Origin: Bdellovibrionales bacterium
Lineage (GTDB): Bacteria; Bdellovibrionota; UBA1018; CAIMNF01
DNA length: 64,000 bases
Direction of reading: 5' to 3'
Assembly (NCBI GenBank): GCA_947502835.1
Contig: CANNBJ010000002.1
Coordinates: forward strand, 62,001 to 126,000
Positions 1 through 64,000 of this stretch are shown here, in pieces. Both the position numbers and the translations under genes were made by a program. Positions within the stretch are counted from its first letter, which is position 1, and the number at the start of each line of letters is the position of its first letter. The notes below the pieces were generated by a model. It made no database searches. It was not told the DNA's origin and was given only the letters and a program-made list of their open reading frames with translations.

Positions 1-1447
1 CCTTCATCGCCTGCTCACGATTCCCGGCATTCATGACTGGAGCGAACTCACGGTCGACCTTCCAGGCTTTTTTCACGTCCTGAACCGAAGTCCAGACTCC
101 GGAACCAAGTCCGGCAGCGAACACCGCGCCCAGCGCTGTTGTCTCGGTAAATGCCGGACGAATCAATTTTCGCCCGAGAATATCGGACTGGATCTGCATC
201 AGCAGATTGTTGCGGGACGCACCTCCATCCACACAAAGACCCTTGATCTCGGCACCGAGATCGCGTTCCATTGCCATGAGGATGTCTGCATTCTGAAACG
301 CGATTCCCTCCAAGGCCGCACGGGCAATGTGTGCCTTTGTACTCCCCCTCGTGAGACCTGAGATCATCGCTCGGGCATTCGGGTTCCAATAAGGAGCTCC
401 GAGGCCCGTAAATGCCGGCACCAGCACGACTCCGTCCGAGGATGGTACGGTTGCCGCAAGTGCCTCGATCTCGGAAGAATCCCTGATCATGCCGAGACCG
501 TCTCGCAACCATTGCACCACGGCCCCTGCCATGAAGGCGCTTCCCTCCAGAGCATACGTTGCAGAGGCGCCCTGACCGGTCCACGCAACAGTCGTGAGCA
601 ATCTCGCACGGCTTTTCCTCGGTTCTGCACCTGTATTCATCAACAAAAATGCACCGGTTCCGTAGGTGCACTTCGCCATCCCGGCCTCAACCGCCGCCTG
701 ACCGAGCAAGGCGGACTGCTGATCCCCGATCATCCCCGTCACCGGAATCCCATCGGGCAAACCGGGGATTCCAAGCGTTCTTCCAAATTCGCTAAACGTA
801 GGCCGAATCTCTGGAAGGACCGACTCACTCACTCCGAACAACCGAAGCAGCTCCGCATCCCATCGCAGGGTTTTCAGATCCATGAAAAGGGTCCTCGACG
901 CATTCGAGGGATCTGTCGCATGGCTCTTTCCCCCGGTGAGCCTTGAGAGCAGGAACGAATCGATGGTTCCCACAGCAAGCTCTCCGCGTCTGGCGGCATC
1001 CGCCACCTTCGGATCGTGTTTCAGAGCCCACTCAAGCTTGGACCCTGAAAAATAGGGATCAAGCAACAATCCCGTCTTTTCTTGAACCTCGGGTTCCAGT
1101 CCGTTCTTCTTCAACTCCTCGCAACGGTCTGCGGTCCTTCGATCCTGCCAGACGATCGCACGCCTCACCGGAGCGAGCGTTTTTTTATTCCAAAAACAAA
1201 TGGTTTCCCTTTGATTTGTGATTCCGATTCCGACAATCCTTTTCGGATCAATCCGACCGACGACAGAGTCAATCCCCTTGCGCACACTCTCCCAGATTTG
1301 CTCCGGATCGTGCTCCACCCAACCGGGCATCGGGAAATGTTGCTCAAAGGGAGTGTACTGCTCCGCAATCCTGTTCAAATCGGTGTCCATGACCAGAACC
1401 TTGGTGCCCGTGGTCCCTTGGTCAATCGAGAGCAAAAGTGACTTCAT
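1..1447 (-). CDS. glpK: Glycerol kinase, 3' end cut by window edge
   Basis: Phosphorylates glycerol to glycerol-3-phosphate with ATP in the cytoplasm. The reading frame is open from the ATG at 1447 to the window start, giving about 482 residues, so only a short C-terminal piece is missing compared with the usual 500. Family motifs are clear: the N-terminal phosphate-binding DQGTTGTK near residue 9, TNQRET near 80, a DQQSALLGQ segment near 243 and the adenosine-loop YGTGAFLLMNTG that follows. The start is fixed by the overlap with the upstream hutG-like gene, whose TGA shares bases with this ATG (ATGA, 1444-1447), which implies translational coupling. A close FGGY-family sugar kinase is a possible but less likely alternative. 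Confidence 0.95.
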   Translation of the reverse strand, partial: MKSLLLSIDQGTTGTKVLVMDTDLNRIAEQYTPFEQHFPMPGWVEHDPEQIWESVRKGIDSVVGRIDPKRIVGIGITNQRETICFWNKKTLAPVRRAIVWQDRRTADRCEELKKNGLEPEVQEKTGLLLDPYFSGSKLEWALKHDPKVADAARRGELAVGTIDSFLLSRLTGGKSHATDPSNASRTLFMDLKTLRWDAELLRLFGVSESVLPEIRPTFSEFGRTLGIPGLPDGIPVTGMIGDQQSALLGQAAVEAGMAKCTYGTGAFLLMNTGAEPRKSRARLLTTVAWTGQGASATYALEGSAFMAGAVVQWLRDGLGMIRDSSEIEALAATVPSSDGVVLVPAFTGLGAPYWNPNARAMISGLTRGSTKAHIARAALEGIAFQNADILMAMERDLGAEIKGLCVDGGASRNNLLMQIQSDILGRKLIRPAFTETTALGAVFAAGLGSGVWTSVQDVKKAWKVDREFAPVMNAGNREQAMK

Positions 1448-2334
1448 CTTTTTTTCCTTCGCAGTTTGTGTTCCATGAACTTCCAGGCTCCCTGAGCCGC
1501 AAGCCTCGAGGTTTGATCCTGGACATCGAGGGGCGGGGAAAGCTCAAAAATCCCGAGAGATTTCACCTTGGAGTCCGCACCGGAAATTTCAAGCATTTGG
1601 TAAATCTCGCTTGCACTGAATCCCTCCGGTTGGGGGGCAGAGACCCCTGGCGCGAACGCAAGACTGATTGAATCAAGATCCAGCGAAACCACGACAACAT
1701 CGCACTTCCGCCGTAAGCGCTGAAGGGCCTTCTTGAACTCGGGAACGGCTTTTCCAAAGCGGAGCTTCTCCATCGGAATCGTTTCGATCTTGTTCTTCCT
1801 CGCATACTCCCAGAGGTCCTTCGCGTTGCAGTGACCTTGGATTCCAAACTCAATCAGGTGTTCCGGGCGAAGGACCTTTTCCTCGAGCAATCGTCGAAAC
1901 GGAGAGCCGCTCGTCATCACAGGCTTGTATTCTCTCAGATCAAAATGCGCATCAAGATTGATGCATCCAACCCTCGCTGCCCCCGGAATTGCATGCCTGA
2001 GCCCCTTGAGCCAGGAGTAGGCGTAATCGTGACCGCCACCCACGACCACAAGAGCGTCGGCGCCGGAATCAAGAGCCCGGTACTCTGTCGCGGTAAGATC
2101 GGCTGAAATTCGGTGGTTCTCCTCGAGATCGGACCCGACGGAGGCCAGAACCTGTCGGTGGATGGATTCAAGAACCGGCGCTTCTCCCTTCAGTCGACCG
2201 AGGAATTCGAGGAATCTTCCGGGACCTTGAGCAGCTCCGGGACGTCCGTTCACATTTTTGACGGCAAGGTCATCGGGATATCCAACAACCGCGAACCTCG
2301 CCTTGCAAAAATTGCCTAACTTGCCGTTTTCCAT
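1444..2334 (-). CDS. hutG: Formimidoylglutamase-like ureohydrolase (HutG/arginase family)
   Basis: A 296-residue member of the arginase/agmatinase/formimidoylglutamase superfamily, which uses a dinuclear Mn centre. The metal ligands are visible: GGGHD near residue 99, DAHFD near 128 and SLDLDS near 217, followed by APGVSAP, which is closer to formimidoylglutamases than to arginases, and the late IFELSPPLD segment. A histidine ammonia-lyase gene lies at 61008-62504, so a histidine degradation role (N-formimidoyl-Glu to Glu and formamide) fits, but the two genes are far apart and hutU/hutI are not in the window. It overlaps glpK by four bases. The substrate assignment is inferred; agmatinase or arginase activity cannot be excluded. 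Confidence 0.8.
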   Translation of the reverse strand: MENGKLGNFCKARFAVVGYPDDLAVKNVNGRPGAAQGPGRFLEFLGRLKGEAPVLESIHRQVLASVGSDLEENHRISADLTATEYRALDSGADALVVVGGGHDYAYSWLKGLRHAIPGAARVGCINLDAHFDLREYKPVMTSGSPFRRLLEEKVLRPEHLIEFGIQGHCNAKDLWEYARKNKIETIPMEKLRFGKAVPEFKKALQRLRRKCDVVVVSLDLDSISLAFAPGVSAPQPEGFSASEIYQMLEISGADSKVKSLGIFELSPPLDVQDQTSRLAAQGAWKFMEHKLRRKKR

Positions 2335-2365
2335 TAAACTCAGAGTGAACGGAAAGCACCAAAAA

Positions 2366-3877
2366 ATGAATACTGAAAATGAAAAAAGGTGGTTTGTTTA
2401 CATCGGCGATCAACACGAGGGCCCCCTCAGCGTGAAAGAGGTCCACGAGCGGAAACAGAAGGGTCAGATCCAACCCGAAAGCTATGTGTGGCGCGAAGGC
2501 ATGGCCGATTGGTTGATGCTCTCCCAGGTTCAAGAATTGAATGATGCGCTCGAGGCGATGAATCCTCCACAACAGCCCGCACAGGAATCCGCTGCTGCTT
2601 CCCCGGAAGGAACCATGGAGCCTGCCAGCGCCGACGCCCCCACGGAAACGAAACCCGTTTCCGCCAAGGAAACCAAACAATCCACCCCCGAGGCCGCCTC
2701 GACCCGCGCAAAGCCAAAATCCATGGGTCTGCTTGGCAAGGTATTCTTTGGTCTTGTTTTGACAGCGGTCGTTCTTGCCGCAGTCGCCCTCGGAATTCTC
2801 GCAGCGGGAAGCCGAACCTCCGACACTTCCCTCCATTCCCGCATTCGCCCCATCCTTCAGAATATCACTTCAAAAGCTCCATTCCTGCGACCGATCTTCA
2901 AATTTGTGCCTGCACTTCCCGACATAAAACCGCAGGAACTCGCAGAACTCGAGAGTACCCGGAATTCCACTGCCGATGCTGAGGCAAGGGTTGCAGTTGC
3001 ATTGTCTGTTGCCGATCCCAATCGCCCGGTCTTTTACATCGCCACCAACCTGCCCCACAGAACCCGCTTCGACGTTCTCCTTGTGGGCGAATCGGAGACT
3101 CTTCTCAACAAGCTCCAATTCAACGCTCAAAATACCGTGGTCATCTCGAATGGTGTCGGTAAATCGGAAGCCTTCCTTATGGATGGCGGTCAGCCGATCC
3201 CGAAAGGCGAGTATCAGGTCCATGTTTATGAGTCCCCGGAACAGGAAGAATCCATCCGGACGGAGCTCGGGGTCATTCCTCCTTCGCGCGCACCCGGAAA
3301 TCCTCCTGCGGGCGTTCCGGCGGGAAGCCGGTTTCTCATCACCAAAAAATACTTTCTTGGCGGAGAACGTGACGAAACCTACCTGACACGCCTGAAGGCA
3401 TTTCATGAAAGCATCAAGGAAAAAGCCGACAAGGAGATCTCCGAGTTGCGACAGTTCTCTGAAACCCTGATTCTTCAGCAGAACTCCATTACGGCAGAGT
3501 TTCAAAAAATCTTCCGTGCGAAGAAGGCAACACCCCAGATGAAAGCCCAATGGAAGAAGGCAAGCGGCGCCTGGACGCAGATCAGCGGACAGCTCGACCA
3601 AGCCATCCAAACGTGGAGTCCTGAGACCCTGCAAAACGAATTCTTTTATGGAAAAGCCTATGGTCTTGTGAAGAACGCATTCGCCGCAATGCAGACTCTC
3701 ATCAAGTCCGAAATGGAATACTTGGATAAACCCCAGGACAAGGCAGCTTTCGAGATTCAGCATGGAAAACTCCTCAGTGACGCCCGAGACGCCCTCGAAC
3801 AACTGAAGACCAAAATGGAATTGATTTTGAAAGCACCGAAAACCCCGGGTGGGCTCCCCACGAAAGAGGGCTTATGA
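2366..3877 (+). CDS. GYF_2 domain membrane protein
   Basis: About 503 residues. The N-terminal 50 residues form a GYF_2 (DUF4339-type) domain, with WFVYIGDQHEGPLS, a glycine-containing middle and a terminal W-x-x-L segment. A Pro/Ala/Lys-rich linker follows (residues 55-117), then one hydrophobic helix near 120-145 and a long exported or periplasmic part that contains predicted helical, Gln/Lys-rich stretches near 330-430. The start chosen is the ATG at 2366, because the domain begins directly after it and longer in-frame extensions would run into the divergent hutG start. The stop overlaps the next gene (ATGA). GYF_2 domains generally bind proline-rich peptides; the partner is unknown. Confidence 0.85.
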   Translation: MNTENEKRWFVYIGDQHEGPLSVKEVHERKQKGQIQPESYVWREGMADWLMLSQVQELNDALEAMNPPQQPAQESAAASPEGTMEPASADAPTETKPVSAKETKQSTPEAASTRAKPKSMGLLGKVFFGLVLTAVVLAAVALGILAAGSRTSDTSLHSRIRPILQNITSKAPFLRPIFKFVPALPDIKPQELAELESTRNSTADAEARVAVALSVADPNRPVFYIATNLPHRTRFDVLLVGESETLLNKLQFNAQNTVVISNGVGKSEAFLMDGGQPIPKGEYQVHVYESPEQEESIRTELGVIPPSRAPGNPPAGVPAGSRFLITKKYFLGGERDETYLTRLKAFHESIKEKADKEISELRQFSETLILQQNSITAEFQKIFRAKKATPQMKAQWKKASGAWTQISGQLDQAIQTWSPETLQNEFFYGKAYGLVKNAFAAMQTLIKSEMEYLDKPQDKAAFEIQHGKLLSDARDALEQLKTKMELILKAPKTPGGLPTKEGL

Positions 3878-4257
3878 CGGAAAACTGGGTTGAAAAGCGA
3901 CGTGCGAAACGTCGCGACATTGTGGATCGTTTTTCATTTTATGTCTGCATTCCAAAATTGGGGTATACCCGGCATCGGGTAAATGACATCAGTGAGCTTG
4001 GAATCGGATTTGAGCTCGAAACTCTCGGCGAGTTCAAGTTGACCAAGGGTGAGGTCTGCGAGCTTGATTTTTACATGAATCAATCCCTCTACCTGCCTTT
4101 GCAGATTGAGGTGGTACGGCAAATTGATCGCCAAACGACCCAGCTGATCGGAGCGTCCTTCGTCGACATCCAGAGCAATACACAGCTGACCTTCAACACG
4201 CTCGTGACACTTGTGGATCAACTTTCGGAATTCGGCGAGTTTCCCGAGCAGCCTTGA
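3874..4257 (+). CDS. PilZ domain protein (putative c-di-GMP receptor)
   Basis: A 127-residue single-domain protein. The N-terminus has an Arg-rich switch, RRAKRRD (residues 9-15), that fits the PilZ RxxxR motif, followed by a beta-barrel-like sequence with NDISELGIGFE around residue 38, matching the D/N-x-S-x-x-G motif. Both c-di-GMP contact motifs are therefore present and binding is plausible. It is translationally coupled to the GYF_2 gene through a four-base overlap, so the two probably act together. Output and target are unknown. It ends nine bases before the convergent second PilZ gene. Confidence 0.85.
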   Translation: MTENWVEKRRAKRRDIVDRFSFYVCIPKLGYTRHRVNDISELGIGFELETLGEFKLTKGEVCELDFYMNQSLYLPLQIEVVRQIDRQTTQLIGASFVDIQSNTQLTFNTLVTLVDQLSEFGEFPEQP

Positions 4258-4266
4258 GAAGACGGC

Positions 4267-4722
4267 TCAGATCGAACCCACACCTATGTTTCCGGTGTCA
4301 CGTTCGGAGACATCCGAAAACGCCTTCAAGAAAGAAACGAATTTGGACCACGCGGGAAAGGCCCGCTGATCGTTCTTTACCGCACATCCGTAGCGCAGAT
4401 AGCGGCTTCCACCCTCAATGACAGGGCGTGTATTTTTGATGTCCACAACGAGCTCCATGAAGTTTTCGGCGCTGAAATACAGCCGGATCGCAATGTCATT
4501 CATCTGCGTTGGCCAGACCTTTTCGGACTGATAAGGCACTTGGATCCCGAGCCCCTCTTCACTGACATCGGTTAGATTCACTTGAACCATCTTCCCCGGA
4601 TTCACAACGGCATAGACACCGACCAAGTGATCAAAGAAGATCCGCTCGGTTTTGCGTTTCTTTTCTTCCTGCTTTCGGTTCCGGAACTGGTCCAGGCTGA
4701 TGATGTCGTCGTTGTCCTTCAT
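4267..4722 (-). CDS. PilZ domain protein, second copy
   Basis: A 151-residue protein. The N-terminal 25 residues are polar and charged, then RKTER supplies an RxxxR switch and TDVSEEGLGIQ (near residue 51) supplies the DxSxxG motif, so a c-di-GMP-binding PilZ fold is likely. It is not a recent duplicate of the neighbouring PilZ protein, since the two differ outside the motifs. It is transcribed convergently with that gene and divergently from the small genes at 4876-5254. Having two PilZ proteins within one kilobase suggests a local c-di-GMP-responsive function, possibly linked to motility; this is inference. Confidence 0.8.
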   Translation of the reverse strand: MKDNDDIISLDQFRNRKQEEKKRKTERIFFDHLVGVYAVVNPGKMVQVNLTDVSEEGLGIQVPYQSEKVWPTQMNDIAIRLYFSAENFMELVVDIKNTRPVIEGGSRYLRYGCAVKNDQRAFPAWSKFVSFLKAFSDVSERDTGNIGVGSI

Positions 4723-4805
4723 GGATCTTCTCCTCAGGACACTCCTCGGTGAAACGAGAACTTTTCTTGAATCGTTCTGTTTTCCGGATGGGCAATCTTT
4801 TCACA

Positions 4806-4832
4806 TTCAGTTTCAAACCGGTTCACCGATGA
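4806..4832 (+). promoter_or_regulatory. Sigma-28 (FliA)-like promoter
   Basis: TTCAGTTT, 11 bases, ACCGATGA. Compared with the enterobacterial FliA consensus TAAAGTTT-N11-GCCGATAA, six of eight bases match in each box and the spacing is exact. It lies about 45 bases upstream of the start of the 4876 gene, whose Shine-Dalgarno is at 4865. It suggests that the small genes belong to the flagellar regulon. Confidence 0.5.
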
Positions 4833-4875
4833 GACTCATGCAAGGTGATCTTGCAAGAAATCCAGGAGGGACAAA

Positions 4876-5076
4876 ATGAGCACCAAGAACAATAAGGCAA
4901 AAAATGTAATCAAGGAAATCGACGCGGAAGTACTCTATCAAAGACTTGGCGATCGTTGGTTTGCGTTTTCCCTCATTGGTGACGAAGTGTTCATGTCCCC
5001 TGTAACCGACGAAATCATCAACGGAATCAAGGCGCAGAATCAATCTGCGGCACGGAACCCTGATGAAACAGTATAA
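4876..5076 (+). CDS. Small hypothetical protein, 66 aa
   Basis: No family recognised. A strong Shine-Dalgarno (AGGAGGGA, starting near 4864) sits at good distance from the ATG, which supports that it is translated. The protein is soluble-looking, with a lysine-rich N-terminus (MSTKNNKAKN) and a compact core containing RLGDRWFAFSLIGDEVFM. It is the first gene behind the sigma-28-like promoter at 4806, and its last 14 bases overlap the next small gene in another frame, so the two are probably translated together. A flagellum-related accessory role is inferred from the promoter only. Confidence 0.65.
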   Translation: MSTKNNKAKNVIKEIDAEVLYQRLGDRWFAFSLIGDEVFMSPVTDEIINGIKAQNQSAARNPDETV

Positions 5077-5254
5077 AGTTCCCTCAAAGGACAGGGCCAA
5101 GGAGCCCCTCCAAAAGACCACTCGACAGGAAATTGACGAGATCGCCAAGCACATCGCTGGTCACATTGAGAAAAATCCTGCAAAAGCCGCAAAACTTTTC
5201 GAGTCGTGGTTGAACGGCAAGTCCAAGAACACTGCAAAAAAGAAAGCGGCTTAA
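5063..5254 (+). CDS. Small protein with FliF-tail-like motif, 63 aa
   Basis: A 63-residue basic protein starting inside the end of the previous small gene. Its central helix contains NPAKAAKLFESWLNG, which resembles the extreme C-terminus of FliF (the FliG-binding tail, with an NP/DP pair, small residues and a W-L/M near the end, as in Salmonella NDPRVVALVIRQWMSN). The C-terminus is lysine-rich (KNTAKKKAA). Together with the sigma-28-like promoter upstream, this suggests a free-standing FliF-tail mimic or a FliG adaptor; that is inference from a short motif. No signal peptide or membrane segment is visible. Confidence 0.6.
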   Translation: MKQYKVPSKDRAKEPLQKTTRQEIDEIAKHIAGHIEKNPAKAAKLFESWLNGKSKNTAKKKAA

Positions 5255-5364
5255 CGGATCTCATTTACTTGAGCGATTTGCATTTTTTTCTTGCATGCCG
5301 CCTCGCAAGACCTTTAAAATCTGATGACGGGCGAAAGCCTGCATGGATTGAGAAAGTGGTACGT

Positions 5365-5565
5365 ATGAAGTTATTTTTGTTGATCCTGGTTGCCCTGACT
5401 GGCCTGATTCAAGGCTCTTCCCTGGCGAATGACTCCCATGAGTCCTTCAATGGGCATCTGATTTCCGAGCCCAAGCTCCCCGACTATGTCAAAGCCGAAC
5501 GGACTCCAGGGTTTTCCAGCATTACCGACATCCAAGACGCTGAAGGCCGTCCTGTCAGGAACTGA
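5365..5565 (+). CDS. Small secreted protein, 66 aa
   Basis: The ATG at 5365 gives a typical Sec signal peptide (MKLFLLILVALTGLIQG, small residues, cleavage probably after SSLA near residue 23), leaving a mature peptide of about 43 residues that is polar and Pro-rich. The frame is open further upstream, but that part has no signal character. It ends six bases before the convergent tolR stop. No family recognised; it could be a small periplasmic protein. Confidence 0.5.
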   Translation: MKLFLLILVALTGLIQGSSLANDSHESFNGHLISEPKLPDYVKAERTPGFSSITDIQDAEGRPVRN

Positions 5566-5571
5566 TCTTCC

Positions 5572-5988
5572 TTACTTGCGCTCAATCTGAATTGCAAACC
5601 GGGTGAGCCCCGCGCTTTTGATGATGTCCATCACTTGAATCACATCCCCGTGTTTCGCTTCTTGATCCGCACTGATGACGGCTTGGGCATTTGGATTTGC
5701 GAGAAGGAGGTTTTTGATCTCGGACGACAAATCTGCAATCGCCACAGCCTTGTCCCCCACACTCACGGCACCCGACTTGTCGATCACAATCGAAATGGAT
5801 TGTGATGCGGATTTCTCGCCGGATTGTGCCTTTGGAAGATTCACAGCCATCTGCTCTCGAACGAGCATCGGCGCTGTGACCATGAAAATCACCAGCAAAA
5901 CGAGCACAACGTCCACAAAGGGCGTCACATTGATTTCGGAAATCGCCGGGAGCGAATCTTCTTCTCGACGAAAGCTGCCTCCCGCCAT
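5572..5988 (-). CDS. tolR: TolR/ExbD-type proton-channel subunit
   Basis: A 138-residue inner-membrane protein with one N-terminal helix (about residues 24-44) and a periplasmic domain. [19 protein letters not shown] contains the conserved Asp that carries protons in TolR/ExbD. It follows tolQ with one base between stop and start. With TolQ it forms the proton-motive-force motor that drives TolA or TonB, or gliding motors in relatives such as Myxococcus AglQRS. No tolA, tolB, pal or tonB is adjacent, so the partner system cannot be named; ExbD is an equally acceptable name. Confidence 0.85.
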
Positions 5989-5989
5989 T

Positions 5990-6595
5990 TTACTTCACCA
6001 CTTTCGAAACATAAAGATCGCGGATGGCGCTGGCCTCCAGCTGCGCATTTCTGAGTCGTTGGGAAAACAAGTTGTAGCCGATTGCCGCGGGAACCGCGAC
6101 GAAAATGCCGATTGCAGTGGCAACCAACGCCTCTGCCAAACCGAACATGACTGCATTCATCGCAGAACCTTGTTGGGAAGAAAGAATTCCGAAACTCTGG
6201 ATGATTCCCATGACCGTTCCGAGAAGGCCGATGAACGCCGCATTCGCGGCAAGCGTCGCGAGCAAATTCAAACCCTTCTCAAGCTTGAGTTTCTGCTCGG
6301 TGAAATAGCTTTGAACGGCACGATCAATCACCGACTCATCCTTCGATTCCGCTCCCATTGCGGAAAGAATCGCTCCCGCAGCAAAACAAGGATTCGATTC
6401 AGCCCAGGACCGGAGAAGGTCCCAATTCCTCGACCCGATGATCTTTTTGATTTCGTCCATCCGGGAGGGTCCGAGCTCCCGCTTGAACACCTGCCTTCGA
6501 TCAATCATGATCGCTACCGACCAAATCGAAAGAAGAATCAAAATAAACATTACAATACGGGCACCTACACCCATCAGCTGAATCCAGTTCGCCAT
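5990..6595 (-). CDS. tolQ: TolQ/ExbB/MotA-family proton-channel subunit
   Basis: A 201-residue protein with three hydrophobic helices (near 10-30, 110-135 and 150-178) and the conserved family segment [11 protein letters not shown] followed by [19 protein letters not shown]. This is the standard TolQ/ExbB layout. It is encoded just upstream of tolR and divergently from transketolase, with 39 bases between the two start codons, which must hold both promoters. The family cannot separate TolQ from ExbB or gliding-motor AglR-type proteins without a tree. Confidence 0.87.
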
Positions 6596-6634
6596 AGTAA
6601 AAGCATTCTAAATGATGATAGGGTGTCCGTACAT

Positions 6635-8641
6635 ATGGAAAATGCATTTCACGAGATTGATTGGCTTTGCATCAACACCATTCGCACTCTTTCCATTGAT
6701 GCGATTCAAAAGGCGAACTCAGGCCATCCCGGACTCCCTTTGGGTGCCGCCCCGTTTGCCTACGTACTGTTCCAAAAACATCTGAAATTCAATTCAAAAA
6801 ATAGCACCTTCTTCGATCGGGACCGCTTTGTTCTCTCGGCGGGACACGGGAGCATGCTGATTTACAGTCTTTTGCATCTCTACGGATATGACCTTGGACT
6901 CGACGAGATCAAGAATTTCAGGCAATTGGGGAGCAAAACCCCGGGCCATCCCGAGTTCGGACTGACTCCCGGAATTGAGGCAACCACAGGACCCCTTGGA
7001 CAAGGGGCTGCCAACGCGGTGGGCATGGCAATCGCAGAGCGTCGCTTGGCCAATCTGCTCAATACCCCCGAACACAAAATTGTGGATCACCATACCTACT
7101 GCCTTGTTGGCGATGGCGATCTGATGGAGGGTATTTCCACCGAAGCCGCATCTCTTGCGGGACATCTGAAACTCGGGAAACTCATTTATCTTTATGATTC
7201 AAATGACATTTCACTCGATGGACCGACCTCTCTTTCGTTCACAGAAGATGTCGCAAAACGATATGAGAGTTACGGGTTTCAAGTCATCACTGTAAAGAAC
7301 GCGGATACCGATCTGAACTCGATTGATCGCGCGATTGCATCGGCGAAGGCGGAAACCTCAAAACCATCCCTGATTATCCTGAAAACCACTATTGGCTACG
7401 GCTCTCCGAACAAGTCCGGAAAAAGCTCCTCTCATGGATCTCCTTTGGGTGCCGAGGAGCTTGCACTCACGAAAAAAGCACTTGGATGGAAAGAGGCGGA
7501 GGCGTTCTCCATTCCAGCACAAACCACCTCTCATTTCGCGCTTCCGGGCACGTGCGGTGCCGCCGCCGAGAGAATCTGGCAGGAAACCTTCGCGGACTGG
7601 AGTAAAAAACATCCATCAAAACGCGAGATTTTCGACCAGGGTGCCGCACTGTCGTTGCCCGAGGAATTTTACGAAAAGCTCATTCGCTTCACCCCCGGTG
7701 AAGATCTCGCAACCCGCGAGTCCGCCGGAAAAGTCCTGAATTCAATCGCTCAACAGGTCCCCATTCTCTTCGGAGGGGATGCGGATCTTTCGTGTTCCAC
7801 TAACACGCTCATCAAGGATGGCGGGTCTTTTGAGGGAGTACACGGATCCGGACGAAACATCCACTACGGGGTGCGGGAACATGCCATGGGCGCAATCGGG
7901 AACGGCATCGCCTACCACGGAGGTCTCCGGAACTTCACCGCCACGTTCTTTTGCTTCGCCGACTACATGAAGCCTGCCATTCGACTCGCCGCCATGAATC
8001 ATCTTCCCGTTACTTTTGTGTTCACCCATGATTCGATCGGCCTGGGCGAGGACGGCCCCACCCACCAGCCGGTTGAGCATCTCATGAGCCTTCGGGGGAT
8101 CCCGAATCTCATCACCCTTCGCCCCGCGGATGCACAGGAAGCGCGTGAAGCCTGGGCGTTCGCCATGGAACACAAGCATGGTCCGGTGGCATTGGTTCTC
8201 TCGAGACAGAAACTGAAGACGATTGATTCCGCGACCACCGTCGTGAAGTCCGGAATCCGTGCGGGAGCATATGTGGTTTCGGACCGTCCGCACTTCAAAG
8301 GCATTCTTGTTGCAACCGGCTCCGAGGTCGGTCTTGCCCTTGAGACGCAGAAGATCCTCGATCAAAAAGGCATTCCCGTCCGTGTGGTTTCCATGCCTTC
8401 CATGGAGCTTTTCTTTGGTCAAAAGCCCGAGATTCGGGAAGCAGTGGTTCCGTCGAATTGCAAAAACGTCGCATCAATCGAGGCTGGAATCACGCTGGGC
8501 TGGGCTCAAGTAACAGGACGGGACGGACTGAACTTCGGGGTGAATGACTACGGAGCCTCTGCTCCGGCAGGAAAAATCTACGAAAGATTCGGTCTCACCG
8601 GACCCAAAATCGCGGAGAAAGTTGCGTCTTGGATCAAATAA
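6635..8641 (+). CDS. tkt: Transketolase
   Basis: A 668-residue thiamine-diphosphate enzyme of the non-oxidative pentose phosphate pathway. Typical segments in order: [13 protein letters not shown] near residue 29, [16 protein letters not shown] near 69, [14 protein letters not shown] near 118, the TPP/Mg motif GDGDLMEG near 157, and the substrate loop [18 protein letters not shown] near 467. The start chosen is the ATG at 6635, since it begins at the normal N-terminus; the open frame continues far upstream through tolQR in antisense and is not coding. A weak AGGG lies upstream. Rpe of the same pathway is at 62501-63151 in this window. Confidence 0.96.
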
Positions 8642-9492
8642 CCTTTCGAGAGGTTTCTGCCCGTGACACCGGACAGGTGGACGATCTTGTCTCAGAAAGC
8701 TTCGGATACTCCCCGCCCCATCGGTATTTTGATGATTTCCCGGTATGGAGCGCCCCGGGTGTCCTTCGATTGGGTGGCTACTCAGGGAACCGGCTCGTCT
8801 CGCACGTGGGTATTCATTTCCGCAACGTCAGATCCGGCGGCACTCGAACACCGGTCGCCCTGATCGGAGCGGTTGCAACATTGGAATCATTTCGAGGACG
8901 CGGTCTCGTTTCCAGCCTCATGAGACTGGCACTCTCAAAGGCCGACCTAGCCGGATGCACTTGGAGTCTTCTCTGGGGATCCGAACATGATTTCTATGCA
9001 AAGTTCGGATTCAAACTTTCGGGAACCCAAGCGCGGGCCAGGCTCGCAACCCTCTCTCCCGCAGGGTTTCGAACATTCAATCCCAACCTGGAGATTCATT
9101 CCGGACTTTGCCAAGGCATTTTGGATGATTTTCAAAACCGGACAACGGGGATTGAATTCACACCTTCGGACAGGGAGTGGCTTGCCCGGCAAACAACGGT
9201 GACCTGGGAATCCATCAAAGAGCCATTTGCCTTCATCGGATATGGACGGGGAATGGACCTGAAAGGAATGGTCCATGAAACCGGAGGGGATCCCGCCGGC
9301 ATCCGCGAACTTTTGATTCGATTGATGAATCGAAATCCTGAGGCGGAAATGATTGGGCCGGAACATGAGCTTCTGGGTCTTGGATTCAAATCCGAAACCT
9401 TGGTACTGGAGGGGCTCTGCCTTGCGCGGCCTCGCAATGATACGATTGAATGGAATCAGGATTTCTGGATCTCGGGCCTGGGCGCGGTGTAG
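8629..9492 (+). CDS. GNAT-family N-acetyltransferase
   Basis: About 287 residues starting at a TTG that overlaps the end of transketolase by 13 bases, so the two are probably co-translated. The N-terminal half is a GNAT domain: [10 protein letters not shown], a beta-strand block, and the acetyl-CoA loop in [14 protein letters not shown] (residues 84-97), then the typical C-terminal [12 protein letters not shown] further 130 residues follow, which recalls Eis-like acetyltransferases with an extra domain. Substrate unknown. There is no obvious ATG that keeps the whole domain, which supports the TTG start. Confidence 0.8.
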
Positions 9493-9497
9493 CCGGT

Positions 9498-11162
9498 CTA
9501 TTTTCCGGTGGATCGCATGATGAAATATCCGCCAAAACCGAGCAGAACCAAGCCGGGAACCGAAAAATCGTCCCAATGATAACCCTTGTCGGCAAGGATC
9601 AAAACGGCACCGGAAATCAAAAGACCGAAGCCTGCAAGAGCTCGCGAAATCCTTCTCGATCCCCGGTCAATCACCACCGCAACCCGGGCGATTTCCTGGG
9701 ACTTGAACTCAATCGCATAATCATTCCTTGCGAACTTCCTCATCGCCCAACGGAGATTCCGAGGCAACATTTCCATAAGGGAAATCAGATCTTTTGAAAT
9801 CTTGAATGCCTCCCCCTTCAACCTTGCCGGTGACATTTGAATCTTGACCAGATCGACGATCAGCTCCTCACCCATCGCGATCATGTCGAACTTGGGATCA
9901 AGGAGCCGGCCCATGCCCTCCATCGTGAGAATGGCACGGAATACCAACATCCAATCTCCCGGGACACGAATCTGGTACTTCGCCGCGATCTTGGTCGCCT
10001 CGATCAGAACCCTTCCCGAATTCACATCGTTCAAATTGAGACCGAGATAGGGCGAGAGCGTATTCCTGACCTCGCGTTGAAAACCATCGAAATCAATCGA
10101 GGTGTCAGAGGAGCCGAGCTCGGCATAGGTGTAACACAGGGTCTCGTAGTCTTCCTGGGTGAGTGCCCATACCATGGTCACCAACTGATCACGGGATTTT
10201 TGGGAAAGGCGCCCGACAATCCCGAAATCAATGACCCCGAGCCGGTCTCCCGGAAGGATGAACAGGTTTCCTCCGTGCAAATCCCCGTGAAACAGACCGT
10301 GTTTCAGGACAGAATACAAGAACGCGCGGGCGCCGAGGGTTGCGATTTTCTCCCGATCCACGGGGGCCTTGAGAACAGCCTCCTTGTCGTTGAGACGGAT
10401 CCCGTCAAAGCGTTCAAGAACCAGGATTTCGTGGGTGGAAAGATGGTGATAAACCTTTGGAAAGACCAAATCAGGGAACTTTTCGGAGTTCTTTTTGATC
10501 TTCTCGATGTTGTTGGCTTCGATCTTGAAATCAAGCTCGTACTGCAGGGTCTTGAAGAACTCCTCGACAAAGACCTTCGGGTTCAAGACCCGGAGTTCGG
10601 GAAAATACTTCTCGAACATCTCTGCAAGCAGCGTGAGCAAGGAGATATCGGTTTCAATCACCTTCCGGATTCCGGGTCGCAAAACCTTGATCACGACCCT
10701 TTCGCCGGTCACCAAGACCGCCTCATGAACCTGCCCGATACTTGCGGATCCGAGAGGCGCTGAGGTGATTTCCTTGAAGTTTGACTGAACCTTGAACCCG
10801 AGCTCGCGATTGAGAATTTCCTGGACCGTGTCGAAGGGCATCGGAGCGACCTGATCCTGGAGCTTTACCAGTTCTTCAATCACATGATCAGGAATCAGAT
10901 CCGGACGCATGGAGAGGACCTGCCCGAGCTTTACAAATGTCGGTCCCAGCTCCTGGAAGGCAAGACGCATCCGCTCTCCGAGGCTGCGACTTTCCTTTGC
11001 TTCTGCCCACTTCCCAAGACGTCCCGGCAGATAGGCATCGAGCTTCAGTCGCTGGACGACATCTCCAAATCCATGCTTCGAGAGCACGGAGAGGATCTGG
11101 CTCATTCGGCCCGCTCCCTTCATGGCCCTGGAAAGTTGGATACTTCGGCGGACAAGTCCCAT
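9498..11162 (-). CDS. ubiB: ABC1/UbiB-type atypical kinase
   Basis: A 554-residue membrane-associated protein-kinase-like family member required for ubiquinone biosynthesis in many bacteria. Visible marks are the family's KxGQ segment (FVKLGQVLSMRPDLIP near 75), the Ala/Gly loop PLGSASIGQVHEA near 136, the ATP lysine in VVIKVLRPG, the catalytic HGDLHGGN near 290, the metal site in VIDFG near 313, and two C-terminal hydrophobic helices (about 503-550). It lies ten bases downstream of rnr, suggesting one transcript, and ends five bases from the convergent GNAT gene. Confidence 0.92.
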   Translation of the reverse strand: MGLVRRSIQLSRAMKGAGRMSQILSVLSKHGFGDVVQRLKLDAYLPGRLGKWAEAKESRSLGERMRLAFQELGPTFVKLGQVLSMRPDLIPDHVIEELVKLQDQVAPMPFDTVQEILNRELGFKVQSNFKEITSAPLGSASIGQVHEAVLVTGERVVIKVLRPGIRKVIETDISLLTLLAEMFEKYFPELRVLNPKVFVEEFFKTLQYELDFKIEANNIEKIKKNSEKFPDLVFPKVYHHLSTHEILVLERFDGIRLNDKEAVLKAPVDREKIATLGARAFLYSVLKHGLFHGDLHGGNLFILPGDRLGVIDFGIVGRLSQKSRDQLVTMVWALTQEDYETLCYTYAELGSSDTSIDFDGFQREVRNTLSPYLGLNLNDVNSGRVLIEATKIAAKYQIRVPGDWMLVFRAILTMEGMGRLLDPKFDMIAMGEELIVDLVKIQMSPARLKGEAFKISKDLISLMEMLPRNLRWAMRKFARNDYAIEFKSQEIARVAVVIDRGSRRISRALAGFGLLISGAVLILADKGYHWDDFSVPGLVLLGFGGYFIMRSTGK

Positions 11163-11172
11163 AAGTTAGGTT

Positions 11173-13524
11173 CTACTCCTCTACCAGCTGAAACTCAACC
11201 CGTCTCGAATCCAGATCGACACTGACAACCTTGATCTTGACCTTTAAGCCAATCGTGAAAGTTTTTCTCTTTTTTCTTCCGAAAAGCACCATTCGCTCTT
11301 CGTTGAATTCATAGCGATCGTCTTTCATGGAATCGATTGGCACCATTCCTTCGCAATAGGGGTGCCAGAGCTGGATGAACATTCCCTTCTCCATAAGGCC
11401 GTTGACCTTGCCTTCAAACTCGTTTCCGAGGTTCTTGGCCATCATACGGATTTGCTTGAAGCGAATGGATTCCCTCTCTGCATCACTCGCAACGCGCTCG
11501 CGATACGAGCAATGATCAGCCATCTCATTCAGTTTTTCCTGCTGCGCTTCCTGCTCCTTGGGATGAGGGTGCCCCTCTCCCTGATTCTCCCTGTGAAGCG
11601 CCGCTCGCAACAAACGATGCACAATCAAGTCCGGATAGCGGCGGATGGGAGAGGTGAAATGGGTATACCCCTCGGAAGCGAGCCCATAATGCTCCCCGTG
11701 TGACGCGCTATAAATTGCCTGCCTCATGGAACGAAGCAAAGCCGTTGCCAAAACAGGTTCCGCGGGGTGATCCTTCAGGGTCCGGATGAACTCGGCAAGA
11801 ACACTTGGCCTTGGAATTCCGCCCCGTGCAATCTGTACTCCCATGTTCCGGGCAAGGGTTCTGAATTTCTCAATGGCTTCCATCGAAGGCTCTTCATGAA
11901 TCCGGTACACAAACGGAAGCTTTCGAGCAATCATCCACTCGGTTACCGACTCGTTGGCCGCAATCATGAACTCCTCGATCAAGCGATGGGCATCATTTCT
12001 CTCGCGAACCACGATATCGGATGGCTCACCGCTTTTTTCATCGAGAATGATTTCAGACTCCGGAAAGTCAAAATCGATTGAACCCCGCTCATGGCGGGCT
12101 TTCTTGAGAACCCGGTACAGATCAAACATATCCTTGTGGCGGGTCTCTTCCTTTTCCGCCTCAATTTCGGTGTAGGTTGCCCGACGCCTGGACTCGATGA
12201 TCGCATCATAAAGCTTTACATCGCCCTTTACGCCCTCGCGAGTATAGTCGATCGAACAGGCCATCGACAGTCGTGGAACATTTGGTTTCAAACTGCAGAG
12301 TTCCTCAGAAAGCGCCCTCGGAAGCATGTGAAACGCGCGTTCAGGAAAATAAACCGAAGTCGCACGCGCGTACGCTTCGGAATCGAGCGGGGTTCCTTCC
12401 TTCACATAATGGGATACGTCCGCAATTGCTACCCACAGGCGATACCCATGGTGCTCGAGTCGTTCCACATATACGGCATCGTCGAAATCCCGGGCGCGCT
12501 CTCCATCAATGGTGAAGAATGGAATATGGCGCAAGTCCGTGCGCCCCACTTCATCCTTGCCTGGAATCTGCAATGAATAGCTTTCCGCCTGCTTTACAGC
12601 ATCAAAGGAATGATGCTCTTTGAGATTGAATTCCCCGGCCACCATTTGAATGTCATAATTGGCTGGAAGCATCGGTCCGATATGTTCAATGATTTTGGCG
12701 GAGGTGGCACCCTGGTCACCAAAGACCATTTCGGCCTTCACCCAATCGCCCTCTTTCACTTCCGGGGGTACGCTCGGGAGATAGACTTCTTCTTTGGCCT
12801 TTTTTCTTTCATAAATCAGATACCCCGTGCGTGCCTTGACCTTGGACTTCTTGAACTCCCGCCCAAGCTCATGGCCGTCATTGAGGTTGACCCTACCGAA
12901 GATCTCTTTAAATCGGTGTTCAAGGACTTTCAGATCCTCGATCTCCCCGGCTTCACTCACAAACACTTCCACCCGGTCCCCATGAAAGAGCTGCTCGGTG
13001 TAAAATCTTGGAATAAAGAGGTCCTCAAGGTCCGCCCGATCAAAAACAAGAAATGCAGATCCCTTCTTGTTTTTATCAACCACACCCTTCAGTCGAAGCC
13101 AATCCGGGTTGATTTGAACCGCCGGACGCGGGGACGAAGCCCCTGCACGCCGCTCCCGTCGATCGTGGCGATCATGGCGACCATGCTTTTCATGGCGTTC
13201 GCGCTTTCCGGGCTTTCCCGGCCTTTCGGTCCTTCCGGACCACGGACTTTTTTTCTGATCACCGAATTTGCGGCTCCCCCCAAAAGCACGCCCACCCTTG
13301 GGCTCGCCGGATTCAGGTCGCTTTTTCCCGAACTCACTCCTGCTCCCGGAGCCGGCTCCTTTGGAGACAAACGCTCCGCGCGGTTCGGCTTGAAAGGCAC
13401 TTTTCTTCTTTGAACCTGCCTTGCTGGAGGATCCGGGCTTTTCCTGAGTCTTGGTCTGCCCTTTCTTGGTTTTATCTCCGAGTGTATGGGCGCGTCCCGA
13501 GCGGTCATAGAAGACTTTTGACAT
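11173..13524 (-). CDS. rnr: Ribonuclease R
   Basis: A 783-residue 3'-5' exoribonuclease. Residues 1-140 are an unusually long low-complexity basic tail rich in Lys, Arg, Gly and Ser with a His/Arg/Asp-rich end (KHGRHDRHDRRERR). Then come the OB/CSD domains (about 150-330), the RNB catalytic domain with TIDGERARDFDDAV near 350 (metal Asp residues) and HFTSPIRRYPDL near 627, and a C-terminal S1 domain ending near the stop. The tail could mediate RNA or ribosome contact; this is inference. Divergent from pyrD and followed closely by ubiB. Confidence 0.94.
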   Translation of the reverse strand: MSKVFYDRSGRAHTLGDKTKKGQTKTQEKPGSSSKAGSKKKSAFQAEPRGAFVSKGAGSGSRSEFGKKRPESGEPKGGRAFGGSRKFGDQKKSPWSGRTERPGKPGKRERHEKHGRHDRHDRRERRAGASSPRPAVQINPDWLRLKGVVDKNKKGSAFLVFDRADLEDLFIPRFYTEQLFHGDRVEVFVSEAGEIEDLKVLEHRFKEIFGRVNLNDGHELGREFKKSKVKARTGYLIYERKKAKEEVYLPSVPPEVKEGDWVKAEMVFGDQGATSAKIIEHIGPMLPANYDIQMVAGEFNLKEHHSFDAVKQAESYSLQIPGKDEVGRTDLRHIPFFTIDGERARDFDDAVYVERLEHHGYRLWVAIADVSHYVKEGTPLDSEAYARATSVYFPERAFHMLPRALSEELCSLKPNVPRLSMACSIDYTREGVKGDVKLYDAIIESRRRATYTEIEAEKEETRHKDMFDLYRVLKKARHERGSIDFDFPESEIILDEKSGEPSDIVVRERNDAHRLIEEFMIAANESVTEWMIARKLPFVYRIHEEPSMEAIEKFRTLARNMGVQIARGGIPRPSVLAEFIRTLKDHPAEPVLATALLRSMRQAIYSASHGEHYGLASEGYTHFTSPIRRYPDLIVHRLLRAALHRENQGEGHPHPKEQEAQQEKLNEMADHCSYRERVASDAERESIRFKQIRMMAKNLGNEFEGKVNGLMEKGMFIQLWHPYCEGMVPIDSMKDDRYEFNEERMVLFGRKKRKTFTIGLKVKIKVVSVDLDSRRVEFQLVEE

Positions 13525-13587
13525 GGGGACAGCTTAGCGAGGTTTTACTCAGAGTTCACTCATTTTCATGGTAGAAGATGCCACAAG

Positions 13588-14544
13588 ATGTGGTGGCTTC
13601 TGAGGAAAGTACTTTTTTTGCTCGACGCTGAAGACGCGCATGCGCTTGCGAAATGGGGAATCCGCGGGATGGCCAGGGTTCTTCCCTTGAGGCCTCTTTT
13701 GGAGGGGAATCCCGTCGGACTTGCCGCCGGCTTCGACAAGAACGCTGAGCTTCTTGAGGCACTCCCCGTGTTCGGATTCTCCTCGGTGGAAATCGGAACC
13801 GTGACCCCCCTTCCCCAAGGTGGAAATGATCGACCTCGATTGTTTCGAAATCCTCATGACTCCACGCTCTTCAATCGGATGGGCTTCAACAATCTTGGAG
13901 CCGGAATCATTTCGGAGAGAGTCCGGAGAGCGAGGAAACGGATTCCGACGAATTTCAAAATCGGCGTGAATCTAGGAAAGAACAAATCAACTCCTGATGA
14001 GCTTGCCCATCAAGACTACGCGAAGGCCGCTACCCCCTTCGCAGATACTGCTGATTATTTCGTCATCAATGTAAGTTCACCGAATACACCTGGACTGAGG
14101 ACGCTCCAAAGTCCGGAACACCTGAATCCAATTGTTAAGGAAGTGAAAGAAGTGATCCGAAAGTCCGGGAGGCAGATTCCACTCTATGTAAAGCTCGCCC
14201 CTGAGCTTTCCGGAGACTCGCTGAAGCGGCTGATTCGTGCACTCGAAACCGCCGGAATCTCCGGCCTCGTCCTTACCAACACTCTCGGGGGAGACTATAT
14301 ATATAGACAAAAGTCACTGCCAGGGGGCTGGAGTGGGCAAATTTTGACCAGCATCGCGCGGGATCGCCTGATCGAGGTACGGTCCATCACGGCCTTGCCG
14401 ATCATCTCGGTGGGAGGAATCATGACGGTGGAGGACGCTTCCGAGAGGATGAAGCTCGGAGCCACAAGCATTCAGCTCTATACCGGATGGATCTATCAAG
14501 GGCCATTCTTTGCCAGGAAGATCTATCGAGCGCTCTGCGGTTGA
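13588..14544 (+). CDS. pyrD: Dihydroorotate dehydrogenase (quinone, class 2)
   Basis: A 318-residue flavoenzyme of pyrimidine synthesis. The N-terminal amphipathic helix typical of class 2 is present (WWLLRKVLFLLDAEDAHALA), followed by GLAAGFDKNAE (residue 45 on), FNRMGFNNLG, IGVNLGKNK and the catalytic-Ser segment INVSSPNTPGLR near 160, then VKLAPEL, TNTLGG and the phosphate-binding IISVGGI and LYTGWIYQGP. It is slightly shorter than the E. coli enzyme. It donates electrons to membrane quinone, which suits the neighbouring ubiB gene. The reading frame ends just before a bidirectional terminator. Confidence 0.95.
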   Translation: MWWLLRKVLFLLDAEDAHALAKWGIRGMARVLPLRPLLEGNPVGLAAGFDKNAELLEALPVFGFSSVEIGTVTPLPQGGNDRPRLFRNPHDSTLFNRMGFNNLGAGIISERVRRARKRIPTNFKIGVNLGKNKSTPDELAHQDYAKAATPFADTADYFVINVSSPNTPGLRTLQSPEHLNPIVKEVKEVIRKSGRQIPLYVKLAPELSGDSLKRLIRALETAGISGLVLTNTLGGDYIYRQKSLPGGWSGQILTSIARDRLIEVRSITALPIISVGGIMTVEDASERMKLGATSIQLYTGWIYQGPFFARKIYRALCG

Positions 14545-14577
14545 CCTTGCTTTGGATCGGGGCTTTGACAAAAAGGC

Positions 14578-14606
14578 AAAAAAAAACCCCGAACTCGCGT
14601 CCGGGG
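14578..14606 (-). terminator. Rho-independent terminator of the Lys-rich microprotein gene
   Basis: Read on the minus strand: a seven-pair stem (CCCCGGA with TTCGGGG, one G-U pair), a six-base loop and then a run of nine T residues. It lies 28 bases after the stop of the 23-residue gene. On the plus strand it may also serve pyrD, although the T-tract there is shorter. Confidence 0.8.
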
Positions 14607-14633
14607 CTCTTTTGCATTTTCTGCGGAAAAAAG

Positions 14634-14705
14634 TTACTTCTTAGCTTTTTTCTTAGCAGTTTTTTTCTTTGCAGTTTTCTTTTTTGCTGCTTTCTTCTTA
14701 GCCAT
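14634..14705 (-). CDS. Lys/Ala-rich microprotein, 23 aa
   Basis: A complete tiny gene: ATG at 14705, TAA at 14634-14636, a strong Shine-Dalgarno (TGGAGG on the minus strand, ending about nine bases before the ATG) and a good terminator downstream. The product is 23 residues long, of which 14 are Lys; it is made of AKKK and AKKKT units. It resembles the C-terminal tails of histone-H1-like and Alba-like nucleic-acid-binding proteins, so DNA or RNA binding is inferred. It sits between pyrD and the flagellin cluster with its own transcription signals. Too short for normal gene callers. Confidence 0.7.
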   Translation of the reverse strand: MAKKKAAKKKTAKKKTAKKKAKK

Positions 14706-14730
14706 TTTGTTTTTCCTCCATTTGGTAATT

Positions 14731-14744
14731 ATTGCCTAGGCAAT
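14731..14744. repeat. Perfect 14-base palindrome (possible operator)
   Basis: ATTGCCTAGGCAAT, located 26-39 bases upstream of the microprotein ATG. It could be an operator for a dimeric regulator or a small hairpin in the 5' leader. No promoter elements could be assigned with confidence. Confidence 0.45.
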
Positions 14745-14847
14745 TACTTACACCTCCGATGTTACAGCGCTTCCTGAGAAGATCAAGCGTTTATTTTAAA
14801 AAGTTTTCTTTTTTTTCAAAATTTTCTTTTTTTCCAAAAAAAAATTC

Positions 14848-14875
14848 TCAAGTCATCACGGACACACTCCGATGT
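14848..14875 (+). promoter_or_regulatory. Sigma-28-like promoter of first flagellin
   Basis: TCAAGTCA, 12 bases, TCCGATGT. It keeps CCGAT of the sigma-28 -10 box and AAGT of the -35 box, about 90 bases upstream of the first flagellin ATG (14966). The stretch before it (14790-14845) is very rich in A and T tracts, which may act as an UP-type element. The spacing is one base longer than the enterobacterial 11. Confidence 0.45.
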
Positions 14876-14965
14876 GTGTAGTGAGAGCTTTGAAAAGGTC
14901 ATGGATGGACCACAAACTCGAGCTCTCGAAGTAAAAAATGAGTTTGAACCTTCATGGAGGAAGGT

Positions 14966-15811
14966 ATGGGATTACGAATCAACACAAACGTTCCCTCTTT
15001 GGTTGCTCAACGCAACTTACGATCCAATCGACAGGTTCTCGATCGAACCCTCGAAAGATTGAGCTCCGGATCCCGGATCAATCACGCCGGCGATGATGCC
15101 GCCGGGCTCGCAATTTCTGAAACTTTACGTGCTCAAATCCGCGGTCTGAGCCAGGCCGAAAGGAACGCACAAGACGGAATCTCCCTGGTCCAAGTCGCCG
15201 AAGGCGGACTCGTCGAGGTCTCAAACATCCTGATCCGGATGCGCGAACTCGGAGTGCAAGCAGCATCCGATACCGTCGGACCCAAGGAGAGACGCTTCCT
15301 GGACAATGAATTCCAACAACTCGCGGAGGAAATCGACCGGATCGCGAATTCGATCGAGTTCAATGGAAATCCACTCCTGAACGGTTCGGGATCGGCGTTT
15401 GAGGTTCAGATCGGCACCAAGAACAACCCGCTTGTCGATCGGATCAAGCTTTTCGACCCGTATTCTTCGAATGTGAATCTGGTATCCCTTGGAATCAACC
15501 TCTCCACGGTCGCTGACAAAACCAGCGCCCAGAACTCGCTTGCGAGCATCGACGATGCCTTGAACTCGGTCACCTCGATCCGAGCAGGGTTCGGATCCAT
15601 GCAGAACCGACTTCAGTCGGTGATCAATAATTTGCAAGTGAACAAGGAGAACATGATGTCTGCCAACAGCCGGATCCGGGATGCGGATCTTGCAGAGGAA
15701 ACCTCGGAACTCACGAAGTCCCAGATCCTCAATCAGGCAGGGGTTTCGGTTCTCTCCCAAGCGAACTCGTCCATCAAGAGTGCGCTCGGGCTCCTGGGAG
15801 GGCAGGCCTAG
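14966..15811 (+). CDS. fliC: Flagellin, first of three
   Basis: A 281-residue flagellin made only of the conserved D0/D1 parts: N-terminal MGLRINTNVPSLVAQRNL through SGSRINHAGDDAAGLAIS, and C-terminal LQSVINNL through NSRIRDADLAEE. There is no variable D2/D3 domain. The ATG at 14966 is chosen because it gives the MGLR start shared by all three copies and has GGAGG five bases before it; an in-frame ATG exists 12 bases upstream. It differs from the other two in the middle region and ends with the extra residues GGQA. Filament subunit, exported by the flagellar type III apparatus. Confidence 0.96.
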   Translation: MGLRINTNVPSLVAQRNLRSNRQVLDRTLERLSSGSRINHAGDDAAGLAISETLRAQIRGLSQAERNAQDGISLVQVAEGGLVEVSNILIRMRELGVQAASDTVGPKERRFLDNEFQQLAEEIDRIANSIEFNGNPLLNGSGSAFEVQIGTKNNPLVDRIKLFDPYSSNVNLVSLGINLSTVADKTSAQNSLASIDDALNSVTSIRAGFGSMQNRLQSVINNLQVNKENMMSANSRIRDADLAEETSELTKSQILNQAGVSVLSQANSSIKSALGLLGGQA

Positions 15812-15830
15812 GAGGAGAAGAAGATTATTT

Positions 15831-15852
15831 AGACGAAGGCGTTGCCTCGTCT
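15831..15852 (+). terminator. Hairpin after first flagellin
   Basis: AGACGA-A-GGC, a three-base loop, then GCC-TCGTCT: a nine-pair stem with one bulged A, followed by GTTTCC. The T-tract is short, so termination may be partial. Confidence 0.45.
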
Positions 15853-16031
15853 GTTTCCTGGATCGATTCAAACCCTTGTGCCGGATGAGAGGATCTCGTG
15901 AGGGCACAGGGGTGAATCGAAGGAAAAGGTTCAATAACCGTGGGGATTTCGGACCGGGTACGGTCCGGGATTTCCACACCAGAAAATCGGCATGGATTGC
16001 CGGCCGCGGTTTTGGTCGACTGCGGGTGCTC

Positions 16032-16060
16032 ATGGAGGACGCTTTTTATGGATGGATAGT
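16032..16060 (+). promoter_or_regulatory. Leader with tiny upstream ORF before second flagellin
   Basis: The GGAGG here (16034-16038) lies 22 bases from the flagellin ATG at 16061, too far to serve it directly. It is nine bases from an ATG at 16048 that starts a three-codon ORF (ATG GAT GGA TAG) ending one base before the flagellin start. Translation may depend on re-initiation. The rest of the 249-base gap shows an inverted repeat GGACCG/CGGTCC near 15953-15968 and no clear sigma-28 box. Confidence 0.35.
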
Positions 16061-16894
16061 ATGGGACTCAGAGTAAACACGAATATTTCTTCGCTGGTAG
16101 CCCAGCGGAGTTTGGCTGGAACAAAAAATGCCCTCAACAAGAACCTGGAAAGGCTCGCGAGCGGAAGCCGGATCAACACGGCCGGCGATGACGCCGCCGG
16201 ATTGGCGATTTCAGAGCATCTCAGGGCCCAAGTAAGGGGCCTGAAGCAGGCGAAACGAAATGCCCAGGACGGAGTATCCCTGGTCCAGGTTTCGGAGGGT
16301 GGATTGAATGAAGTGACAAACATCCTGATCCGGCTCCGGGAACTTGCGATCCAGTCGGCTTCGGATACCGTGGGAGACCGCGAACGCAGTTTCACGGACC
16401 GGGAATTCCAGGCGCTTAAATCCGAGATCGATCGAATCTCATTGAGCACGAATTTCAATGGAACCCCTCTCCTGAATGGACGGGCCGGAATCTTCGAGAT
16501 CCAGGTGGGAACCGGGAACAACCCGCTCACCGACCGGATTGTCTACGATGGACAGAATGCCGATGTGACGCTTGAGGCACTCCGGATGGTCGGAGAAAGC
16601 TGCGCGACAAAGCAAGGAGCCCAGCTTTCGCTTGCGGTACTTGACGATGCGATCGGGCAAGTGAGCAAGGTCAGATCGGACCTCGGCGCAATCCAGAACC
16701 GCCTCCAATCCACGATCAACAACATCGCGGTGAACGAGGAAAACATGACTGCGGCGAACAGCCGGATCCGGGACGCAGACCTTGCAGAAGAGGTCTCGGA
16801 GATGACCAAGAACAACATTCTCATGCAGGCCGGAATCTCCGTCCTGGGCCAAGCGAACCAAAGCGCCCAATCGGTGCTGAAGCTGCTCGGCTGA
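16061..16894 (+). CDS. fliC: Flagellin, second of three
   Basis: A 277-residue minimal flagellin closely similar to the third copy and less to the first. It starts MGLRVNTNISSLVAQRSL, has SGSRINTAGDDAAGLAIS at about 40-57 and ends NILMQAGISVLGQANQ, the normal D0 helix. The middle has VGESCATKQGAQ near 183, so it contains a cysteine, which is rare in flagellins and worth noting. The Shine-Dalgarno for this ATG is poor (see the leader feature). A perfect 12-pair hairpin follows the stop. Several flagellins of this size in tandem are typical of Bdellovibrio relatives with sheathed flagella (known from that group). Confidence 0.95.
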   Translation: MGLRVNTNISSLVAQRSLAGTKNALNKNLERLASGSRINTAGDDAAGLAISEHLRAQVRGLKQAKRNAQDGVSLVQVSEGGLNEVTNILIRLRELAIQSASDTVGDRERSFTDREFQALKSEIDRISLSTNFNGTPLLNGRAGIFEIQVGTGNNPLTDRIVYDGQNADVTLEALRMVGESCATKQGAQLSLAVLDDAIGQVSKVRSDLGAIQNRLQSTINNIAVNEENMTAANSRIRDADLAEEVSEMTKNNILMQAGISVLGQANQSAQSVLKLLG

Positions 16895-16904
16895 TAAAAA
16901 CATG

Positions 16905-16933
16905 ATTCCGGGGTGGTGATCCCACCCCGGAAT
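16905..16933. terminator. Perfect hairpin between second and third flagellin
   Basis: A 12-pair stem (ATTCCGGGGTGG with CCACCCCGGAAT) and a five-base loop, ten bases after the flagellin stop, followed by TTTAAC. The stem is strong but the T-run is only three, so it may terminate or protect the 3' end of the mRNA. Confidence 0.7.
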
Positions 16934-16934
16934 T

Positions 16935-16962
16935 TAACAAAAACCGGCAAGGATGCCGTGCG
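16935..16962 (+). promoter_or_regulatory. Possible sigma-28-like promoter of third flagellin
   Basis: TAACAAAA, 12 bases, GCCGTGCG. Only the GCCG core of the -10 box is good; the -35 box is weak. The position, about 58 bases upstream of the ATG and directly after the hairpin, is right for a separate flagellin promoter. Confidence 0.25.
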
Positions 16963-17019
16963 ACTCGAGGGATCGGGTCGGATCTTAAGGAGAAGAAAAC
17001 CCATGAATGGAGGCTGACT

Positions 17020-17853
17020 ATGGGACTAAGAATCAATACGAACATCTCTTCGCTCAGTGCGATGAGGACACTTGCTTCGACGAAGCATGCATTGGACGGA
17101 TCACTGGAGCGCCTGGCGAGTGGAAGTCGAATCAACCGCGCCGGGGATGATGCCGCAGGACTCGCCATCTCGGAGAATCTCAGGGCACAAATCCGCGGCC
17201 TGAGGCAAGCCAAACGAAACGCACAGGATGGGGTTTCCCTGATCCAGGTGACCGAAGGCGGCCTGAATGAGGTCTCGAACATGATCATCCGATTGCGCGA
17301 ACTGGCGATCCAGGCAGCTTCCGATACCATCGGGGACCAGGAAAGAAAGTTCACCGATCGCGAATTCCAGGCTCTGAAATCCGAAATCCAAAGGATCGCC
17401 GACTCGACCAATTACAACGGAAATCCATTGTTGAACGGTAAGGCTGGAATTTTCGAGATTCAGATCGGAAACCACAACAACCCGATCTCAGACCGGATCG
17501 CCTACAATGCCCAGAACGCGGACGTCACCCTCGAAGCACTCGGCCTTATGGGAGAGGCTGTGTCCACCAAGGTGGGTGCGCAGACCACGCTCAGCACCCT
17601 GGATGATGCCCTGATGAAGGTGAACTCGGTTCGTGCAGATCTCGGTGCGGTTCAGAATCGCCTCCAATCGAGCATCAATTCGATTTCGGTCAGCGATGAG
17701 AACCTTTCGGCCGCAAACAGTCGAATTCGGGATGCCGACCTCGCCCAAGAAGTTTCGGACATGACCAAGAACAACATTCTGATGCAGTCCGGGATCTCGG
17801 TACTGGGTCAGGCAAACCAGAGCGTCCAAGCGGCGTTGAAATTGCTATCCTGA
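17020..17853 (+). CDS. fliC: Flagellin, third of three
   Basis: A 277-residue minimal flagellin: MGLRINTNISSLSAMRTL at the N-terminus, SGSRINRAGDDAAGLAIS, and a C-terminal NSRIRDADLAQEVSDMTKNN with the usual hydrophobic heptads. GGAGG lies six bases before the ATG, the best Shine-Dalgarno of the three. A short upstream ORF (ATG AAT GGA GGC TGA) overlaps this Shine-Dalgarno and ends two bases before the start. It is probably a duplicate of the second copy but has no cysteine at the equivalent position. Its differences from the first copy suggest distinct positions along the filament (inference). Confidence 0.96.
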   Translation: MGLRINTNISSLSAMRTLASTKHALDGSLERLASGSRINRAGDDAAGLAISENLRAQIRGLRQAKRNAQDGVSLIQVTEGGLNEVSNMIIRLRELAIQAASDTIGDQERKFTDREFQALKSEIQRIADSTNYNGNPLLNGKAGIFEIQIGNHNNPISDRIAYNAQNADVTLEALGLMGEAVSTKVGAQTTLSTLDDALMKVNSVRADLGAVQNRLQSSINSISVSDENLSAANSRIRDADLAQEVSDMTKNNILMQSGISVLGQANQSVQAALKLLS

Positions 17854-17862
17854 AACGGTTCA

Positions 17863-17896
17863 TCCGGAGTGGCCTCCGACCAAAGGCTGCTCCGGA
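17863..17896. repeat. Inverted repeat after third flagellin
   Basis: TCCGGAG and CTCCGGA separated by 20 bases, between the flagellin stop and the next start. There is no T-tract, so it is not a standard terminator and read-through into the RmlD-like gene is possible. Confidence 0.35.
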
Positions 17897-17912
17897 CACC
17901 CGTTGGAGCTGA

Positions 17913-18788
17913 ATGATGAGTACCCCGAAAAAAATCCTGATCGTCGGCGGAAGCGGTTTTGTTGGAACCCAACTGGCAAAATACCTCTCAAGAAAATATC
18001 CGGTGGTCTGCACCTACCGGAATGATTTCACCCCGGTACCGGGAGTGGACCATGTGGGCTTCAACGGGATCCAGGACAAGGACCGGTGCACAAGCCTCAC
18101 CCAACACCACCATCCGGACGTTGTGGTGTTTGCGGCGGGAAGCAATGATCCGGGCAAGGCGGAAAAAGAGTCCGCTCAGTCCCAGTTGATTCATCTGACG
18201 GGTGCCAATCAGATGCTGACTGCAACCGAGTACCTGAAGGCCAAATACATCTATCTATCAAGCGACTGGGTGTTTTCGGGGATGGAAGGGAATTTCGCTG
18301 AAAGTGACACTGCAATCCCCTTTCATGCCCTCGGAAAAACCAAACTCGGGGCGGAAAACTACATTCGCAGCCGCTCACTCAACCACATCATCGTCCGGTG
18401 CGCCCCACTTCTTGGCCGGGGCACACTCGATCATCCCTCCTGGCTTGATCGTCTGCGGGAGGCGGCAGCGTTTCAAAAACCCGTCGCCCTGTCGGACCGC
18501 TCCATCCATAATCCGGTACATGTGCGTGAGCTTTCCACTCTGATTGAACGGGTGATCGAGGGCGATGTACGGAACAAAACGCTCCACCTCGGGGGTTTGA
18601 CCCGAATCTCGGAATTCGACCTCGCCATGGAAATCTTCAAAAAGTTCGGATTCGATTCGAAGGGACTGTCACGACTCAAAGCCGGATCGGACAGCACGTT
18701 TCAGGATTACTCGCTGAACACGACGCAAACCCTGAAATTACTCAAGACTGAGCCCTTGTTCCTGGAGCAAAGCCTTGATTTGCTCTAA
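17913..18788 (+). CDS. RmlD-like extended SDR, degenerate active site
   Basis: A 291-residue NAD(P)-binding protein of the dTDP-4-dehydrorhamnose reductase type. The Rossmann motif GGSGFVGTQLA is near residue 11 and the Ser/Thr strand YIYLSSDWVFSG near 112. In true RmlD the next block reads P-x-x-x-YGKTK-x-x-GE with catalytic Tyr and Lys; here it reads PFHALGKTKLGAE, so the Tyr position is Leu. It may be a binding or regulatory protein rather than a reductase. It follows the flagellins without a clear terminator, so a link to flagellin modification is conceivable but unproven. GGAG precedes two ATGs (17913, 17916). The 3' end overlaps the convergent gene by 51 bases. Confidence 0.8.
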   Translation: MMSTPKKILIVGGSGFVGTQLAKYLSRKYPVVCTYRNDFTPVPGVDHVGFNGIQDKDRCTSLTQHHHPDVVVFAAGSNDPGKAEKESAQSQLIHLTGANQMLTATEYLKAKYIYLSSDWVFSGMEGNFAESDTAIPFHALGKTKLGAENYIRSRSLNHIIVRCAPLLGRGTLDHPSWLDRLREAAAFQKPVALSDRSIHNPVHVRELSTLIERVIEGDVRNKTLHLGGLTRISEFDLAMEIFKKFGFDSKGLSRLKAGSDSTFQDYSLNTTQTLKLLKTEPLFLEQSLDLL

Positions 18789-19328
18789 GAGCACTTTCTG
18801 ATTCGGCTTCACTTTCTTCTGTTCGCGAGTCATCCGCGTAAAATCCGAGAAGAAGTGTTTTGCGACCTGATCGCTTTCCACCTTCTCGGAACGGTACATC
18901 CAATGCACCTTCCCGAAGGCACCGAGTTGCGCGAGAAGCTCTTCCGCTTGGGGTACGGGAGATTCCCCGCCGATCGAAACCGTGGTGTGCCGATCATACG
19001 AAATCTGGATTGCGCCATGCGTGGTGTTCGCCACAATCAACTTGATCCCGTTCCGGTAGAGCATAAAATCGGCCGCACCCTGGGTCAGGTTGAAAATCTT
19101 GATTTCAGCAAACTTTTTTCCACCCTCGGACAAGGAATTGAAAACACGGACATATTCCTGAAAGTATGCCCTGAGATCCGTAAGGAACTCGACCGTGCTT
19201 TCCTCGATCGCCTGCTGAGGACCCACGCCCTGGGAAAGCTGATAGAGCGCTTCCGCCTCGGGAGATGACTCCGCCCTGGCGATTTCGTGGATCCAACCTT
19301 GATTCAGGCTCGAATTCATTCCGTTCAT
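18738..19328 (-). CDS. Hypothetical protein, about 196 aa
   Basis: No family recognised. Soluble, mixed alpha/beta, without signal peptide or membrane helix. The central part (QGAADFMLYRNGIKLIV and then ISYDRHTTVSIGG) looks like a beta-sheet domain; the end is Lys/Gln-rich helix (REQKKVKPNQKVLLEQ). The start is taken at the ATG at 19328, downstream of a sigma-70-like promoter whose predicted start point is within a few bases, so translation may be nearly leaderless; the ATG at 19319 is an alternative. Its end overlaps the convergent RmlD-like gene by 51 bases. Confidence 0.75.
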   Translation of the reverse strand: MNGMNSSLNQGWIHEIARAESSPEAEALYQLSQGVGPQQAIEESTVEFLTDLRAYFQEYVRVFNSLSEGGKKFAEIKIFNLTQGAADFMLYRNGIKLIVANTTHGAIQISYDRHTTVSIGGESPVPQAEELLAQLGAFGKVHWMYRSEKVESDQVAKHFFSDFTRMTREQKKVKPNQKVLLEQIKALLQEQGLSLE

Positions 19329-19336
19329 ACTTTTCA

Positions 19337-19366
19337 ATTCTAGGGATGCGAAAGCGGATAAGTCAA
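19337..19366 (-). promoter_or_regulatory. Sigma-70-like promoter for the 18738-19328 gene
   Basis: On the minus strand TTGACT, 18 bases, TAGAAT. The -10 box ends nine bases before the ATG at 19328, implying a very short leader. Confidence 0.55.
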
Positions 19367-19371
19367 GAAAA

Positions 19372-19546
19372 TGAAAGCTTGGGAGTACCAGCAAGACATT
19401 GGAGCCCCAGAATCTTACGTGGGCGCCGTATGCTCACTTTAGGCTTCCTACTCTGTGGCAGGCATGCTCACCATGAGACAGGCACAGCCCCCTGGGTCAA
19501 TGACTGTCGGGTCCAGATGTGTATTTAGACTGGACCCCCAAGCTGT
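19372..19546 (-). ncRNA. ssrS: Structured RNA, 6S RNA (SsrS) candidate
   Basis: The 398-base gap 19329-19726 has no convincing gene. On the minus strand it holds a sigma-70-like promoter and then about 170 bases whose ends pair perfectly (AGCTTGGG at the 5' end, CCCAAGCT at the 3' end), the usual closing stem of 6S RNA. Inside are paired CATTG/CAATG and CCCAG/CTGGG blocks and a hairpin GGTCCAG/CTGGACC. The apical part contains GGTGAGCATGC, then 13 bases later GGAAGCCTAAA; E. coli 6S RNA has GGTGAGCATGC and GAAGCCTTAAA at similar distance. 6S RNA binds RNA polymerase holoenzyme in stationary phase. The extra 5' hairpin is unusual for 6S, so the identity is tentative. Confidence 0.55.
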
Positions 19547-19551
19547 CTTTC

Positions 19552-19580
19552 ATTTTACCCATTTTTGGAAAAAGCCGCAA
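19552..19580 (-). promoter_or_regulatory. Sigma-70-like promoter of the 6S-like RNA
   Basis: On the minus strand TTGCGG, 17 bases, TAAAAT. The predicted start point, about seven bases after the -10 box, coincides with the first base of the 8-pair closing stem at 19544-19545. The rest of the gap, 19581-19726, shows no further feature. Confidence 0.55.
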
Positions 19581-19726
19581 TTTTCTTTTTATACCGGCTC
19601 TATGTAACGGCGGACGATTCCTCTTGACTTTGTACCATTTCTGAAGAGGGCCGGGTCGAGTCCGGACTTCACCACCCGCGATTGCAACATTGTTTTTGAT
19701 TTACAGGGTGTTAAAGAACTGACAAC

Positions 19727-20689
19727 ATGGGATTACGCATGGTTGGGAAAAAAATTTTAGTCGCGGATGACAGTCTCACGATTCAGAAAGTGATCCGACT
19801 TGCGCTCTCGGGTGACGGATATGAAATTCAAACCGTCTCGGACGGCAAGGAGGCAATTGAACAGGCGTCCTTGTTCAGACCCGACATTTGCATCATCGAT
19901 GTTTCCCTGCCGAAATACGACGCCTATCAAATCCGCGAGAAGTTCATCTATCAGGCTGATCTCAAGAACATCCCGGTGATCATGATGTCCAGCGCCTTCG
20001 AAAAAGTCGACGAGGCGAGGATGCAGGAACTCGGATTCTCCGGACATCTTGTGAAGCCGTTTGATCCATCCCACCTCCGGAGCACGCTTTTGTCAGTGGC
20101 CGAGCAGGCTTCCCGGGTTGATCCCGTGATGGACACGATCAATTCTCCCGTTGAAGCTTCAAACGAGCCGGAGGTGATGAGTCTCGACGAGATTTCTCCG
20201 ATGACCCTCGCCCCTCCGAAGCGCACGGTTGCGTTCGAGGAGTTCCCTCCCCTTGCAAATGATTTTCAGGGCGGGCTTGATGACATTCAAGAGCTCGCGA
20301 AAAACACGTTTGAGATGAGCGGCCTCAATCAGCATGATTGGGGAATGATCGAGCCTGGTCGGGGTCTTGAGCCTGCGGTCGAGGAGATGACGCTGAACAC
20401 CCCTCCTCCGCCCCGCCAAGGGCAATCAACAGTTCGTCACTCGGAAGTGACCGGATTCGACCTTACTCCACCGCCCCCTCCCCTGTCCGCTGAGCCCCGA
20501 TTCAGCGCCGAGGAAGTGGAAGCGATGGTGAAGTCCGAAGTGGCCCGCGTCCTTGAAGAGATGCATTTTCAGATCCAGGACAGGATCAATCATGAGATGA
20601 AACAGTTCACGGAAGAGTTCATTCCAAACCTTGCCGAGAAGATCATCAAGGATGAGATCCACAGGCTGCTCTCCAATCCACCCGTATGA
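19727..20689 (+). CDS. Response regulator with Pro-rich linker and C-terminal helical tail
   Basis: A 320-residue protein. Residues 5-125 are a receiver domain: VADDS acidic pair, the phosphoacceptor Asp in CIIDVSLPK near 57, MMSSAF (the usual Thr/Ser) and VKPFD with the conserved Lys. A low-complexity Pro/Ser/Glu linker follows (about 130-260, with PPPP and PPPPP runs), then a C-terminal amphipathic region of the form EVARVLEEM...[17 protein letters not shown], seen in receiver proteins of Myxococcus/Bdellovibrio relatives (from memory of the group). No HTH output, so it probably signals by protein contact, for example in motility. The stop overlaps rph (ATGA). Confidence 0.85.
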
Positions 20690-21405
20690 GAAATGATCGC
20701 AGTTTGTCCGAACCCAGACCTTGCAAAGTCGAAACCAACGTTTCGCGCTATGCGGAAGGCTCTTGCTTGATTGAAACCGGAAACACCAAGGTGTTTTGCA
20801 CCGCAAGTGTGGAAGAAGGGGTGCCCTCCTGGCTGAAGGGAAAGGGACAGGGCTGGGTCACCGCTGAATATGCGATGCTCCCGCGCGCAACCCACACCCG
20901 ATCCAAGCGTGACCGGGAAAAGGTTTCAGGCAGGACCCAGGAAATCCAGCGTCTCATTGGTCGCGCCCTTCGAGCCATGGTGGACCTCTCAAAACTGGGC
21001 GAACGCCAGATCATTGTGGACTGCGATGTAATCCAGGCCGATGGCGGTACCAGAACGGCATCGATTTCCGGTGCCTGCATTGCGGTCGGGATCGCCCTTT
21101 CCAAACTTCACAAAGAGGGAAAAGTCGAGAAATCCGTGTTGATCGACACTGTCCAGGCCGTTTCTGTCGGAATGCTTGATGGAAAGGTCTTTGTGGATCT
21201 GGACTACGAGGAGGACTCCTCGGGGGATGTCGACATGAACTTCGTAAGAACAGGATCAGGCCTGTTCGTCGAGATCCAAGGAACCGCTGAAAGAAAGGCA
21301 TTTTCGGAGGCGGATTTGAAACTCATGATGGCAGGTGCCACCCATGGTCTCGATCGCCTGAAAGCCGTGCAAGTTGAAATTCTGAAACCCCTCGGAATCC
21401 TTTGA
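20686..21405 (+). CDS. rph: Ribonuclease PH
   Basis: A 239-residue phosphorolytic 3'-5' exoribonuclease that trims tRNA 3' ends. Family blocks in order: [35 protein letters not shown] (residues 63-76), [15 protein letters not shown] with phosphate-binding Arg residues, [16 protein letters not shown] near 115, and [17 protein letters not shown] with the acidic metal site. Length and order are normal. It starts inside the stop of the response regulator and ends one base before nadC, so the three form an operon. Confidence 0.96.
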
Positions 21406-22287
21406 ATGAAATCCCTGGTTCCCTCCTGGAAGAAATGGCTCGAAAACGGAATCGAAGAAGACTCCGCTGCGTTTGATTGGACTGCCCGAACAACCGCGCG
21501 GGCGCGGGGAACCCGGACCGATGACATGATCGAGGCCGACTTGATTGCGAAAGGCCACGGCATCTGGGCCGGGGAAATCGGGCTTTGTGCTCTTGAGATT
21601 CTGAGTCGAGAGCACGGCTTGCCCATTCGGGTGAAAGATCCGGCCCAAGACGGAGCGAAAGTCGCGCCCAAGCAGAAAATCTGTACCTGGCAGGGATCTC
21701 CGGAAGCCATCGTGATCTTTGAGCGAACGTTCATCAATCTTGCCTCCTACACTTCAGGCATCGCGACAGCCACGAACGCACTCGTAACGAAGGCGCACGC
21801 CAAAGGACTTCGAAGCACTCCGAGAATCACTGCCACGCGCAAAACCCTTCCGGGCTATCGGGATCTCGCAATTCAAAGCACCCTCATCGGAGGGGCGCAC
21901 CCCCATCGCTTCAACCTTTCCGGCGGTCTTTTGCTCAAGGAAAACCACATTGCAGCGGCAGGCTCGATTGCGGAGGCAATCCGGCACGCGCGCGAGACCA
22001 TTCCCCACCTTCTCAAGGTCGAGGTTGAGGTCCGTGATTTGCAAGAGCTCGAGGCAGCCCTGTCCAGCGGCGCTGAGGTGGTCATGCTCGACAACTTCAC
22101 GCCAGATCAGATCAAGGAAGCCGTGAAACGAAAATCAAAACACAATTTCACTGTGTTTGAGGTTTCAGGAGGAGTGCAGCTGGCGAACCTTGACGATTAT
22201 CTGATCGAGGGTGTGGATGTGATTTCGGTAGGGGCCCTCACCCATTCCGTAAATGCGCTGGATCTTTCACTCCTGGTCCGGGGTTGA
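21406..22287 (+). CDS. nadC: Nicotinate-nucleotide pyrophosphorylase (quinolinate phosphoribosyltransferase)
   Basis: A 293-residue enzyme of de novo NAD synthesis, quinolinate plus PRPP to nicotinate mononucleotide. Conserved parts: ERTFINLASYTSGIAT near 107, TATRKTLPGYRDLAIQS (substrate-binding Arg/Lys) near 144, HPHRFNLSGGLLLKENHI near 165, KVEVEVRDLQE, VVMLDNFTPDQIKEAV and the final ISVGALTHS. The ATG follows the rph TGA without a gap. nadA and nadB are not in the window. It overlaps the convergent birA end by 21 bases. Confidence 0.95.
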   Translation: MKSLVPSWKKWLENGIEEDSAAFDWTARTTARARGTRTDDMIEADLIAKGHGIWAGEIGLCALEILSREHGLPIRVKDPAQDGAKVAPKQKICTWQGSPEAIVIFERTFINLASYTSGIATATNALVTKAHAKGLRSTPRITATRKTLPGYRDLAIQSTLIGGAHPHRFNLSGGLLLKENHIAAAGSIAEAIRHARETIPHLLKVEVEVRDLQELEAALSSGAEVVMLDNFTPDQIKEAVKRKSKHNFTVFEVSGGVQLANLDDYLIEGVDVISVGALTHSVNALDLSLLVRG

Positions 22288-23001
22288 GGCAATCTTCTCG
22301 CGCAAGCCCTCGATTTCCTCACTGAATAATTGCTGAAGCTTCCCGTCCTGAAGTCGCACACACAACTCCCCGTGGATCCCGAGACCTGAGATCCTTCCCT
22401 CGCACTGGGCACCGGATCTCGAATCCTTCCAGAAAACGGAATGCCCCTCGGGAAAAAGGGACACTTGAGCGAACTCTTCCCGAAGGGTGCTCACGTTGGC
22501 TGTGCGGGAAAGCTCACCGATCAGGGTCCCGAGCAAGTCGTGGGCCGTGGGCAGTTCGCCAGAAAATCCCCCAAAATCGTGGAGATCCTGAAGGGAAGCG
22601 CATCGTCGACCCTCAATTCCGGGTGCGGTTTTCAGATTGAGGCCCACCCCCGCCACGACACCTGTTTCGATTTTTTCACAGAGGATTCCTCCGAGCTTCC
22701 CACCGCTTGCGGTAACCAGGTCATTTGGCCACTTGAGCCTGAGCCCTTCCTTCCCGATCGCCTTTACAAGCGAAATTCCGACCCAGAGTGGAATCCACGT
22801 CAACGGAATGGAAACATCACGTAAAAAAATCGAGGCCGAAAGATTTCCGGCAGGTGCAATCCAATCGCGGCCATGACGACCCCTCCCCGAGGTTTGAACA
22901 TCGGCGAGAATGGCATCAAGGTGCGAGACCGGGCCTGTTTCGAGCCATCGCTTCATTTCTTCCTGGGTGCTCTCTGTCGCAACTAGATGCCGGATCGTCA
23001 T
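22267..23001 (-). CDS. birA: Biotin--[acetyl-CoA carboxylase] ligase (no HTH domain)
   Basis: A 244-residue group I BirA: the ligase and C-terminal domains only, without the N-terminal DNA-binding domain of E. coli BirA, so it is an enzyme and not a repressor. Motifs: STQEEMKRW near 11, the biotin loop TSGRGRHGRDW near 37, LKWPNDL near 88 and GKLGGILCE near 100, then GVGLNLK. It attaches biotin to carboxyl carrier proteins via biotinyl-AMP. It starts four bases after the VWA gene, so it is the last gene of that operon. Confidence 0.92.
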   Translation of the reverse strand: MTIRHLVATESTQEEMKRWLETGPVSHLDAILADVQTSGRGRHGRDWIAPAGNLSASIFLRDVSIPLTWIPLWVGISLVKAIGKEGLRLKWPNDLVTASGGKLGGILCEKIETGVVAGVGLNLKTAPGIEGRRCASLQDLHDFGGFSGELPTAHDLLGTLIGELSRTANVSTLREEFAQVSLFPEGHSVFWKDSRSGAQCEGRISGLGIHGELCVRLQDGKLQQLFSEEIEGLREKIASTPDQE

Positions 23002-23005
23002 GAGC

Positions 23006-24403
23006 TCATTTCTTCAGGCACTGCAGGACCTGAATCTGCTTTTCATTTCGTACGGTGATGCCCGGGAGATCACAGGCATCATTGAGGAAGAACCGATAAC
23101 TCCCGGCCTTGAGTACAAAAGGATAATTCGTGAGGTAGGCGCCGACTTCCTTGTCAGTTCCGCTGTACACATGGATTCCAAGATTCCCGGGATGGTTGAA
23201 CTGCACGATCCCCACTCCGTCAATGCTGATCTCATGTTTTCCGCCCGGAACAATCTTGAATTTACGTTCGGTTTGCTCAAAAAACGGCTCGCCTGCAATG
23301 CGAATGTCATAGGTGCCGGACTTCACCAGTGTCGGCTCGTCGCTGACAAAGCTCTGAACCACTTTTTTGTCCCGATTCAGGATCTCGACATCCAGCAGTC
23401 CCTTGAAAAAATTCACAGTCAGCAACCCCTTGCCGGAAACCCTGAGAGTGACTTTCCTTTTGAGCGGGATCGTGAACTCCTTGAAATTGTAGACCGGATC
23501 GAGCATCACCTCAGCGCTGTACTTTCCGGGTGGCAGCTTGATTCCGTAGGAAGCCATGAAATCCCGAACATACACCCTCTGTCCGTCCCTCCATTCATAC
23601 ACACGGACCGTTGCCTTCGGATCCGGGCTCTCCACGAAAAGATTGTTCCCGCTTCGAGTTCCGTCCTTGGACATCCCGATGGAATTGTTGATGTCATTCA
23701 AGGCTTCTGACAATTGATCCGGCGTCTTCGCGCCAAAGGTCTTCCCAAGGCAGCGCAACTTATCGAGATCCTTTGATTTTTCATCGAGGCCGATTCCGGT
23801 GACGAACATCTCAAGATCAACAATCTTCTCCTGAATGGCCTTCTCCAGGATCTTGCAGCTGTTGCCTCCGCAGGTTTCCTCGCCGTCGGTGAAGATCATG
23901 ATCCGTTTGGGACCCGGATAATTTTTCAGCTGACTGATCGCGATCTCCAGGGAATCCGCGATCGGTGTCATGCCAAGCGGTGAGAGCTTCTTGATGGTGG
24001 AGTCGATCTTTGAAAGATTTCGTTCGCCCGCCTTGATGGCAAGATGCGTGTCGGAGCAATCCTGCTTTCTTCGGCCGCCGTAGACCACCAGTCCCACATC
24101 GGCCTTTTCGCGCCACTGATAGCGAAGGTATTCTCCGAACAGTTTTTTGGCATAGAACATTTTCGATTTCTGCTTATCGAGGAGCTGCCCCATGGAACCC
24201 GAACTATCGAGGAGAATGATGACTTTCGGTTTCAAGGCCTGATCGATTTTTTCCTCGGCGTATTCGATCTCGCCCTCGAGCTCCTTCATTCCCAGAATTT
24301 CAAGTTTCGGGGGTGCCGGAGTTTGTGCCGCTCCTGGGCTTGCGTGGAGACAGCCAAGAAAGAAAAGAAACAAGACTCCTGAGAGAACGGATTGAGGTTT
24401 CAT
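23006..24403 (-). CDS. Secreted von Willebrand factor A domain protein
   Basis: A 465-residue exported protein. Signal peptide at 1-26 (SVLSGVLFLFFLGCLHASPGAAQ). A VWA domain covers about 58-245 with a complete MIDAS: LLDSSGSMG (DxSxS), a Thr in SPLGMTPIADS and an Asp in IFTDGEE. The second half (250-465) is beta-rich with repeated strands such as PPGKYSAEVML and SGTYDIRIAG, resembling PEGA-like or carboxypeptidase-regulatory repeats. Likely periplasmic or surface, divalent-metal-dependent protein binding. It overlaps the upstream barrel-like gene by four bases (ATGA) and precedes birA by four. Confidence 0.88.
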   Translation of the reverse strand: MKPQSVLSGVLFLFFLGCLHASPGAAQTPAPPKLEILGMKELEGEIEYAEEKIDQALKPKVIILLDSSGSMGQLLDKQKSKMFYAKKLFGEYLRYQWREKADVGLVVYGGRRKQDCSDTHLAIKAGERNLSKIDSTIKKLSPLGMTPIADSLEIAISQLKNYPGPKRIMIFTDGEETCGGNSCKILEKAIQEKIVDLEMFVTGIGLDEKSKDLDKLRCLGKTFGAKTPDQLSEALNDINNSIGMSKDGTRSGNNLFVESPDPKATVRVYEWRDGQRVYVRDFMASYGIKLPPGKYSAEVMLDPVYNFKEFTIPLKRKVTLRVSGKGLLTVNFFKGLLDVEILNRDKKVVQSFVSDEPTLVKSGTYDIRIAGEPFFEQTERKFKIVPGGKHEISIDGVGIVQFNHPGNLGIHVYSGTDKEVGAYLTNYPFVLKAGSYRFFLNDACDLPGITVRNEKQIQVLQCLKK

Positions 24404-25677
24404 TTGTTCGGCTTCTCTTTCATGAAGAGCCTGACCGGGTCCTCAAGGCGGACCCCGAAGAAAATCCTGAGATCAGCCTCGCGCTCCGTCGCACTTCCGT
24501 TCTCGGGAATCACAACCGGGCTTGGAACCGATTCGGGGGTGGTCGGGCCTGAGAATTTGAGACTGTAATTCCTGAAACCATATGACCCCTGCACAAACCA
24601 TCGCTTGAAAAAGGGAATGAAGTCGAACCAGGCAAGAGCCGTTGCCGAGAACCGGGTACTGTACCCGCTCGAGCCTACGGATTCAGTGCCGCGCGAGACC
24701 CCCTCATCCTTGGCGCTCAGAGAAGGATAATACACCCCCTCAAGGCCAAGGCCCTGGAATTTCACGGGGAACTCACCCTTCAAGGGTTTCCAATCGGGGC
24801 GAATGAAGTTCGCCACGAGTTTCAGTCCGATTCCGAGGCCGGAGGTGGTTGTGGAGAGGAGGTTCTCGTCGCCATTCCCGGTGGTGAACCGGTCGGAGAG
24901 AAGAGTGAGCTTGGGAGAAATCTCGAGCTTCCGGTTGAAGAATGGAGGAAGCCGATACTGGAGTCCGAGGATCATCACCCGCTCGCTCGAGGAGACATTG
25001 GTCTGGTAGAATGTGCTGGTCGGAAAGGTTCCGGAGTGCAGGTCAAGTTCGAGCCCCACAGGAAAGAAATCCGAAAAATAGGCGGCATGCAGGATCCCGA
25101 AACGATACCCGCTGGAAGCTTTCGCATTGTTCGCGGGAGTTGTTGTGGATGTGGAAAGATCACCGAACATCAGCCCCCAGCCCACCTCGAAATATCCGGG
25201 CCTTTGATTCAAGGGTTTGATCCCTTTCTCATTCGGGAGAAGAAAATCGGAGCGGTCTTCCTTGTCGGTTTCCGCTGCCCCTGCCGGATCGGAAAGCAGG
25301 GTCGCAAAATCGCCCACTGCCGGGTATTTGATGATCGCGTCCTTGTCGAGATCGACCTTGAGGATCAGGGCCTTGCTTTTTGGGTCTCGCTCCTCCGTAA
25401 GAACTTTTCCCGTGGCAATCACTTCGACCCGGATGCCTTTCTTGCGGAAAAAGAGGATCTGGGTTCCCTCGGCAAACGAGGTCTGATCCGGAAGGAGCAC
25501 GGAAACCACACCCTCGGTTTCTTGAATGACTTTCATTGATCTTCGGGTGAGCTCATCGAGCTTCGGGAGCAAAAATGAGCTTTTTGGATTCTGGATTCCC
25601 GAGGCTTGCTCCTCTCCCTGCGCGGGGTGGGAGAAAAGCAGAAAGACCAAGATTCCCATGAGTGCTGCAGATCTCAT
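24400..25677 (-). CDS. Exported outer-membrane-barrel-like protein
   Basis: About 425 residues from the ATG at 25677. N-terminal hydrophobic export signal (SAALMGILVFLLFSHPAQG). Residues 30-150 look like a beta domain with TSFAEGTQILFFRKK, similar in type to a LysM- or SH3-like fold with FlgT-like character; the remaining 270 residues alternate hydrophobic and polar strands (GYFEVGWGLMFGD, RFGILHAAYFSDF, GLGIGLKLVANFI) typical of an outer-membrane barrel. The ORF can start at 25725, but that adds a non-signal N-terminus; the Shine-Dalgarno is unclear for all choices. It is coupled to the VWA gene, so the two may form one envelope complex. Confidence 0.7.
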   Translation of the reverse strand: MRSAALMGILVFLLFSHPAQGEEQASGIQNPKSSFLLPKLDELTRRSMKVIQETEGVVSVLLPDQTSFAEGTQILFFRKKGIRVEVIATGKVLTEERDPKSKALILKVDLDKDAIIKYPAVGDFATLLSDPAGAAETDKEDRSDFLLPNEKGIKPLNQRPGYFEVGWGLMFGDLSTSTTTPANNAKASSGYRFGILHAAYFSDFFPVGLELDLHSGTFPTSTFYQTNVSSSERVMILGLQYRLPPFFNRKLEISPKLTLLSDRFTTGNGDENLLSTTTSGLGIGLKLVANFIRPDWKPLKGEFPVKFQGLGLEGVYYPSLSAKDEGVSRGTESVGSSGYSTRFSATALAWFDFIPFFKRWFVQGSYGFRNYSLKFSGPTTPESVPSPVVIPENGSATEREADLRIFFGVRLEDPVRLFMKEKPNK

Positions 25678-25824
25678 CCCCTCTATATATATACGGATTT
25701 CCGGGGCGATGCCCATGATAATCATCTGATTTTATTTAATATTTTTATTCCATGGGAACCTCTCAAGTCCCCACGGAGGCATTCCGAAACGATCAACAGG
25801 CATATGAAGGTCAGGGTCGACACA

Positions 25825-25853
25825 TTGACGCTAAGCATCACGAATCTTACGAT
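25825..25853 (+). promoter_or_regulatory. Sigma-70-like promoter of the giant lipoprotein operon
   Basis: TTGACG, 17 bases, TACGAT. The predicted start is near 25860, about 20-30 bases before the first lipoprotein. The rest of the divergent gap (25678-25824) contains A/T-rich DNA, including a TATATATATA run near 25685, and no gene. Confidence 0.5.
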
Positions 25854-25877
25854 TAAAGGTGATCCCAGTTTCGGGGT

Positions 25878-28800
25878 TTGGGGGATGGCTTGAAGAGCGG
25901 GTTGCACAACAGATTTTCGGGAAGATCTCGTTTCGAGAAAGCACTTGGGTGCTTGGGCTTGGCCTTTCTTGTTTCCTGCAGCGGCACCGGCTACCAAGGC
26001 GGACGGATTCCGACCAACTTCAAGGGCATCAAAACCATTCGCGCAATTTCACCTGAACAGATCGAAATCACGTGGGATCCGTTTCCGGGCGCCATTGACT
26101 ACAAACTCTATACCCCGACATCGAACAATGCGGTTGGGACTGTTCCGGGGGGTGTCGCCACCTATCGGTTCAATCCATCGGCCCTGCGAATCCCGGGGGG
26201 CGAATCGGGGTACACCTTCAGTGTGACTGTGACCAACCCCTTGACCCGGAATGAGGAAGGTGATCGATCCGCATATCAATCCGTCTCCCTGCTTCCGCGT
26301 TTCAAATTCCTGAAACCCTCGACCACTCTCACTGCGATTCCAAATCAATCAAGCCTCAGGCTCACGTGGGAAGCCTATCCTGCGGTCACCTACAATATCT
26401 ATTATTCCGAGCGCTCCGCGAACGGGGAAATGCTGACCTATCCCTCGAACCGGCTCCCTTCCTCACCGAACGGAGGAACCTACACAGGCACAGGTGAAGC
26501 TACAATTCAGGGCCTCCTGCAGGGCAGGGACTATTGCGTGTTTGTCACTGCGAACTATCCCGACAATACCATGGACGCTCCCAACGGAGACAAATGGACA
26601 GCGCCCTTGGACAATCTGATTACCGGCCCAGGCAACTCGTTTCCCGGTAGCGTGGTTGCCGGATCTCAAATTTGTCAAAGAACGTTTGCAAATGAAGCAT
26701 TCGGACAAGTAGTCACAGACTCACGTGTCTATTCCCTGAAGGCCCATCCCAATAATGATCCGACTTTTGTCGCGCTCGCAAAGGGGGATGCGCCCCTTTC
26801 CTCCGAAGATGATGGTGATAATGCAATTCCTGCGAATGCGATATCGGCAAGGCTGACTGTTTATCGTGTGGACCAGACCACAGGGACTGGGATTGTGGTG
26901 GGCACAAGCATCGGATCCGGAAAGATCAAGCCAATTGCACCGATTCCACCAGGGCGTTACAAGTTCTTCGCGATCCTCGAGGAAATGAAACCGAATCAAG
27001 GCTCGACTCCGCCAGCACAAGCTCGAAAAGACCTCGTGATCGGTACCGGCGGTACGGGTGCCGAGTCGGATTCCTGGGTTTACATCCGGGGAGCACGAGC
27101 ATCCCCAGTCGATCCGGGAGTGTATCCGGATCATCAACAAGGAGGGGCAGGCTCGCTTCGAATCGGGCAAAGTGTCGCCATGGGTGACTTCAATTGTGAT
27201 GGCAAAAGCGATCTGGCCGTCGGAATGCCCGATGTCATCGAGGTTCCTGCAGGAAGCAACCCTCCAAGGCCCGCTAAACTGGGTCGCGTCGTGGTCTACT
27301 ACGATGTTTCCCAGGCTCCGGACGCAAGAGTAAACCCCACTCGAGTCCAAACAATACGATTCGACACCACCCAAGTCTCAACGATTGCGCGTGATCTCCA
27401 GCTGGGAACAAAATTACAAGTGGGCAACTTCAATGGTGACAATCAAGCCAGAAGCCTCGCGCCTCCCGGGGAATCCGGTCTGAAAGAAAAATTCGCTTGT
27501 GATGATCTTGTCATCGGATCCGGTGCCGGACTTGTTTTTGTCCTTTATGGAAGACGTGACAATGCGATGGGGGCTGGAATTCCAGGGGGATTGATCTACA
27601 ACGGGCCGAACTCCTATTCCGTGAATCCCTCAGCTCCGCCCTGCCAGGCAAACAATCAGTCCTGTGCCGGTCCAAGCATGTACAAATACGAAACGGTTGG
27701 ATCCGGATACCTCAAACTTGGGTCGGCTTTCACCGTCGGGGACTTTGATGGGGACGGCTATCATGACCTTGCGGCAAGTTCGACGCCAACATCCGGAATC
27801 TGGGTTCTCCGCGGGGGCGAAACCGGTCTGAATCTGCCAAAGAAGTATGACAGTGATCCTTTGGTCGCGACAAACCTTGAAGTGTTGAACCCCTACGAAA
27901 TCTCGTGTGAAAGCTGCTTGCCCTACATTCCTGCAAAATCATCCCATTTTTATCAGCCGCCCACCGGCCCCGCTTTCGGCCCTGCAGCTTCGGACGGATG
28001 GGCGAACGGCGGTGAATTCGGAATCTCTCTCGGAGTTTACCGGAATGCCTACTATGATCAGGAAACCAAACGAATGCGGGATGTGCTGCTGGTCGGTAAC
28101 TCCATGCACTCCCTGAGTGGAGGTCGAAAAGGCCGTGTCTTCGGGTGCATCCCGAAAACCGACCCGGATGCGAATGCGAGTTTTTCAACAGAGCCCTCGG
28201 TCGGCCTCCAGTGGGACTGCAATCACTTCATTGATCCTCCCCTGCAGTTTCAAACCCAGAGCACGCAAAACGTCAGCTCTCTTGCGACATCCAGCGTTGG
28301 AACCGCTCAGAGCTTCGGATGGGCGATCGCAGGATTTGAAAACCCCTTGCGCTATTCCGCGGGCGACCTGACTGAGCAGAGCGTATCACTTGCTGATCCC
28401 ACTTCAATGCGTTGCAGGCTCGTGAACGGAGGAAGCACCGTACCAGCTCCTCTTGGATTCGCAAACTGCCCGAATCAGATTGGCACGGCTCCTCTTGGCA
28501 ATAAGCTCGGGTTTCCGGGTGGATTTGCGGTATCATCCATGCGCTCGAACTCCGTATTCATGTATTTCGGTGTGAACTCTCCACCCGGCGTTTCGGGTGG
28601 AACTCGGGACGAATTTGGAGCTGCTAGAAACCAGGATCTCCTGAATCGCATTTTCGCGACTCCGACCGGGTTAGCAGGTGATCCCGTGGTCGCAATTGAG
28701 CAGGTCCCCTGTACCGTGTCTGGATCCACGGAAAGCTGCAGAGTCCAACTCATCAGACAAAATAGTCCGAGCGGTTATTTCGGCTATAATCTTGCTGCAA

Positions 28801-31259
28801 TTCTCGCAAGCAACATCTCGGATCTGGATGACAAGCCCAGGGGTTCGATTCTTGCGGTTTCAGCTCCATACAAAGCATTGTCCCAAGGCAGCATCACTTA
28901 TTCAGACGTTGGCCAAGTGCTGTTGATCTCCCAAGACACCGTGAACTCCACGTCACCGATTCTTATGAACGGGGTGAGACGGTTTGCGCGGGGTCTCCTG
29001 AGTTCGGGCGCGACACTGGACTACGATCGCTCCAACAGCGCTGATCCGAACACGGTGGTTCCCGGTGCCCGCTTCGGCATGGGAGGGATTGCCGGCGGTT
29101 CGATTGAGGCGGGAAATGGAGACGCCTACAACACCTACACCGATATCGTCGTGGGAGCACCGGGACACAAGCGCGCAGTCACTGTGAATGGCGTCTTTAA
29201 ATTGGTGAATGATAACGGTTCTGCGATGATGTATTTCTCCAACGGAACTTCGTTTCTGAATCGAAGGATTGCGGATTCAACCTCTCCATCCCCCTGGCAT
29301 TCGATTGATCAGGTGTATGAGGGAAATACTCCCGTGGGACAAGAATCCGACCTTAAGTTCAATCAAGCCGTTTCCATCGGGGATGTGGACCTTGATGGCA
29401 TCGATGACATTGTAACCCGGGTTTCAAGCGGCGGCTCGAAGAACCTGTCCCGCATCTACTACGGAGCCTCCTGTTCGAATCCGGCAACTTCTTCTTGCCA
29501 GGGACAATTCAAGAAAAACAACGATGGAAGCCTCAAATCCAGCGAGTTTCGGGTCTCGGGTGATGATTCGGCAGGCATCCGCTTCATTCCCGTGGGTCGA
29601 GTCGGGAATAGCACAAGAAACGCATTCTTCATTACCGGCGAAAGAGCATCTTACCTCTACTTCACGGATGTGAATAGCGGGATCGCCCTTGGCGATCCGA
29701 GCGTAAACGGACTTCCACGCAGGTTCTCAAGACCCTTGGTCACGAACACGAATTATTCTTATCTCGATTTTTCGGATAGCAGGTTTCTGAATGCGGACGG
29801 CGCATCCATCAGCCAGAGCCTCAGATCCCTGAACCCGTTTGCAAGTGGTGACTTCAATGGGGATGGCTACATGGATTTCGCATTCGGGCAGGACTCGAGT
29901 GCTGCAATCGAGGATACGCGTTCTCAAGCGACCTGCCCCCTCATTTCCGGTGAGCCTATTTGTTTTGCCGGTAATTCTGTCGGAAATGGCAGGGTGTTTG
30001 TTTGGTACGGAGGATCAGGCAACGGTCCAAGTGTTCAGCCGGATGCGCTCTCGGGCTACCCCTTGGTCACGGAATATTCCGGCTTGAGCGGAAGCGGCGA
30101 CAAGTTCGGAATCGCCACTCTCTCAAGCGTTTCAGGTCAAACATCGGAGTCTCCTTGCCTCCCGACCGGAGGTCTGACCTGCAAACGAATCCAGGTGATC
30201 GCCGAATCGGATACATCAGTTTTCGGGCAGAGTCTCGCGTCCATTCCCTTGGGAATGTGCGGACCAAACCCGGCCTCCGCTCTTGCAGTCAGTGCAAAAA
30301 GCTCGAACGGAGGGAATTCAAGAATTTTTGTGTACCTCCCCAAGTGTCTTCAGAATCCGGGCACGGACTTCTCCGGCCTGATCGCGACTGGCCTCTCCAT
30401 CAAATCCGAAGTGGAACTTTCAAGCTTCGAAAATTCCTCAGGACTCGGCTCTAGCATGGTTGGCACCGGCATGTCAGGTCCAGGGAAGATCATGAAACCA
30501 CCCTCGACTCCATCAGCATCTGGAGCTCTGCTCGGGCATCTGATCGCGGCTGATTCAAGTCTCGGGAATTTACTTGTGCTCCCCTTGATCAGAACCAGTA
30601 CTGGCACCATCGGATTCGAGCCGTTGCCGGGTTCCCTCACTGCATTCAACCCGTCTCTTGATTTTTTCCGATTCGGTGGAAGGGTCAATTCATACAATAA
30701 CACCACCCTGTTGAATCCTCTCAGCCCGACCGAAGCTGGTTTCGGCACGACCATTGCAGCCCTCGGGGATCTCAATGCCGATGGGTATGCGGACATCGGG
30801 ATCAATCTTGCAAGCATCCATCGGAAAGAGACCTCCTCGACCTATAATTATCAGGGGGGAATCATGGTGGTTTTCGGAGGGGAGAAAGGGCTCCAAACCC
30901 ATCGGGAATCAAGCAATCTCCTGATGACCCCGAAGAAGGAATCCGAGGCGCCGTGCTACTCGGTGAAACGTTCAACCTCGGCCATGCCGATAAGCGTATG
31001 CGACCCTCAGGTGATTTTTGCACCACAACCGGTCCTCACGAACTCGATTGGCCAAGGTGCCTATGAATTCATGTACCTGAACCCCTACTCTCAAATGTCG
31101 ACTGGGGCCAATTCCCAAACCGGTGCTTGCTCTGTGAATAATTCCAGGAACGAGTGCCTCGGATCGTTTGTCTTTGGTGTCCCCGGGAGGGACAGCCCCC
31201 CCACCAACAGCAATTTGAGTCGCATCCTGCAAGGAGGAGTGTTTTATGTTCAGCCATAA
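25878..31259 (+). CDS. Giant FG-GAP repeat lipoprotein 1
   Basis: About 1790 residues. A lipoprotein signal (LGCLGLAFLVSC with the acylated Cys near residue 34) is followed by GGRIPTNFKGIK and two fibronectin-III-like parts (about 45-270). From about 430 on there are FG-GAP/VCBS-type calcium loops: GDFNCDGKSDLAVG near 434, GNFNGD near 514, GDFDGDGYHDLAA near 620, GDVDLDGIDDIV near 1168, GDFNGDGYMDFAFG near 1323 and GDLNADGYADIGI near 1630, consistent with an integrin-alpha-like beta-propeller. Start codons available are TTG (25878, 25890, 25899); 25890 fits the GGGGG upstream. Surface adhesion or scaffold is inferred. The end overlaps the next giant gene. Confidence 0.85.
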   Translation: MGDGLKSGLHNRFSGRSRFEKALGCLGLAFLVSCSGTGYQGGRIPTNFKGIKTIRAISPEQIEITWDPFPGAIDYKLYTPTSNNAVGTVPGGVATYRFNPSALRIPGGESGYTFSVTVTNPLTRNEEGDRSAYQSVSLLPRFKFLKPSTTLTAIPNQSSLRLTWEAYPAVTYNIYYSERSANGEMLTYPSNRLPSSPNGGTYTGTGEATIQGLLQGRDYCVFVTANYPDNTMDAPNGDKWTAPLDNLITGPGNSFPGSVVAGSQICQRTFANEAFGQVVTDSRVYSLKAHPNNDPTFVALAKGDAPLSSEDDGDNAIPANAISARLTVYRVDQTTGTGIVVGTSIGSGKIKPIAPIPPGRYKFFAILEEMKPNQGSTPPAQARKDLVIGTGGTGAESDSWVYIRGARASPVDPGVYPDHQQGGAGSLRIGQSVAMGDFNCDGKSDLAVGMPDVIEVPAGSNPPRPAKLGRVVVYYDVSQAPDARVNPTRVQTIRFDTTQVSTIARDLQLGTKLQVGNFNGDNQARSLAPPGESGLKEKFACDDLVIGSGAGLVFVLYGRRDNAMGAGIPGGLIYNGPNSYSVNPSAPPCQANNQSCAGPSMYKYETVGSGYLKLGSAFTVGDFDGDGYHDLAASSTPTSGIWVLRGGETGLNLPKKYDSDPLVATNLEVLNPYEISCESCLPYIPAKSSHFYQPPTGPAFGPAASDGWANGGEFGISLGVYRNAYYDQETKRMRDVLLVGNSMHSLSGGRKGRVFGCIPKTDPDANASFSTEPSVGLQWDCNHFIDPPLQFQTQSTQNVSSLATSSVGTAQSFGWAIAGFENPLRYSAGDLTEQSVSLADPTSMRCRLVNGGSTVPAPLGFANCPNQIGTAPLGNKLGFPGGFAVSSMRSNSVFMYFGVNSPPGVSGGTRDEFGAARNQDLLNRIFATPTGLAGDPVVAIEQVPCTVSGSTESCRVQLIRQNSPSGYFGYNLAAILASNISDLDDKPRGSILAVSAPYKALSQGSITYSDVGQVLLISQDTVNSTSPILMNGVRRFARGLLSSGATLDYDRSNSADPNTVVPGARFGMGGIAGGSIEAGNGDAYNTYTDIVVGAPGHKRAVTVNGVFKLVNDNGSAMMYFSNGTSFLNRRIADSTSPSPWHSIDQVYEGNTPVGQESDLKFNQAVSIGDVDLDGIDDIVTRVSSGGSKNLSRIYYGASCSNPATSSCQGQFKKNNDGSLKSSEFRVSGDDSAGIRFIPVGRVGNSTRNAFFITGERASYLYFTDVNSGIALGDPSVNGLPRRFSRPLVTNTNYSYLDFSDSRFLNADGASISQSLRSLNPFASGDFNGDGYMDFAFGQDSSAAIEDTRSQATCPLISGEPICFAGNSVGNGRVFVWYGGSGNGPSVQPDALSGYPLVTEYSGLSGSGDKFGIATLSSVSGQTSESPCLPTGGLTCKRIQVIAESDTSVFGQSLASIPLGMCGPNPASALAVSAKSSNGGNSRIFVYLPKCLQNPGTDFSGLIATGLSIKSEVELSSFENSSGLGSSMVGTGMSGPGKIMKPPSTPSASGALLGHLIAADSSLGNLLVLPLIRTSTGTIGFEPLPGSLTAFNPSLDFFRFGGRVNSYNNTTLLNPLSPTEAGFGTTIAALGDLNADGYADIGINLASIHRKETSSTYNYQGGIMVVFGGEKGLQTHRESSNLLMTPKKESEAPCYSVKRSTSAMPISVCDPQVIFAPQPVLTNSIGQGAYEFMYLNPYSQMSTGANSQTGACSVNNSRNECLGSFVFGVPGRDSPPTNSNLSRILQGGVFYVQP

Positions 31260-34200
31260 AGTTGTTTCACTCCAAAGCATACTATATTCTTTCATCGCGT
31301 TTCTACTCGTCTCCTGTTCTTCGGATGGTCTGCTCGGCGGAAAAATTACGGCAACATTTTCAGGGATCAAATCGGTGCAGGTTACGGGACCCGAGAGCGT
31401 CCTCATTGATTTCGTCACCGACCGTCGCTGCACGAGCTATCAGATTCTAAAGCTTCCCGAGCTCACTCCGGTTCAGACGGCTACGCTTCCACCAGTGAAA
31501 CTGAAGGGTCAAAGCCAAGGAATCTCCCCCTCGCAAAATTACAATTTCGCGGTTTCTTGTGTCCAGGGATCCGAGTCGATCGGCCTGGACAAGAGCCTTT
31601 CCGCCACCACTTGGAACCATTTTGACGGAAGATTGAATCCGACGGTGGACCAGCCTGATGGAAGCTTCGAGGTTTCCTGGAATTATTTTTCCGATCCATT
31701 GATCAAGTACAACGTTTATGCCCGTGAATTGTCGGCAAACACGGGGAATTCTTCAAGCCTTGGCACGCTTCTGACAGGATGTGTGGTCCGTGCGGGGACC
31801 AACAAAGTCACCATCGGGTCTCCGGACTGCCCGATCGCAGGGAGCGCTTTGAAGGCCGGTTCAATTTACGAGTTTCGGGTTGTTGCCGTCTATCCTGATG
31901 AGACCGATTCCCGCCCCCATCATTTGATGGTGGCCCCGGAATACGCTGTAATCAGGCCGATTTCCTCCAATTTTGATCTTCCGAATTGCACCCTGAGTCC
32001 ACTGGGCCTGGGAGCGGATCAGAACAGCGCCATTCTCACCCTTCGTTGTTCTCCGCCCATCAGTGCAAGTACGGGCTGCCCTCTGAATTACTTGTCCGTT
32101 CTCGCAAGGCAAGACGGTAGAGTTGTCTCACAAGGAAGTGTTTCCATGAATTCGGACGGCTCAACGATCCTTGAAATCACCCCACTCACAGACCAAAGCG
32201 GTACAGGGAACGATCGAATCGTCAAGGATCTACAACTTGAGTACACCTGCACCTCCAGCGGATCTCCCCAGCGCTCCACCGTTCGCATCGACTCCAACCA
32301 ACCCGCATTGAAGTATCGTAGCCTTACACGAAAATACGAATATGCCCCGGAGCAATCTTATCAAAGGAATCCGGCTTCCGGAGACACGAGCATTGTCGCT
32401 CCGAGTGCCCTCGGAAATGCCGTTGCGGTCGGGGACTTCAACTGCAACGGGAAGCCCGATCTTGCCTTGGGACTTCCGCGAATCACATACAATCTCGCCC
32501 CCTATTTCAACCAAACCCCCGAATCGGGCGCAGTGAAGATTTACTATGACTACGCAAGCGAGCAGGACTCTGGTCAAACCTTGCCTGTGAGCTCTGCAAG
32601 TGTTTCCATACTTTCATTCAAGGACCTGAATCAGGGCGCCCGTTTCGGCGCATCCCTCGCCGCCGGAAACTTGAATCGTGATGTGAGCCGTGGTCCCGGC
32701 GGTCCTCCCGGTACCGACGTCTTCTTTAGCTGCGACGACCTGATCGTGGGCGCACCCAATGACGGTTCGGGGGGCGGTGCGGGTCGAGCGTTCATTTTTT
32801 ATGGTCAACCTGGAGGAATTTCAAACTCGACGAATCAAAACATTTCGGATCTCCGCTCTAATCAGCCTACCTGTAATGGAGATTTCGACAATTCGAGCTG
32901 CACTCCGGTGGCTCTGGTGCCGAATCTGACGACCCACTTCGGAGTGGATCCTTATTTCACCCAGAGCAATGCGGGAAGTAGCACATGGAATCAGAATAAG
33001 AGTTTCTTTGGCTTCAAGGTTTCTTTTGTCGGGGATTTTACGGCGGACGGTTACGGGGATATTGTGGTGACCGACCCGAACTGCTCTTGGGATGGCCCCA
33101 TCAATCGCTCTGTGATTGATGGTTCGACCAACAGGATGCCGGGCGTGGGTTGCGGATACCTTTTCTTTGGCGGTCCTAACGGAGTTCGAAACGATCAGTT
33201 TGTGGGCAATGTTCCGGATTCAACCGTATCCAACCTGCCTGCCGGAATTCCCCAGGACGGTCGCCTCTTGGTGCCCTTCGTGAAATTCTATCCACCCATT
33301 CCGCAGGCAAATATGCATTTTGGCGCAAGTATCTCCTCAGGGGCTGAAATTGATGGTCGACTCCCGGTTCAGATTCCCATGCCCGGACAAGGCCTCATTC
33401 TTGCCTCAGGCAGTGACTTTGTGATCGGTGCTCCCGATTTCGATTATGATGCAGGATTCAGCTCACAAGGCAGCTATCCCAATATCCCCGGATGGAATTC
33501 TCAATTCACTGACTCCGTGGTTTCCCCGGATACTGCTACGGGTGCAAACACGAGGAAATTCACAGCCCCCTTGAACAAGGCATGGGCTCCCTCTGCGGAT
33601 TGGAAGCAAATTCCGATTCCCTCCTCAACCGCATTGAAAAATAGCACCGGGATTGCCTTCGCATATTTCGGCAGACATTCATTCAAGAATTACTTGCTTG
33701 GTCTTGACTCCGTCGATTCGGTTAAATTCCCCTCAGGCGAAGTCTCTTGCACTAGTTGCGCATCCGATCGCATGAAAGGAATGCAGCTCACCAGTCAGCT
33801 TTCCTTGAACATCCGTGACCGCCGAAACGGAAGCCTGAATTGGAGCTCCATGTCAGCGGCCGCTCAAATTCTGAATGACCCACTCCTGAACCCGGTTTCA
33901 AATTTCTTCAATTGTGGTTCAAGAGGAGCCACCAAAACCCCGTTGCAAAGAACGAATTCCTCGGGGTACTACTACGAGCATCTTTCGTGTCTTGCAGGAC
34001 GGAATAATTTTTCCGTGATCTTCCCGGATCTCAAGGACAACGACGCTTCCATTTCACAGTTCGGCTCGGAGGTATCGGTTGCGGGCACGAAAGAAGAAAA
34101 CGCCATCGCGCTATTTAACATTGCAACATCCAATCCATCCAATCTCACGGGAGACTCATTTAAACTCAACGACTCGAGCAATGCCCAGGGAGATCTCAGC

Positions 34201-37200
34201 TCCCGAGTCGTATACAATCCTCAAAACAAGGTTCACTTCAGAATCAAGGGAAGTCCGCTTTGGGAACTGGCTGTTCCCGGGTTCCACTACACTCCAGGAT
34301 CAGGCGAAACATTTGATTCAGTCAGCGGACCCTTCCCGATCAGAAGAGCCCCCATTTTCGAGGAATTGACGTCCACTGTCCCAACGGGATCCGATCTGTC
34401 CATCACCCCCGGTGAATCCATGGAACAAAACGATATCAATCGGGACGGATATGCGGACATCTTGGTCAGTTCCGAACCCGTTGGAAGCTCCTCAGGTTCA
34501 GTCGGCCCGGCAAGAATCTTCACTTATTTTGGAAATTTCGCCGGGGACTTTTCGAGTACCGTAAACTACCCGCCGGCCGAATCCCGATTCCACTCCAACG
34601 CCTCGTGCAGCGTTACAGTCGATTCGACCAATGTAAACACACAGACTGTGCTTTCGACGGGAAGTATTTCAAACCCCGGTCCTTTTTCTGTATTTGACGG
34701 AAGGAGTCTTTCGGAGCTCAAAGATTCTAATCCACAACAAACCCGGTTCTTCACTCTCAACGCAAGATTTCCCTATACGCGCATTCCGGGCGACAAGGAG
34801 TTTTTTGCAACACTAGATGGTCAAAAAGGTGGTGGATCTCTGGATCTCGGTATTGTGACACGAAGCGGGGCCGTCGGGCAGTCGTGCAAGCCGCAGATGA
34901 TCACCCATTTTTACGGGCCTGCTTCTTCTCTTTCCACCTCCGACTTGGACCGCGACGGCATGAGCGATCTTTTGGTAGGATTTTCCTCCCATGACAGCAA
35001 CCGCGGGTTGGCGAAAGCACATTTGTCCTCCGTGAACTCGGCATCGGGCTTTGCAAAGACGGGTCGGGGAATCGGATCTGGTGCAGAGTTCTCTGGCGAC
35101 CTTCCGTTTTCGAAAATGGGATCCGCCGTGGCCGCAGTCAACTGGCTCTTCAGACCCGTGATCAGCAGCAGCAGCATCAATATTTACGATGAGATCCACA
35201 GGCGAGATGCGTGGGTGGGTGCGAGCGGACGGGATAATGGTGCGGGAGCAATGTTCGATTTCAAGGCCTCCGGGTATTCTCAGTCTAACGTTTCGTCCCA
35301 ACCTGCAGCCGGAACCCCTTTGTTGGACAGCTCGAATACTCCAAACAATCTCAACGCCGAACACTCACGGGTGATCGGTGACGTCAATGGTGATGGAAAA
35401 GAAGACATTCTCACTCCGGTGCTGAGACGAGATTCTCAGGGGAATGTATTTTATGATGCGATCCTGTATTTTGGTTCCGCACTCGGGCCGATCACGAATT
35501 CCTATTGCAAACAACTCATTGGGAGCCTCTCGCTTACCTCGACCGGCGGTGGTTCTGCGCTGTCTCCCTCTCTCTGCCTTGGCACACCAACCCCCCCGGT
35601 CGCCTATCTGAATGGAACGGCGGTACCCCTTCCCCAATATCTGAGCCGGCCGACGGGGGTCGGGACGAGTTGGTCCATCTATGCTTTTCCGGCCGGGGAC
35701 GTGAACAAGGATGGAAACGACGATGTGGTCGCGTTCGATTCCTATGCTGCGACAAGCAAGCTCTACCTGTTTCCTGGTTATGCGGGCGGACTGGATGTTT
35801 CCATCCCGACCAAGGCGGACAACAGCTTGCATGCACAAATCGTGACTGAACAGTCAGGTGTCGGTGGATCTGCCTATGATGCCAATCTAATCTCGAATGC
35901 ATCCATATATCAAAATCTCCCGGTCCGGCACGGAGACTTCAATGGGGACGGCTTTGAGGATCTTGCTGTCGGGAACAGCGGCTCAACCAGTCCAAAAGCA
36001 AAGTTGAATCAGAGTTCCGATAACAAGGGCTGGCTTTGCTCCGCCGCATACCTCGACACATTACAGACAAATGAGTTCACCAAGTATTGCAGAGACGGGG
36101 ACGGGGTACCCGGACACGGGTCTGTGACTGTATTCTACGGCGGACCTTATGGATTCCAGGCGCCCTTGAGTGGCGACTACGGATTGAGTCAAACCCCTCG
36201 GTGTGATCATTTCTATGGAACCTGCACCGAAGGGTTCTCCTCCAAGGTAAAGGGTGTTTACGGGTCTCTGGTTCTCGGGAGCAACAATGCATACTCCTAT
36301 GACTCCGCTGCAGTGACATGCTCGCCCGGAGTCAGCGGTGGTCCGGCAAATTGTGGAGAGAGCGCCACCCGAATCCTGAACCCGCTGTTCTATAATATCG
36401 AGGATTCCTTCCTGAGCATGCAAAGCCTTGGATTCGGCGACTCACTCACCGTGGGTGACTTCAATGCGGACGGAATTGACGACCTTGCCGTGGGGATGTC
36501 TCGGTACTGGATCCCTGACTTCCACAAAACCGCTTTCAAGAACACAGTGGATCCAAACATGCGGAATTTCGGAAACCTCTCCGGCCAATCCACGATTCAA
36601 GATACTGCTTCTAAGGGATCCGTGTTCATCTACTACGGCTCACCCCGGGGGGTTCTGGCACCAAAAGCAAGGGAGATGGTCGCAGACTACGGCTTGGCGA
36701 TCGACTCATCGAAAAATTCTTTGCCAAAGCCCGTATTTGCAGTGTCGCCACCGGTGTGGACCGTAACCGATGCATCAGGAGACGCAACCACCGCACCGAG
36801 GCTCGATCAACATCCGATGGCCGGAAGAAGATATTTTGCCTCGAACCTGGCAAGTGGCGACTTTGATTCAATCAAAATAAACGGAAAAATCGCCTCTGAT
36901 CTCGCCGTAGCATCCGGCAATGGCCAAATTTACATCTACTACGGACCCCTTTGCGCGGCAGATAATGATCCAACGAACTGGTATCAACAAACCTACAAAT
37001 ATCCGAAAGTCGCTCGAACATCCGAGATTGCACTTTCAAGCGGCTCTCAAGCAATTGATATGAATTGCACCGTTCTCAATATGAATACCCTTTCCGCCTC
37101 GCCGACGGATGCGCGAATCTCCGTAAGCAAGCCGATCTTACCGCAGTTAATTGATTTATCGGACACCATCACTCCATCCCATGCACTTGGGACCACCCTT

Positions 37201-37713
37201 CTTGCAAAAATGCCTCGTGATGGGGGAAATATCAATGGGGACCCGGGACTCAATCCCGGAGACTCCTGGCTTGGTACATCCGACCTCGTGATCGGAAGCG
37301 CCATCCTGAATGACCCGTCCATTTCCATGCCGGGATCAAAATCTACCGGGGTCGGGTATGTCTTGTTTGGCCATCCGAAATCGATTGCGGGTGATTCATT
37401 CCAAACAACGCCAGGACTCTATGTTGGCCCGATTGATTTTCGAGCTACACTGAGGGCTGACCCGGACACGTCAGGAGCCAATCCGCCGGGACCAACCATC
37501 TATCATTATGCACCCATGCAGCTGAGACCCTATGATCCGAACTTCTCCGGGAGCTCACCCATCGGACAATTCTTTTATTCCGGCGCTTGGCTCGGAGACC
37601 TGAACGGAGACAAATCAGGAGACCTCCTCATGAGTACACCTGACCTGAACAGGGGGGCGGATAGCGCCGCGACTCCACTCATCTGGGGCGGAGGATTCAC
37701 GCTCTGGTATTGA
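31246..37713 (+). CDS. Giant FG-GAP repeat lipoprotein 2
   Basis: 2155 residues, GGAGGAG upstream of the ATG, and overlapping the first giant gene by 14 bases. Lipobox LLVSC at about 21-25, then GGKITATFSGIKSV, which parallels the same place in lipoprotein 1, so the two are paralogues. FN3-like strands fill 60-350. At least nine D-x-D-x-D-G-type loops follow: near 395, 496, 595, 1063, 1233, 1378, 1484, 1563, 1738 and a weaker one near 2118 (for example GDVNGDGKEDILTP). Calcium-dependent folding of one or more propellers is expected from the family. Probably outer-membrane anchored and surface exposed. Many Cys residues occur in pairs, suggesting disulfides. Confidence 0.88.
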   Translation: MFSHKVVSLQSILYSFIAFLLVSCSSDGLLGGKITATFSGIKSVQVTGPESVLIDFVTDRRCTSYQILKLPELTPVQTATLPPVKLKGQSQGISPSQNYNFAVSCVQGSESIGLDKSLSATTWNHFDGRLNPTVDQPDGSFEVSWNYFSDPLIKYNVYARELSANTGNSSSLGTLLTGCVVRAGTNKVTIGSPDCPIAGSALKAGSIYEFRVVAVYPDETDSRPHHLMVAPEYAVIRPISSNFDLPNCTLSPLGLGADQNSAILTLRCSPPISASTGCPLNYLSVLARQDGRVVSQGSVSMNSDGSTILEITPLTDQSGTGNDRIVKDLQLEYTCTSSGSPQRSTVRIDSNQPALKYRSLTRKYEYAPEQSYQRNPASGDTSIVAPSALGNAVAVGDFNCNGKPDLALGLPRITYNLAPYFNQTPESGAVKIYYDYASEQDSGQTLPVSSASVSILSFKDLNQGARFGASLAAGNLNRDVSRGPGGPPGTDVFFSCDDLIVGAPNDGSGGGAGRAFIFYGQPGGISNSTNQNISDLRSNQPTCNGDFDNSSCTPVALVPNLTTHFGVDPYFTQSNAGSSTWNQNKSFFGFKVSFVGDFTADGYGDIVVTDPNCSWDGPINRSVIDGSTNRMPGVGCGYLFFGGPNGVRNDQFVGNVPDSTVSNLPAGIPQDGRLLVPFVKFYPPIPQANMHFGASISSGAEIDGRLPVQIPMPGQGLILASGSDFVIGAPDFDYDAGFSSQGSYPNIPGWNSQFTDSVVSPDTATGANTRKFTAPLNKAWAPSADWKQIPIPSSTALKNSTGIAFAYFGRHSFKNYLLGLDSVDSVKFPSGEVSCTSCASDRMKGMQLTSQLSLNIRDRRNGSLNWSSMSAAAQILNDPLLNPVSNFFNCGSRGATKTPLQRTNSSGYYYEHLSCLAGRNNFSVIFPDLKDNDASISQFGSEVSVAGTKEENAIALFNIATSNPSNLTGDSFKLNDSSNAQGDLSSRVVYNPQNKVHFRIKGSPLWELAVPGFHYTPGSGETFDSVSGPFPIRRAPIFEELTSTVPTGSDLSITPGESMEQNDINRDGYADILVSSEPVGSSSGSVGPARIFTYFGNFAGDFSSTVNYPPAESRFHSNASCSVTVDSTNVNTQTVLSTGSISNPGPFSVFDGRSLSELKDSNPQQTRFFTLNARFPYTRIPGDKEFFATLDGQKGGGSLDLGIVTRSGAVGQSCKPQMITHFYGPASSLSTSDLDRDGMSDLLVGFSSHDSNRGLAKAHLSSVNSASGFAKTGRGIGSGAEFSGDLPFSKMGSAVAAVNWLFRPVISSSSINIYDEIHRRDAWVGASGRDNGAGAMFDFKASGYSQSNVSSQPAAGTPLLDSSNTPNNLNAEHSRVIGDVNGDGKEDILTPVLRRDSQGNVFYDAILYFGSALGPITNSYCKQLIGSLSLTSTGGGSALSPSLCLGTPTPPVAYLNGTAVPLPQYLSRPTGVGTSWSIYAFPAGDVNKDGNDDVVAFDSYAATSKLYLFPGYAGGLDVSIPTKADNSLHAQIVTEQSGVGGSAYDANLISNASIYQNLPVRHGDFNGDGFEDLAVGNSGSTSPKAKLNQSSDNKGWLCSAAYLDTLQTNEFTKYCRDGDGVPGHGSVTVFYGGPYGFQAPLSGDYGLSQTPRCDHFYGTCTEGFSSKVKGVYGSLVLGSNNAYSYDSAAVTCSPGVSGGPANCGESATRILNPLFYNIEDSFLSMQSLGFGDSLTVGDFNADGIDDLAVGMSRYWIPDFHKTAFKNTVDPNMRNFGNLSGQSTIQDTASKGSVFIYYGSPRGVLAPKAREMVADYGLAIDSSKNSLPKPVFAVSPPVWTVTDASGDATTAPRLDQHPMAGRRYFASNLASGDFDSIKINGKIASDLAVASGNGQIYIYYGPLCAADNDPTNWYQQTYKYPKVARTSEIALSSGSQAIDMNCTVLNMNTLSASPTDARISVSKPILPQLIDLSDTITPSHALGTTLLAKMPRDGGNINGDPGLNPGDSWLGTSDLVIGSAILNDPSISMPGSKSTGVGYVLFGHPKSIAGDSFQTTPGLYVGPIDFRATLRADPDTSGANPPGPTIYHYAPMQLRPYDPNFSGSSPIGQFFYSGAWLGDLNGDKSGDLLMSTPDLNRGADSAATPLIWGGGFTLWY

Positions 37714-37747
37714 GTGAAACCGAGGAATGGAAAGGGGGAGAAAAGAC

Positions 37748-40700
37748 GTGAAAATTTTGGTCGCAATTCATTCACATTTTCTGCGAACCCTTTTGATTTT
37801 TGGCGTGATGACATCAGGCCTGGTGTCATGCACCGGAGGTGTCAAGCCTCTTGCCGTCAACAGCGGGGGGATGAAAATCACCCCGGGGGATTCACTCGTC
37901 CTCGACTTGGGTGGCATTCGAGAGCTTGATATCAGAAATTTCCGGGTCAGCTTGCGCTCGATAGATCCGAACTTCAAGAATCTCACGCCCTTTCATGATG
38001 TGACTGAGCTTGCAAGGAGCGCTTTGGCCGAGGATAAAACGAACCTCGATCTAGTCCTTCCGAAGAGCGTTACGCCGAGTCGCCCCTTTCTCGTGGTTGT
38101 CGAACTTTTGGACCTCGAGGACTTCCTGATTGATGCAATCTTTACCGGAACTACTGCGACAAGGCCTGACATCAACTCCACCCTCGCCTACTCGCTCCTG
38201 GAATCCTACAATTCCGAATTGAATCCGAAACCTCTTTCAAAATATTCGGATTCACAATTCTCAGGGCTCAAGAATCTGATTCGAACGAAAACCAACCTGA
38301 TGCTCAGTCAATCCGAACATCTAAGCCTTTCATCGGTTCCTTTCGACAAAGTCTTGCGATTTTTCAAAAACGGAATGGCATTCAACCCCTCCTTCCTGAC
38401 TCTTGCCCAGAACCATGGAGTGGGCTTCCGTGCCGTGCCGGAATCTATGCTCGCGGTCCTGGGAGTTACCGCATCGGCAACCGCCGAGAACTCACTGGAG
38501 AGCTGCTTTAAAGGATTTTGCTACAAATACCCAACTGCATTTGAAGTGCAAAAGGCTGACGGCGGATGGATTCCGGCACCTCAATTGCCCTTCAAACAGA
38601 ATTCAAATAACCCGGCACAGATCCTCCCTGGCTCAGCGAGTCCCGATCCAGCGCTTGGTTTGATTGCAATGGAAGGAGAGGGAACGCCCGCAACTCCGAA
38701 ACTTGAGATTGCCGCAACAGGGTATGATCAGGATGACGATTATTTCGAGAAATCGATTCGGGTACGGTACACTCCCCGGATTCTTCCGACCTCTCTGACC
38801 TTGAAACCCGGATTCAATCAGGAAAAACAGGAGGAACTCCCTCAGGATTTTTCTGTCAGCACATCAGGAAATCTCGAGGAAAGTGATCGCTATACTCTTC
38901 TTTCGATCGGATTTCACGAGGCCCTTGATACAGCCTCCCTTGATTCGAGTCGATTCCCCGAGTGCTCCACTCCCGGAGCCTGTCAAACTGCGATTCGAGA
39001 CGTGTTTTTCATGTATACGGACGGGATGGCTTGGGTGCCGTATCGATGGCAGTTCCGTTATCAGGATCTTGCAAGACCTCCGTTTTTCATCAAGGATCAA
39101 AGCCAGAGAATCAACTCCGACCACTTCAATGCAGCCTTGCAGGCCAAGTATCAGGATGCACCGAACCCCCTCACACCGGAATGGCGTGTCCATGACTCTC
39201 ACTGTGAAACCGATCCCACCGCAACTCCCCCCAATAGTCCGATCCAGAACTTCTATCAGCAGATTCAAGGTAAAGGTGACGGCCCCTGGAGCTGTGCCTT
39301 CAAGGTTTCCGATCCTGACCTCAACGACGATCCGAATGGCGCGTTGGATGTGATTCACCTTGGAATTGAAGCGGATGACTTCACCCAGATTTATCTTGGT
39401 GCCAAGCTCGATTCCACGAATTCGGCTGCGTTCAGCACATCCTCGGGCGATATTCCGCTTCTTTTCAATGAGGGAAATGCCTTCTCACTCATGAGCGCAC
39501 AGGGTCAGCAAACGGGAGCTCCCACCTTGCTCTCACCTCCCTTGCCACCCGCCAGCGCGACATCTCCGATTCGCCTTCAGGCGATGACAATGCTGGAAGG
39601 TGAGGCTCAGTGCGGAGGCCACAAGAGATGTGCCGCCGGGCTTGCCCAAGTCGTGATTGACAATGCGGTCAAGGTGGCTGCTGAACAACAAGCAAACCAG
39701 ACTTTCACCTTTTCCCTTGTGGCTCATGATTCAAAGGCGGGAGGCCGATCTATGAAGCATGACGTGAGTCGGGGGATCCTATTCAAACCAAGGGCTCCCC
39801 TTCTCATCAATTACTCCAGTGTGACCCCGCCCCAAGGCGCGTTTCAACTCGAGGACCTGATTCTCAATACCGAGAATCAGCAGGTCCCCGCACGACACGA
39901 CATTCATCTCTCGGAGATCATGTCGCTCGCCAAGCACGCATCGAGCACAAATGCGAGGGATATCGGTTTTGATCCCGAACTTCTCATCGGTCAGGGCAAT
40001 CGAGACGCATTTCAGCTTACAGACGCTCTCCAAAACCCCGTCCAAATGAGTCCCTACCTTACACAACCACGGACGCTTTGCGCGAATCCAGATTCGACGG
40101 ATGATGGAAAGAATTGTCGTGGCGCTTTCGGAGTGCAATTCCAATTCCAAGAGGCGATCAATGGAACCCCCGGCCATCTCGTCAAGCTCGGCAGTTCACT
40201 CCGAATGCTGGACAGAGCTCAATATGTCTATCCAAGGGAGTTTGATTTCGCATGCAATCTCCCTGAAAACAATATCGGGAAGGATTCAAGCGGGCAGATC
40301 ATTTGGGATCAACGTTCGGTAAACGGCGGCTACCTCAGTGAGTCCCTGCCATCCGGAACCCCTGCCTCCAGAGTCAATCCCTCTCTTGGGGGTTGGACTT
40401 TTGAAATTAACATGATCGACCCCGACAATCTTGATCTTCGATCAGGCGAGCCTTCCGATCCAGTACTGGCACGAAAGGACCCGATCCTTACGAATGTTGC
40501 CCATAACGGCAGTATTTTCTATTGCATCCCTCCCAGACCGAATCGCAGCAGTCTCTACTATGAGACTTATTCTGCTACGAATTCCGCAGCGAACAACGGG
40601 ATTGACCCGGATTCCTGCACCGAATGGAGCCCCTCTCCTCCCCTCGAAATGCAGCCGATCCCTGTCTATTACACAGGAAGCGACATCAGCGGTCCGAAAA

Positions 40701-43700
40701 TCAGAAAATTGGTTTATCATCGCTTGCGAGGGCGATGGATGCCTCAAGATCAAGGGCGATCTGGAAAGCTCGACTCACCTGATCCGGCGGGTGTCATCAC
40801 GAATGCATTCACAAGTTTCAAAATTCACGGAAACGTTTTCGACATCAAAGAAGATACAAGGGATCTCACCGAACCCCGCCTCATCGAAAATGTGAATGGG
40901 GCTCCCAAGGCCACGAAAACGAATCCAATTTTGTTCGCAGCAGAGAGAAAGGAGATGCTTCCTTGTCTGTCAGGTCCATTTGCAGGGACAGACAACATCC
41001 TGATTCAGTCCGAAGGGTCGATAAACTCCTCGAGAAGATTCAAGGTTGCAGATACGAATCACACAAATTCCAATTCATTGGGACTCTCCGGCGCCATCTC
41101 GGGAAGGTATGAGGCAGAATTGGCTCTCTTGGGGACCCGAAATCTCGGTGATTTCGAGCTCTTGAAATTCATTCCCTACCTCAATGATTGCACGGCGGAG
41201 GAAACCCGTGACTATGCAACTGCGAGCATTGTCTATGAATTTGCTGGCATCCCTGGCGCGAGCAGCTATTCAATTGAAACCCAAGATCCCACTGATCCAT
41301 CAGGTGCATGGATCAACCGGGGGACTGTGCCAAGTCCAACGTTCTCACTGCCAAACGTCCCCGCATACAAGTCCTTGCGATTCAGGAACACCCCCAACCT
41401 CTCTCCCCCTTTGGTTGGCACAGAGTCCATCCCTGTCACCCTTCAGGCAAATCCAATGCCAGGTCCCGTTTCACTTTCCCAATCCCAGACCCGGACCCCG
41501 GTTCTTTACAGTTCGACTGTGGATGGCACCAATCCCCGAATCCGGTTTCGCTCTCTTTTGAATCACGCCCCGGGAATTTTTTCGTCCTCCTTGAATGGAA
41601 ACTTCTGTCTCAATTTTCAATCCTATCCCTTCGTTACTCCTACCGGGGCATTGACCACGGTATGGCGGTTAACCCGAAGCAATCCCGAGAATCGAACTCA
41701 GGTCGTCTTGAGCTCTCCTCTCATCGAGAAGTGCACCGGTTACAAGTCCCTGGTCATGGAACCTGAATACAAATCCATGGTTTTGGGAGCGATCGGGACC
41801 GGTGCCGACTGCTCCTTTGCATTGAACCAGGTGGTTGCAAGTTTTCAAGGACTTGGATCGAACGATCCGAATGGACCCACGGACATCGAAGCAAGAGTGG
41901 TCTTCAAGATCGATCCTTCACTCCCTGAGTTCGGGAAGCTCTCCCATATGAACTCGACCCCCCCCTTGGACCCCCAGCTTTTCGATCTTTTCTGGTTTCC
42001 CGGTCTCTACGCGGCTGATCTCAAGGCCACTGTTCCCAGAACCAATGGTTTCGTCACGACACATTATGTTCCCGATGTAGATTCTCCATCGGGACTTTTC
42101 TTCAAAGCATACCCCATCAATACATTCTTCTATGACGGGAACTCAAGCTCTCCCACATTCGGGCGTTCCACTTATGCAGGATATCGTGTCAGTCCTCGAA
42201 CTGATACGCCTGATCTGTTTAACCAGAACTCCGGTCCCATCCCTGATTTCACGGGGGTTGATCCGAACAAGGAGTACAGCATTTCAATCCGCGGGGTCGA
42301 TTTCGATCACAAGCTGGAATACACTTCGATTGCATCACCGTCGCCCGATCTTTCAGCCTCACCCGCTCCTTTGAACTTTTTTCGTAATCGTCCGGCACCA
42401 AATGGAGAGACCAAGGCAATCCAAGTTTTCGCATGGCCCCCGCTTCCGGGCTCAGGAGAAACCCGATTGGTCGAGTTCCCCATCACCGCCTCCGATCGCG
42501 CCATCGGGAGAGCAGAGAGGGACCCATATGACGTGTTTTCCTTCGCGTTTGCGACCCCATCTCCCGCTCCTACAAGCGTTCCATCGAGCCCGCCCGCTTT
42601 GTCCGGTTGGGGTCTCCGACCGGATTGCAGCTCTCCCCCCGCCCAATTTCCACTCCAGTCACTTTTGCGATTGGATTCTCTTGCGGATTTCAAGAAGTGT
42701 AAAGTCACTTGGAATCAGCGCGAACAAGATGCGGGGAAAAGATTCGATTACCTCATCCGCGTACAGGACAATATCGGTGCAGATGATACTGTGACCCCAA
42801 AAATCCTGGGTCTCGGCGCAAGGCACCCATCGGGGTCAACCAGCTTAAGCCTTACCTTCCGATACAATCCCCTCTCTCCGGGAGTCATTCTGGTGGCCAA
42901 CACCACTCCCACGGTGCGTTTCACAGTGGATCCAGCCGATGGACCTCTGCCTGGAACAACCTTGGACGACACTCTTCCCTCCTGCGCGACCTCGAACATT
43001 TGCTATCGGAATCGCGCTTGGGCCACCGTCCCTGCACAAAGCTGCAATCACACGACCCGAGTCTGCACCATCAATGTCAGCCAGCAATACAAGCTCCATT
43101 TCATTGAAGTCAGCCGACAGGTCAGAAACCTTGCCACAAATACGCAATCCACCCTTGTAGAAACCCGGGAAGAACAACCCACTCCCTCCTTTGATGGAAA
43201 CTCGGGTTCCCTTACGAATGGACCTCTCGATGTGTTCAATCTTGAAATTTACAATTTGGAGCACAATAAGGCGCCATATTTCACGAATTCCTCAGGCAGT
43301 TCTTTGACCAACGCGACATACTCTGGCCCAGGAATCGGGAACTGGGGCGCAATTCCCCTTCCCCAAGGGTGCGCGAGCGGCGCGGGAAGTGGTTTCAACT
43401 GCAATCTGCAGGTCAGAAACGGTGACACCCTGTGGAATACTCCGGGTTCACCCTCCGCACAACCCACGCCCTACCAGCTTCAGGAGCGCTCGACCCCTTA
43501 TACTGATTTTTCAATTCATGTGCGAGATGTTGCCAATCAGCCAGCACTTCAAACCATCACACTGACACGTCCTTCGCAAGTTCTGATCCTGGATGGTCCA
43601 TATGCGGGCTTGACCTATTCCGTTCCTTCTTTCTCCAATTCATCCCTTTTGAACTGGTCCCAGAACGGCTCGAACGGTTCGGCGATGGGACGTTTTCAGT

Positions 43701-46700
43701 GGGCTCCAACGGATTTAGAGGCTCATATCCTGTCGAATCCGGGAGGGTTCCTGATTCCGATCAAAGCAAGCGATTCGGCGTATCACCCGATGTCGGGGGA
43801 GGTCGGATTCCCGAGCCAATTCACCGTTCCATCCAAGGAAAGCACGATCTGGATTTGGTGCAGACTCAGCGTCGTGAACAATGCCCCTCTTGTGCAGTAC
43901 ATGATTCCACCCTCGAGTCCTTCCGGAACACCCACGTGGAGCAGCTTGGAAAACGCAACCATTGAAGTAAGTACCGGGGTGACAAACACGATCACCGTAC
44001 GGGCGCTCGACCCGGACGTGACCCGTTATCGCCTGATTCCTTCTGAACGAATTCTCGGATTCTTTCCATCCTCGCCCTTAACTGGAACCGCAACCGCTTT
44101 CATGTCTGCCGCGACGCCAGGTGCACCCGCGGGCAGCCCGAATGAAAGTTCGCCGACCGGCGTTGCCCAAAATCTTATTCTCAGCGCGATCCCGACCAAT
44201 TCGAATTTGGGTTCATTTACAGGAACGATCAGCGTTCAGGATCCGGGAGACCCATCTTTAGGACTGGCAATTCTGCCGAATTCCACAAACCCTCCCCGCG
44301 CAGGTCTTTCAAATCCTCTCACCAACGTGTCATTCAATATCAATGTGGTTGGAAGGCCCTACTTCATTGTCCCTCCTCTTGCCTCACCTCCCTCTCAAAC
44401 ACCCGCGCGAACCTATTCAGTCAAGGCATCAGGCGCCACCTCTATCTTCGACTATCCGCTTGCGCTTTTCGTCTCAAGACTCTCTGATCGCAACACCCCC
44501 GGACAAACGAAAAAACCCCACTTTATCGGAGTTCAAATCAAGCCCGCTGTAATGCCCGCCACGATGATTTCGAATTCCCCGACCGGACGTGGATTCCGCG
44601 TGAACCAGGATTACGTATTGAAAGGGCGCTTCAACGTGGAAGATCTGCCGGGGGATCGGCTCGTCACACTGGGATCGGTTCCAGAAACGACGGATTTGAC
44701 GAGGGGCTGCACTGCTACCACTTCCACTGATGCAGCTGTGCTCTCAAACAACAGTATTGTTGCAAGTCTGAAACGGGTAAGCGACTCCGGGGTGGTTGAA
44801 TACTGCAACCTGACTTCGGCGAATGTGAACAATGTGCTGTCGCAGGTGAGCTTGACCCATACCCTCCTGGATGGATCAAGTTCGCAAAATTTTTTCAATA
44901 CTTCCGCTCTGAACTTTGCTTCAGCAAAGCTTGATCGCACCATCGCGGTATCGGATTTGTCATCAATCAATACGGAGTTTCTCGATTTCTCGAAGCGTTG
45001 TACCGAATTTTGCACCGGCACGCCCACTGGCAATGGCGGCTTCACCCTGAGTTCGGGGGAAATTGCCGGGAACTCCACACCAACCCCGGGATTTTCACCC
45101 ACCTTGTCCTACGGCCCGAACTCAAACGGCCGGGGCGCGGTCTTCAACATCAACGACCAGAATGTCGCAACCAAAACATATACGGACCAACTCCCCCAAA
45201 CCAACTCTGTGATGAACAGTTTTGTTTCAAAAGGTGAGCAGCTCGCTTTTGCCGTGCAGCTCGCTAGCCCACCTGCCGCACCCGGGGTTCAGGCGCGTTG
45301 GTATGTCAATGGATGCCTTAAAAAATCAGAACCGGTAACTCCGTCAACCCAGACCCTGAGCTACAACATGTCTGTTCCTTCCACCGGGGGCGGACTCAAC
45401 AATGACTGCTCGGGACAGTATTCCCGATTCGTGAGCGGAGGGGGATTCCTGATGCTGGGGAGGGCGACGAGGGCCAATTCGGATGGAGGGTACCTCGGCG
45501 ACCTGATGGTTCAACTCGTGCTCGCGAATCCGTCGGAAACCATTTCCGCCGCCACGGATGGAAGTTCATCGAAGACCTATGCATTCCACATGAATGTAGT
45601 GAACACGATCCCCAGAATCATGACAGAAACAGATCAACGGATCCGTGCCGCACCGATTACCGTCCCTTCGACCTCCACCAACCCGCTTATCACAAGTGCT
45701 CCCAACGGCATTCCCTCCAAATTCATGCTCTCCTTTGATGCGGGTGTCTCTTCCATGTATGCCTATGTCGGAAGAAATTTCCTGAGCGGGACCGCCGCAG
45801 GCAATCCCTACACTGCTGGTACCTCTGTCCATGTCCGTGAGTTCAACGTGGATGGAGGAGCGGCTCCCTCTCCAGCTCCGAATAGTAGGGATTTGTTCTG
45901 CAACGGGTATAACTATGCACTTTCGAACGGTGATCCAAACCAATTCATGTTTGGCTTGGATGCAAGCGGAGGACTCTCCAATCTGAAAATAGCAACCTCC
46001 ACCTACGGGGGCACGGGTACAATGACGAGCGCCTATCCCACCGGAACCGGTCAGATTCTCGGCTCGCGCAACACCTCTTGCTACTTTGAATTCTCGAGTC
46101 AAACTCAAGGAACCAGCGCGGGAAGCTCTCTCGATACTTCGGGGGCAAGAAGCGGTCAGATTCTTGCGTATTCCCCGCACCGGCTCGGGAGCAGGGGAGC
46201 AACGATGTGGACGCCTTCTTCGGGCGGTACCGCATCTTTCTTCATCGAAGGAATCAAGGCTCGCAGCCTGTTCTGGATGAACTCTTCCCCGATGGCAACG
46301 GCACCAAACATTTATGCCACTCTTCCCTCAACACTTGTCGCCTTTGCAAACAACACCATTTTGAAATCCCTCACCATCCCGGGCACGGATCGCTTGATCC
46401 AACTGGTCGGTTTGAGAGAGGGCCAATTCAGCAACTATCAGGGTGCGGTTTTGGTTTCCAATCTTTCCGGCCCAAGCGGAACTTTGGTCGCAAGTCTTCA
46501 AGAGGAAATCTCTTTTGGCCAGAACGGGTGCACGTTTCAGGGCGCCGACAAAACCTATCCGATCGATGCGGTATATAGCACCACTGACGACATTCTGTTT
46601 CTCGTCGGATTGGAGCTTCCTGATTCCGGTGCGGCCGTTGGCAAGCTCTTTGAAATCCGCAACTTCTTGAATCCAACCGGAACCAATCCCCGTCAGTGTC

Positions 46701-46990
46701 GCCTCGCAGGAAACCTTCTTGCCCCCTCCCGTGAAGTTCGAGTCCACAATCCATCGAACCTTCGACTCGCCGTGGATTCCCGAAACGGGGTGCTCTGGGG
46801 AACAAGCTCCGGCATTGCCTCAGGCGCGGGTCAGTTCTTCAATTACGACTACCGAAGCAAACGTCCGGTCTACACACTCCCTCTTGAGTTTGAGCCGGGC
46901 CCCGTTCTCCACTCCCCCCTCATCAATGGGATCCATCTTTTGAGCCCGGGCAGTGGAACCACTGTTCCACGAATCCTGCGAGTTTGGTAA
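37748..46990 (+). CDS. Giant lipoprotein 3, about 3080 aa
   Basis: One of the longest genes likely in this genome. The GTG at 37748 is preferred: it has GGGGGAG nine bases upstream and gives a compact lipoprotein signal (TLLIFGVMTSGLVSC); an ATG at 37727 adds seven residues but has no well-spaced ribosome site. After the Cys comes GGVKPLAVNSGGMKI. The body is Ser/Thr/Pro/Asn-rich, repeated beta-sandwich-like sequence with phrases such as VRALDPDVTRY and FTGTISVQDPGD that recall cadherin- or Ig-like domains in secreted proteins. No FG-GAP loops were seen. The last 350 residues look like a distinct beta-propeller-like end. Function unknown; same operon as the two FG-GAP proteins. Confidence 0.8.
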   Translation: MKILVAIHSHFLRTLLIFGVMTSGLVSCTGGVKPLAVNSGGMKITPGDSLVLDLGGIRELDIRNFRVSLRSIDPNFKNLTPFHDVTELARSALAEDKTNLDLVLPKSVTPSRPFLVVVELLDLEDFLIDAIFTGTTATRPDINSTLAYSLLESYNSELNPKPLSKYSDSQFSGLKNLIRTKTNLMLSQSEHLSLSSVPFDKVLRFFKNGMAFNPSFLTLAQNHGVGFRAVPESMLAVLGVTASATAENSLESCFKGFCYKYPTAFEVQKADGGWIPAPQLPFKQNSNNPAQILPGSASPDPALGLIAMEGEGTPATPKLEIAATGYDQDDDYFEKSIRVRYTPRILPTSLTLKPGFNQEKQEELPQDFSVSTSGNLEESDRYTLLSIGFHEALDTASLDSSRFPECSTPGACQTAIRDVFFMYTDGMAWVPYRWQFRYQDLARPPFFIKDQSQRINSDHFNAALQAKYQDAPNPLTPEWRVHDSHCETDPTATPPNSPIQNFYQQIQGKGDGPWSCAFKVSDPDLNDDPNGALDVIHLGIEADDFTQIYLGAKLDSTNSAAFSTSSGDIPLLFNEGNAFSLMSAQGQQTGAPTLLSPPLPPASATSPIRLQAMTMLEGEAQCGGHKRCAAGLAQVVIDNAVKVAAEQQANQTFTFSLVAHDSKAGGRSMKHDVSRGILFKPRAPLLINYSSVTPPQGAFQLEDLILNTENQQVPARHDIHLSEIMSLAKHASSTNARDIGFDPELLIGQGNRDAFQLTDALQNPVQMSPYLTQPRTLCANPDSTDDGKNCRGAFGVQFQFQEAINGTPGHLVKLGSSLRMLDRAQYVYPREFDFACNLPENNIGKDSSGQIIWDQRSVNGGYLSESLPSGTPASRVNPSLGGWTFEINMIDPDNLDLRSGEPSDPVLARKDPILTNVAHNGSIFYCIPPRPNRSSLYYETYSATNSAANNGIDPDSCTEWSPSPPLEMQPIPVYYTGSDISGPKIRKLVYHRLRGRWMPQDQGRSGKLDSPDPAGVITNAFTSFKIHGNVFDIKEDTRDLTEPRLIENVNGAPKATKTNPILFAAERKEMLPCLSGPFAGTDNILIQSEGSINSSRRFKVADTNHTNSNSLGLSGAISGRYEAELALLGTRNLGDFELLKFIPYLNDCTAEETRDYATASIVYEFAGIPGASSYSIETQDPTDPSGAWINRGTVPSPTFSLPNVPAYKSLRFRNTPNLSPPLVGTESIPVTLQANPMPGPVSLSQSQTRTPVLYSSTVDGTNPRIRFRSLLNHAPGIFSSSLNGNFCLNFQSYPFVTPTGALTTVWRLTRSNPENRTQVVLSSPLIEKCTGYKSLVMEPEYKSMVLGAIGTGADCSFALNQVVASFQGLGSNDPNGPTDIEARVVFKIDPSLPEFGKLSHMNSTPPLDPQLFDLFWFPGLYAADLKATVPRTNGFVTTHYVPDVDSPSGLFFKAYPINTFFYDGNSSSPTFGRSTYAGYRVSPRTDTPDLFNQNSGPIPDFTGVDPNKEYSISIRGVDFDHKLEYTSIASPSPDLSASPAPLNFFRNRPAPNGETKAIQVFAWPPLPGSGETRLVEFPITASDRAIGRAERDPYDVFSFAFATPSPAPTSVPSSPPALSGWGLRPDCSSPPAQFPLQSLLRLDSLADFKKCKVTWNQREQDAGKRFDYLIRVQDNIGADDTVTPKILGLGARHPSGSTSLSLTFRYNPLSPGVILVANTTPTVRFTVDPADGPLPGTTLDDTLPSCATSNICYRNRAWATVPAQSCNHTTRVCTINVSQQYKLHFIEVSRQVRNLATNTQSTLVETREEQPTPSFDGNSGSLTNGPLDVFNLEIYNLEHNKAPYFTNSSGSSLTNATYSGPGIGNWGAIPLPQGCASGAGSGFNCNLQVRNGDTLWNTPGSPSAQPTPYQLQERSTPYTDFSIHVRDVANQPALQTITLTRPSQVLILDGPYAGLTYSVPSFSNSSLLNWSQNGSNGSAMGRFQWAPTDLEAHILSNPGGFLIPIKASDSAYHPMSGEVGFPSQFTVPSKESTIWIWCRLSVVNNAPLVQYMIPPSSPSGTPTWSSLENATIEVSTGVTNTITVRALDPDVTRYRLIPSERILGFFPSSPLTGTATAFMSAATPGAPAGSPNESSPTGVAQNLILSAIPTNSNLGSFTGTISVQDPGDPSLGLAILPNSTNPPRAGLSNPLTNVSFNINVVGRPYFIVPPLASPPSQTPARTYSVKASGATSIFDYPLALFVSRLSDRNTPGQTKKPHFIGVQIKPAVMPATMISNSPTGRGFRVNQDYVLKGRFNVEDLPGDRLVTLGSVPETTDLTRGCTATTSTDAAVLSNNSIVASLKRVSDSGVVEYCNLTSANVNNVLSQVSLTHTLLDGSSSQNFFNTSALNFASAKLDRTIAVSDLSSINTEFLDFSKRCTEFCTGTPTGNGGFTLSSGEIAGNSTPTPGFSPTLSYGPNSNGRGAVFNINDQNVATKTYTDQLPQTNSVMNSFVSKGEQLAFAVQLASPPAAPGVQARWYVNGCLKKSEPVTPSTQTLSYNMSVPSTGGGLNNDCSGQYSRFVSGGGFLMLGRATRANSDGGYLGDLMVQLVLANPSETISAATDGSSSKTYAFHMNVVNTIPRIMTETDQRIRAAPITVPSTSTNPLITSAPNGIPSKFMLSFDAGVSSMYAYVGRNFLSGTAAGNPYTAGTSVHVREFNVDGGAAPSPAPNSRDLFCNGYNYALSNGDPNQFMFGLDASGGLSNLKIATSTYGGTGTMTSAYPTGTGQILGSRNTSCYFEFSSQTQGTSAGSSLDTSGARSGQILAYSPHRLGSRGATMWTPSSGGTASFFIEGIKARSLFWMNSSPMATAPNIYATLPSTLVAFANNTILKSLTIPGTDRLIQLVGLREGQFSNYQGAVLVSNLSGPSGTLVASLQEEISFGQNGCTFQGADKTYPIDAVYSTTDDILFLVGLELPDSGAAVGKLFEIRNFLNPTGTNPRQCRLAGNLLAPSREVRVHNPSNLRLAVDSRNGVLWGTSSGIASGAGQFFNYDYRSKRPVYTLPLEFEPGPVLHSPLINGIHLLSPGSGTTVPRILRVW

Positions 46991-46999
46991 GGTGGAAGC

Positions 47000-47983
47000 A
47001 TGATCCGCATCCCACACGGAATACGCCTCGCTGGAGTTGCCCTTGTCCTCACTCTTCTGATTCTTGTTACTCTCAAGCGGAACGAAAAATCCAAACCGAA
47101 CGCCGCGGAAGGCGATCTCCGCATTGCAGAAAATATTTTTGATGCCCGGGAAAAGGAGGCAACCCTGAAAATGGGTGGCAGACTCGGTCTCCACATTCTC
47201 CAAAATGATGTTGCCTCTCTTCAAACCGAGGAAACACTCTCCCTGTCGGATGAGGCTTGGTTTCAAACCCTTCGTGCATTGTTCATTGCCGGAAAGGCAA
47301 ATGGACTCCGCCCGGAAACCCTTGATCAGTTGCTCATGCAATCTCTCATCCGATTCGAGAAGAATCATTCGACCAAAAACGCCAAATCAACATTCCATCA
47401 GACCGAGATCGAACGCCTTCCCTCCCCCCTGCCTGAATCGGGCGCTCAAAAGATTCTGCAAGGATGGCTTTTCAACCCGAAACAACCGCTCCCCCTGAAA
47501 AGACTCGCTCTCTTCAAGCTGGCAGCCCAAACTCCGGATCCTTCACCCCGGGTCATCGAGGCATTTGTTTCCATTCTTCGCGGCTCTGATCCTTCTCCTG
47601 ATTTCATTTCCGTGATTGAGGCAGTCCGGAGCCCATCAGTTCGAAAGACCTTGTTGCAGGCAGTTCTTCCCCGGACTAAGTCAATGACAAAGTCGGCGAG
47701 AGTTGAAGTAGTGAAGGTTCTCTCACGAAATACCCGTTTGATTCCGGAGGACTACAAAAAGGTTCGCTCCATGGCCGCAAGCCTGATCAAGGCCGATTCC
47801 GAAATGGAAATCGAATCCGGCCTCAGGGCAATGTCCACGCTCATTGAATATCGGGCCCTGGATCCGGGCGAATCGGATACCTTGAAAACCTGGCTTGATG
47901 GGATTCACGAGGCGAAAAGGACCCCGCTCATTCGTGCCGCGATTCAAGGAATCTTAGTAAAAATTGGTCGAAAACCCGATTAG
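47000..47983 (+). CDS. Membrane-anchored helical (HEAT-like) protein
   Basis: 327 residues. An N-terminal hydrophobic helix (GIRLAGVALVLTLLILVTL) with Lys/Arg after it, so either an uncleaved anchor or signal. The remainder is a series of amphipathic helices (LPLKRLALFKLAAQ, VRKTLLQAVLPR, ARVEVVKVLSR, LIRAAIQGILVKIG) resembling HEAT-type repeats. It begins ten bases after the stop of giant lipoprotein 3 with GGTGGA upstream, so it belongs to that operon and may help in export or assembly of the giants (inference). Its 3' end overlaps the convergent gene by 30 bases. Confidence 0.75.
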   Translation: MIRIPHGIRLAGVALVLTLLILVTLKRNEKSKPNAAEGDLRIAENIFDAREKEATLKMGGRLGLHILQNDVASLQTEETLSLSDEAWFQTLRALFIAGKANGLRPETLDQLLMQSLIRFEKNHSTKNAKSTFHQTEIERLPSPLPESGAQKILQGWLFNPKQPLPLKRLALFKLAAQTPDPSPRVIEAFVSILRGSDPSPDFISVIEAVRSPSVRKTLLQAVLPRTKSMTKSARVEVVKVLSRNTRLIPEDYKKVRSMAASLIKADSEMEIESGLRAMSTLIEYRALDPGESDTLKTWLDGIHEAKRTPLIRAAIQGILVKIGRKPD

Positions 47984-48649
47984 CACCTGGGGACCGTTGT
48001 AACTCACAACTCCGTCACCTTGTTCTTCGGCCTTCCATGCCGCAAAACGATAGTGTCCGCTCAAGAACATCACGAAGTCGCGTCCCACGGGGTAATCCAC
48101 TCCGATTCCAAACGAGGTTTCGATGATCTTCGAGGCAAAATACGGCCAGCGACCCGGGAAGTTGAAGTCGGGATCGGAGGGCGCGGGCGCGCTGGAAACC
48201 GAGAGCTTTGTCGGCGTTACCGAGACGGCGAGAAATGGACTCACCCTGGTTTTCACCACCTCGGAGAAGTCATCACCTACCTCTCGACTTGAAGAAAGTC
48301 CTAGGGGATACAAGAGCGCGCTGAAACCAACCCCTGCAATGGAAAAAAACCCATAACTGCTTCCGAGATCTGCAAGGAAGTTGACCCCGATCCTTGTTCG
48401 AATCGAGGGCAAATCCCAGAGGAACATCGGATTCACGGTGAGGTAGTTGCCAAGGGATGTGGCTTCCGGAAAAATGCTCCCCGCAGTGAATTTCAAAGGG
48501 GCATAGCCCAAGCCAAGCCGAAACGTGGGAACATCAATCAACGCGTGTGACGGGGTTGAGACGAGAAGAGTCAGAAGGATGGCAAGGGTGCGGACCGGGA
48601 AGTTCTTCACTCGATCTTGATTTTGGAACAACCCCCATGAAAAATCCAT
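47954..48649 (-). CDS. Predicted outer-membrane beta-barrel protein
   Basis: Up to 231 residues. Signal peptide VRTLAILLTLLVSTPSHA, then alternating strands (FRLGLGYAPLKF, RIGVNFLADLG, ETSFGIGVDYPVG, FVMFLSGHYRFAAW) and a C-terminal aromatic end FSTNFY, as recognised by the BAM complex. The ATG at 48649 gives a long polar n-region; a GTG at 48610 would give a tidier signal and is a good alternative. Divergent from the next gene, convergent with the HEAT-like gene. Eight strands would fit the length; ligand unknown. Confidence 0.7.
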   Translation of the reverse strand: MDFSWGLFQNQDRVKNFPVRTLAILLTLLVSTPSHALIDVPTFRLGLGYAPLKFTAGSIFPEATSLGNYLTVNPMFLWDLPSIRTRIGVNFLADLGSSYGFFSIAGVGFSALLYPLGLSSSREVGDDFSEVVKTRVSPFLAVSVTPTKLSVSSAPAPSDPDFNFPGRWPYFASKIIETSFGIGVDYPVGRDFVMFLSGHYRFAAWKAEEQGDGVVSYNGPQVLIGFSTNFY

Positions 48650-48683
48650 AGAGTTTTACCGGTTGTCTGCGATACTAGGGAGC

Positions 48684-49301
48684 GTGATCCGGAAGATTTC
48701 CCTCATCACGATATTCCTCCTTTTCTCGTCCATGGATGCACAGGCAATCAAGACCGCCTCCTCGTTCGACCTGAGCTACGGACTTGCCGGTTATACGGTG
48801 GATGCTTTCGATTCGACAGGGGCACTTGCCGAGAGTCGAACTCTCTCTTCGAAAACGGGATTTCAAATCGACTACAACGTGGCCCTTTTCGACTATCGAA
48901 CCGTCGCGAGCCTGTCCTTTTCCCAATTTCAAACTTCGAACATCGGTGAAATTCCTCTGACCCGTCTTGCCATCGGGGGCAGCTACCATTTCATTCGAGT
49001 GAATGGACAGCGACTCATTCTTGACAGCGATGTCGAGAGCAAGGTCTGGGGCATCTCGCCTGCGGTCGAAGTGACCTTCGGAATCAACAAGCTTTCCATC
49101 AATGACACCGCGGACTTCCAATTCACTTCCTCGCTTTTCGACATGACGCCAAAACTCTCTGTGGAGATTCCGGTCACCTCAAAGATCCTGCTGATCCTGA
49201 AGGGTGGCTATTTTTTGACGCTATTTAGCAGCGCCTCTCCCTTCAAGATCAATGTATCCGGCTCGGTATTCAACCTCGGCTTCAAACTGACCACCTTGTA
49301 G
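48684..49301 (+). CDS. Predicted small outer-membrane beta-barrel protein
   Basis: About 205 residues from the GTG at 48684 (a TTG at 48663 is possible). Signal peptide (IRKISLITIFLLFSSMDAQA), then strands of alternating pattern: SFDLSYGLAGYTVDAF, FQIDYNVALFDY, RLAIGGSYHFIRV, KLSVEIPVTSKILLILKGGYF, ending in VFNLGFKLTTL. OmpA/OmpW-sized barrel. The sequence is unlike that of the divergent barrel gene. It ends nine bases before the sigma-28-like promoter of the motor operon. Confidence 0.65.
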   Translation: MIRKISLITIFLLFSSMDAQAIKTASSFDLSYGLAGYTVDAFDSTGALAESRTLSSKTGFQIDYNVALFDYRTVASLSFSQFQTSNIGEIPLTRLAIGGSYHFIRVNGQRLILDSDVESKVWGISPAVEVTFGINKLSINDTADFQFTSSLFDMTPKLSVEIPVTSKILLILKGGYFLTLFSSASPFKINVSGSVFNLGFKLTTL

Positions 49302-49309
49302 CCAAAGAT

Positions 49310-49337
49310 TAAAGTTCTCCTCTCTGAACGCCGAAAT
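49310..49337 (+). promoter_or_regulatory. Sigma-28 (FliA)-like promoter of the motor operon
   Basis: TAAAGTTC, 12 bases, GCCGAAAT. Seven of eight bases match the FliA -35 box and six of eight the -10 box, the best match in the window; the spacer is one base longer than the E. coli 11, as in the first flagellin promoter. The expected start point is only a few bases before the ATG at 49347. Confidence 0.6.
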
Positions 49338-49346
49338 GCGGAAAGG

Positions 49347-50324
49347 ATGGAACTTTTGAAGAAAATCTCTGTTTCAATGCTTGTGATCCTCGGGTGTGCA
49401 AACACGGCCGGGACCAGCTTTGCATCCGATACCATTACCGCTGCGGAAATTGAACATTTTGAACATACGTGGGAATCCTGGACCCGCGACATTGTGAAGG
49501 AAATCCATCCCGGATTGAAACTCACCGTGATTGCAAGGATGGAATTCAGTCAAAGTCCGGAACAACTCGAGACGTATGAAGAGATGAAAACGATCGGACA
49601 CCTGCCCGGCCTCCCCGAAGTGAACGATCCGAACTACACACGACCACTCGACAGTCCGCTCTACGCCTTAATTGCCAGAAAACACATTCGCGTGATCCTT
49701 CATGAAGCCATTCCCGCAGCAGAAAAGGCACTGATCGAGGAAGTCATCCGCGCCAAAATGAAGATCCTGTCCGGAGATCAATTCAGCACGGAAATTATTC
49801 CCGTGGCGGAAAAAACCGGACCTGAGCGGAATCCGTCCGCTGCGGTCATTCTTCTTGCTTTGCTTGGTCTCGGCGTTGCGATGATTGTCCGTCGTCGGGT
49901 CCGCCTCGAAACCACACCCCTACCTTCTTCCGCACCCGCAAAAATCACCCCAACGGAGGTGCCTGCGCTGGTATCTCCGACACCGGCGGCAAGGAGTCCG
50001 ATTCCCGCAAATCACCAGATCATGACATCCGATCCTTCCGCACGCCGGCTTGCCTTGTCCCGTGAAAAAATCGATGTCCTCGCAAAGGCTTCGCTCAATT
50101 GCTCAACGCGTTTCACAAATCAGATTCTCGGCGGGCTCGATCAAGCCCGCTTTGACCTTGTGAACCAGTGGTTGGTACAGAATCAAAGAATCGTGACCCT
50201 TGCCGAATCCAACTATGCCCGCCTGTTGCTCTCGGCCCGAATCCAGCAGATTGAGAATCAGAAACTCATTTCCGCAATTTCTTCGTTGAAAACCAGAACG
50301 AAGAATCAGGAGAACTCCCTATGA
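49347..50324 (+). CDS. Membrane protein with FliF-C-like periplasmic domain
   Basis: 325 residues. Signal (about 1-27), periplasmic domain (28-165), one membrane helix (AVILLALLGLGVAMIV, near 170-186) and a basic, helical cytoplasmic tail of 140 residues with no FliG sequence. The periplasmic part, ending KHIRVILHEAIPAAEKALIE and then VIRAKMKIL, aligns with the same region of the next gene product and with the pattern of the FliF C-terminal ring-building region. A start at TTG 49356 would place GGAAAGG nine bases upstream and give MKKISVSMLVILG, better than the ATG at 49347 where the GG-rich site touches the start. Coupled to the next gene by ATGA. Ring or adaptor role inferred. Confidence 0.8.
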   Translation: MELLKKISVSMLVILGCANTAGTSFASDTITAAEIEHFEHTWESWTRDIVKEIHPGLKLTVIARMEFSQSPEQLETYEEMKTIGHLPGLPEVNDPNYTRPLDSPLYALIARKHIRVILHEAIPAAEKALIEEVIRAKMKILSGDQFSTEIIPVAEKTGPERNPSAAVILLALLGLGVAMIVRRRVRLETTPLPSSAPAKITPTEVPALVSPTPAARSPIPANHQIMTSDPSARRLALSREKIDVLAKASLNCSTRFTNQILGGLDQARFDLVNQWLVQNQRIVTLAESNYARLLLSARIQQIENQKLISAISSLKTRTKNQENSL

Positions 50325-52150
50325 AATTGAGCTTGAAAGTGAAAGTCGCCATCATGGCACTTCTGAGCCTGGTCCTGTTCCAGGCCACCTTGACCCTGAG
50401 TTTCGCACAACCTGCGACCGCACCGAAGGTTCGCGAGGAGTCGACTTCGCTCGAGAATCTTTATCAGGAAAAGGTCCGCTCGATTCTCGACAATCTTGTC
50501 GCCCCGGAGGATTACACCCTCGTAATCAGTGCGACCATCAAGAACGACGAGCGCAGGCTCAAGGAATACAGCGACACGATTGAACGAAAGTTCATGCCGG
50601 GTCTCCCGATCAATGATCCCTCTGCATTTGCGGATGCGAACAACCTCCTTCTCGAGCTGAAGCAAAAGGTCGACATCCAGATCATCCTCACGGAGAACGT
50701 GCCTGCCGACAGGGACACGATTGTGAAAGACATCATTCGAAAGAAGCTCCACCTGAGCGAAGAGTCAGGGGATTCAATCTCCGTGGTTCGTGCGGCTAGG
50801 ATTGTCCCCTTTCCGAAGCCCTCCGAGCAGCGTTGGTTTCCTGAGCTATCCACAAAAATGATCGCCTTCTGGGTGCTCGTGGCCATGATGGTCCTGACCG
50901 GAATCCTTCTTTGGGATCAGCGCCGGAAAGAAAAAGCCAAGCAACAGGAGCGGGCCGAACAGGCATTCCTCATTGAGCAAAAACGTGCCCATGAGGAGGC
51001 GAAGGCGGAAGAGGAAGTCACCCCGGAAGCCGAGCCCACCCCTGTGGAAGACGGCTCTCTCACCGAAGAACAAAAGAACGAACTTGAGATCAAAATGGCA
51101 TTCGAGAAGAGCGAGATTCACAAGCTCTGCACCGAGTACGGCCCGATTGTCGCCAAAGCAGTTGAAGAGTTCATGGTTCAGGGACATGTTCGCGAGACCG
51201 TGATGGTCATGGAGGCGATTGGATGGCATGAGTCCAAGCGGCTGTTTCGCGACCTCGACACCCGCTCCTGGGCGAAGATCGGCTCCACCCTTCGAACTCG
51301 CCAGGGTGAGCCCTCCATCGTCGAATCTTTTGAGGCGGCCCACTATTTCCATCGCTTCGCATTGTCGTATGTACTGGAGCGGACAGCAAAAGAAGACGGA
51401 AACCCATTCGGTTTCGTATTCAAACTCAACGACAACCAGAGAATCGATCTTCTGAATCGGGAGGCTCCGGATAAGATCGCCTTGATCGGTGTCTATTGCA
51501 CCGGACCGCAAATGAACGACTTCTTGAGAGGCCTCGAGAACTCAAAGCAGAACGAGATCCTCTACCACCTTACCCGGATCAAACAGCTCCCGGAGACAGA
51601 AGTGAAAAGTGGCGTGCTCAGCTATCTTGCGAGCCTTGAGCGGATCAAAAAAGATCCATCCGTGTTTGCCGACGGGCCGATGCTTGCTGCTGAATTCCTG
51701 AAGAGTCTGCCTGCGGGCCGCGAGGAGGAGTTGATCCAATACCTCTTTGATCAGCATCCTGCCGAGGCGGAAAAACTTCGCCGCGTACGTGTGATGTTTC
51801 AGGACATTCCCTACTATCCCGCAGAGTTCACCCGCAAGGTCATCGAGAATCTGGAGTCGGACCTGATCCAGCGGGCCCTCACCGGCTATGACCGCGGGTT
51901 CACCGACGAGTTCCTGCAGCTCCTGCCAAGCAAACGGGCAATGATGATTCTGAATGACCTGCTCCACGGGGATTCGAATGTTCCGCAATCACAGTGTGCG
52001 GAGAGCAGACGTGAGATTTGTTCCCTGCTGGAGAGCCATTTCGAGGCGCAAAAATTCAGGGTTGCCGACTACTGGACGGACCAGGACGGGGGCAGCCGGG
52101 TGGAACATGAGACCACCCGGGAATATGAAGAGACAAAGAAGATTGCATGA
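50321..52150 (+). CDS. FliF-FliG fusion-like rotor protein
   Basis: 609 residues. Signal (1-29); periplasmic domain (about 38-165) with EKVRSILDNLV, VDIQIILTENVPADRD and the ESGDSISVVRAARI ending typical of the FliF C-terminal region (RGDSVTV-type); membrane helix MIAFWVLVAMMVLTGILLW near 185-203; an acidic linker; then about 250-600 resembling FliG. The FliG likeness: ETVMVMEAIGWHESKRLFRDL (FliG-N like), REAPDKIALIGVY (EHPQ-like middle motif), MFQDIPYY, DLIQRALTGY and LPSKRAMMILNDLL (torque-helix region of FliG-C, KRAAEML in FliG). So a truncated FliF and FliG appear as one chain. Family assignment is by eye. It is followed after 22 bases by motA. Confidence 0.75.
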   Translation: MKLSLKVKVAIMALLSLVLFQATLTLSFAQPATAPKVREESTSLENLYQEKVRSILDNLVAPEDYTLVISATIKNDERRLKEYSDTIERKFMPGLPINDPSAFADANNLLLELKQKVDIQIILTENVPADRDTIVKDIIRKKLHLSEESGDSISVVRAARIVPFPKPSEQRWFPELSTKMIAFWVLVAMMVLTGILLWDQRRKEKAKQQERAEQAFLIEQKRAHEEAKAEEEVTPEAEPTPVEDGSLTEEQKNELEIKMAFEKSEIHKLCTEYGPIVAKAVEEFMVQGHVRETVMVMEAIGWHESKRLFRDLDTRSWAKIGSTLRTRQGEPSIVESFEAAHYFHRFALSYVLERTAKEDGNPFGFVFKLNDNQRIDLLNREAPDKIALIGVYCTGPQMNDFLRGLENSKQNEILYHLTRIKQLPETEVKSGVLSYLASLERIKKDPSVFADGPMLAAEFLKSLPAGREEELIQYLFDQHPAEAEKLRRVRVMFQDIPYYPAEFTRKVIENLESDLIQRALTGYDRGFTDEFLQLLPSKRAMMILNDLLHGDSNVPQSQCAESRREICSLLESHFEAQKFRVADYWTDQDGGSRVEHETTREYEETKKIA

Positions 52151-52172
52151 AGAGGGCTGAAGGAGGAATCAT

Positions 52173-52985
52173 ATGAACTTAGCAGGATTTTTGGGAATTA
52201 TCAGCGGTCTCAGTGTCATGACCTATGTCATCTCCAGTTCAACCAAGGACACGAAACTGTTTCTCGACCCTCATGGAGTGATCATCGTTCTCGGTGGCAC
52301 CCTCACCGTTGCACTCCTTTGCTTTCCCTTCTCGCGCCTCCTCGTGGCACTGAAGATCGTTCTCGGGAAGCTCCTCAAGAAGGATGACCACAGTTATGTT
52401 GACATGATCGATGCGATTGTTTCGACAGCGCAGATCTACAGGACCAACCCGAAGTCCTCACTCACCCAGATTCCGGAGAGCGCGCATCCTTTCTTCAAGG
52501 AAGCAATGCAAATGCTAGTCGAGTTTGGTTTCAATGCAGAAGACCTTGAGCGGATTCTCCAGAACAACATCGACGGCAAGAGAAAGCGGGATCACGATGA
52601 GGTCAAGGTCTGGCACACAATTTCCCGGTTCCCCCCGGCCTTCGGACTTCTCGGGGCCACTGTCGGGATGATTTCGCTGCTTCAGACGCTTGGCGAGCCG
52701 GGTGCCCAGGATCGAATCGGTCCTGCGATGGCAACCGCTCTCGTTGCCACGTTCTATGGATTGGTGTTCGCCAACCTCATTTTCATTCCGATCTCTGAAA
52801 AGATCCAGGAAGTGGCAAATGAAGACGCAGTCATGCGCCAGCTCATCAAAGAGGGTGTCATGATGATCCAGGAGAAACGCCATCCCCTCATGATTTCAGA
52901 GTATCTTAAATCCTTTCTCGATCAAAAGGATCGCATCGGAGGCCCGGGTGTGGGCGGAAGCGCATCGTTCAAGGAAGCCGCATAA
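52173..52985 (+). CDS. motA: Flagellar-type stator protein MotA
   Basis: 270 residues with the MotA layout: helices near 3-22 and 30-50, a cytoplasmic domain with the conserved charged part (ERILQNNIDGKRKRDHDEV, E/R contacts to FliG), and helices near 158-178 and 192-213 around PAFGLLGATVGMI. GGAGG lies seven bases before the ATG. Forms the proton or sodium channel with MotB around a 5:2 complex (known for the family). The genome presumably has another pair for the normal flagellum; this one sits with the FliG-like gene. Confidence 0.95.
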   Translation: MNLAGFLGIISGLSVMTYVISSSTKDTKLFLDPHGVIIVLGGTLTVALLCFPFSRLLVALKIVLGKLLKKDDHSYVDMIDAIVSTAQIYRTNPKSSLTQIPESAHPFFKEAMQMLVEFGFNAEDLERILQNNIDGKRKRDHDEVKVWHTISRFPPAFGLLGATVGMISLLQTLGEPGAQDRIGPAMATALVATFYGLVFANLIFIPISEKIQEVANEDAVMRQLIKEGVMMIQEKRHPLMISEYLKSFLDQKDRIGGPGVGGSASFKEAA

Positions 52986-52988
52986 GGA

Positions 52989-54098
52989 ATGAACCCCGGG
53001 GGATCCATGAAGAACCGAATGGAGAAAAAATACGGAGAGGCTCCGGAGAACGTGGTTCAGGCGGCTGCGATCCGGAGGCGCAAGGTGGAAAAGAAGGCGG
53101 AAGTCCCTCTTGCCCATGACGAATCGAATTGGCTTGTGTCGTATGCCGACATGATGACCCTTCTGTTCGGCTTCTTCGTCCTGCTGTACTCTTTCAGCCG
53201 GGTCGACGAAAAAAAGTTTGAGATCGTCCGGAAGGATGTGGCCCGCTATTTCGGCGGGCAAATCAAAATGAATCCGACCGTGAAAAAGCTCGAGGAGGAA
53301 GTCCAGGACATCATTTCGGCCTCGGGAATCGACAAGAAAACCCAGGTCGTGGCAAGGGACTCGGAACTCGAGCTTCGCTTCAACGGGAGCCTCCACTTTG
53401 TTCCTGGCACTGCGAAACTTGATAACAACTCGAACTTTCTGCTCTCCAAGCTCATTGATGCCGTAAAACAGCGGGTCAAGGCGGATTCGATCTCCGTGGA
53501 AGGACATACGGATGACAGCCCGATCCATTCGGAGGCCTTTCCTTCGAACTGGGAGTTGTCCTCTGCGCGAGCTTCTGCCGTGGTACGCGAGTTTGAAAAG
53601 TTTGGTTTTGACAGTACCAAGTTGACTGCGAAGGGATTTGGATCCGCAAGGCCCCTGGTTCCGAATCGGGACAGCAAGGGGGAGGTCATTCCCGAGAATC
53701 AGGAATCAAACCGCAGGGTGATCATCACAGTTGCCTTCCGACACGATGTTGAAGACGCGGTTCAGGCCATGAAAACCGGGGAGTTTGTTTCTGCCGATGT
53801 CCCCGAGAATCTCAAGAAGGAACCACTTGTCCATCCCGGTGAAGGTGAGTCGACGTGGAATGAAAAGATGAATCGGGAAATCGCCTCCACGGAGGAAAAA
53901 CTGAAACTTGCGGAGGAGCGCCTTCGTGATACCGATGAGCGCGCCCGCGCCGCCAAGACACTGGCTGAGATGCAGGGCAAACTCAAGCAGGTGGAAAAGC
54001 AGATTCAAACCTCGGAAAAGGAAACCGAAAAATACCTCGGCATCACCGAATCCAACAAAGCCTCCCGCTATCCTGCCTCGAAGCGCAGGAAACCCTAA
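52989..54098 (+). CDS. motB: Flagellar-type stator protein MotB with C-terminal coiled coil
   Basis: 369 residues. One membrane helix with the ion-carrying Asp (NWLVSYADMMTLLFGFFVLLYSF, near 46-68), then a plug and an OmpA-type peptidoglycan domain (EGHTDDSPIHSEAFPSNWEL near 171; FGSARPLVPNRDS). A C-terminal extension of about 85 residues (285-369) is charged coiled coil (EEKLKLAEERLRDTDERARA), longer than in normal MotB. The ATG at 52989 follows AAGGA directly; ATG 53007 with GGGGGA is an alternative. Separated from motA by three bases. Confidence 0.93.
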   Translation: MNPGGSMKNRMEKKYGEAPENVVQAAAIRRRKVEKKAEVPLAHDESNWLVSYADMMTLLFGFFVLLYSFSRVDEKKFEIVRKDVARYFGGQIKMNPTVKKLEEEVQDIISASGIDKKTQVVARDSELELRFNGSLHFVPGTAKLDNNSNFLLSKLIDAVKQRVKADSISVEGHTDDSPIHSEAFPSNWELSSARASAVVREFEKFGFDSTKLTAKGFGSARPLVPNRDSKGEVIPENQESNRRVIITVAFRHDVEDAVQAMKTGEFVSADVPENLKKEPLVHPGEGESTWNEKMNREIASTEEKLKLAEERLRDTDERARAAKTLAEMQGKLKQVEKQIQTSEKETEKYLGITESNKASRYPASKRRKP

Positions 54099-54143
54099 AG
54101 TACCGAAGGTCTTTGGACGATAGGCCGTCAGGAGGCTTTGATC

Positions 54144-55022
54144 ATGATGAATATCCACCGGGTACCCGGTCTTGCGCTGGCTTTGGCCCTACTCGTTTCG
54201 GGATGCGCAACCCGCTATACCGTCAAAACCTATCCTGCAGGCGCTCAAGTCTACACGCGCGATTTGAATTCCAATGAGAAAAAGCTCGTGGGTGTGAGCC
54301 CGGTTGAGATCGAAGGAGAGGCCAAACTCGGAGATGTTTTTTTTCTCGTTGTGGAGAAGCAGAACTATCGACCCAAGGAAATCCTGGTCCGTGCATCCGA
54401 GGGAGAGACCCTCGCCATTTCTGCGAAACTTGATCCCATGACCCAAGAGGAAATGGAGAACGCAAACAAGCTTGCAAAAAAAGAGGACGACAAGAAAGAG
54501 CCCCAACAACCACCACAGGATCCAAAGAAAAAGAAAGACAAGGATCTTGAAGAGTTGATCGAGGAGCTGAAGCTTCGCGTGGCTCTTCTTGAGAACACCA
54601 CAAGTTTCTACAAGGATGCCATGTTCTCCGCTCGGTTTGCTGGGAATGGTCAGGCCAAGTTTGATCGCGACCGCAACGACAAAGTCATCGACAACATGTT
54701 TCAGGCCCAACAAGCGATCGCGGCCAAGGATTTCACTCGTGCGAACAAGCTGATTGACGATGCAATTGAGAAGGATGAGTACCTTGCGCAAGCATGGTTG
54801 CTGAAGGGGTCTCTCCGGTACCTTCAAAATGACTTCCAGGGAGCGAAAGCCGCTTGGGAGCGTTGTTTGAAGATCGACCCGTATGACAAGGTCGCCTACA
54901 ACTATCTTGGCCGCGTGTATGAGAAGCTCGGCTTGCCGAGGCTCGATCGGCCTGCGGCAGCGCTTCGATACCCTGCTTCGACCGTGGAGATTGAGAAAAA
55001 GTCCCAAAAAACAAAGCCCTGA
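54144..55022 (+). CDS. PEGA/TPR lipoprotein
   Basis: About 292 residues. GGAGG eight bases upstream of the ATG. Lipobox LVSGC at about 20-24, then a PEGA-like beta domain (YTVKTYPAGAQVYTRDL to LDPM, 27-100), a Lys/Glu/Pro-rich linker with PQQPPQDPKKKKDKD, a coiled coil (LEELIEELKLRVALLENT), and TPR repeats near 190-270 (AQAWLLKGSLRYLQNDFQGAKAAWERCL). It follows motB by 45 bases, so it is probably part of that operon and may scaffold the motor in the envelope, as PEGA/TPR proteins do in some gliding systems (inference). Confidence 0.82.
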   Translation: MMNIHRVPGLALALALLVSGCATRYTVKTYPAGAQVYTRDLNSNEKKLVGVSPVEIEGEAKLGDVFFLVVEKQNYRPKEILVRASEGETLAISAKLDPMTQEEMENANKLAKKEDDKKEPQQPPQDPKKKKDKDLEELIEELKLRVALLENTTSFYKDAMFSARFAGNGQAKFDRDRNDKVIDNMFQAQQAIAAKDFTRANKLIDDAIEKDEYLAQAWLLKGSLRYLQNDFQGAKAAWERCLKIDPYDKVAYNYLGRVYEKLGLPRLDRPAAALRYPASTVEIEKKSQKTKP

Positions 55023-55040
55023 ATATTTAAACAGGCATAA

Positions 55041-55069
55041 TTGACAAATTCGGTTCCAGCCGCTAGCGT
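55041..55069 (+). promoter_or_regulatory. Sigma-70-like promoter
   Basis: TTGACA, 17 bases, TAGCGT, between the lipoprotein stop and the 55091 gene. The -35 box is perfect and the -10 box weak; it may drive the last three genes independently of sigma-28. Confidence 0.4.
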
Positions 55070-55090
55070 GCCTCGGCAGGGCGGTCCCGG

Positions 55091-56983
55091 ATGTTGCGAT
55101 TTTTATTCTTGTTTTTGCTTTTCAACCCCACACTCTCCCGGGCCGCGAAGGATGCGGCAAGCATCCCCCAGGATGAGGCCCGGAGCGCTCCGGCCATTGA
55201 CCTTCTGATGGAAGGAGAACCCGTGGATCGGGATCATCTCCTCGACCTCATCCGCCGGAATCGCATCGACTCTTCCACACTTGAGCCGCAAACAAGCCGC
55301 ATCTATCGGGGCGGCAGCTTGAGCCCCGTTGAGATTCCGGATTTGCCCTATCCCGGAGCGACACTCTCCTCCGCCCCTGACGCAGTTGTGTTCGATTCCT
55401 TCCTGCCGGGCACCTCGGGCCTCGTTCGAGCGCGCGTGAAAGCCGTGTCCGATCCCGGAGCCATGTTTCAAATGAATCTGAGTCTGGACACGCATGCGGC
55501 CCTTGCGAGAAACGCCCTCCTCAGAAAACTCGGCTACGCCATCCCTTCCCCGAAATACTATTCCCGACTTCGTGTCCGCTTTTCCTCGGTGGAGGAACGT
55601 GACCGATTCCTGGATCGCCTCTCAAGTGACACCTTGACGGCCCGAAGCCGCTGGATTCCGGAAAGCGAACCTGTTTCAGCCACCGATCCCTCGGTGGTCC
55701 TGCAGGACCTTGTTCTTGAGCCTGCATGGATTGAAGTTCCACCGCTCCACTGGGGGATCCTCACTGCGGAGGCGCTCAATTCGAGGCGCTCCCTCCGGGC
55801 GGTACTCGTTCCCCTCACGCTTCTCGAAATTCCGGAGAGTGTGAACCTCTTTTCCTTTGAACCCGCAAAGATCTTCAACGAGAGCCTCGTATTCAAGCGG
55901 CCGGGAGCAGAGGCATTCCAGAATGAAACGACCGTCGGCGATGCCCGATGGATTGCGAGAAAAATCGGAACCCTTTCAAGGAAGGACTGGGAGGAAATCA
56001 TCCGTGCCGGACATTATCCCGGGGACATCTCCGCACTGATTCTCGAAAAAACCCTTGCCCGGGTGAACCGCCTGATGGAGCTCCTGTCTCTTCGGGAGTT
56101 TCAGGCGTTCAAGTACGATTCCCATTTGACCCTCGGCTCGGTCATCAACGGAAAAGCGACACGTGAAAAAGTGGATGGCTATGCTCTTCGATTCACCTAT
56201 GGCGATCCGAAGAACCCCCTCCGCACCTCGGAACTTGCCCGGTTCCTCGGAGTCACCGCGCTCAATGCGGCCCTGAATTTCGGTCTCGAGCAGGCAAACA
56301 GGGCATTGCAGTTCCAGACCCCGGCTGACCGGATTGATGACCATCGCGAAAAGACTCTCGCCCGTGCACTGGAGCATTACCAGAATCATCCGAATGAGCC
56401 GTTCGTTCAACCCTTCGAGGTCTGGGGCGGGCCCGTCGGGGGCATGAATCTGAATGCCTCCCGGAACGTCATGACGGGCACCTATTACGGATCGGAAAGT
56501 CAGATCCAACTTGTCGATGCATTCTCGATTGCGGCAGATGTCGGAGGATTCTTCGGGGTCTCCGGGATTCCGAAAGTTGGTGTTGCGGGGATCCCGGGAA
56601 TCCAAGCAAGCCGCAATTACGTTCACGTGAAGCCGCTCCCCGATCTTAAAACCGCATGGAAAACCAACTGGGCAAATGTGCTGGTTCCCGGTTTCATGGT
56701 TCACCTTTCGCGGATCCTGAAAGGAGAGGCGGATCAAGACGCAACGTCCGCTGTAAAGGAATTCCTTGAAGCCATGAATCCGGGCGAGCTTTTCATCGTC
56801 ACGGATTCCCTTCTCGGTGCGGGCTCCGTTTCGGTCCAAGTCCCCATCGGAGCCCTGATCGGGTTCCTTCCCTCGTTCGGGGCCCTCGAGGGGTCGGCGT
56901 CCATGGGTGGAAGCTATGGTGTTCTTTCCCGAACCACCATCACGCGCACCGAGGACGGAATCCAGTTTACCTTCAACGTGTGA
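55091..56983 (+). CDS. Large exported protein, unrecognised family
   Basis: 630 residues with a signal peptide (LRFLFLFLLFNPTLSRA). No domain recognised. The N-terminal 200 residues are Arg/Asp-rich with RLRVRFSSVEERDRFLDRL, resembling a serpin- or inhibitor-I9-like propeptide strand pattern (weak). Later parts include a run of helices (RNRIDSS, LEHYQNHPNEPF) and a beta-rich C-terminus (GALIGFLPSFGALEGSASMGGSYGVLS). The stop overlaps the next start as GTGA, so this and the following two genes are translated as a unit that ends with a subtilase. It might be a chaperone, substrate or inhibitor of that protease (inference). Confidence 0.7.
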   Translation: MLRFLFLFLLFNPTLSRAAKDAASIPQDEARSAPAIDLLMEGEPVDRDHLLDLIRRNRIDSSTLEPQTSRIYRGGSLSPVEIPDLPYPGATLSSAPDAVVFDSFLPGTSGLVRARVKAVSDPGAMFQMNLSLDTHAALARNALLRKLGYAIPSPKYYSRLRVRFSSVEERDRFLDRLSSDTLTARSRWIPESEPVSATDPSVVLQDLVLEPAWIEVPPLHWGILTAEALNSRRSLRAVLVPLTLLEIPESVNLFSFEPAKIFNESLVFKRPGAEAFQNETTVGDARWIARKIGTLSRKDWEEIIRAGHYPGDISALILEKTLARVNRLMELLSLREFQAFKYDSHLTLGSVINGKATREKVDGYALRFTYGDPKNPLRTSELARFLGVTALNAALNFGLEQANRALQFQTPADRIDDHREKTLARALEHYQNHPNEPFVQPFEVWGGPVGGMNLNASRNVMTGTYYGSESQIQLVDAFSIAADVGGFFGVSGIPKVGVAGIPGIQASRNYVHVKPLPDLKTAWKTNWANVLVPGFMVHLSRILKGEADQDATSAVKEFLEAMNPGELFIVTDSLLGAGSVSVQVPIGALIGFLPSFGALEGSASMGGSYGVLSRTTITRTEDGIQFTFNV

Positions 56984-58338
56984 AGAACGGATCCCTGGAG
57001 CTGCAGGCGGATTCCCGGTTTGTCATTCGCCTGTTCGAGGCCGCACAAAGCATCTATTCCGGGAAGGCTCATACCGAAGCGTACGTGCTGCCTGAAAAGT
57101 TTGATACCGAAGAGCAGGGAAGAACCCTTCAAAGGGACTTGAAGAAGATCCTGGTTTGGAATCTCACGGATGACCTTCGTGAGGATTTCGATCCCTATGT
57201 CCTCGATCACCGAACACGCGGCAAACGCCTGCGATTTGGAATCGGACCCTTCTCTTGGGTGCGCCGACACAATTTTCATCGCATTGAAATCACTCCACCC
57301 GCGGATCCTCAGGGTCGTTACCGTCCCGAGGACCACCAGCGCACCGTGGTCGAAGGTCAACTCACCCGAATCCTCGGGACCGACCCCTGGGGCTTTCTCG
57401 GAAGCGCAGCCCGTGCACTTGAACCGCTACTTGACCTTGGTTCCGGATTCAAGGGCGATGATCCATCTTCCAACTTCCTCGGGAAATCGCGCTCCTTTCT
57501 CGTCAATACCCAGATTGAAACCACTCCCGGGAAAACCGAGGCACCTTTCATGAAGATTGAACGCGCCTATACGGGTTGGTCCCTTCGGAAAAACCGGCTG
57601 CTCAGACTGATTCGCAACCTTTCGTCTGAAGTTGCCCAGCACCAACCCGGTTCGTCCCTGATCAATCCCGATGAGTTTTCCCAAACCCGAAAAATCCAGG
57701 CCTATCGTCTCGGCTGGAGTCTTTTGGTCTATCCAAAGGGGATTGATCGCCTGATTGAAATCCTCGACAGTCGAAAAACAGGGACCCTTCACGCGCAAAA
57801 CCTTCTGATTTCGCAAATGGGAAGGGAAGCCTATCACAAGTACTGTGAGGCGCGAGGCCTCAAGGAGGTTGCTTTTCGCGTCTCCCTCTCAAGAAATGAT
57901 CTCGATCTGCACTACGGGACGATCCTGGAATCTTCGCGGGGGGAGACCACCTACCTTGGCTGTGTGACCCCCTTCATGCTTGAGATCTACAATCTTCGCT
58001 CGAGATTCCAAAGCGGCAAGTCCCCCCTCTTCATGCCTGCAGGGGATGAGGACCGGACAAAGGAGAAAATCCGCATCCTGAACCGGATTGCCTCCGCCCT
58101 CTCAAGAACAGGGGACGCGGGGGATTTGATCAGTCTCGTCGGGCGCGAGAACTCTTTCTTTCAGGCCCGTGTCAGCGGGTATCGGACCCGTGATGAGAAT
58201 GGCGACTCCGACTATTTCTCCAACACCATCGGACTCATCGATCAGGAGATCCTGACTGGACCTTTGTCCGACATCGCAGCAAGCAGCAGGATTTCGAGCA
58301 ATGAGATCGAGGCGAGGTACCTTTCGAATGGCTATTGA
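56980..58338 (+). CDS. Large protein, unrecognised family
   Basis: 452 residues, starting at a GTG that overlaps the previous stop. No signal peptide at the annotated start and no domain recognised. The sequence is rich in Arg/Asp/Glu with segments such as HNFHRIEITPPADPQGRYRP and LRFGIGPFSWVR, and a helical middle (RKNRLLRLIRNLSSEVAQ). It contains no catalytic signature I can name. If the previous product is exported, this one may be read as a separate polypeptide that meets it only through context. The end overlaps the subtilase start by 11 bases. Confidence 0.65.
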   Translation: MKNGSLELQADSRFVIRLFEAAQSIYSGKAHTEAYVLPEKFDTEEQGRTLQRDLKKILVWNLTDDLREDFDPYVLDHRTRGKRLRFGIGPFSWVRRHNFHRIEITPPADPQGRYRPEDHQRTVVEGQLTRILGTDPWGFLGSAARALEPLLDLGSGFKGDDPSSNFLGKSRSFLVNTQIETTPGKTEAPFMKIERAYTGWSLRKNRLLRLIRNLSSEVAQHQPGSSLINPDEFSQTRKIQAYRLGWSLLVYPKGIDRLIEILDSRKTGTLHAQNLLISQMGREAYHKYCEARGLKEVAFRVSLSRNDLDLHYGTILESSRGETTYLGCVTPFMLEIYNLRSRFQSGKSPLFMPAGDEDRTKEKIRILNRIASALSRTGDAGDLISLVGRENSFFQARVSGYRTRDENGDSDYFSNTIGLIDQEILTGPLSDIAASSRISSNEIEARYLSNGY

Positions 58339-61024
58339 TCTCCGGTCGATCCTTCTGCTTCTTCTTCCACTTGCCGCCCAGGCCACGGATCTCTCCGGCC
58401 TTTCATGGGGACTTCATAACGCGGGAGAAAGCCAGCAGATCCTGATCGATCATTACACCTCGGGCGTGATCCAGGGAGTTGCGGGTGAGGACATTCGTCC
58501 GATCCGGGCGGACTCCTTGCCCCGGATTCCGGTCGTGGTTGCGGTTCTCGATACCGGTGTCGATGAGTCCCATCCCGCGCTCTCGGGGTCCCTGGTGCTT
58601 CCGGGCTTCAATGCAATCGACGGCTCCTCGAAAGTCAAGGACTCCCACGGACATGGCACCCACGTCTCCGGTATCATTGCCGGCAGGCGAACCGATCGGG
58701 GTTTTGAAGGTGTCTCCCGAAATGCCCTCATTCTTCCGATCCGTGTGATTCAAAGCGGAACGAATGCTCCGATCCGCCCTCAGGAGCTTGAGGGAGCAGC
58801 GGGAACCGCTCTCACGGAAAATGTGGCAAAGGGAATCCATCATGCCATTGAGCGCGGAGCACGCATCATCCACCTCTCCCTTGCTTGGCCCGCTTCGATT
58901 CGAAGCAAAAGCGTGGATGATTCAATCGCGCTTGCGGAGAAAAAAGGCGTTCTGGTCGTTGCATCGGCCGGGAACGATTCGACACAAGCCATGGTGTACC
59001 CCTGCTTGTATGCGAGTGTGATTTGTGTGGGCGCACACGGCCCGGATGGCGCGTTCACGCATTTCTCGAATCATGGACCGATGGTGGACATTCTGGCTCC
59101 CGGAGTTTCGATTTTAAGTGCATGGCCCCTCTCAAAGAACCCCGTCATGTTCGCAGGACAAACCGGATATGAGTTCCGAAACGGCACATCGATGGCCGCC
59201 CCTTTTGTCACAGGAGCTCTTGCGGAATTGATCTCGCTCGGGATTCCTCCAAACGAAGCAAAAAACCGGCTCTTCCTTTCTTCACGATCCACCCGCACGA
59301 CATCCCTCTTTCGCACTGAACTCGGGAGATTGTCCGGCGAACGGCCGGATCCCGTCCGAAAGCAGAGTCGTTTCGGCAACCTGGATCTGGAGCGCGCAGT
59401 GTCCCTGAAACCGGCGCCCCTGATTGTCCCTGCAAGGAAAGATCCGGTTTCAGTCGACTGGCGTGGCAAAAGTCGAACCGAATCCCTCGTGATCCCTTGG
59501 ATCAACCTCTGGACGGAGGCTCACGATGTTGAAATCCTCGTTGCCGGGAGGCGTTTTCCATTCAAGCGGATCAGGACAGGAGAGCGGGTTCGGGTGTCTT
59601 TGGACATTCCCGTTTCAAAGGATTCCGAGTCCCAATTGCTTCTGCCGGCGAAAGTCATGATCAAGGGACGGGAGGAGGTCACATTTTCGATTCCCGTCTC
59701 CCTAGTGCACGTGATTGAAGAGAATGCGATTCCGGACGCGGCGATCATCCATGCGTTTCCGGATTTCCGGCCCACGGAAACCATGAGTATTCGTTCCGTG
59801 ATTCCCGTGGCACCGCTGACTACTCACGGACACCTCTTTCTCGAAGATGAGTCATCAGGACTCAAGGCACATCTCCTTGCCAAGGGAAACCGTCCTCGAA
59901 GTGCTCTTTTGAAGGGTCGCAGATCCGCGGATCTTCTGAATTGGTACGCGCTTCCCGATGGCAGCTTCCAGGCTCTTTTTGCGATCGAGAGCGATGCAGA
60001 CTCGAGACCCTTCTTTCAGTTTGTCCGCCTAGATCCGGAGTTGCGGGAAGTCGGGGAGACGAAACTGGGCACAGAAACGACCGTATTCCCCGAGAACTTC
60101 CGATTCGTCCTTTCAGACGGAGCATACCTCCCTCACTTCATCTCACACGGATTCACACCGAAACCGGATCTCCCCCCCTTTGATCCCTGGAACCCCGAGT
60201 TCCGCGACGAGAGGCGGATGAGGTTCTACCGGCTCGGGTCGGACGGCCTGCGAGTGATTCCCCTTGAGGCGTCGGAGACTCCTCTTTTGTTTCTCGGGAG
60301 CGATTCCGTGATCGTCTCCTCGGGATCCGGGTACCTTCAAACCTACAGAATCCTCACCTTCAAGGATGGCCGTGTCCTGGAACGCAAGGACCTAGAGCTC
60401 CCCGCTTATCGACTGCTCGCAGGTCTTGTCGAAACACGACCTGCCATTCCTCTCGACGGCTCGTCCCCGGATCGGCTTTTCCTTGTCGGGCGTTCCTCTC
60501 CCGGCAACCTCAGGATTTCAAGCATTTCCAGAAACTCTCCCGGGACTTTTGGAACGGACCGGATCCTGGCTGCCCCATCCTCTCTTGATTCCCTGATGGG
60601 CGTTGCCGGCGTTTTCATGGACGGAGGAAAAGCATCCTTCTTTGCCGAATCCCATTACGATCTGATCTATCTTCCCGCAGACGGCACTCGCCCCTTTTCG
60701 AGTTCACTGAACCGCTACAGCTACATTCCCTCCATGATCACCTCGAAGAATCTCTTTCCCGTTCCGGTGGCCCAGGGCTACGGCAAACCATCGCTCCCCG
60801 GGATCTATTCCCCGGCAAGCCTGCTTACGGACCAGATCTCGGAAATCAGGATCGCGGATCCGGATGCCCGAAGAATCCTGACTCCGCTGGAGTTCAGAAT
60901 GAGGGCCGGAGGCTCTTGTCGCAGTATCGGAAATCTCCTTCCCGATGAAAGCGGAGGCGAATCAAGAATCGCATTTTGGTGCGGCGAGAAGCTGGTTGAA
61001 ATTCCGATCAGAATTCGCGAGTGA
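58328..61024 (+). CDS. Secreted subtilisin-like serine protease (S8)
   Basis: 898 residues from the ATG at 58328 with a signal peptide (LRSILLLLLPLAAQAT). The catalytic triad is intact: Asp in VVAVLDTGVDESHP near 73, His in DSHGHGTHVSGIIAG near 108, Ser in FRNGTSMAAPFVTGA near 287, and the oxyanion Asn in VVASAGNDST near 213. There is almost no propeptide between signal and domain. The last 550 residues are beta-rich with repeated hydrophobic strands and may form a propeller or adhesive domain. Last gene of the run 55091-61024; in a predator such proteases would attack prey or process the neighbouring proteins (inference). The 3' end overlaps hutH by 17 bases. Confidence 0.92.
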   Translation: MAIDLRSILLLLLPLAAQATDLSGLSWGLHNAGESQQILIDHYTSGVIQGVAGEDIRPIRADSLPRIPVVVAVLDTGVDESHPALSGSLVLPGFNAIDGSSKVKDSHGHGTHVSGIIAGRRTDRGFEGVSRNALILPIRVIQSGTNAPIRPQELEGAAGTALTENVAKGIHHAIERGARIIHLSLAWPASIRSKSVDDSIALAEKKGVLVVASAGNDSTQAMVYPCLYASVICVGAHGPDGAFTHFSNHGPMVDILAPGVSILSAWPLSKNPVMFAGQTGYEFRNGTSMAAPFVTGALAELISLGIPPNEAKNRLFLSSRSTRTTSLFRTELGRLSGERPDPVRKQSRFGNLDLERAVSLKPAPLIVPARKDPVSVDWRGKSRTESLVIPWINLWTEAHDVEILVAGRRFPFKRIRTGERVRVSLDIPVSKDSESQLLLPAKVMIKGREEVTFSIPVSLVHVIEENAIPDAAIIHAFPDFRPTETMSIRSVIPVAPLTTHGHLFLEDESSGLKAHLLAKGNRPRSALLKGRRSADLLNWYALPDGSFQALFAIESDADSRPFFQFVRLDPELREVGETKLGTETTVFPENFRFVLSDGAYLPHFISHGFTPKPDLPPFDPWNPEFRDERRMRFYRLGSDGLRVIPLEASETPLLFLGSDSVIVSSGSGYLQTYRILTFKDGRVLERKDLELPAYRLLAGLVETRPAIPLDGSSPDRLFLVGRSSPGNLRISSISRNSPGTFGTDRILAAPSSLDSLMGVAGVFMDGGKASFFAESHYDLIYLPADGTRPFSSSLNRYSYIPSMITSKNLFPVPVAQGYGKPSLPGIYSPASLLTDQISEIRIADPDARRILTPLEFRMRAGGSCRSIGNLLPDESGGESRIAFWCGEKLVEIPIRIRE

Positions 61025-62504
61025 GGGTTTCGATCTTTGCAATGGCCTCATAGAAAGGCGCATCCTCTTCAAAAAAAGGCACCTGCGAACGGATTCGCGC
61101 TTTGACTTTTTCGAGCTTCGATGTCGTCTTGAGGGGGGAAAGCAGATCGAGCCCCTGCGCACCCGCAAGCAACTCCATCGAGAGCACCCGTCTCACGTTG
61201 GTGATCACCTTCAGGCACTTTCGTGCGGCCCACGCACCCATGCTGACATGGTCCTCCTTGTCGGCGGAGGTGGGAATCGTATCCACCGAAGCCGGATGAC
61301 AAAGGGTTTTGTTCTCACTCACAATGCTTGCCGCTGCGACCTGCACAATCATGAAGCCGCTGTTGATTCCCGACTTTCTCATCAGGAAAGCAGGGAGATC
61401 GGAAATGGCCGGATTGATCAGCTTTTCAATCCTCTGCTCGGAAATCGAGCCGATCTCGGCCATGGCAATGGCGAGATAGTCCATGGCAAGCGCGAGGTAC
61501 TGTCCATGGAAATTCCCTCCGCTCAGAATCCTGTCGTCATCGACAAAAACAAGGGGATTGTCGGTCACGGAGTTGATCTCGCGCTCGACAATCCCGCGCA
61601 CGAAGCGAACGGTGTCGAGAGTCGCGCCATGGACCTGCGGAATGCATCGCAGGGAATAGGGATCTTGAACCTTGCCGCAGCCTTCATGACTCTTGGCAAT
61701 CTGGCTCTTGCCCGGGTGGGAGAGCAATTCACGGAACTGCGAGGCCACTTCCACCTGTCCCGGATGGGGTCTGACCGAGTGGATTCTTTCATCAAACGCA
61801 GTTGTCGTCCCCCGAAGCGCCTCGAGAGTCATCGCTCCCGAGTGGAGCGCCACCCTCAACAGCTGCTCAGACTCGATCACCGCAAAGACTGCAAGGGCCG
61901 CCATGAACTGGGTCCCGTTGATCAATGCAAGACCTTCCTTTGGACCAAGGACCACAGGCTTCAACTTCCTCATTTTGAGCGCGCGCGATCCATCCACCCA
62001 CTCTCCATCCACCAAAGCCCTGCCTTCGCCAATCAACACGAGGGCGAGATGCGCAAGCGGGGAGAGGTCACCGCTCGCCCCCACACTTCCCTGCTCGGGA
62101 ATGTAGGGAATGATGTCGTGATTCAAAAGATCCAGGAGACCGTTCACCACAGGGAGACTCACGCCTGAGTTTCCCTGCGTAAGAGTTGCCGCACGAAGAA
62201 GCACCATTGCCCGTACGAGCCCGGGTTCCAACGGATCCCCGGTTCCCACGGCGTGGGACCGGAGCAAATTGACCTGGAGTCGGGCAAGATCCTTTTCCTC
62301 AATCCGAACATTCGACAGCAATCCGAAACCGGTATTCACTCCATAGATGGTTTCACCCGAGACCGCCTTCTTCAGGAGATAGCGGTTTGCCTTCTCGATT
62401 CTTTTGATGGCCGAATGGGCAAGCCGCACCCTCACGCCTCCTCCGGAGATCCGATGCACATCCTCCAGAGTCAACTCCGATTTGCCGAGCTCAAATGTTC
62501 TCAT
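61008..62504 (-). CDS. hutH: Histidine ammonia-lyase
   Basis: A 498-residue MIO-dependent lyase converting histidine to urocanate and ammonia. The MIO tripeptide Ala-Ser-Gly is in GSVGASGDLSPLAH near 143; YGVNTGFG near 53, LRSHAVGTGDPL near 80, FLINGTQ-type motif LALINGTQFMA near 190, and the PQVHGA/LSGGNFHG segments are present. The start is the ATG at 62504, which shares bases with the rpe stop (ATGA); the ORF extends upstream into rpe but without conserved sequence. The first step of the Hut pathway, whose HutG-like enzyme is at 1444-2334. Close coupling to rpe and fmt is unusual. Confidence 0.95.
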   Translation of the reverse strand: MRTFELGKSELTLEDVHRISGGGVRVRLAHSAIKRIEKANRYLLKKAVSGETIYGVNTGFGLLSNVRIEEKDLARLQVNLLRSHAVGTGDPLEPGLVRAMVLLRAATLTQGNSGVSLPVVNGLLDLLNHDIIPYIPEQGSVGASGDLSPLAHLALVLIGEGRALVDGEWVDGSRALKMRKLKPVVLGPKEGLALINGTQFMAALAVFAVIESEQLLRVALHSGAMTLEALRGTTTAFDERIHSVRPHPGQVEVASQFRELLSHPGKSQIAKSHEGCGKVQDPYSLRCIPQVHGATLDTVRFVRGIVEREINSVTDNPLVFVDDDRILSGGNFHGQYLALAMDYLAIAMAEIGSISEQRIEKLINPAISDLPAFLMRKSGINSGFMIVQVAAASIVSENKTLCHPASVDTIPTSADKEDHVSMGAWAARKCLKVITNVRRVLSMELLAGAQGLDLLSPLKTTSKLEKVKARIRSQVPFFEEDAPFYEAIAKIETLTREF

Positions 62505-63151
62505 GAGATCACCGCCTTCAATTCGTCCCATGCCTTTTTTCTGTCCTTTGCACCGAAAATCGCAGAACCCGCGACGAACACCTCGACTCCCGCATCCTTG
62601 CATGCCTTCGCGGTCACCGCATTGATTCCGCCATCAATTTCAATCAGAAAGGAAAGGCCCTTGGCTTTCTTCATTTCGGACAGCCATTTCACCTTTTCCA
62701 GCGACTCCGGCATGAACCCCTGCCCCCCGAACCCGGGTTCCACACTCATGACCAGAACGAGATCCAGTTCGGACAGATAGGGCTCGAGCATCGCTGCGGG
62801 AGTTGCGGGCTTGATGGAAATACCTGCCTTTTTCCCCGATTGGCGGATCATTCTCAGGAGCTCAGGCACCCGCTCCACCGCTTCCAGGTGAAACGTGATC
62901 ACATCCGCACCCGCACGCAAAAACCAGGGAATCATCTTCTCGGGCTCTTTGACCATGAGGTGGCAATCCAAGGTGCTCCTGGTTTTTGAGCGGATGGAAT
63001 TGACCACGACCGGACCGATGGTCAGGTTCGGAACAAAATGTCCGTCCATCACATCGACATGCAGCCAAGTGGCACCAAAGCCCTCGACCTCCTCGATTTC
63101 ATTTTGAAGTCGTGAAAAATCCGCCGACAGCAATGAGGGTGCAATGATCAT
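62501..63151 (-). CDS. rpe: Ribulose-phosphate 3-epimerase
   Basis: A 216-residue TIM-barrel metalloenzyme of the pentose phosphate pathway. Signature sequences: SLLSADFSRL near 6, HVDVMDGHFVPNLTIGP near 32 (metal His/Asp), DCHLMV near 64, VLVMSVEPGFGGQGF near 135 and EIDGGIN near 173. Normal length. Its start overlaps the fmt stop and its stop overlaps the hutH start, both as ATGA, so the three are strictly coupled. It supplies xylulose-5-phosphate for transketolase, also in this window. Confidence 0.96.
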   Translation of the reverse strand: MIIAPSLLSADFSRLQNEIEEVEGFGATWLHVDVMDGHFVPNLTIGPVVVNSIRSKTRSTLDCHLMVKEPEKMIPWFLRAGADVITFHLEAVERVPELLRMIRQSGKKAGISIKPATPAAMLEPYLSELDLVLVMSVEPGFGGQGFMPESLEKVKWLSEMKKAKGLSFLIEIDGGINAVTAKACKDAGVEVFVAGSAIFGAKDRKKAWDELKAVIS

Positions 63152-64000
63152 GTTTCAAAAACCTCCTTGAGACCGAGGGGCATTTCCAAACCCCGTCCCT
63201 GAAGACCATTGAGGAAATCCTGCCCGCTCACCGGCTTTTTGCCTTCCTCCTGAAGCTCCAAAATCTGATAAGCGCCCTGTCCGCACTGAAGGAACAATTC
63301 CCCCCCAAAGGTGTGAAGCATGCCCGCAGGCCCCGGACGTCCCGGAGTGAATGCGACAAGCCTTCCTTTTTTGATCTTGATCTTGATCCCGGCCAGGGTC
63401 TCGATTCTCGTCCCGGGCCAAGGATTCAACGCCCGCACGGCAAGGTCAATTTGCCTTGCAGGTTTTTTCCAGTCAAGAAGCTCCATTTCTTTCTGAAGCT
63501 TGTGAGCGTACGTGACCTTGGATTCATCCTGTGGAATTCCGGAAAGCGTTTTCTCCAAAAGCCCCTTCAAGGTGGGCACAATCAGTTTCGCTCCAAGTTC
63601 GCTCAACCGGTCATGAAGCGTCTCGGCGGTATCATCCATCCTGATCGGGGTACTCTCTTGAAGAAGAATGTCACCCGCATCGAGCTTTGGCACAATCTTC
63701 ATCGTCGTAATACCGGTTTCGGCATCCCCCGCCAAAATCGACCACTGGATCGGCGCGGCTCCACGCCACCTGGGCAAAAGAGAGGAGTGGATGTTGATGG
63801 TTCCAAAGCGCGGAGCCTCAATCACGGGAAGCTTCAGGATCTGGCCATACGCCACCACCACGATGAAATCCGGATCGAAGGAACGGATCCGTTCGATCTC
63901 CTCGGGAATCGAGACTTTTTCCGGAGTAAAGACAGGCACTCCGGCATCAAGGGCGACCTCTTTCACGGGGGATGCCTTGAGCTTCAAACCACGCCCCACA
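63148..64000 (-). CDS. fmt: Methionyl-tRNA formyltransferase, 5' end cut by window edge
   Basis: About 284 residues are visible; roughly the first 25-30 are outside the window. The first visible bases encode VGRGLKLKASPVKEVA, the conserved GRG-x-K segment after the N-terminal strand. The catalytic Asn-His-Asp set is seen: INIHSSLLPRWRGAAPIQW and KLDAGDIL. The C-terminal OB domain follows (about 205-280). Formylates Met-tRNA-fMet using 10-formyl-THF. The visible first Met in the frame is not the true start. Operon with rpe and hutH. Confidence 0.95.
   Translation of the reverse strand, partial: VGRGLKLKASPVKEVALDAGVPVFTPEKVSIPEEIERIRSFDPDFIVVVAYGQILKLPVIEAPRFGTINIHSSLLPRWRGAAPIQWSILAGDAETGITTMKIVPKLDAGDILLQESTPIRMDDTAETLHDRLSELGAKLIVPTLKGLLEKTLSGIPQDESKVTYAHKLQKEMELLDWKKPARQIDLAVRALNPWPGTRIETLAGIKIKIKKGRLVAFTPGRPGPAGMLHTFGGELFLQCGQGAYQILELQEEGKKPVSGQDFLNGLQGRGLEMPLGLKEVFET

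Follow-up and report, generated by a model that had tools for sequence, protein, structure and literature searches.

Does a short structured stretch on the minus strand of a Bdellovibrionales contig encode a 6S RNA, the small RNA by which bacteria hold RNA polymerase in reserve? And, if it does, is it a classical member of the family or a diverged one, and how would it let the polymerase go? The Bdellovibrio phylum makes sharp switches between growth and non-growth. Published surveys of 6S distribution exist. Below, the window is the whole 64-kb stretch of DNA that was analyzed; features are on the minus strand unless stated otherwise.

Identity and Distribution

The covariance model gives a direct answer to the first question. 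RF00013 matches the window at 19548–19371 (−) with 63.2 bits, compared with a gathering cut-off of 46.4 (E 3.8e-10), and the match, 178 nt long, covers positions 1–187 of the 187 in the model. It is the sole gathering-level match when the 64-kb window is scanned against all of Rfam 15 (cmscan). A search of the same 64 kb with ARAGORN gives neither a tRNA nor a tmRNA gene, and the genome of origin (2.73 Mb in 8 contigs, 98% complete) holds one copy of 6S. The region folds at −71.6 kcal/mol (z −2.8), a value equaled by 1 of 200 dinucleotide shuffles. The score of the window RNA is below that of most order members, which reach up to 89.3 bits.

An earlier, sequence-only reading of this DNA had described a structured RNA like 6S, to be checked with RF00013 and by covariation in relatives. 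Both checks bear it out: the match is above the cut-off, and the closing, P2, and apical stems covary in relatives. The elements that it had listed, i.e., promoter hexamers, end stem, apical strands, and internal hairpin, are all present in the sequence. The best explanation, and on this sequence evidence an almost certain one, is that the locus (ssrS; RNA nt 1–178 at 19371–19548, with transcription probably starting near 19545) encodes the single 6S RNA of the cell. Four lines of evidence lead to it together: the covariance-model match, the conserved −10 hexamer, a rod whose stems covary, and a gene order that relatives keep. The gene is an ordinary member of a known family.

As for the relatives, 53 of 58 have an RF00013 match at E 0.001 or better, the genome of origin counted, and 52 of these matches are above the cut-off. 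On the same terms, 259 of the 290 sampled genomes of the phylum have a match (243 above the cut-off). A 25-base pattern taken from the conserved bubble leads to 10 named contigs, seven of them titled as Bdellovibrionales, Oligoflexia, or Bdellovibrio MAGs, two as "Proteobacteria", and one as a "Nitrosovibrio" MAG. 6S RNA is with this firmly placed in an uncultured branch of the phylum to which the predatory Bdellovibrio belongs. Three genomes (G077, G246, and G278) have two matches each, which are possible second 6S genes.

The five relatives in which a match is missing are G011, G021, G041, G052, and G056. The neighbor gene runs into a contig end in G011 and lies at a contig start in G021, and these two absences look like assembly gaps. 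G041 (82% complete) has no match in its genome, including the 1.4 kb upstream of its relative of the 196-aa gene that lies downstream of 6S in the window; a tRNA gene (L108 2262–2333) stands beside that gene, where 6S would be expected. G052 and G056 give only short matches, of about 20 bases.

The Full-Length RNA

In the folding models, the full-length window RNA folds as a classical rod, with a closing stem, a central bubble, and an apical stem with covariation. In the MFE structure the 5' arm of the closing stem (RNA nt 5–20, 19529–19544) faces the 3' arm (nt 157–173, 19376–19392), after which comes a T-rich tail with no more than 4 T in a row in the window and as many as 8 in relatives. 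AGCTTGGG (19544–19537) and CCCAAGCT (19383–19376) form an exact 8-pair end stem. The 5' strand of P2, the downstream duplex (nt 29–40, 19509–19520), is the putative pRNA template, and it pairs with the 3' strand (nt 142–153, 19396–19407) in the MFE structure and with covariation. The pRNA would start at nt 43 (19506), the C after CCCGA, a placement that uses the RF00013 alignment position and the analogy with the E. coli start, U44. The template region is conserved in relatives and may serve as the template. The distal 5' side of the central bubble, AGUCAUUGACCCAG (nt 44–57, 19492–19505), is followed by the apical stem (nt 57–128, 19421–19492), which includes a −35-like region, with GGUGAGCAUGC and GGAAGCCUAAA and with consensus pairs that covary; its strands read GGTGAGCATGC at 19472–19462 and GGAAGCCTAAA at 19448–19438. 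The 3' central bubble and the 3' strand that follows it occupy nt 129–158 (19391–19420).

How well does the rod hold among relatives? All 53 sequences were taken into the pairing, permutation, hairpin, nascent-fold, and template-block tests. In the full-length window RNA, the bubble motif, which reads CUGGACCC here, is paired with the 3' bubble strand with a probability of 0.86 and with the 5' arm with 0.01. The means over the 53 full RNAs are the same, 0.86 and 0.01, and the mean for the 5' arm with the 3' arm is 0.74. Two sequences, L003 and L053, are exceptions, with only 0.09 and 0.07 for the motif and the 3' bubble strand.

For the apical stem, an alignment of 51 order members (A2, the 53 without the two same-class genomes L004 and L051) has 23 predicted consensus pairs, 9 of them changed on both sides. 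The outer stems were not recovered by RNAalifold on A2 because the closing arms are misaligned there, so that permutation of the arms was used instead. Column counts for P2 and for the collapse helix discussed below come from 39 of the 53 sequences (A3), without L004 and L051 and without the 12 members of the window's own family, which were left out because the register of their collapse helix differs. In these 39 relatives, 91.6% of the P2 cells are paired, compared with 85.9% in shuffles, and 10 cells are changed on both sides, compared with 2.8; there are 4 such pairs. Since related sequences inflate permutation tests, the 53 sequences were reduced to 25 clusters (75% identity). When their own partners are compared with permuted ones, the closing stem stands out by far (z −14.0), followed by the collapse helix (z −6.4) and P2 (z −4.8).

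The 5' Hairpin

Another question is what the internal hairpin on the 5' side stands for. In folds of 5' prefixes, the arm GGGUCCAG (19530–19537) pairs with CUGGACCC (19509–19516), which consists of the same bases as the 5' strand of P2; in the sequence, GGGTCCAG (19537–19530) stands against CTGGACCC (19516–19509). The hairpin has a probability of 0.98–1.00 while the prefix measures between 40 and 166 nt; at 170 nt and beyond, this falls to 0.01 or less, and in the full RNA it is about 0.01. For a hairpin so probable in prefixes and so improbable at full length, nascent RNA is the most plausible setting. Most likely, as far as the models tell, it is a passing structure of the nascent transcript that would be undone once the 3' arm has been made.

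Might this intermediate be selected, either to shield the template until the 3' arm is made or to compete later with the pRNA? The hairpin repeats the putative pRNA sequence, and the prefix probabilities suit an intermediate of this kind. In addition, the nascent RNA of 42 of the 53 relatives and of 17 of the 40 outgroup sequences has at least half of its bubble motif paired to the 5' arm, but these counts carry no null model, and an equilibrium fold of a prefix is not a kinetic model. When matched arms are compared with permuted ones in the unthinned sets, P is 0.0008 for the 53 sequences, 0.033 without the family, and 0.0024 for the 40 outgroup sequences; after thinning to 25 clusters, the conservation of the hairpin is not significant (z −1.2, P 0.11). 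We therefore consider selection for the hairpin unlikely.

The sequence-only reading had gone further and had seen in this hairpin, which is not part of the classical fold, a possible sign of a diverged 6S type. This would require the hairpin in the ground state, and we hold it to be very improbable. It is true that the hairpin has 8 perfect pairs in the window and in G008, that the pairing of the 5' arm with the bubble motif reaches 0.05 or better against dinucleotide shuffles in 10 of the 53 relatives, and that the unthinned permutations speak in its favor. Yet the hairpin has a probability of only 0.01 in the full window RNA and on average over the 53, and the thinned test does not sustain it. 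Moreover, five of the other 11 family members read GGGACCAG at this site, that is, with an A–A mismatch, and in these genomes the closing stem stays paired through a compensatory change on the 3' side; what is kept by the changes that break the hairpin is the closing stem. A passing structure of the nascent transcript is hence the reading that we retain.

Promoter and Gene Neighborhood

A sigma-70-like promoter, TTGCGG-N17-TAAAAT, had been proposed upstream of the RNA. Both hexamers are there, and the −10 part has stood the test. TAAAAT (19552–19557), 17 bases from TTGCGG, is kept in relatives: 52 of the 53 have a −10 hexamer that agrees with the consensus at 5 or all 6 positions, compared with 17% in shuffles. 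TTGCGG itself (19575–19580) is a weak −35-like hexamer with a 3/6 match to the consensus, and conservation of a −35 box is at chance level (a score of 3.19 in the 53 relatives and 2.94 in shuffles). With the score this near to that of shuffles, TTGCGG is not supported as a functional −35. The 6S promoter is missing from the list of a general promoter scan of the window.

The genes around 6S are kept as well. A divergent response regulator gene lies within 400 bases of 6S in 52 of the 53 relatives (in the window, 19727–20689 on the plus strand; Pfam Response_reg, E 2.2e-19), the gene for a 196-aa protein lies within 1 kb downstream in 48 (18741–19328 in the window), and a convergent RmlD-like gene is nearby in 40. 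Several of the misses fall at contig or locus ends. A relative of the 196-aa gene also adjoins 6S in one genome of family f10 and in one of f15. Two tandem flagellin genes (the Pfam comparison covered the second one) are close to the 6S locus at 15992–17853 (+), and flagellin genes are near 6S in a number of relatives too. That the locus holds some other structured RNA, or a pseudogene remnant that merely resembles 6S, is hardly credible: the weak −35 would suit it, but the full-length model match, the single copy, the covariation, and a −10 hexamer and gene order kept across the order all speak against it.

The 196-aa protein has no sequence match in Pfam, NCBIfam, or the PDB. A Foldseek search with its predicted structure (mean pLDDT 76, from a 29-row alignment) gives nothing at E 0.001 or better, and the VIA Z scores are 8 to 10 with frataxin-like and other chains, too weak to assign the protein a function. 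The gene has a promoter-like site of its own, TTGACT-N18-TAGAAT, at 19366–19337 (−). In 21 of the 53 relatives a TTGACA lies no more than 60 bases downstream from the 6S match, compared with 0.8 expected; judged by sequence, this excess agrees with the next gene having a promoter to itself. The promoter-like site of the window stops 8 bases short of the first ATG in the 196-aa gene; with so short a gap, the mRNA of this gene may have no leader or almost none.

The Release Step

If the window RNA works as the known family does, its folded rod would mimic an open sigma-70 promoter. The sigma-70 RNA polymerase would bind the rod when nutrients are scarce, and the bound RNA would lower transcription at many promoters. 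On the return of nutrients, the polymerase would copy a short pRNA, probably beginning 5'-GUCGGGUCC, from a template at about 19519–19506, on the 5' side of the bubble, and this synthesis would open P2 and free the polymerase. What forms once P2 is open? The prediction is a collapse helix in most relatives and a hairpin of the 3' strand in the window RNA and in G008. Both elements have precedents. As described in PMC8876501, gamma-proteobacterial 6S refolds upon pRNA synthesis through a 9-bp hairpin in the 3' bubble, and B. subtilis 6S-1 and A. aeolicus 6S refold through a central bubble collapse helix, defined there as the pairing of the distal 5' bubble with the 3' strand of P2.

The release step was modeled by blocking the putative 14-nt template in all 53 RNAs and folding them. 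In these predictions, 4 or more pairs of the collapse helix arise in 44 of the 53 and 4 or more pairs inside the 3' strand in 13, some of which have the collapse helix as well. The collapse helix reaches 0.05 or better against shuffles in 25 of the 53. Over the 39 relatives, 85.4% of its cells are paired, compared with 80.7% in shuffles, and 16 cells are changed on both sides, compared with 5.4. Counts for both P2 and the collapse helix thus exceed those in shuffles, and the covariation score of both exceeds that of every slide; by plain counts, sliding the collapse helix by −1 gives 18 both-side cells as against 16, and sliding it by +3 gives 8 such pairs as against 7. Of 40 sequences from outside the order, 9 have a collapse helix at 0.05 or better, including 4 of the 5 from f10.

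The window RNA behaves differently. Its collapse helix has 10 possible pairs (CAUUG/CAAUG and CCCAG/CUGGG), does not rise above shuffles (0.255), and is missing from the MFE structure of the template-blocked RNA. Its 3' bubble and 3' strand are predicted to form a 10-pair hairpin (GUAAGAU/GUCUUGC and UGG/CCA) of −9.3 kcal/mol, a value equaled by a fraction of only 0.005 of dinucleotide shuffles; this follows the gamma-proteobacterial pattern, in which the 3' bubble and the downstream-duplex 3' strand make up the hairpin. With the template blocked, this hairpin has 8.6–8.7 expected pairs and the collapse helix 0.9. In G008, the closest relative of the genome of origin, the 3' hairpin is predicted to win too. 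A 3'-strand hairpin at 0.05 or better is found in only 4 of the 53 RNAs, and within the window's own family only in these two. Among the template-blocked relatives, the collapse helix is clearly favored in G009, G006, G001, G005, G010, and G012 and less clearly in G003, G004, G002, and G007. The test needs the whole 3' bubble, as a shorter segment missed the hairpins of the window RNA and G008. As a control, it recovers the known 3' hairpin of E. coli K-12 6S (0.002) and finds its collapse helix missing (0.958).

The predicted release step, then, differs within the order: most members would collapse the bubble, and the window RNA and G008 would form a 3'-strand hairpin. A more general proposal, which we put forward only tentatively and with more doubt than confidence, is a two-way switch throughout the order. 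The 3' bubble strand would pair either with the template, as P2, or with the distal 5' bubble, both pairings covarying, and the window RNA and G008 would have swapped the second for a 3' hairpin of the E. coli type. Since the two genomes with the predicted replacement belong to one genus, the release step may be swappable over a short evolutionary distance. That close relatives are predicted to have exchanged their release elements is the sole part of the analysis that could surprise a specialist. If the swap is real, natural pairs of relatives would allow one to test which element releases the polymerase and why both exist.

Comparison with Known Systems

One point of comparison is genome G118, probably Bdellovibrio bacteriovorus HD100. 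It has an RF00013 match of 85.7 bits at G118:C1:182914–183093 (locus L114), but here 6S stands apart from the relative of the 196-aa gene (587309–587809), unlike in the window. The collapse helix is not above shuffles in any of the f13 sequences tested, G118 included. 6S RNA is unmentioned in the main text, as far as available, of an RNA-seq paper on B. bacteriovorus (PMC3627812). The literature searched, which did not extend to subscription papers, yielded no study of 6S RNA in the Bdellovibrio group; this is no proof of absence.

With E. coli ssrS, the window RNA shares the full-length model match, the rod with its central bubble, and the apical strands GGUGAGCAUGC and GGAAGCCUAAA, as well as the predicted hairpin of the 3' strand. 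The hairpin of the window is, however, made from other bases, and most of the order is without one. The genomic setting differs too: response regulator, 6S, and 196-aa gene in the window, and zapA, ssrS, and fau in E. coli. With B. subtilis 6S-1 and A. aeolicus 6S, the likeness is found in the order and class as a whole, through the collapse helix predicted in the large majority of template-blocked RNAs, whereas for the window RNA and G008 the models favor the 3' hairpin. 6S RNA and its mechanism are already known; what is new here is a member in the Bdellovibrionales.

What the first reader, a model, noticed from the sequence alone, without database searches (positions are those of the whole stretch)
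25878..46990. Three consecutive giant lipoproteins totalling about 7,000 residues
Three overlapping or adjacent genes occupy 21 kb, all with lipoboxes. The first two are paralogues with six and about ten FG-GAP-type loops and a common post-Cys signature GG-(R/K)-I-x-x-x-F-x-G-I-K; the third has a different, Ig/cadherin-like composition. Integrin-alpha-like propellers on a predatory-type bacterium suggest prey or surface recognition, or a long envelope scaffold.
Basis: partly seen in the sequence, partly recalled or inferred. Interest (0 to 1): 0.75.

Follow-up and report, generated by a model that had tools for sequence, protein, structure and literature searches.

The report
Giant lipoproteins tied to flagellar-type motor
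Three giant surface-type proteins with integrin-like propeller heads are consistently encoded, across predatory-type bacteria including what is by size Bdellovibrio bacteriovorus HD100, beside their own spare flagellar motor (a fused FliF-FliG rotor plus a MotAB stator), which points to an undescribed motor-driven surface machine.

Summary
In detail: P1, P2 and P3 (1793, 2155 and 3087 aa) are adjacent same-strand genes, each with a lipobox that is kept in orthologues. P2 carries FnIII-like domains and then a propeller whose predicted fold matches integrin-alpha heads (Z 17.7). The main result lies outside the coordinates. The trio belongs to a conserved 13-gene module of Bdellovibrionota: three giants, a VWA (MIDAS) protein, three small barrel-like proteins, a TPR lipoprotein, two inner-membrane proteins, MotA, MotB, and a fusion of FliF's RBM3 domain, a transmembrane helix and FliG. 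Among 368 phylum genomes, trio and fusion each occur in 26, together in 25; both exceptions fit broken assemblies. Gene order differs between families, yet linkage holds. One carrier has exactly HD100's genome size; there this stator is motAB2 by rank order. No held paper links these genes. Most likely it is a flagellar-motor-derived, envelope-spanning machine that drives or tensions integrin-like surface lipoproteins (surface adhesion, crawling or prey contact). Linkage is shown, folds are predicted, function is inferred. Published work credits MotAB2 with a share in flagellar swimming, the strongest counter-evidence.

The parts
25878..31259 (+). P1: giant lipoprotein, 1793 aa, FnIII-like N-terminus then FG-GAP propeller repeats
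31246..37713 (+). P2: giant lipoprotein, 2155 aa, FnIII-like domains, integrin-alpha-like propeller (about aa 381-1099), second FG-GAP-rich half (about aa 1160-2155)
37727..46990 (+). P3: giant lipoprotein, 3087 aa, no assignable family; weak Ig/PKD hints in orthologues
47000..47983 (+). membrane-anchored helical protein, fast evolving, follows P3 in this genus
47954..48649 (-). OMP3: small secreted protein ending in Phe-Tyr, barrel-like, in nearly all module loci
48663..49301 (+). OMP2: small secreted barrel-like protein, in most module loci
49347..50324 (+). FliF-like partner: signal sequence, periplasmic domain paralogous to that of the fusion, TM helix, cytoplasmic tail
50321..52150 (+). 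FliF(RBM3)-TM-FliG fusion, 609 aa (putative rotor)
52173..52985 (+). MotA-type stator subunit (closest solved relative PomA)
52989..54098 (+). MotB-type stator subunit with plug and OmpA peptidoglycan-binding domain
54138..55022 (+). TPR lipoprotein with a PEGA-like N-terminal part, best-conserved accessory gene
24400..25725 (-). OMP1: secreted protein with probable C-terminal outer-membrane barrel, divergent from P1
23006..24403 (-). secreted VWA-domain protein with intact MIDAS (DxSGS...T...TDG)
55091..56983 (+). secreted protein of unknown function, found only in the window's genus
56980..58338 (+). protein of unknown function, found only in the window's genus
58301..61024 (+). secreted S8 subtilase, found only in the window's genus (possible processing protease)

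Best explanation
The three giant lipoproteins are the outer parts of a dedicated envelope-spanning machine built on a spare flagellar-type motor. Shown or predicted: they are lipoproteins; P2 has FnIII repeats and an integrin-alpha-like propeller; the genes are linked across the phylum to a FliF(RBM3)-TM-FliG fusion, a MotA/PomA-type and MotB-type stator, a VWA-MIDAS protein, small barrel-like proteins and a TPR lipoprotein. Inferred: the MotAB stator, anchored to peptidoglycan, uses the ion gradient to move the FliG ring; the periplasmic FliF-like, VWA and TPR proteins pass that movement to outer-membrane barrels; and the giants, lipid-anchored in the outer membrane, are moved or tensioned against a substratum or prey cell. 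The output would be surface adhesion and slow surface movement or prey-contact force, not swimming.
For: Co-occurrence: fusion in 26 of 368 genomes, P2 profile in 26 after setting aside two generic FG-GAP hits, 25 shared (Fisher p 2e-36, relatedness not removed). G001, which lacks P1/P2 hits, has the motor on a contig that ends inside a P3 homologue. Physical linkage in every locus long enough to tell; in G015 the order is P1-P2-P3-OMP1-VWA-MotA-MotB-OMP3-TPR-OMP2-x-FliF'-helical-fusion, over two contigs whose ends overlap by 278 bp at 96% inside the VWA gene. Linkage thus survives rearrangement. Rotor identity: 1e-19 to solved FliG; Foldseek finds FliG (3e-8) and FliF RBM3 rings (probability 1.00, E 0.02) in one chain; basic and acidic torque-helix positions kept. 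Stator: PomA 1e-31. Giants evolve far faster than the motor (P1-P3 31-40% against MotA 79% and TPR lipoprotein 76-83% within the genus), as expected for exposed parts. The flagellum has its own FliG: 28 of 30 genomes checked hold a canonical FliG elsewhere. The module is distinct from the published Bdellovibrio gliding clusters.
Against: Morehouse et al. 2011, by its title (listed in PMC10225642; paper itself not held), reports that all three B. bacteriovorus motAB pairs contribute to motility of the single flagellum. All module genomes that are complete enough also have flagella, so independence from the flagellum is not shown. Surface exposure, rotation and adhesion are untested. B. bacteriovorus already has four Agl/Glt-like gliding clusters (PMC12546842, PMC3539863), so this module is not needed to explain gliding. 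Many relatives lack it.
Confidence: 0.58

Rival explanations
1. Flagellar accessory: the fusion, MotAB2, barrels and giants form an extra ring, disk or sheath structure around the polar flagellum; the giants coat or brace the sheath or motor.
For: MotAB is of flagellar type; every module genome complete enough has a canonical flagellar FliG; Morehouse 2011 title credits all motAB pairs with flagellar motility; three flagellin genes lie 8-11 kb upstream of P1 in the window.
Against: Relatives without the module (G004, G007, G012) keep a full canonical FliG, so it is dispensable for flagella. A FliF-FliG fusion duplicates rather than extends the rotor, and the FliM-binding EHPQ motif is lost in 23 of 24. 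No rod, hook, ring or export gene was recognised in the module.
Confidence: 0.22
2. Passive prey- or surface-recognition lipoproteins whose neighbourhood with motor genes has no mechanical meaning (chance or co-regulation only).
For: Integrin-alpha-like propeller and FnIII domains fit ligand binding; carriers include predators.
Against: 25 of 27 co-occurrence and linkage through rearrangement across several families are hard to explain without joint function.
Confidence: 0.1
3. Motor-powered envelope maintenance or secretion, in the manner of Tol-Pal or GldLM: the motor drives assembly, secretion or positioning of the giants, which are an envelope scaffold and not adhesins.
For: OmpA-type peptidoglycan anchor, TPR lipoprotein, several barrel-like proteins and, in this genus, an S8 protease; giants are Cys-rich (28, 33 and 38 Cys), fitting an oxidising compartment.
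Against: No secretion channel or Tol-like partner recognised in the module; the integrin-like head argues for binding.
Confidence: 0.1

Closest known systems
Bacterial flagellar motor (FliF/FliG rotor, MotAB/PomAB stator)
   Same: FliG middle and C-terminal domains, FliF RBM3 ring domain, MotA/PomA and MotB-OmpA stator
   Different: FliF cut to RBM3 with a helical insert and fused to FliG; EHPQ FliM site lost; no rod, hook, filament or export genes; the genome has a separate canonical FliG
Myxococcus Agl-Glt gliding machine with CglB (described in PMC13104615)
   Same: Works like: ion-driven motor, periplasmic parts, outer-membrane proteins, a VWA protein and surface adhesion
   Different: Agl motor is TolQR/ExbBD-type without FliG; no giant propeller lipoproteins; homology of the VWA protein or barrels to CglB/Glt not shown
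Integrin alpha headpiece
   Same: FG-GAP propeller fold (Z 17.7), and a VWA-MIDAS protein encoded in the same cluster, recalling the alpha/beta pair
   Different: Lipid-anchored, FnIII placed N-terminally, about 20% identity, pairing with the VWA protein untested
Bacteroidota GldLM-T9SS gliding
   Same: Envelope motor coupled to large surface adhesins (PMC13104615)
   Different: No Gld/Spr/T9SS proteins recognised; giants here are lipoproteins; rotor is FliG-type
Zorya ZorAB
   Same: MotB matches ZorB models (4e-16)
   Different: MotA has no ZorA match; no ZorC, D or E recognised; FliG rotor present

Membership tests
Bacterial lipoprotein | signal sequence with lipobox Cys | tested here: met
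   all three giants and most orthologues with intact starts by pattern, more by eye
Integrin-alpha-type FG-GAP propeller | FG-GAP repeats above Pfam cut-off | tested here: met
   P1 and P2: 84 and 109 bits against 22.1; not in P3
Integrin-alpha-type FG-GAP propeller | propeller fold | tested here: met
   P2 aa 381-1099: VIA-align Z 17.7, 288 residues, 3.5 A, on a predicted model of mean pLDDT 67; P1 not modelled
Bacterial flagellum | FliG torque domain with charged torque helix | tested here: met
   residue mapping by eye
Bacterial flagellum | MotA/MotB stator | tested here: met
Bacterial flagellum | full FliF (RBM1-3) separate from FliG | tested here: not met
   only one RBM3-like domain, fused to FliG
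Bacterial flagellum | FliM-binding EHPQ motif in FliG | tested here: not met
   lost in 23 of 24 fusions
Bacterial flagellum | axial and export genes in the cluster | tested here: not met
   no such domain among cluster proteins
Agl-Glt gliding machine | TolQ/TolR-type AglRQS motor | tested here: not met
   module MotA aligns full length with PomA
Agl-Glt gliding machine | VWA adhesin | tested here: inconclusive
   a VWA-MIDAS protein is present but homology to CglB could not be tested
Agl-Glt gliding machine | surface movement of cells | not testable with these tools
   needs live imaging of mutants
Zorya defence system | ZorA plus ZorB plus ZorC/D or E | tested here: not met
   only MotB matches ZorB; MotA no match

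The most novel reading that the evidence does not exclude
A non-flagellar rotary machine: a fused FliF-FliG rotor with its own stator turns or pulls an integrin-like head made of lipid-anchored propellers and a VWA-MIDAS partner, giving Bdellovibrionota a force-generating adhesion organelle for surfaces or prey, with motAB2 of B. bacteriovorus long assigned to the flagellum.
Probability: 0.4. Interest if true: 0.95.

Novelty: new variant of a known kind. Interest (0 to 1): 0.85.

Why it matters
A 2026 review states that the gliding machinery of Bdellovibrio remains unidentified and that naming its motor, adhesins and force transmission is a major open challenge (PMC13104615). Here is a compact gene set that has all three classes of part, in a genetically tractable predator, and that was counted until now as flagellar (a second FliG and motAB2). 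If the motor works without a flagellum it would be, to my knowledge, the first FliG-type rotor outside flagella, would show how a flagellar motor can be re-used, and would give a bacterial system in which integrin-like propeller and MIDAS modules may work under motor force; it would then be categorically new.

Tried and rejected
Riboswitch control by cyclic dinucleotides: Rfam search of the window and the G190 locus found only a 6S RNA. Promoter and terminator scans gave nothing decisive: 3 sigma-70-like sites around the OMP1/P1 divide against 0.4 expected, otherwise chance level. A module-bearing genome without flagella would have been decisive: none found; G281 and G006 lack a full canonical FliG match but are incomplete. 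Zorya defence: rejected. P3 family: no PDB or Pfam assignment; lectin hits at E 0.02-0.05 judged chance. MotA tree: module MotAs group with short branches, but long branches elsewhere leave monophyly unsettled. Literature by HD100 locus tag: of the tags tried only Bd3020/Bd3021 are mentioned in Bdellovibrio papers, as motAB2; FG-GAP with Bdellovibrio gives one unrelated protease survey. Presence outside Bdellovibrionota was not tested with a sensitive search: the genome-contig scan used patterns too specific even to find Bdellovibrio.

Full report
WHAT IS THERE. The window is G000:C2:62001-126000 of a 2.73-Mb genome in 8 contigs; relatives of its motor gene are MAGs named Bdellovibrionales, Bdellovibrio, Oligoflexia or Proteobacteria. 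Each has a signal sequence ending in a lipobox; no Asp follows the Cys, which by the enterobacterial sorting rule (own knowledge) fits the outer membrane. The lipobox recurs in the orthologues with intact starts. P1 and P2 have FG-GAP repeats well above the Pfam cut-off and a weak fn3 match; P3 has none.

FOLD OF P2. Residues 25-1200 were modelled from a 21-sequence alignment (mean pLDDT 67, pTM 0.63). Foldseek gives human fibronectin FnIII tandems and integrin alpha headpieces as top hits (E about 1e-9 to 1e-8). VIA-align gives integrin alpha-V at Z 17.7 over 288 residues, 3.5 A, 20% identity, for model residues 357-1075, that is P2 aa 381-1099. So the order is lipid anchor, FnIII-like domains, one integrin-alpha-like propeller; the second half of P2 carries most of the other FG-GAP motifs and is probably a second propeller (inference, not modelled). 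P1 shares the architecture by sequence.

THE MODULE. Starting 10 bp after P3 on the same strand come a membrane-anchored helical protein, a barrel-like protein, a FliF-like protein, a 609-aa protein with FliG domains, MotA, MotB and a TPR lipoprotein; diverging upstream are a barrel-like protein and a VWA protein. A third small barrel-like gene (47954-48649, minus strand) is also kept in nearly all module loci. The 609-aa protein has a signal/TM segment, a periplasmic domain, a TM helix and FliG. FliG: E 1e-19 to solved FliG; TIGR00207 3e-10, far below that model's cut-off for true flagellar FliG. The AlphaFold model matches FliG (3e-8) and, in its N-terminal part, FliF RBM3 rings from many entries (probability 1.00, E about 0.02). 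The periplasmic topology (helix, strand, insert, strand, helix, strand) is that of RBM3 with a helical insert where FliF has its beta-collar (own reading). Positions matching E. coli FliG R281 and D289 are basic and acidic in nearly all 24 fusions, whereas the FliM-binding EHPQ is lost in 23 of 24 (residue mapping by eye). MotA aligns over its full length with PomA (1e-31).

CONSERVATION. Within the window's genus the whole block is syntenic. In the phylum search (368 genomes) the fusion is in 26 genomes and P2 in 28 at E 1e-15, of which two (G101, G104; about 836-aa proteins, E 5e-16) are generic FG-GAP hits. The overlap is 25. The exceptions: G001, whose motor contig ends inside a P3 homologue, and G008, 87% complete, whose contig begins inside P1. 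In all other loci with enough contig the trio and motor lie in one cluster, in different orders. In G015, another family of the same order, the trio contig and the motor contig overlap end to end by 278 bp at 96.4% within the VWA gene, giving one array, same-strand apart from OMP3: P1-P2-P3-OMP1-VWA-MotA-MotB-OMP3-TPR-OMP2-(253 aa)-FliF'-helical-fusion. Linkage kept through rearrangement is the main argument for joint function. The 55091, 56980 and S8 genes were found only in the window's genus.

BDELLOVIBRIO. G190 has 3,782,950 bp and G196 3,988,594 bp, exactly the sizes published for B. bacteriovorus HD100 and Tiberius (PMC3539863). G190's three MotA-like stators lie at 0.13, 2.92 and 3.17 Mb; locus tags run along the chromosome, so the module's pair at 2.92 Mb is motA2/motB2 = Bd3021/Bd3020 (inference; tags from PMC11323537). 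PMC3539863 counts two FliG copies in HD100; the second is most likely the fusion. The gliding clusters of HD100 described as four in PMC12546842 are elsewhere: G190 has several TolQ-type genes at other places, and the module VWA protein has no second close homologue in G190. So the module is distinct from them.

MECHANISM. Shown: linkage, domain identities, lipoboxes. Predicted: folds. Inferred: stator pushes the FliG ring, periplasmic parts pass force to the outer membrane, giants act at the surface. The fast evolution of P1-P3 (31-40% identity within the genus) beside 79% for MotA and 76-83% for the TPR lipoprotein fits exposed parts. The pairing of an integrin-alpha-like propeller with a VWA-MIDAS protein (MIDAS kept) in one cluster recalls the integrin alpha/beta head, but no interaction was tested.

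LIMITS. All module genomes that are complete enough have canonical flagella, so a flagellar accessory cannot be excluded, and the 2011 motAB paper, known here only by title, reports that every motAB pair contributes to flagellar motility. Related genomes are not independent, so the Fisher value overstates significance. Distribution outside the phylum was not tested. P1, the second half of P2, and P3 were not modelled.

VERDICT. Observation confirmed; interpretation partly right; the surprising part is the flagellar-type motor that comes with the giants.

Noticed in passing
G009:C1:16773-18295 and G015:C85:5180-7288: A second FliG-like protein (770-905 aa) beside a MotA paralogue; FliG-like proteins of this size also occur in relatives without the trio, which suggests another non-canonical FliG-MotA unit.
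   Followed up: partly
window 14954-17853: Three flagellin genes in tandem, 60-75% alike, conserved in the genus.
   Followed up: no
window 19371-19548 (-): 6S RNA (Rfam RF00013, 63 bits).
   Followed up: no
window 5675-8641: The transketolase ORF has about 330 extra N-terminal residues over a minus-strand TolQ/ExbB-type gene (about 5990-6595); the long start is probably wrong.
   Followed up: partly
window 55091-61024: Two unknown proteins and an S8 subtilase follow the motor genes only in this genus; possible processing of the giants.
   Followed up: no
G000:C1:80695-81093: A stand-alone FliG C-terminal domain protein of about 146 aa, also in most genomes of the genus.
   Followed up: no

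Follow-up and report, generated by a model that had tools for sequence, protein, structure and literature searches.

We consider it somewhat probable that a gene cluster of the Bdellovibrionota encodes an ion-driven rotary motor of the MotAB/FliG type that derives from the flagellum, is separate from it, and uses a one-piece rotor to drive an envelope-spanning surface machine, perhaps for gliding. We know of no flagellar rotor and stator that work outside a flagellum. If true, the cluster would represent a third way to power a surface machine besides Agl/Glt and T9SS, and one with a real FliG torque ring.

The window (the whole stretch of DNA that was analyzed, 64,000 nucleotides) encodes the four core genes in the order and with the spacing that the initial annotation gave, including an ATGA overlap between P1 and P2 and gaps of 22 bases (P2-motA) and 3 bases (motA-motB):

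49347-50324, + strand: P1, 325 aa, with a signal peptide, a FliF-RBM3-like periplasmic domain, a membrane helix (163-181), and a FliG-M-like cytoplasmic piece
50321-52150, + strand: P2, the fused rotor protein, 609 aa, with a signal peptide, an RBM3-type ring domain (31-159), a membrane helix (180-198), and a FliG-like cytoplasmic region (~252-583)
52173-52985, + strand: motA, a stator subunit of the PomA/MotA (flagellar) type (Pfam MotA_ExbB 1.5e-23; NCBIfam PomA 1e-45)
52989-54098, + strand: motB, with MotB_plug and OmpA (peptidoglycan-binding) domains (Pfam 1.6e-18 and 1.6e-16)

The identities of rotor and stator are well supported, and the domain anatomy of the fusion is strongly supported. 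P2 matched FliG_C above the Pfam cut-off (2.5e-8) and FliG_M below it (2.8e-4). A profile of nine P2 sequences matched solved FliG in the PDB at 7.5e-20, and residues 126-318 of FliG aligned to P2 376-569 at 94.5% (hhalign). The periplasmic domain was not recognized as FliF by sequence-profile search (Pfam, hhalign), and its likeness was revealed by fold alone: the AlphaFold model of P2 31-159, with pLDDT mostly 65-80, superposed on FliF RBM3 with a Z score of 13.2 (2.5 A, 98 residues), as compared to 9.3 for the best unrelated fold. This periplasmic part of ~130 residues comprises a single RBM, with the signal peptide and one helix as anchors. Structure prediction, proposed earlier as the check on both halves of the protein, thus recovered a ring-building fold in the periplasm. 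The P2 model was of low confidence past residue 425, and modeling residues 245-609 alone gave a FliG-C that was no better (pLDDT <50 past approximately residue 410). Because the model is poor there, the assignment of FliG-C relies on Pfam, the PDB profile, and hhalign instead. Taken together, these data bear out the proposal that a ring-building domain and FliG are joined in one polypeptide with its own stator alongside.

P1 had been described as a FliF-C-like membrane protein. This holds in that P1 33-283 aligned to residues 39-424 of the P2 family at 99.2% (hhalign), although its reach into the FliG-M-like region was overlooked. Judged from this alignment, P1 is a paralogue, confined to this lineage, that corresponds to the first two thirds of P2.

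The Pfam and NCBIfam matches also confirm the identities of motA and motB. The MotA of the window scored 1.6e-6 against TolQ, far weaker than its PomA match, and both channel prolines are present and invariant in the MotA alignment. The families that the stator genes matched, MotA_ExbB and MotB_plug/OmpA, differ from the GldL/GldM motor and SprA translocon of the type IX system.

Positions of the torque helix are given in what we take to be E. coli FliG numbering. The position of R281 is basic (R/K) and that of D288 is acidic (invariant D546) in 9/9 P2 sequences; the 289 position is occupied by Leu and the K264 position is lost. The FliM-binding motif, EHPQ in the canonical FliG of the window genome, reads EAPD in P2 and is lost in P2 sequences (n = 9). 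The divergent FliG homology and the lost FliM motif would fit a relic used for stator parking or sensing, in which the fusion, its FliG domains degenerate, would sit in the membrane without rotating, for example as a load sensor or MotAB holder, and the cluster would be regulatory. So would the most distant fusions (group C), whose FliG part is barely recognizable: none of them matches FliG directly, and only profile comparison links them to P2. We regard such a relic as very improbable, since five families maintain the FliG part and conserve positions in its torque helix, and since two differing FliG-like architectures (A and B) each retain a MotAB partner.

The extent of the locus was underestimated initially. 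The four genes stand, but giant lipoproteins and barrel-like proteins on their left and a PEGA/TPR lipoprotein on their right had been missed:

25878-31259, + strand: giant lipoprotein, 1793 aa, lipobox FLVSC, in tandem with the 2155-aa and 3087-aa lipoproteins
31246-37713, + strand: giant lipoprotein, 2155 aa, lipobox LLVSC, FG-GAP repeats (9.3e-32), homologues near the fusion in L069-L073
37727-46990, + strand: giant lipoprotein, 3087 aa, lipobox SGLVSC, no Pfam domain found
47000-47983, + strand: 327-aa protein, one N-terminal membrane helix and then helical (from the ORF and membrane-helix prediction)
47954-48649, - strand: OMP1-like small protein, signal peptide, beta-barrel-like, homologues in the clusters of L068, L069, L070, L072, L073, L074, and L075
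48663-49301, + strand: OMP2-like small protein, signal peptide, putative beta-barrel, homologues in the clusters of L069, L072, L073, L074, L075, and L076
54138-55022, + strand: P5, lipoprotein with PEGA-like and TPR domains (TPR 1.5e-6; cluster homologues 1e-89 to 1e-110)

P5 is kept within the cluster in every family seen. Other families encode a ~325-aa protein beside the fusion; the 327-aa protein was equated with it on location and size, not on any sequence score. The HD100 homologue of the OMP1-like protein matched OMP_b-brl below the cut-off (0.0048). Large ORFs (900 aa or more) lie beside 20/36 cassette loci and 1/16 control loci (p = 6e-4), in a test of retrieved loci rather than whole genomes and in which related loci are not independent.

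The presence of giant lipoproteins, barrel-like proteins, and a TPR lipoprotein beside the motor genes would also fit an envelope machine with no part in motility. Such a PMF-driven motor, Tol- or T9SS-like in role, would employ FliG-type rotation for secretion, assembly, or clustering of giant lipoproteins at the cell surface, or for remodeling the envelope in predation. A PilZ protein adjoining motAB in G125 points the same way, as it hints that c-di-GMP regulates some function at the surface. Nevertheless, secretion and Tol-type systems use neither flagellar-type MotAB nor the FliG torque ring kept here, and no secretion component was recognized in the cluster; we therefore consider this explanation quite unlikely. 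No component here was recognized as a Glt protein.

A synteny search in Bdellovibrionota genomes, suggested previously, showed that the A-type core (motA, motB, two barrel-like proteins, the PEGA/TPR lipoprotein, the ~325-aa protein, and the fusion) is conserved across several families, and conservation of the cluster is strongly supported. The fusion is present in five families, and every contig of sufficient length shows the surrounding cluster again; a single-sequence scan of genome contigs recovered only two close relatives. The A-type sequence set comprises 26 members. An A-type cluster that includes motAB2 also occurs in the genome taken as B. bacteriovorus HD100, where the fusion gene spans 2913420-2915153. 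A-type MotA sequences form one clade (99/99; 15 sequences from 4 families) that excludes MotA1 and MotA3 of HD100 and the MotA3-like stator of the window genome, which strongly supports a MotA lineage dedicated to the A-type motor. Other MotAB pairs, for the flagellum, are present in both genomes.

An ordinary flagellar operon with its stator was rejected as an explanation because the canonical fliF and fliG sit on another contig (L036). The main rival is an accessory ring of the flagellum, because motAB2 has been published as a contributor to swimming: Morehouse in 2011 reportedly found that each of the three motAB pairs of HD100 contributes. In that case, the MS/C-ring of the polar sheathed flagellum would carry, or be surrounded by, an additional ring of the A-type fusion, which would recruit MotAB2 as an extra stator and raise torque, with barrel-like proteins and lipoproteins in the sheath or basal disks. 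Also consistent with such a ring are the flagellin genes near group B cassettes at L047 and L049, the flagella of all A-type genomes examined for flagellar genes, and the strong change of motAB2 expression in fliL mutants (PMC11323537). The FliL tested in the same study, however, bound neither MotA2 nor MotB2. Moreover, the A-type clusters seen yielded no recognizable flagellar gene apart from motAB, with export, rod, and hook genes all absent, the FliM-binding motif is gone from P2, and giant lipoproteins would be superfluous for a flagellar ring.

The distribution of cassettes relative to flagella also argues against an accessory ring. In genus g89, which we take to be Bdellovibrio, the A-type fusion occurs in 9/24 species and canonical FliG in 23/24, such that the A-type is missing from 14 of the 23 species that have canonical FliG. 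More distant cassettes, comprising a lipoprotein, motA, motB, and a FliG fusion, were found in genomes without detectable flagellar genes, all of them draft MAGs. In G352, no FlhA, canonical FliG, or rod protein was detected, and its fusion has a FliG_C match of 3.6e-10; G125 and G126 (94% and 99% complete) yielded no FliG_C match, and G126 also lacked a detectable rod protein. Genomes in which canonical FliG was missing but FlhA was present (G281, G199, G294, G305, G331, G335, G340, and others) were read as MAG gaps and therefore not counted as lacking flagella, and G263, with no FlhA and yet with rod proteins, was set aside. It is thus well supported that the cassette dissociates from flagella. 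The initial annotation had left a second rotary or gliding motor and an accessory ring with extra FliG side by side. We favor the second motor because related cassettes occur in genomes where no flagellar genes were detected and because flagellated relatives often lack the A-type cluster. The accessory ring, unlikely overall, is still viable for the A-type because those genomes are flagellated and motAB2 is published as aiding swimming.

In the separate motor that we favor, P2 (plus P1 in the window lineage) would be exported via its signal peptide, and the RBM3-type domains would oligomerize into an inner-membrane ring on the periplasmic face, with the FliG part directly beneath as the torque-receiving ring. 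With ring and rotor in one polypeptide, a FliF-FliG joint would be unnecessary. The adjacent peptidoglycan-anchored MotA5-MotB2 stator would rotate the fusion ring, and the PEGA/TPR lipoprotein, the one-helix 327-aa protein, and the two barrel-like proteins may transmit movement through the envelope. The giant surface lipoproteins could act as adhesins at the output end, so that the cell glides slowly over surfaces or shifts the adhesins with which it contacts prey. We infer that the fusion forms a ring, that this ring rotates, that its movement is coupled through the envelope, and that the output is gliding or adhesion.

Since related sets persist in species without a detectable flagellum, the cluster is a candidate engine of unexplained surface gliding. 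A 2026 review names the unidentified gliding machinery of Bdellovibrio as an open challenge (PMC13104615), and a competing candidate in HD100 is provided by aglQ (bd1480) and a VWA gene (bd3099), which are surface-induced (PMC9140294). We put forward as possible, though somewhat short of probable, that a rotary machine independent of the flagellum exists throughout the phylum, with membrane ring and FliG rotor combined in one polypeptide, its own MotAB to drive it, and giant surface adhesins to which barrel-like proteins and TPR lipoproteins couple it. In this reading, it would be the gliding motor still missing for Bdellovibrio and its relatives, and a case in which the flagellar rotor has survived in use without export. 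If so, Bdellovibrio would have a concrete, deletable gliding candidate and published motAB2 phenotypes would be read differently. For flagellar evolution, it would offer a one-piece ring and rotor without an export apparatus, in genomes without detectable flagella.

The cluster shares with the flagellar rotor (FliF and FliG) and MotAB/PomAB an RBM3-type ring domain, a C-terminal membrane helix, the FliG M and C domains, a four-helix MotA, and a MotB with plug and OmpA domains. However, flagellar FliF has RBM1-RBM2-RBM3 and two membrane anchors, whereas P2 lacks RBM1/RBM2 and carries a cleavable signal instead of the N-terminal anchor. Flagellar FliG is separate and binds FliM, whereas in P2 it is fused and the FliM-binding motif is lost. 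Flagella also have export, rod, and hook genes, which the window cluster lacks, and relatives of its cassette were found in genomes with no detectable flagellum. Artificial FliF-FliG fusions (Salmonella; the Vibrio FliFG S-ring, PMC11481574) demonstrate that rings are possible, with rotation in Salmonella, but these are laboratory constructs within a normal flagellum, unlike the natural P2.

The arrangement had been thought undescribed, which is partly correct. The FliF-FliG proteins of Chlamydiaceae (PMC4768692) are likewise natural fusions of a FliF-like periplasmic part, a membrane helix, and a FliG piece. They differ from P2 in comprising ~330 aa, in which two membrane helices are combined with an RBM2-like piece and FliG is represented by FliG-M alone, as opposed to one helix, an RBM3-like domain, and FliG M and C, and they are reported with FliF, FliL, and FlhA only and no stator, whereas P2 is encoded beside motAB. 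Also published is motAB2 (Bd3021/Bd3020), which by position supplies the stator of the A-type cluster in HD100. It was described as a free-standing flagellar stator pair (PMC11323537), and the accounts of motAB2 that we found make no mention of the fusion partner, barrel-like proteins, or lipoprotein. Lastly, Myxococcus Agl/Glt likewise links an inner-membrane PMF motor to outer-membrane barrels, TPR/lipoproteins, and a surface adhesin, a layout that is also proposed here. AglRQS is of the TolQR type and has no FliG, whereas the MotA of the window is of the PomA/MotA type and is paired with FliG.

An open reading frame check reproduced the coordinates and spacing of the four genes described in the initial annotation as a compact motor locus, in which two FliF-C-like proteins, one fused to FliG, are encoded with motA and motB. 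The locus extends beyond these genes on both the left and the right:

Left of P1, in tandem: three giant lipoproteins (1793, 2155, and 3087 aa), each carrying an LVSC lipobox; FG-GAP repeats in one of them
Left of P1: 327-aa protein with one membrane helix
Left of P1: two small signal-peptide proteins, beta-barrel-like in appearance
49347-50324: P1, paralogous to the N-terminal two thirds of P2 (99.2%, profile-profile comparison)
50321-52150: P2, an A-type FliG fusion, followed by motA and motB
Right of motB: PEGA/TPR lipoprotein

Downstream of the cluster, a subtilase (S8) protein of 907 aa is encoded (58301-61024).

FliG_C in P2 scored over the Pfam cut-off and FliG_M just under it. A profile of nine P2 orthologues matched solved FliG structures (E 7.5e-20; P2 residues 361-571), and profile-profile comparison aligned P2 376-569 with residues 126-318 of FliG from the same genome (94.5%). 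A second fusion family, group B (749-809 aa; same order as the window genome), aligned by the same approach with both FliG residues 13-330 (98.1%) and P2 252-583 (97.3%), which argues that the cytoplasmic part of P2 is probably a whole FliG. Sequence profiles found nothing in the periplasmic part of P2; its predicted fold is that of FliF RBM3 (pLDDT mostly 65-80), with P2 31-159 matching Vibrio FliF 256-450 (Z 13.2, 2.5 A, 98 residues) ahead of the closest unrelated fold (Z 9.3). Foldseek with the whole P2 model ranked FliG first (6.8e-5) and FliF second. The proposed union of a ring-building domain with FliG is thereby upheld for P2, the former by the RBM3 fold of the predicted model and the latter by sequence, not by the model.

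The flagellar set of the window genome is complete, with FlhA, rod proteins, and a fliF and fliG that lie on contig 3, and the genome has two motAB pairs besides the one examined here; the locus is therefore an addition. The cluster and the flagellum are separable in both directions, with the side lacking detectable flagella represented by draft genomes. Among 24 species of one genus (presumably Bdellovibrio), canonical FliG was detected in all but one and the A-type fusion in nine. The draft genome G352, in which FlhA, canonical FliG, and rod protein were all not found, does encode a 545-aa fusion in which FliG_N, FliG_M, and FliG_C all score over the Pfam cut-offs, together with MotA, MotB, and a lipoprotein. 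Drafts G125 and G126 (94% and 99% complete) yielded zero FliG_C matches, and rod protein was not found in G126. Both encode giant lipoproteins, motA, and motB, and G125 additionally encodes a PilZ protein, a PEGA/TPR lipoprotein, and a fusion of a third family, group C, which is tied to FliG solely via P2 (95.6%, profile-profile comparison).

Group B fusions comprise two RBM-like domains, one helix, and a whole FliG, with motA and motB as the next genes; the fusions are confined to the order of the window genome, with flagellin genes nearby in L047 and L049. Group C fusions are more diverged; they come directly after a PEGA/TPR lipoprotein, share their locus with motAB, and also occur in genomes without detectable flagellar genes. 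Coordinates by inspected locus (L) are as follows:

L047:8479-10728: group B fusion
L048:8320-10650: group B fusion
L049:4391-6820: group B fusion
L050:6488-8902: group B fusion
L054:4520-6418: group C fusion
L055:1423-3357: group C fusion
L100:6177-8381: group C fusion
L101:13078-14979: group C fusion
L101:11263-12327: PilZ-domain protein (1.8e-7) of G125, directly after motAB
L102:11112-12176: like protein of G126
L037:9674-10114: solo FliG_C protein (window genome, contig 1)
L052:3824-4249: solo FliG_C protein
L053:9413-9838: solo FliG_C protein
L084:3393-3827: solo FliG_C protein

The PilZ-domain protein after motAB in G125, with its like in G126, suggests c-di-GMP control. The solo FliG_C protein (141-146 aa, no other FliG domains) is widespread in the phylum, including G122, which lacks detectable FlhA or rod proteins, and is a possible partner of the fusion. 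Flagellar-type motAB in L097 and L098 (genomes G309 and G307, 97-99% complete, no FliG_C matches) adjoin 444-1116-aa proteins and large lipoproteins, with no fusion protein recognised.

In a search of 369 genomes of the phylum, 26 genomes from five families matched the A-type fusion over most of its length; one of these genomes we take to be B. bacteriovorus HD100. The HD100 order is motA, motB, a barrel-like protein (opposite strand), PEGA/TPR lipoprotein, a second barrel-like protein, a 325-aa one-helix protein, and the fusion; genes overlap in the latter half of this series. This gene set recurs, partly rearranged, in L069, L072, L073, L075, and L076. HD100 MotA matches lie at 2919 kb and 3172 kb; by position, the cluster's stator is motAB2 (Bd3021/Bd3020) and the other match is motA3 (Bd3254). 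A-type MotA forms one clade (99/99) separate from HD100 MotA1 and MotA3 and from the MotA3-like protein of the window genome. Giant ORFs adjoin 20 of 36 cassette loci (lipoprotein, motA, motB, fusion) versus 1 of 16 control loci. The arrangement is real and conserved, well beyond chance.

Elsewhere in the HD100 locus (L068), a VWA-domain protein is encoded upstream of motA2 (17919-19325) and a HAMP/SpoIIE phosphatase convergently with the fusion (7672-9423); neighbours of similar size occur in other species.

In the P2 torque helix, the residue at the R281 position is still basic and that at D288 is an invariant acid; D289 and K264 are not kept (E. coli FliG numbering). The EHPQ motif, with which FliG binds FliM, is lost, and the MotA channel prolines are invariant. 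We infer that P2, together with P1, would form a ring with FliG directly underneath, turned by the adjoining MotAB, and that no FliM/FliN switch would take part. Several other cluster components point to the cell surface as the site of output, namely the TPR lipoprotein, the one-helix protein, the barrel-like proteins, and the giant lipoproteins. Gliding would be the most attractive output, because the gliding machinery of Bdellovibrio is unidentified to date (PMC13104615). A published alternative for gliding is aglQ bd1480 with the VWA gene bd3099, both induced on surfaces (PMC9140294).

Against a separate machine, the A-type fusion has so far been met only alongside flagella among genomes examined for flagellar genes. 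In the published view, each of the three HD100 motAB pairs contributes to swimming, as Morehouse reportedly found in 2011. FliL (Bd1076) binds MotB3 and neither MotA2 nor MotB2; fliL mutants show altered motAB2 expression (PMC11323537). Since the same study describes stator genes as single or in pairs, the cluster around motAB2 seems to have been previously unnoticed. As a variant of the flagellar rotor-stator, the locus has a fair chance of being a separate machine.

Follow-up and report, generated by a model that had tools for sequence, protein, structure and literature searches.

FliG forms the torque ring of the flagellum and, apart from the candidate described below, we know of no FliG-driven motor outside that organelle. 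The locus analysed here lies in a window, that is, the whole stretch of 64,000 nucleotides of a Bdellovibrionales genome that was examined (contig CANNBJ010000002.1, positions 62,001 to 126,000), and its features are listed in Table 1. It shares with the flagellar FliF/FliG rotor and the PomAB/MotAB stators the predicted RBM3 and FliG folds, a PomA-like MotA and a MotB with a plug and an OmpA domain, but differs from the flagellar rotor in that the cluster lacks FliF RBM1-2, FliM/FliN, rod, hook and export genes and in that its FliG is covalently tied to the membrane.

A literature search, conducted mostly outside subscription journals, returned a single earlier description of a related architecture, the natural FliF-FliG fusion of the Chlamydiaceae (PMC4768692), in which periplasmic ring domains of FliF, a transmembrane (TM) helix and part of FliG are likewise combined in a single polypeptide. 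Compared by description only, the chlamydial protein has two RBM domains and the M region of FliG, whereas the one considered here has one RBM3 domain and FliG N-M-C. According to the relevant part of the same account, the Chlamydiaceae are not thought to be flagellated and retain few flagellar genes, FliF, FliL and FlhA being those named. MotAB are not reported in that part, in contrast to the present cassette, which has a short partner protein and MotAB of its own and mostly occurs in genomes that encode a complete flagellum elsewhere.

The other relevant systems are gliding machineries. To our knowledge, neither FliG nor RBM domains occur in the AglRQS-Glt machinery of Myxococcus. It resembles the cassette in combining an ion-driven MotA-type motor with envelope proteins and with CglB, a surface adhesin of the VWA type, but its AglQ and AglS are described as TolR-like (PMC3169522), unlike the cassette. 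The GldLM motor of type IX gliding in Bacteroidota, a 5:2 motor, moves surface adhesins, as is proposed here for the cassette, and the sections devoted to it describe no FliG-type rotor (PMC13104615, PMC9389320).

Table 1. Features of the window discussed in the text, numbered from its first nucleotide.
Feature	Position	Strand	Remarks
VWA-domain protein, secreted	23006..24403	-	DxSxS metal-site motif; kept in Bdellovibrio-type loci
441-aa protein, secreted	24400..25725	-	Probably outer-membrane barrel
Giant lipoprotein, 1793 aa	25878..31259	+	FG-GAP repeats
Giant lipoprotein, 2155 aa	31246..37713	+	FG-GAP repeats
Giant lipoprotein, 3087 aa	37727..46990	+	
Membrane-anchored helical protein, 327 aa	47000..47983	+	Bdellovibrio-type counterpart (hhalign 97.3% between groups)
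Small outer-membrane-barrel-like protein 1	47954..48649	-	Conserved neighbour; homologous to barrel 2; barrel assigned from sequence
Small outer-membrane-barrel-like protein 2	48663..49301	+	Conserved neighbour
Short rotor protein, 325 aa	49347..50324	+	Upstream of long gene; RBM3-like 24-153, TM, FliG_C-like 218-307
Long rotor protein, 609 aa	50321..52150	+	Signal peptide aa 1-29, RBM3-like 34-159, TM ~178-200, charged linker, FliG N/M/C 287-592
RBM3-like periplasmic domain of long protein (aa 34-159)	50420..50797	+	Structure match (VIA)
FliG N-like domain of long protein (aa 287-360), predicted	51179..51400	+	Structure only
FliG_M-like domain of long protein (aa 361-450)	51401..51670	+	Profile, structure and alignment
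FliG_C domain of long protein (aa 475-576)	51743..52048	+	Profile, structure and alignment
MotA, PomA-like stator subunit, 270 aa	52173..52985	+	Pfam MotA_ExbB 83.3 bits; PomA 8brd E 1.2e-31
MotB, 369 aa	52989..54098	+	Plug segment and OmpA-type peptidoglycan-binding domain
Lipoprotein	54138..55022	+	PEGA-like and TPR segments
Two ORFs (630 and 452 aa)	55091..58338	+	Single protein of 1054-1097 aa in relatives
Subtilase-family protease, secreted	58301..61024	+	Conserved neighbour within genus

A FliG-like protein with a membrane anchor

The preliminary description had delimited the long rotor gene exactly as in Table 1 and ascribed to its product a FliG-C-like region, and the motifs quoted there are indeed present. 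In comparisons with the FliG families PF01706, PF14841 and TIGR00207, Pfam FliG_C matched residues 475-576 with 34.6 bits (E 2.5e-8), above its gathering score of 23.3, whereas FliG_M, with 21.5 bits over residues 376-426, fell slightly below its cut-off of 25, and the NCBIfam fliG profile (TIGR00207) reached 40 bits (E 3e-10), far from its equivalog cut-off of 226.7. phmmer against the PDB aligned Thermotoga maritima FliG (3ajc) across residues 361-578 (E 1.4e-8), and in hhalign a profile of 19 orthologous fusions matched canonical FliG sequences from its own order and phylum (98.2%, E 2.7e-14). Given these profile, phmmer and hhalign scores, the likeness to FliG is well above chance.

The membrane anchoring claimed at the same time is also borne out. 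The N-terminus is hydrophobic and ends in SFAQ, and both sequence and model place a TM helix, followed by RRKEKAK, near residues 178-200; signal peptide and TM helix set the protein apart from cytoplasmic, unanchored FliG. Between them lie only residues 34-159, and RBM1 and RBM2 are absent from the protein. The FliF profiles PF01514 and PF08345 matched neither the long nor the short protein of the window, and the one FliF of genome G000 is located away from the cassette.

In the predicted structure of the 609-aa protein, built on 10 sequences and with a pTM of 0.33, residues 34-159 resemble FliF RBM3 (VIA, 8z5v_A; Z 12.6, rmsd 2.4 Å, 95 aligned) and residues 287-592 whole FliG (VIA, 8umx_B 4..331; Z 13.9), with separate matches of the FliG_C fold to 8ucs_H (Z 10.4, rmsd 2.0) and of the FliG_M fold to 4qrm_D (Z 9.0). 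The short protein, predicted separately, gave the same RBM3 fold (Z 10.7, rmsd 2.6) and a FliG_C fold (Z 12.3, rmsd 1.7). An Ohr/OsmC fold for the periplasmic domain was rejected as a lower and looser match (Z 9.7 and rmsd 4.0 for the long protein; Z 7.8 for the short one). At the sequence level, hhalign of the RBM3 region against FliF was weak (38-44%, E 2e-4 to 3e-4; unrelated controls at most 5%); the first shallow alignments had given <3%, and with more sequences the combined or fusion N-domains reached 17-44% and the short-protein N-domain alone 7%. The RBM3 assignment therefore leans on the structure match. The periplasmic domain is thus predicted to fold like the ring-building motif RBM3 of FliF, and the cytoplasmic part like an entire FliG. 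Because the predicted structure pairs RBM3 with FliG N, M and C in one protein, the earlier suggestion that the torque ring is bound to the inner-membrane ring appears structurally plausible, and the earlier interpretation as a whole is supported by the significant FliG profile match and by the charges conserved in orthologues.

Although no Pfam profile matched the short protein above cut-off, its N-domain is homologous to that of the long one (hhalign 99.4%, E 2.7e-21), and it is predicted to be a second RBM3-TM-FliG_C protein of the same plan. It was found at nine of ten loci that are not of Bdellovibrio type, the tenth running out at a contig edge, and at none of the ten Bdellovibrio-type loci. 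A third FliG_C gene of genome G190 (828 kb), considered as its Bdellovibrio counterpart, was rejected, since its product looks like a soluble FliG_C that ends in a coiled coil. The preliminary description had mentioned neither this same-plan upstream gene nor the MotA and MotB genes directly downstream of the long gene.

Residues expected to face the stator

The torque-charge pattern proposed for the FliG region is retained in part. In an alignment of the 19 fusions, with reference residues numbered as in E. coli, the equivalent of R281 (R539, nt 51935-51937) is R or K and that of D288 (D546, nt 51956-51958) is D or E in all sequences. The remainder of the pattern did not hold, the D289 equivalent being hydrophobic in 19/19, that of K264 basic in only four and that of R297 not conserved. 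On the stator side, the MotA position equivalent to E. coli R90, occupied by R in 10 and by K in one of 11 sequences, would face the conserved acidic residue at the FliG D288 position, and the partner position E98 is non-acidic in the MotA of the window. The FliM-binding motif EHPQ is replaced by EAPD at residues 381-384, as had been noted before, and is intact in none of the 19 fusions, its E being the one residue common to all of them. With this motif lost, no link to a C-ring via FliM is expected.

The loss of the D289, K264 and R297 equivalents would suit a non-rotating tether or brake, in which the FliG domain merely holds or gates MotA and passes on no torque, as would the FliG_C-like domain of the short protein, with its lack of a Pfam match. 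Such a passive role is nevertheless improbable in view of the invariably kept R281 and D288 equivalents, of the fact that RBM3 domains build rings in FliF, and of the preservation of the rotor-stator set across families.

A candidate rotary machine acting on the cell surface

The stator features are intact, including the MotA_ExbB profile match and the plug, OmpA domain and TM aspartate of MotB. The neighbours that encode outer-membrane barrels, the VWA protein and giant FG-GAP lipoproteins are conserved as well. Another MotA/MotB pair of the genome to which the window belongs (L158) has a MotB whose end resembles PDZ repeats, and no rotor gene was seen beside it.

We consider it somewhat probable that the cassette encodes a rotor-stator machine of its own, distinct from the flagellum, that acts on surface proteins. 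Two adjacent RBM3-TM-FliG proteins, the short one with the C domain alone and the long one with N-M-C, would assemble via RBM3 into an inner-membrane ring with the FliG torque domains beneath it. The neighbouring PomA-type MotA and MotB, anchored to peptidoglycan by the OmpA domain of MotB, would push the FliG ring at the expense of an ion gradient, and the motion might cross the periplasm, reach the outer-membrane barrels and the TPR lipoprotein and be handed on by these to the VWA protein and the giant lipoproteins with FG-GAP repeats, thereby moving surface adhesins. Motion is directed to envelope parts in this proposal, the cluster having no FliM-binding motif, rod, hook or export genes. 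In its most specific form, which we rate slightly below an even chance, the machine would be self-contained, made of rotor and stator parts of the flagellar kind but dispensing with the flagellum itself and with export gate, rod and switch; in it, MotAB would turn a heteromeric RBM3-TM-FliG ring that moves giant integrin-like surface lipoproteins. If so, it could be the force generator so far missing from the picture of how Bdellovibrionota move on surfaces or make contact with prey, and the rotor-stator pair would be usable as a stand-alone machine, passed on together with its stator and surface proteins in genomes that also keep a normal flagellum.

A narrower reading, that this is the Bdellovibrionota gliding motor itself, draws on a 2026 review according to which the machinery behind Bdellovibrio gliding has yet to be identified and does not depend on flagella or pili (PMC13104615), and on the combination of motor, envelope parts and adhesin-like lipoproteins in one cluster. 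It appears unlikely, given that the available accounts favour the Agl/Glt clusters, whose proteins become more abundant as prey is entered and left (PMC12546842, PMC3169522, PMC9140294), and that the fusion occurs in just 9 of the 24 genomes belonging to the Bdellovibrio-like genus g89. The published gliding data also weigh against the broader proposal. HMMs of the cassette barrels, VWA protein, lipoprotein and 441-aa protein matched nothing in loci L148-L150 of G190, taken from their position to be the three Agl loci, and no link to Agl/Glt was found there.

Distribution and relation to the flagellum

Within the phylum, 26 of the 368 genomes carry the fusion; beyond the phylum, coverage consisted of one scan of genome contigs (nine loci). 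FliF accompanies it in 25 of the 26 carriers and an ordinary, separate FliG in 24, whereas 291 of 316 FliF-bearing genomes are devoid of the fusion; hence, the flagellum has no need of it. Co-occurrence with flagella does not, however, prove independence, since the only carrier in which FliF was not detected, G281, which also yielded no other FliG, is 82% complete.

The same counts bear on the possibility of an accessory flagellar module, in which the membrane-tied FliG would make up an additional ring at the base of the flagellum and bring in another type of stator under high load or inside prey. The frequent presence of FliF and canonical FliG in carriers is in line with it, as is a flagellin gene about 30 kb from the cassette within the window. 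In B. bacteriovorus HD100, a laboratory strain that seems to carry the cassette, the cassette pair would be MotA2B2, and motA2 and motB2 expression is reported, in the part of the study concerned, to be altered in fliL mutants (PMC11323537). The absence of any other flagellar gene from the cluster, the loss of EHPQ, the many flagellated genomes without the fusion and, with the reservation of its completeness, G281 nonetheless make this role rather unlikely. All three motAB pairs of HD100 reportedly contribute to swimming, a finding attributed to Morehouse in 2011, which supports such a module and counts against a machine separate from the flagellum.

In favour of the separate rotor-stator machine that we prefer, the stretch retrieved around the fusion also holds MotA and MotB at 17 of 20 loci, and two of the remaining three are cut by contig ends; against it, one contig-interior locus with a full-length fusion (L143 of G249) has no MotAB within the 20 kb retrieved. 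Also in its favour, all 19 fusions cluster together (100/99) in a tree of FliG M+C, separate from 10 canonical FliG; in the MotA tree the cassette group is weakly supported (53/88).

A related arrangement, variant B, mostly open frames of 759-919 aa, occurs in 40 of the 368 genomes, all within the order of the window. It likewise comprises a signal peptide, a periplasmic part, a TM helix and FliG M-C, with adjoining MotAB and a TPR lipoprotein, but differs in carrying two cysteine-bearing periplasmic repeats, not assigned to the RBM type, and in forming a separate FliG clade.

Two putative rotor proteins in tandem

The preliminary description placed a FliG-like C-terminal region on a membrane-anchored protein, and all of the motifs quoted for it are present in the long rotor protein (Table), the product of the fusion gene. 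Its hydrophobic N-terminus ends in SFAQ and precedes a folded periplasmic domain of ~125 residues; a single transmembrane (TM) helix, basic residues and a charged linker then lead to the FliG part. Pfam detects FliG_C (aa 475–576; 34.6 bits, cut-off 23.3) and, at 21.5 bits and thus under its cut-off of 25, FliG_M (aa 376–426); TIGR00207 scored 40 bits, far under its equivalog cut-off. Residues 361–578 match T. maritima FliG (E 1.4e-8), and profile comparison of the FliG region with FliG gave 98.2% (hhalign, E 2.7e-14), a firm sequence-level indication of relationship. Sequence points more weakly to a relationship between the periplasmic RBM3 region and FliF (hhalign 38–44%, E 2e-4 to 3e-4), seven unrelated control families reaching at most 4.6%.

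An AlphaFold2 model of the long protein, built from 10 sequences (mean pLDDT 72.7, pTM 0.33), predicts an alpha-beta-(insert)-beta-alpha-beta periplasmic domain. Using Foldseek and VIA-align, aa 34–159 were matched to FliF RBM3 (8z5v_A; Z 12.6, rmsd 2.4, 95 aligned) and to further FliF RBM3 entries (Z 9.9–11.6), the top unrelated rows being Ohr and OsmC (Z 9.7, rmsd 4.0). Residues 287–592 resemble complete FliG (8umx_B, Z 13.9), and aa 492–581 the MotAB-bound FliG C domain (8ucs_H; Z 10.4, rmsd 2.0).

The short rotor protein has no Pfam match above cut-off; it shares a homologous N-terminal domain with the fusion (hhalign 99.4%, E 2.7e-21). Its model, from an alignment mixing short-protein rows with long-protein N-domains, has a pLDDT of 79.8 (N domain mostly >87, C domain >91); aa 24–153 match FliF RBM3 (Z 10.7, rmsd 2.6) and aa 218–307 FliG_C (3ajc; Z 12.3, rmsd 1.7), with Foldseek E-values of ~0.01–0.1 and a probability of 1.00 for the top FliG rows. 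Given this homology and these fold matches, the locus is predicted to encode two RBM3-TM-FliG proteins in tandem. The short protein was found in nine of the ten loci from the window's genus plus genome G015, and in none of 10 Bdellovibrio-type loci.

Coordinates of rotor and stator genes and of other features (window, unless a locus L is named)
Feature	Coordinates	Strand	Remarks
Short rotor protein	49347–50324	+	325 aa; precedes fusion
Long rotor protein (fusion)	50321–52150	+	609 aa
MotA, PomA-like	52173–52985	+	PomA match, E 1.2e-31
MotB, plug and OmpA domains	52989–54098	+	SYADMMTLL at channel aspartate
Two overlapping ORFs	55091–58338		different frames
Aromatic amino acid lyase	61008–62603	-	650.6 bits
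Flagellin; related ORF	15992–16894; 17020–17853		followed by RmlD-type sugar gene (15992–18788 in all)
ExbB/TolQ-type MotA_ExbB match	5990–6595	-	antisense to transketolase ORF 5675–8641
Variant B, L057	5321–7651
Variant B, L055	6480–8729
Variant B, L056, L058, L166–L168
FliG_C protein, L053	8675–9115	-	G000 C1:80689; 146 aa, 79.9 bits
FliG_C paralogue, L160	8106–9011	+	G190, 828 kb
MotA/MotB pair, L158	8134–10007	-	own genome

Torque charges

The proposed torque-helix charge pattern is retained in part: in the alignment of 19 fusions, charge is kept at the R281 and D288 equivalents throughout, but the D289 equivalent is always L or I and that of K264 is basic in only four. The EHPQ motif, described as replaced, is indeed present in none of the 19. 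Of 11 cassette MotA proteins, 10 have R and one has K at the position of PomA R88 (MotA R90), and the E98-equivalent position is not acidic in the window's MotA. A passage on E. coli names the salt-bridge pairs R90 with D288–D289 and E98 with R281 (PMC12505986). Because the R90 and D288 positions keep their charge, while D289 is lost and the E98 position is not acidic in the window, one of the two E. coli-type pairs could still form.

Distribution and relation to the flagellum

The full fusion occurs in 9 of the 12 genomes of the window's genus and in 26/368 genomes of the phylum, counting G265, where it is split across two contigs. At an E-value limit of 0.001, 40/368 genomes have a match of some kind; in those without the fusion it is a canonical FliG, a short FliG or a single domain. 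The nine fusion loci from a genome contig scan all lie in MAGs titled Bdellovibrio sp., Bdellovibrionales, Oligoflexia or Proteobacteria. As FliF is present in 316/368 genomes, 291 FliF-bearing genomes lack the fusion; conversely, 24 of the 26 fusion genomes have canonical FliG (exceptions G006 and G281) and 25 have FliF (exception G281). In a tree of FliG M+C regions (39 rows), fusions (19), variant B proteins (7), short FliG_C proteins (3) and canonical FliG (10) each form a single group.

The Bdellovibrio-type genome G190 carries its fusion at 2913.4–2915.2 kb, and its MotA-type genes include those at 128.6 kb (+), 2919 kb (-) and 3172 kb (-). B. bacteriovorus HD100 has three motAB pairs, Bd0144, Bd3021 and Bd3254; from order and strand, we infer that the three G190 genes correspond to them. 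PMC11323537 names motA2-bd3021 and motA3-bd3254. It reports that FliL-Bd1076 binds MotB3 but neither MotA2 nor MotB2 and that, although the other alleles of motA and fliL were raised, they did not substitute for motA3 or fliL; these data would fit MotA2B2 serving another rotor.

Gene neighbourhood

The rotor genes are surrounded by genes for a TPR/PEGA lipoprotein, two small barrel-like proteins that are related to each other, an anchored helical protein of 327 aa, a secreted protein of 441 aa, another secreted protein with a VWA domain and DxSxS, a subtilase and three giant lipoproteins, of which two carry FG-GAP repeats. MotA and MotB lay within the same fetched stretch in 17 of the 20 fusion loci examined, and the TPR/PEGA lipoprotein in 14, most misses being contig or stretch ends; L143 (G249), with no MotAB within the 20 kb read, is a genuine exception. 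The two overlapping ORFs of the window correspond to a single protein of 1054–1097 aa in relatives, either because the gene is truly split or through an error in the sequence. The lyase gene adjoins the cluster; the flagellin gene lies ~30 kb from the rotor genes.

A proposed rotor–stator machine

An independent rotor–stator machine, distinct from the flagellum, is the simplest account of a conserved cluster that combines RBM3 and FliG torque domains with a dedicated stator anchored to peptidoglycan and lacks other flagellar genes. Its targets would be the outer-membrane proteins and giant surface proteins whose genes lie next to it. Bdellovibrio gliding may be one use of such a machine, a narrower form overlapping this reading and no alternative to it; the gliding machinery is called unidentified in a 2026 review (PMC13104615), but we consider this use rather unlikely because expression data favour Agl/Glt clusters as the machinery for gliding in predation (PMC12546842, PMC9140294, PMC3169522). 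The plan of the fusion protein has a precedent, since a natural FliF–FliG fusion with two RBM domains and the FliG M region was described in Chlamydiaceae in 2016 (PMC4768692); the available portion of that article mentions no MotAB, whereas the window's locus has its own. Our literature search found no RBM-TM fusion with full FliG, a partner protein and its own stator.

Other FliG and MotAB genes

Variant B, a second architecture (mostly 759–919 aa open frames) found in 40/368 genomes, all within the window's order, comprises a signal peptide, two periplasmic repeats with paired cysteines, a TM helix and FliG, and adjoins its own MotAB and a TPR lipoprotein. The 146-aa protein of L053, nearly all FliG_C with no membrane anchor, has counterparts in G001, G005, G006, G009, G011 and G015, and Bdellovibrio-type genomes have a FliG_C paralogue (L160) that is soluble and carries a coiled-coil tail. 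The MotB of L158 ends in PDZ-like repeats, not OmpA.
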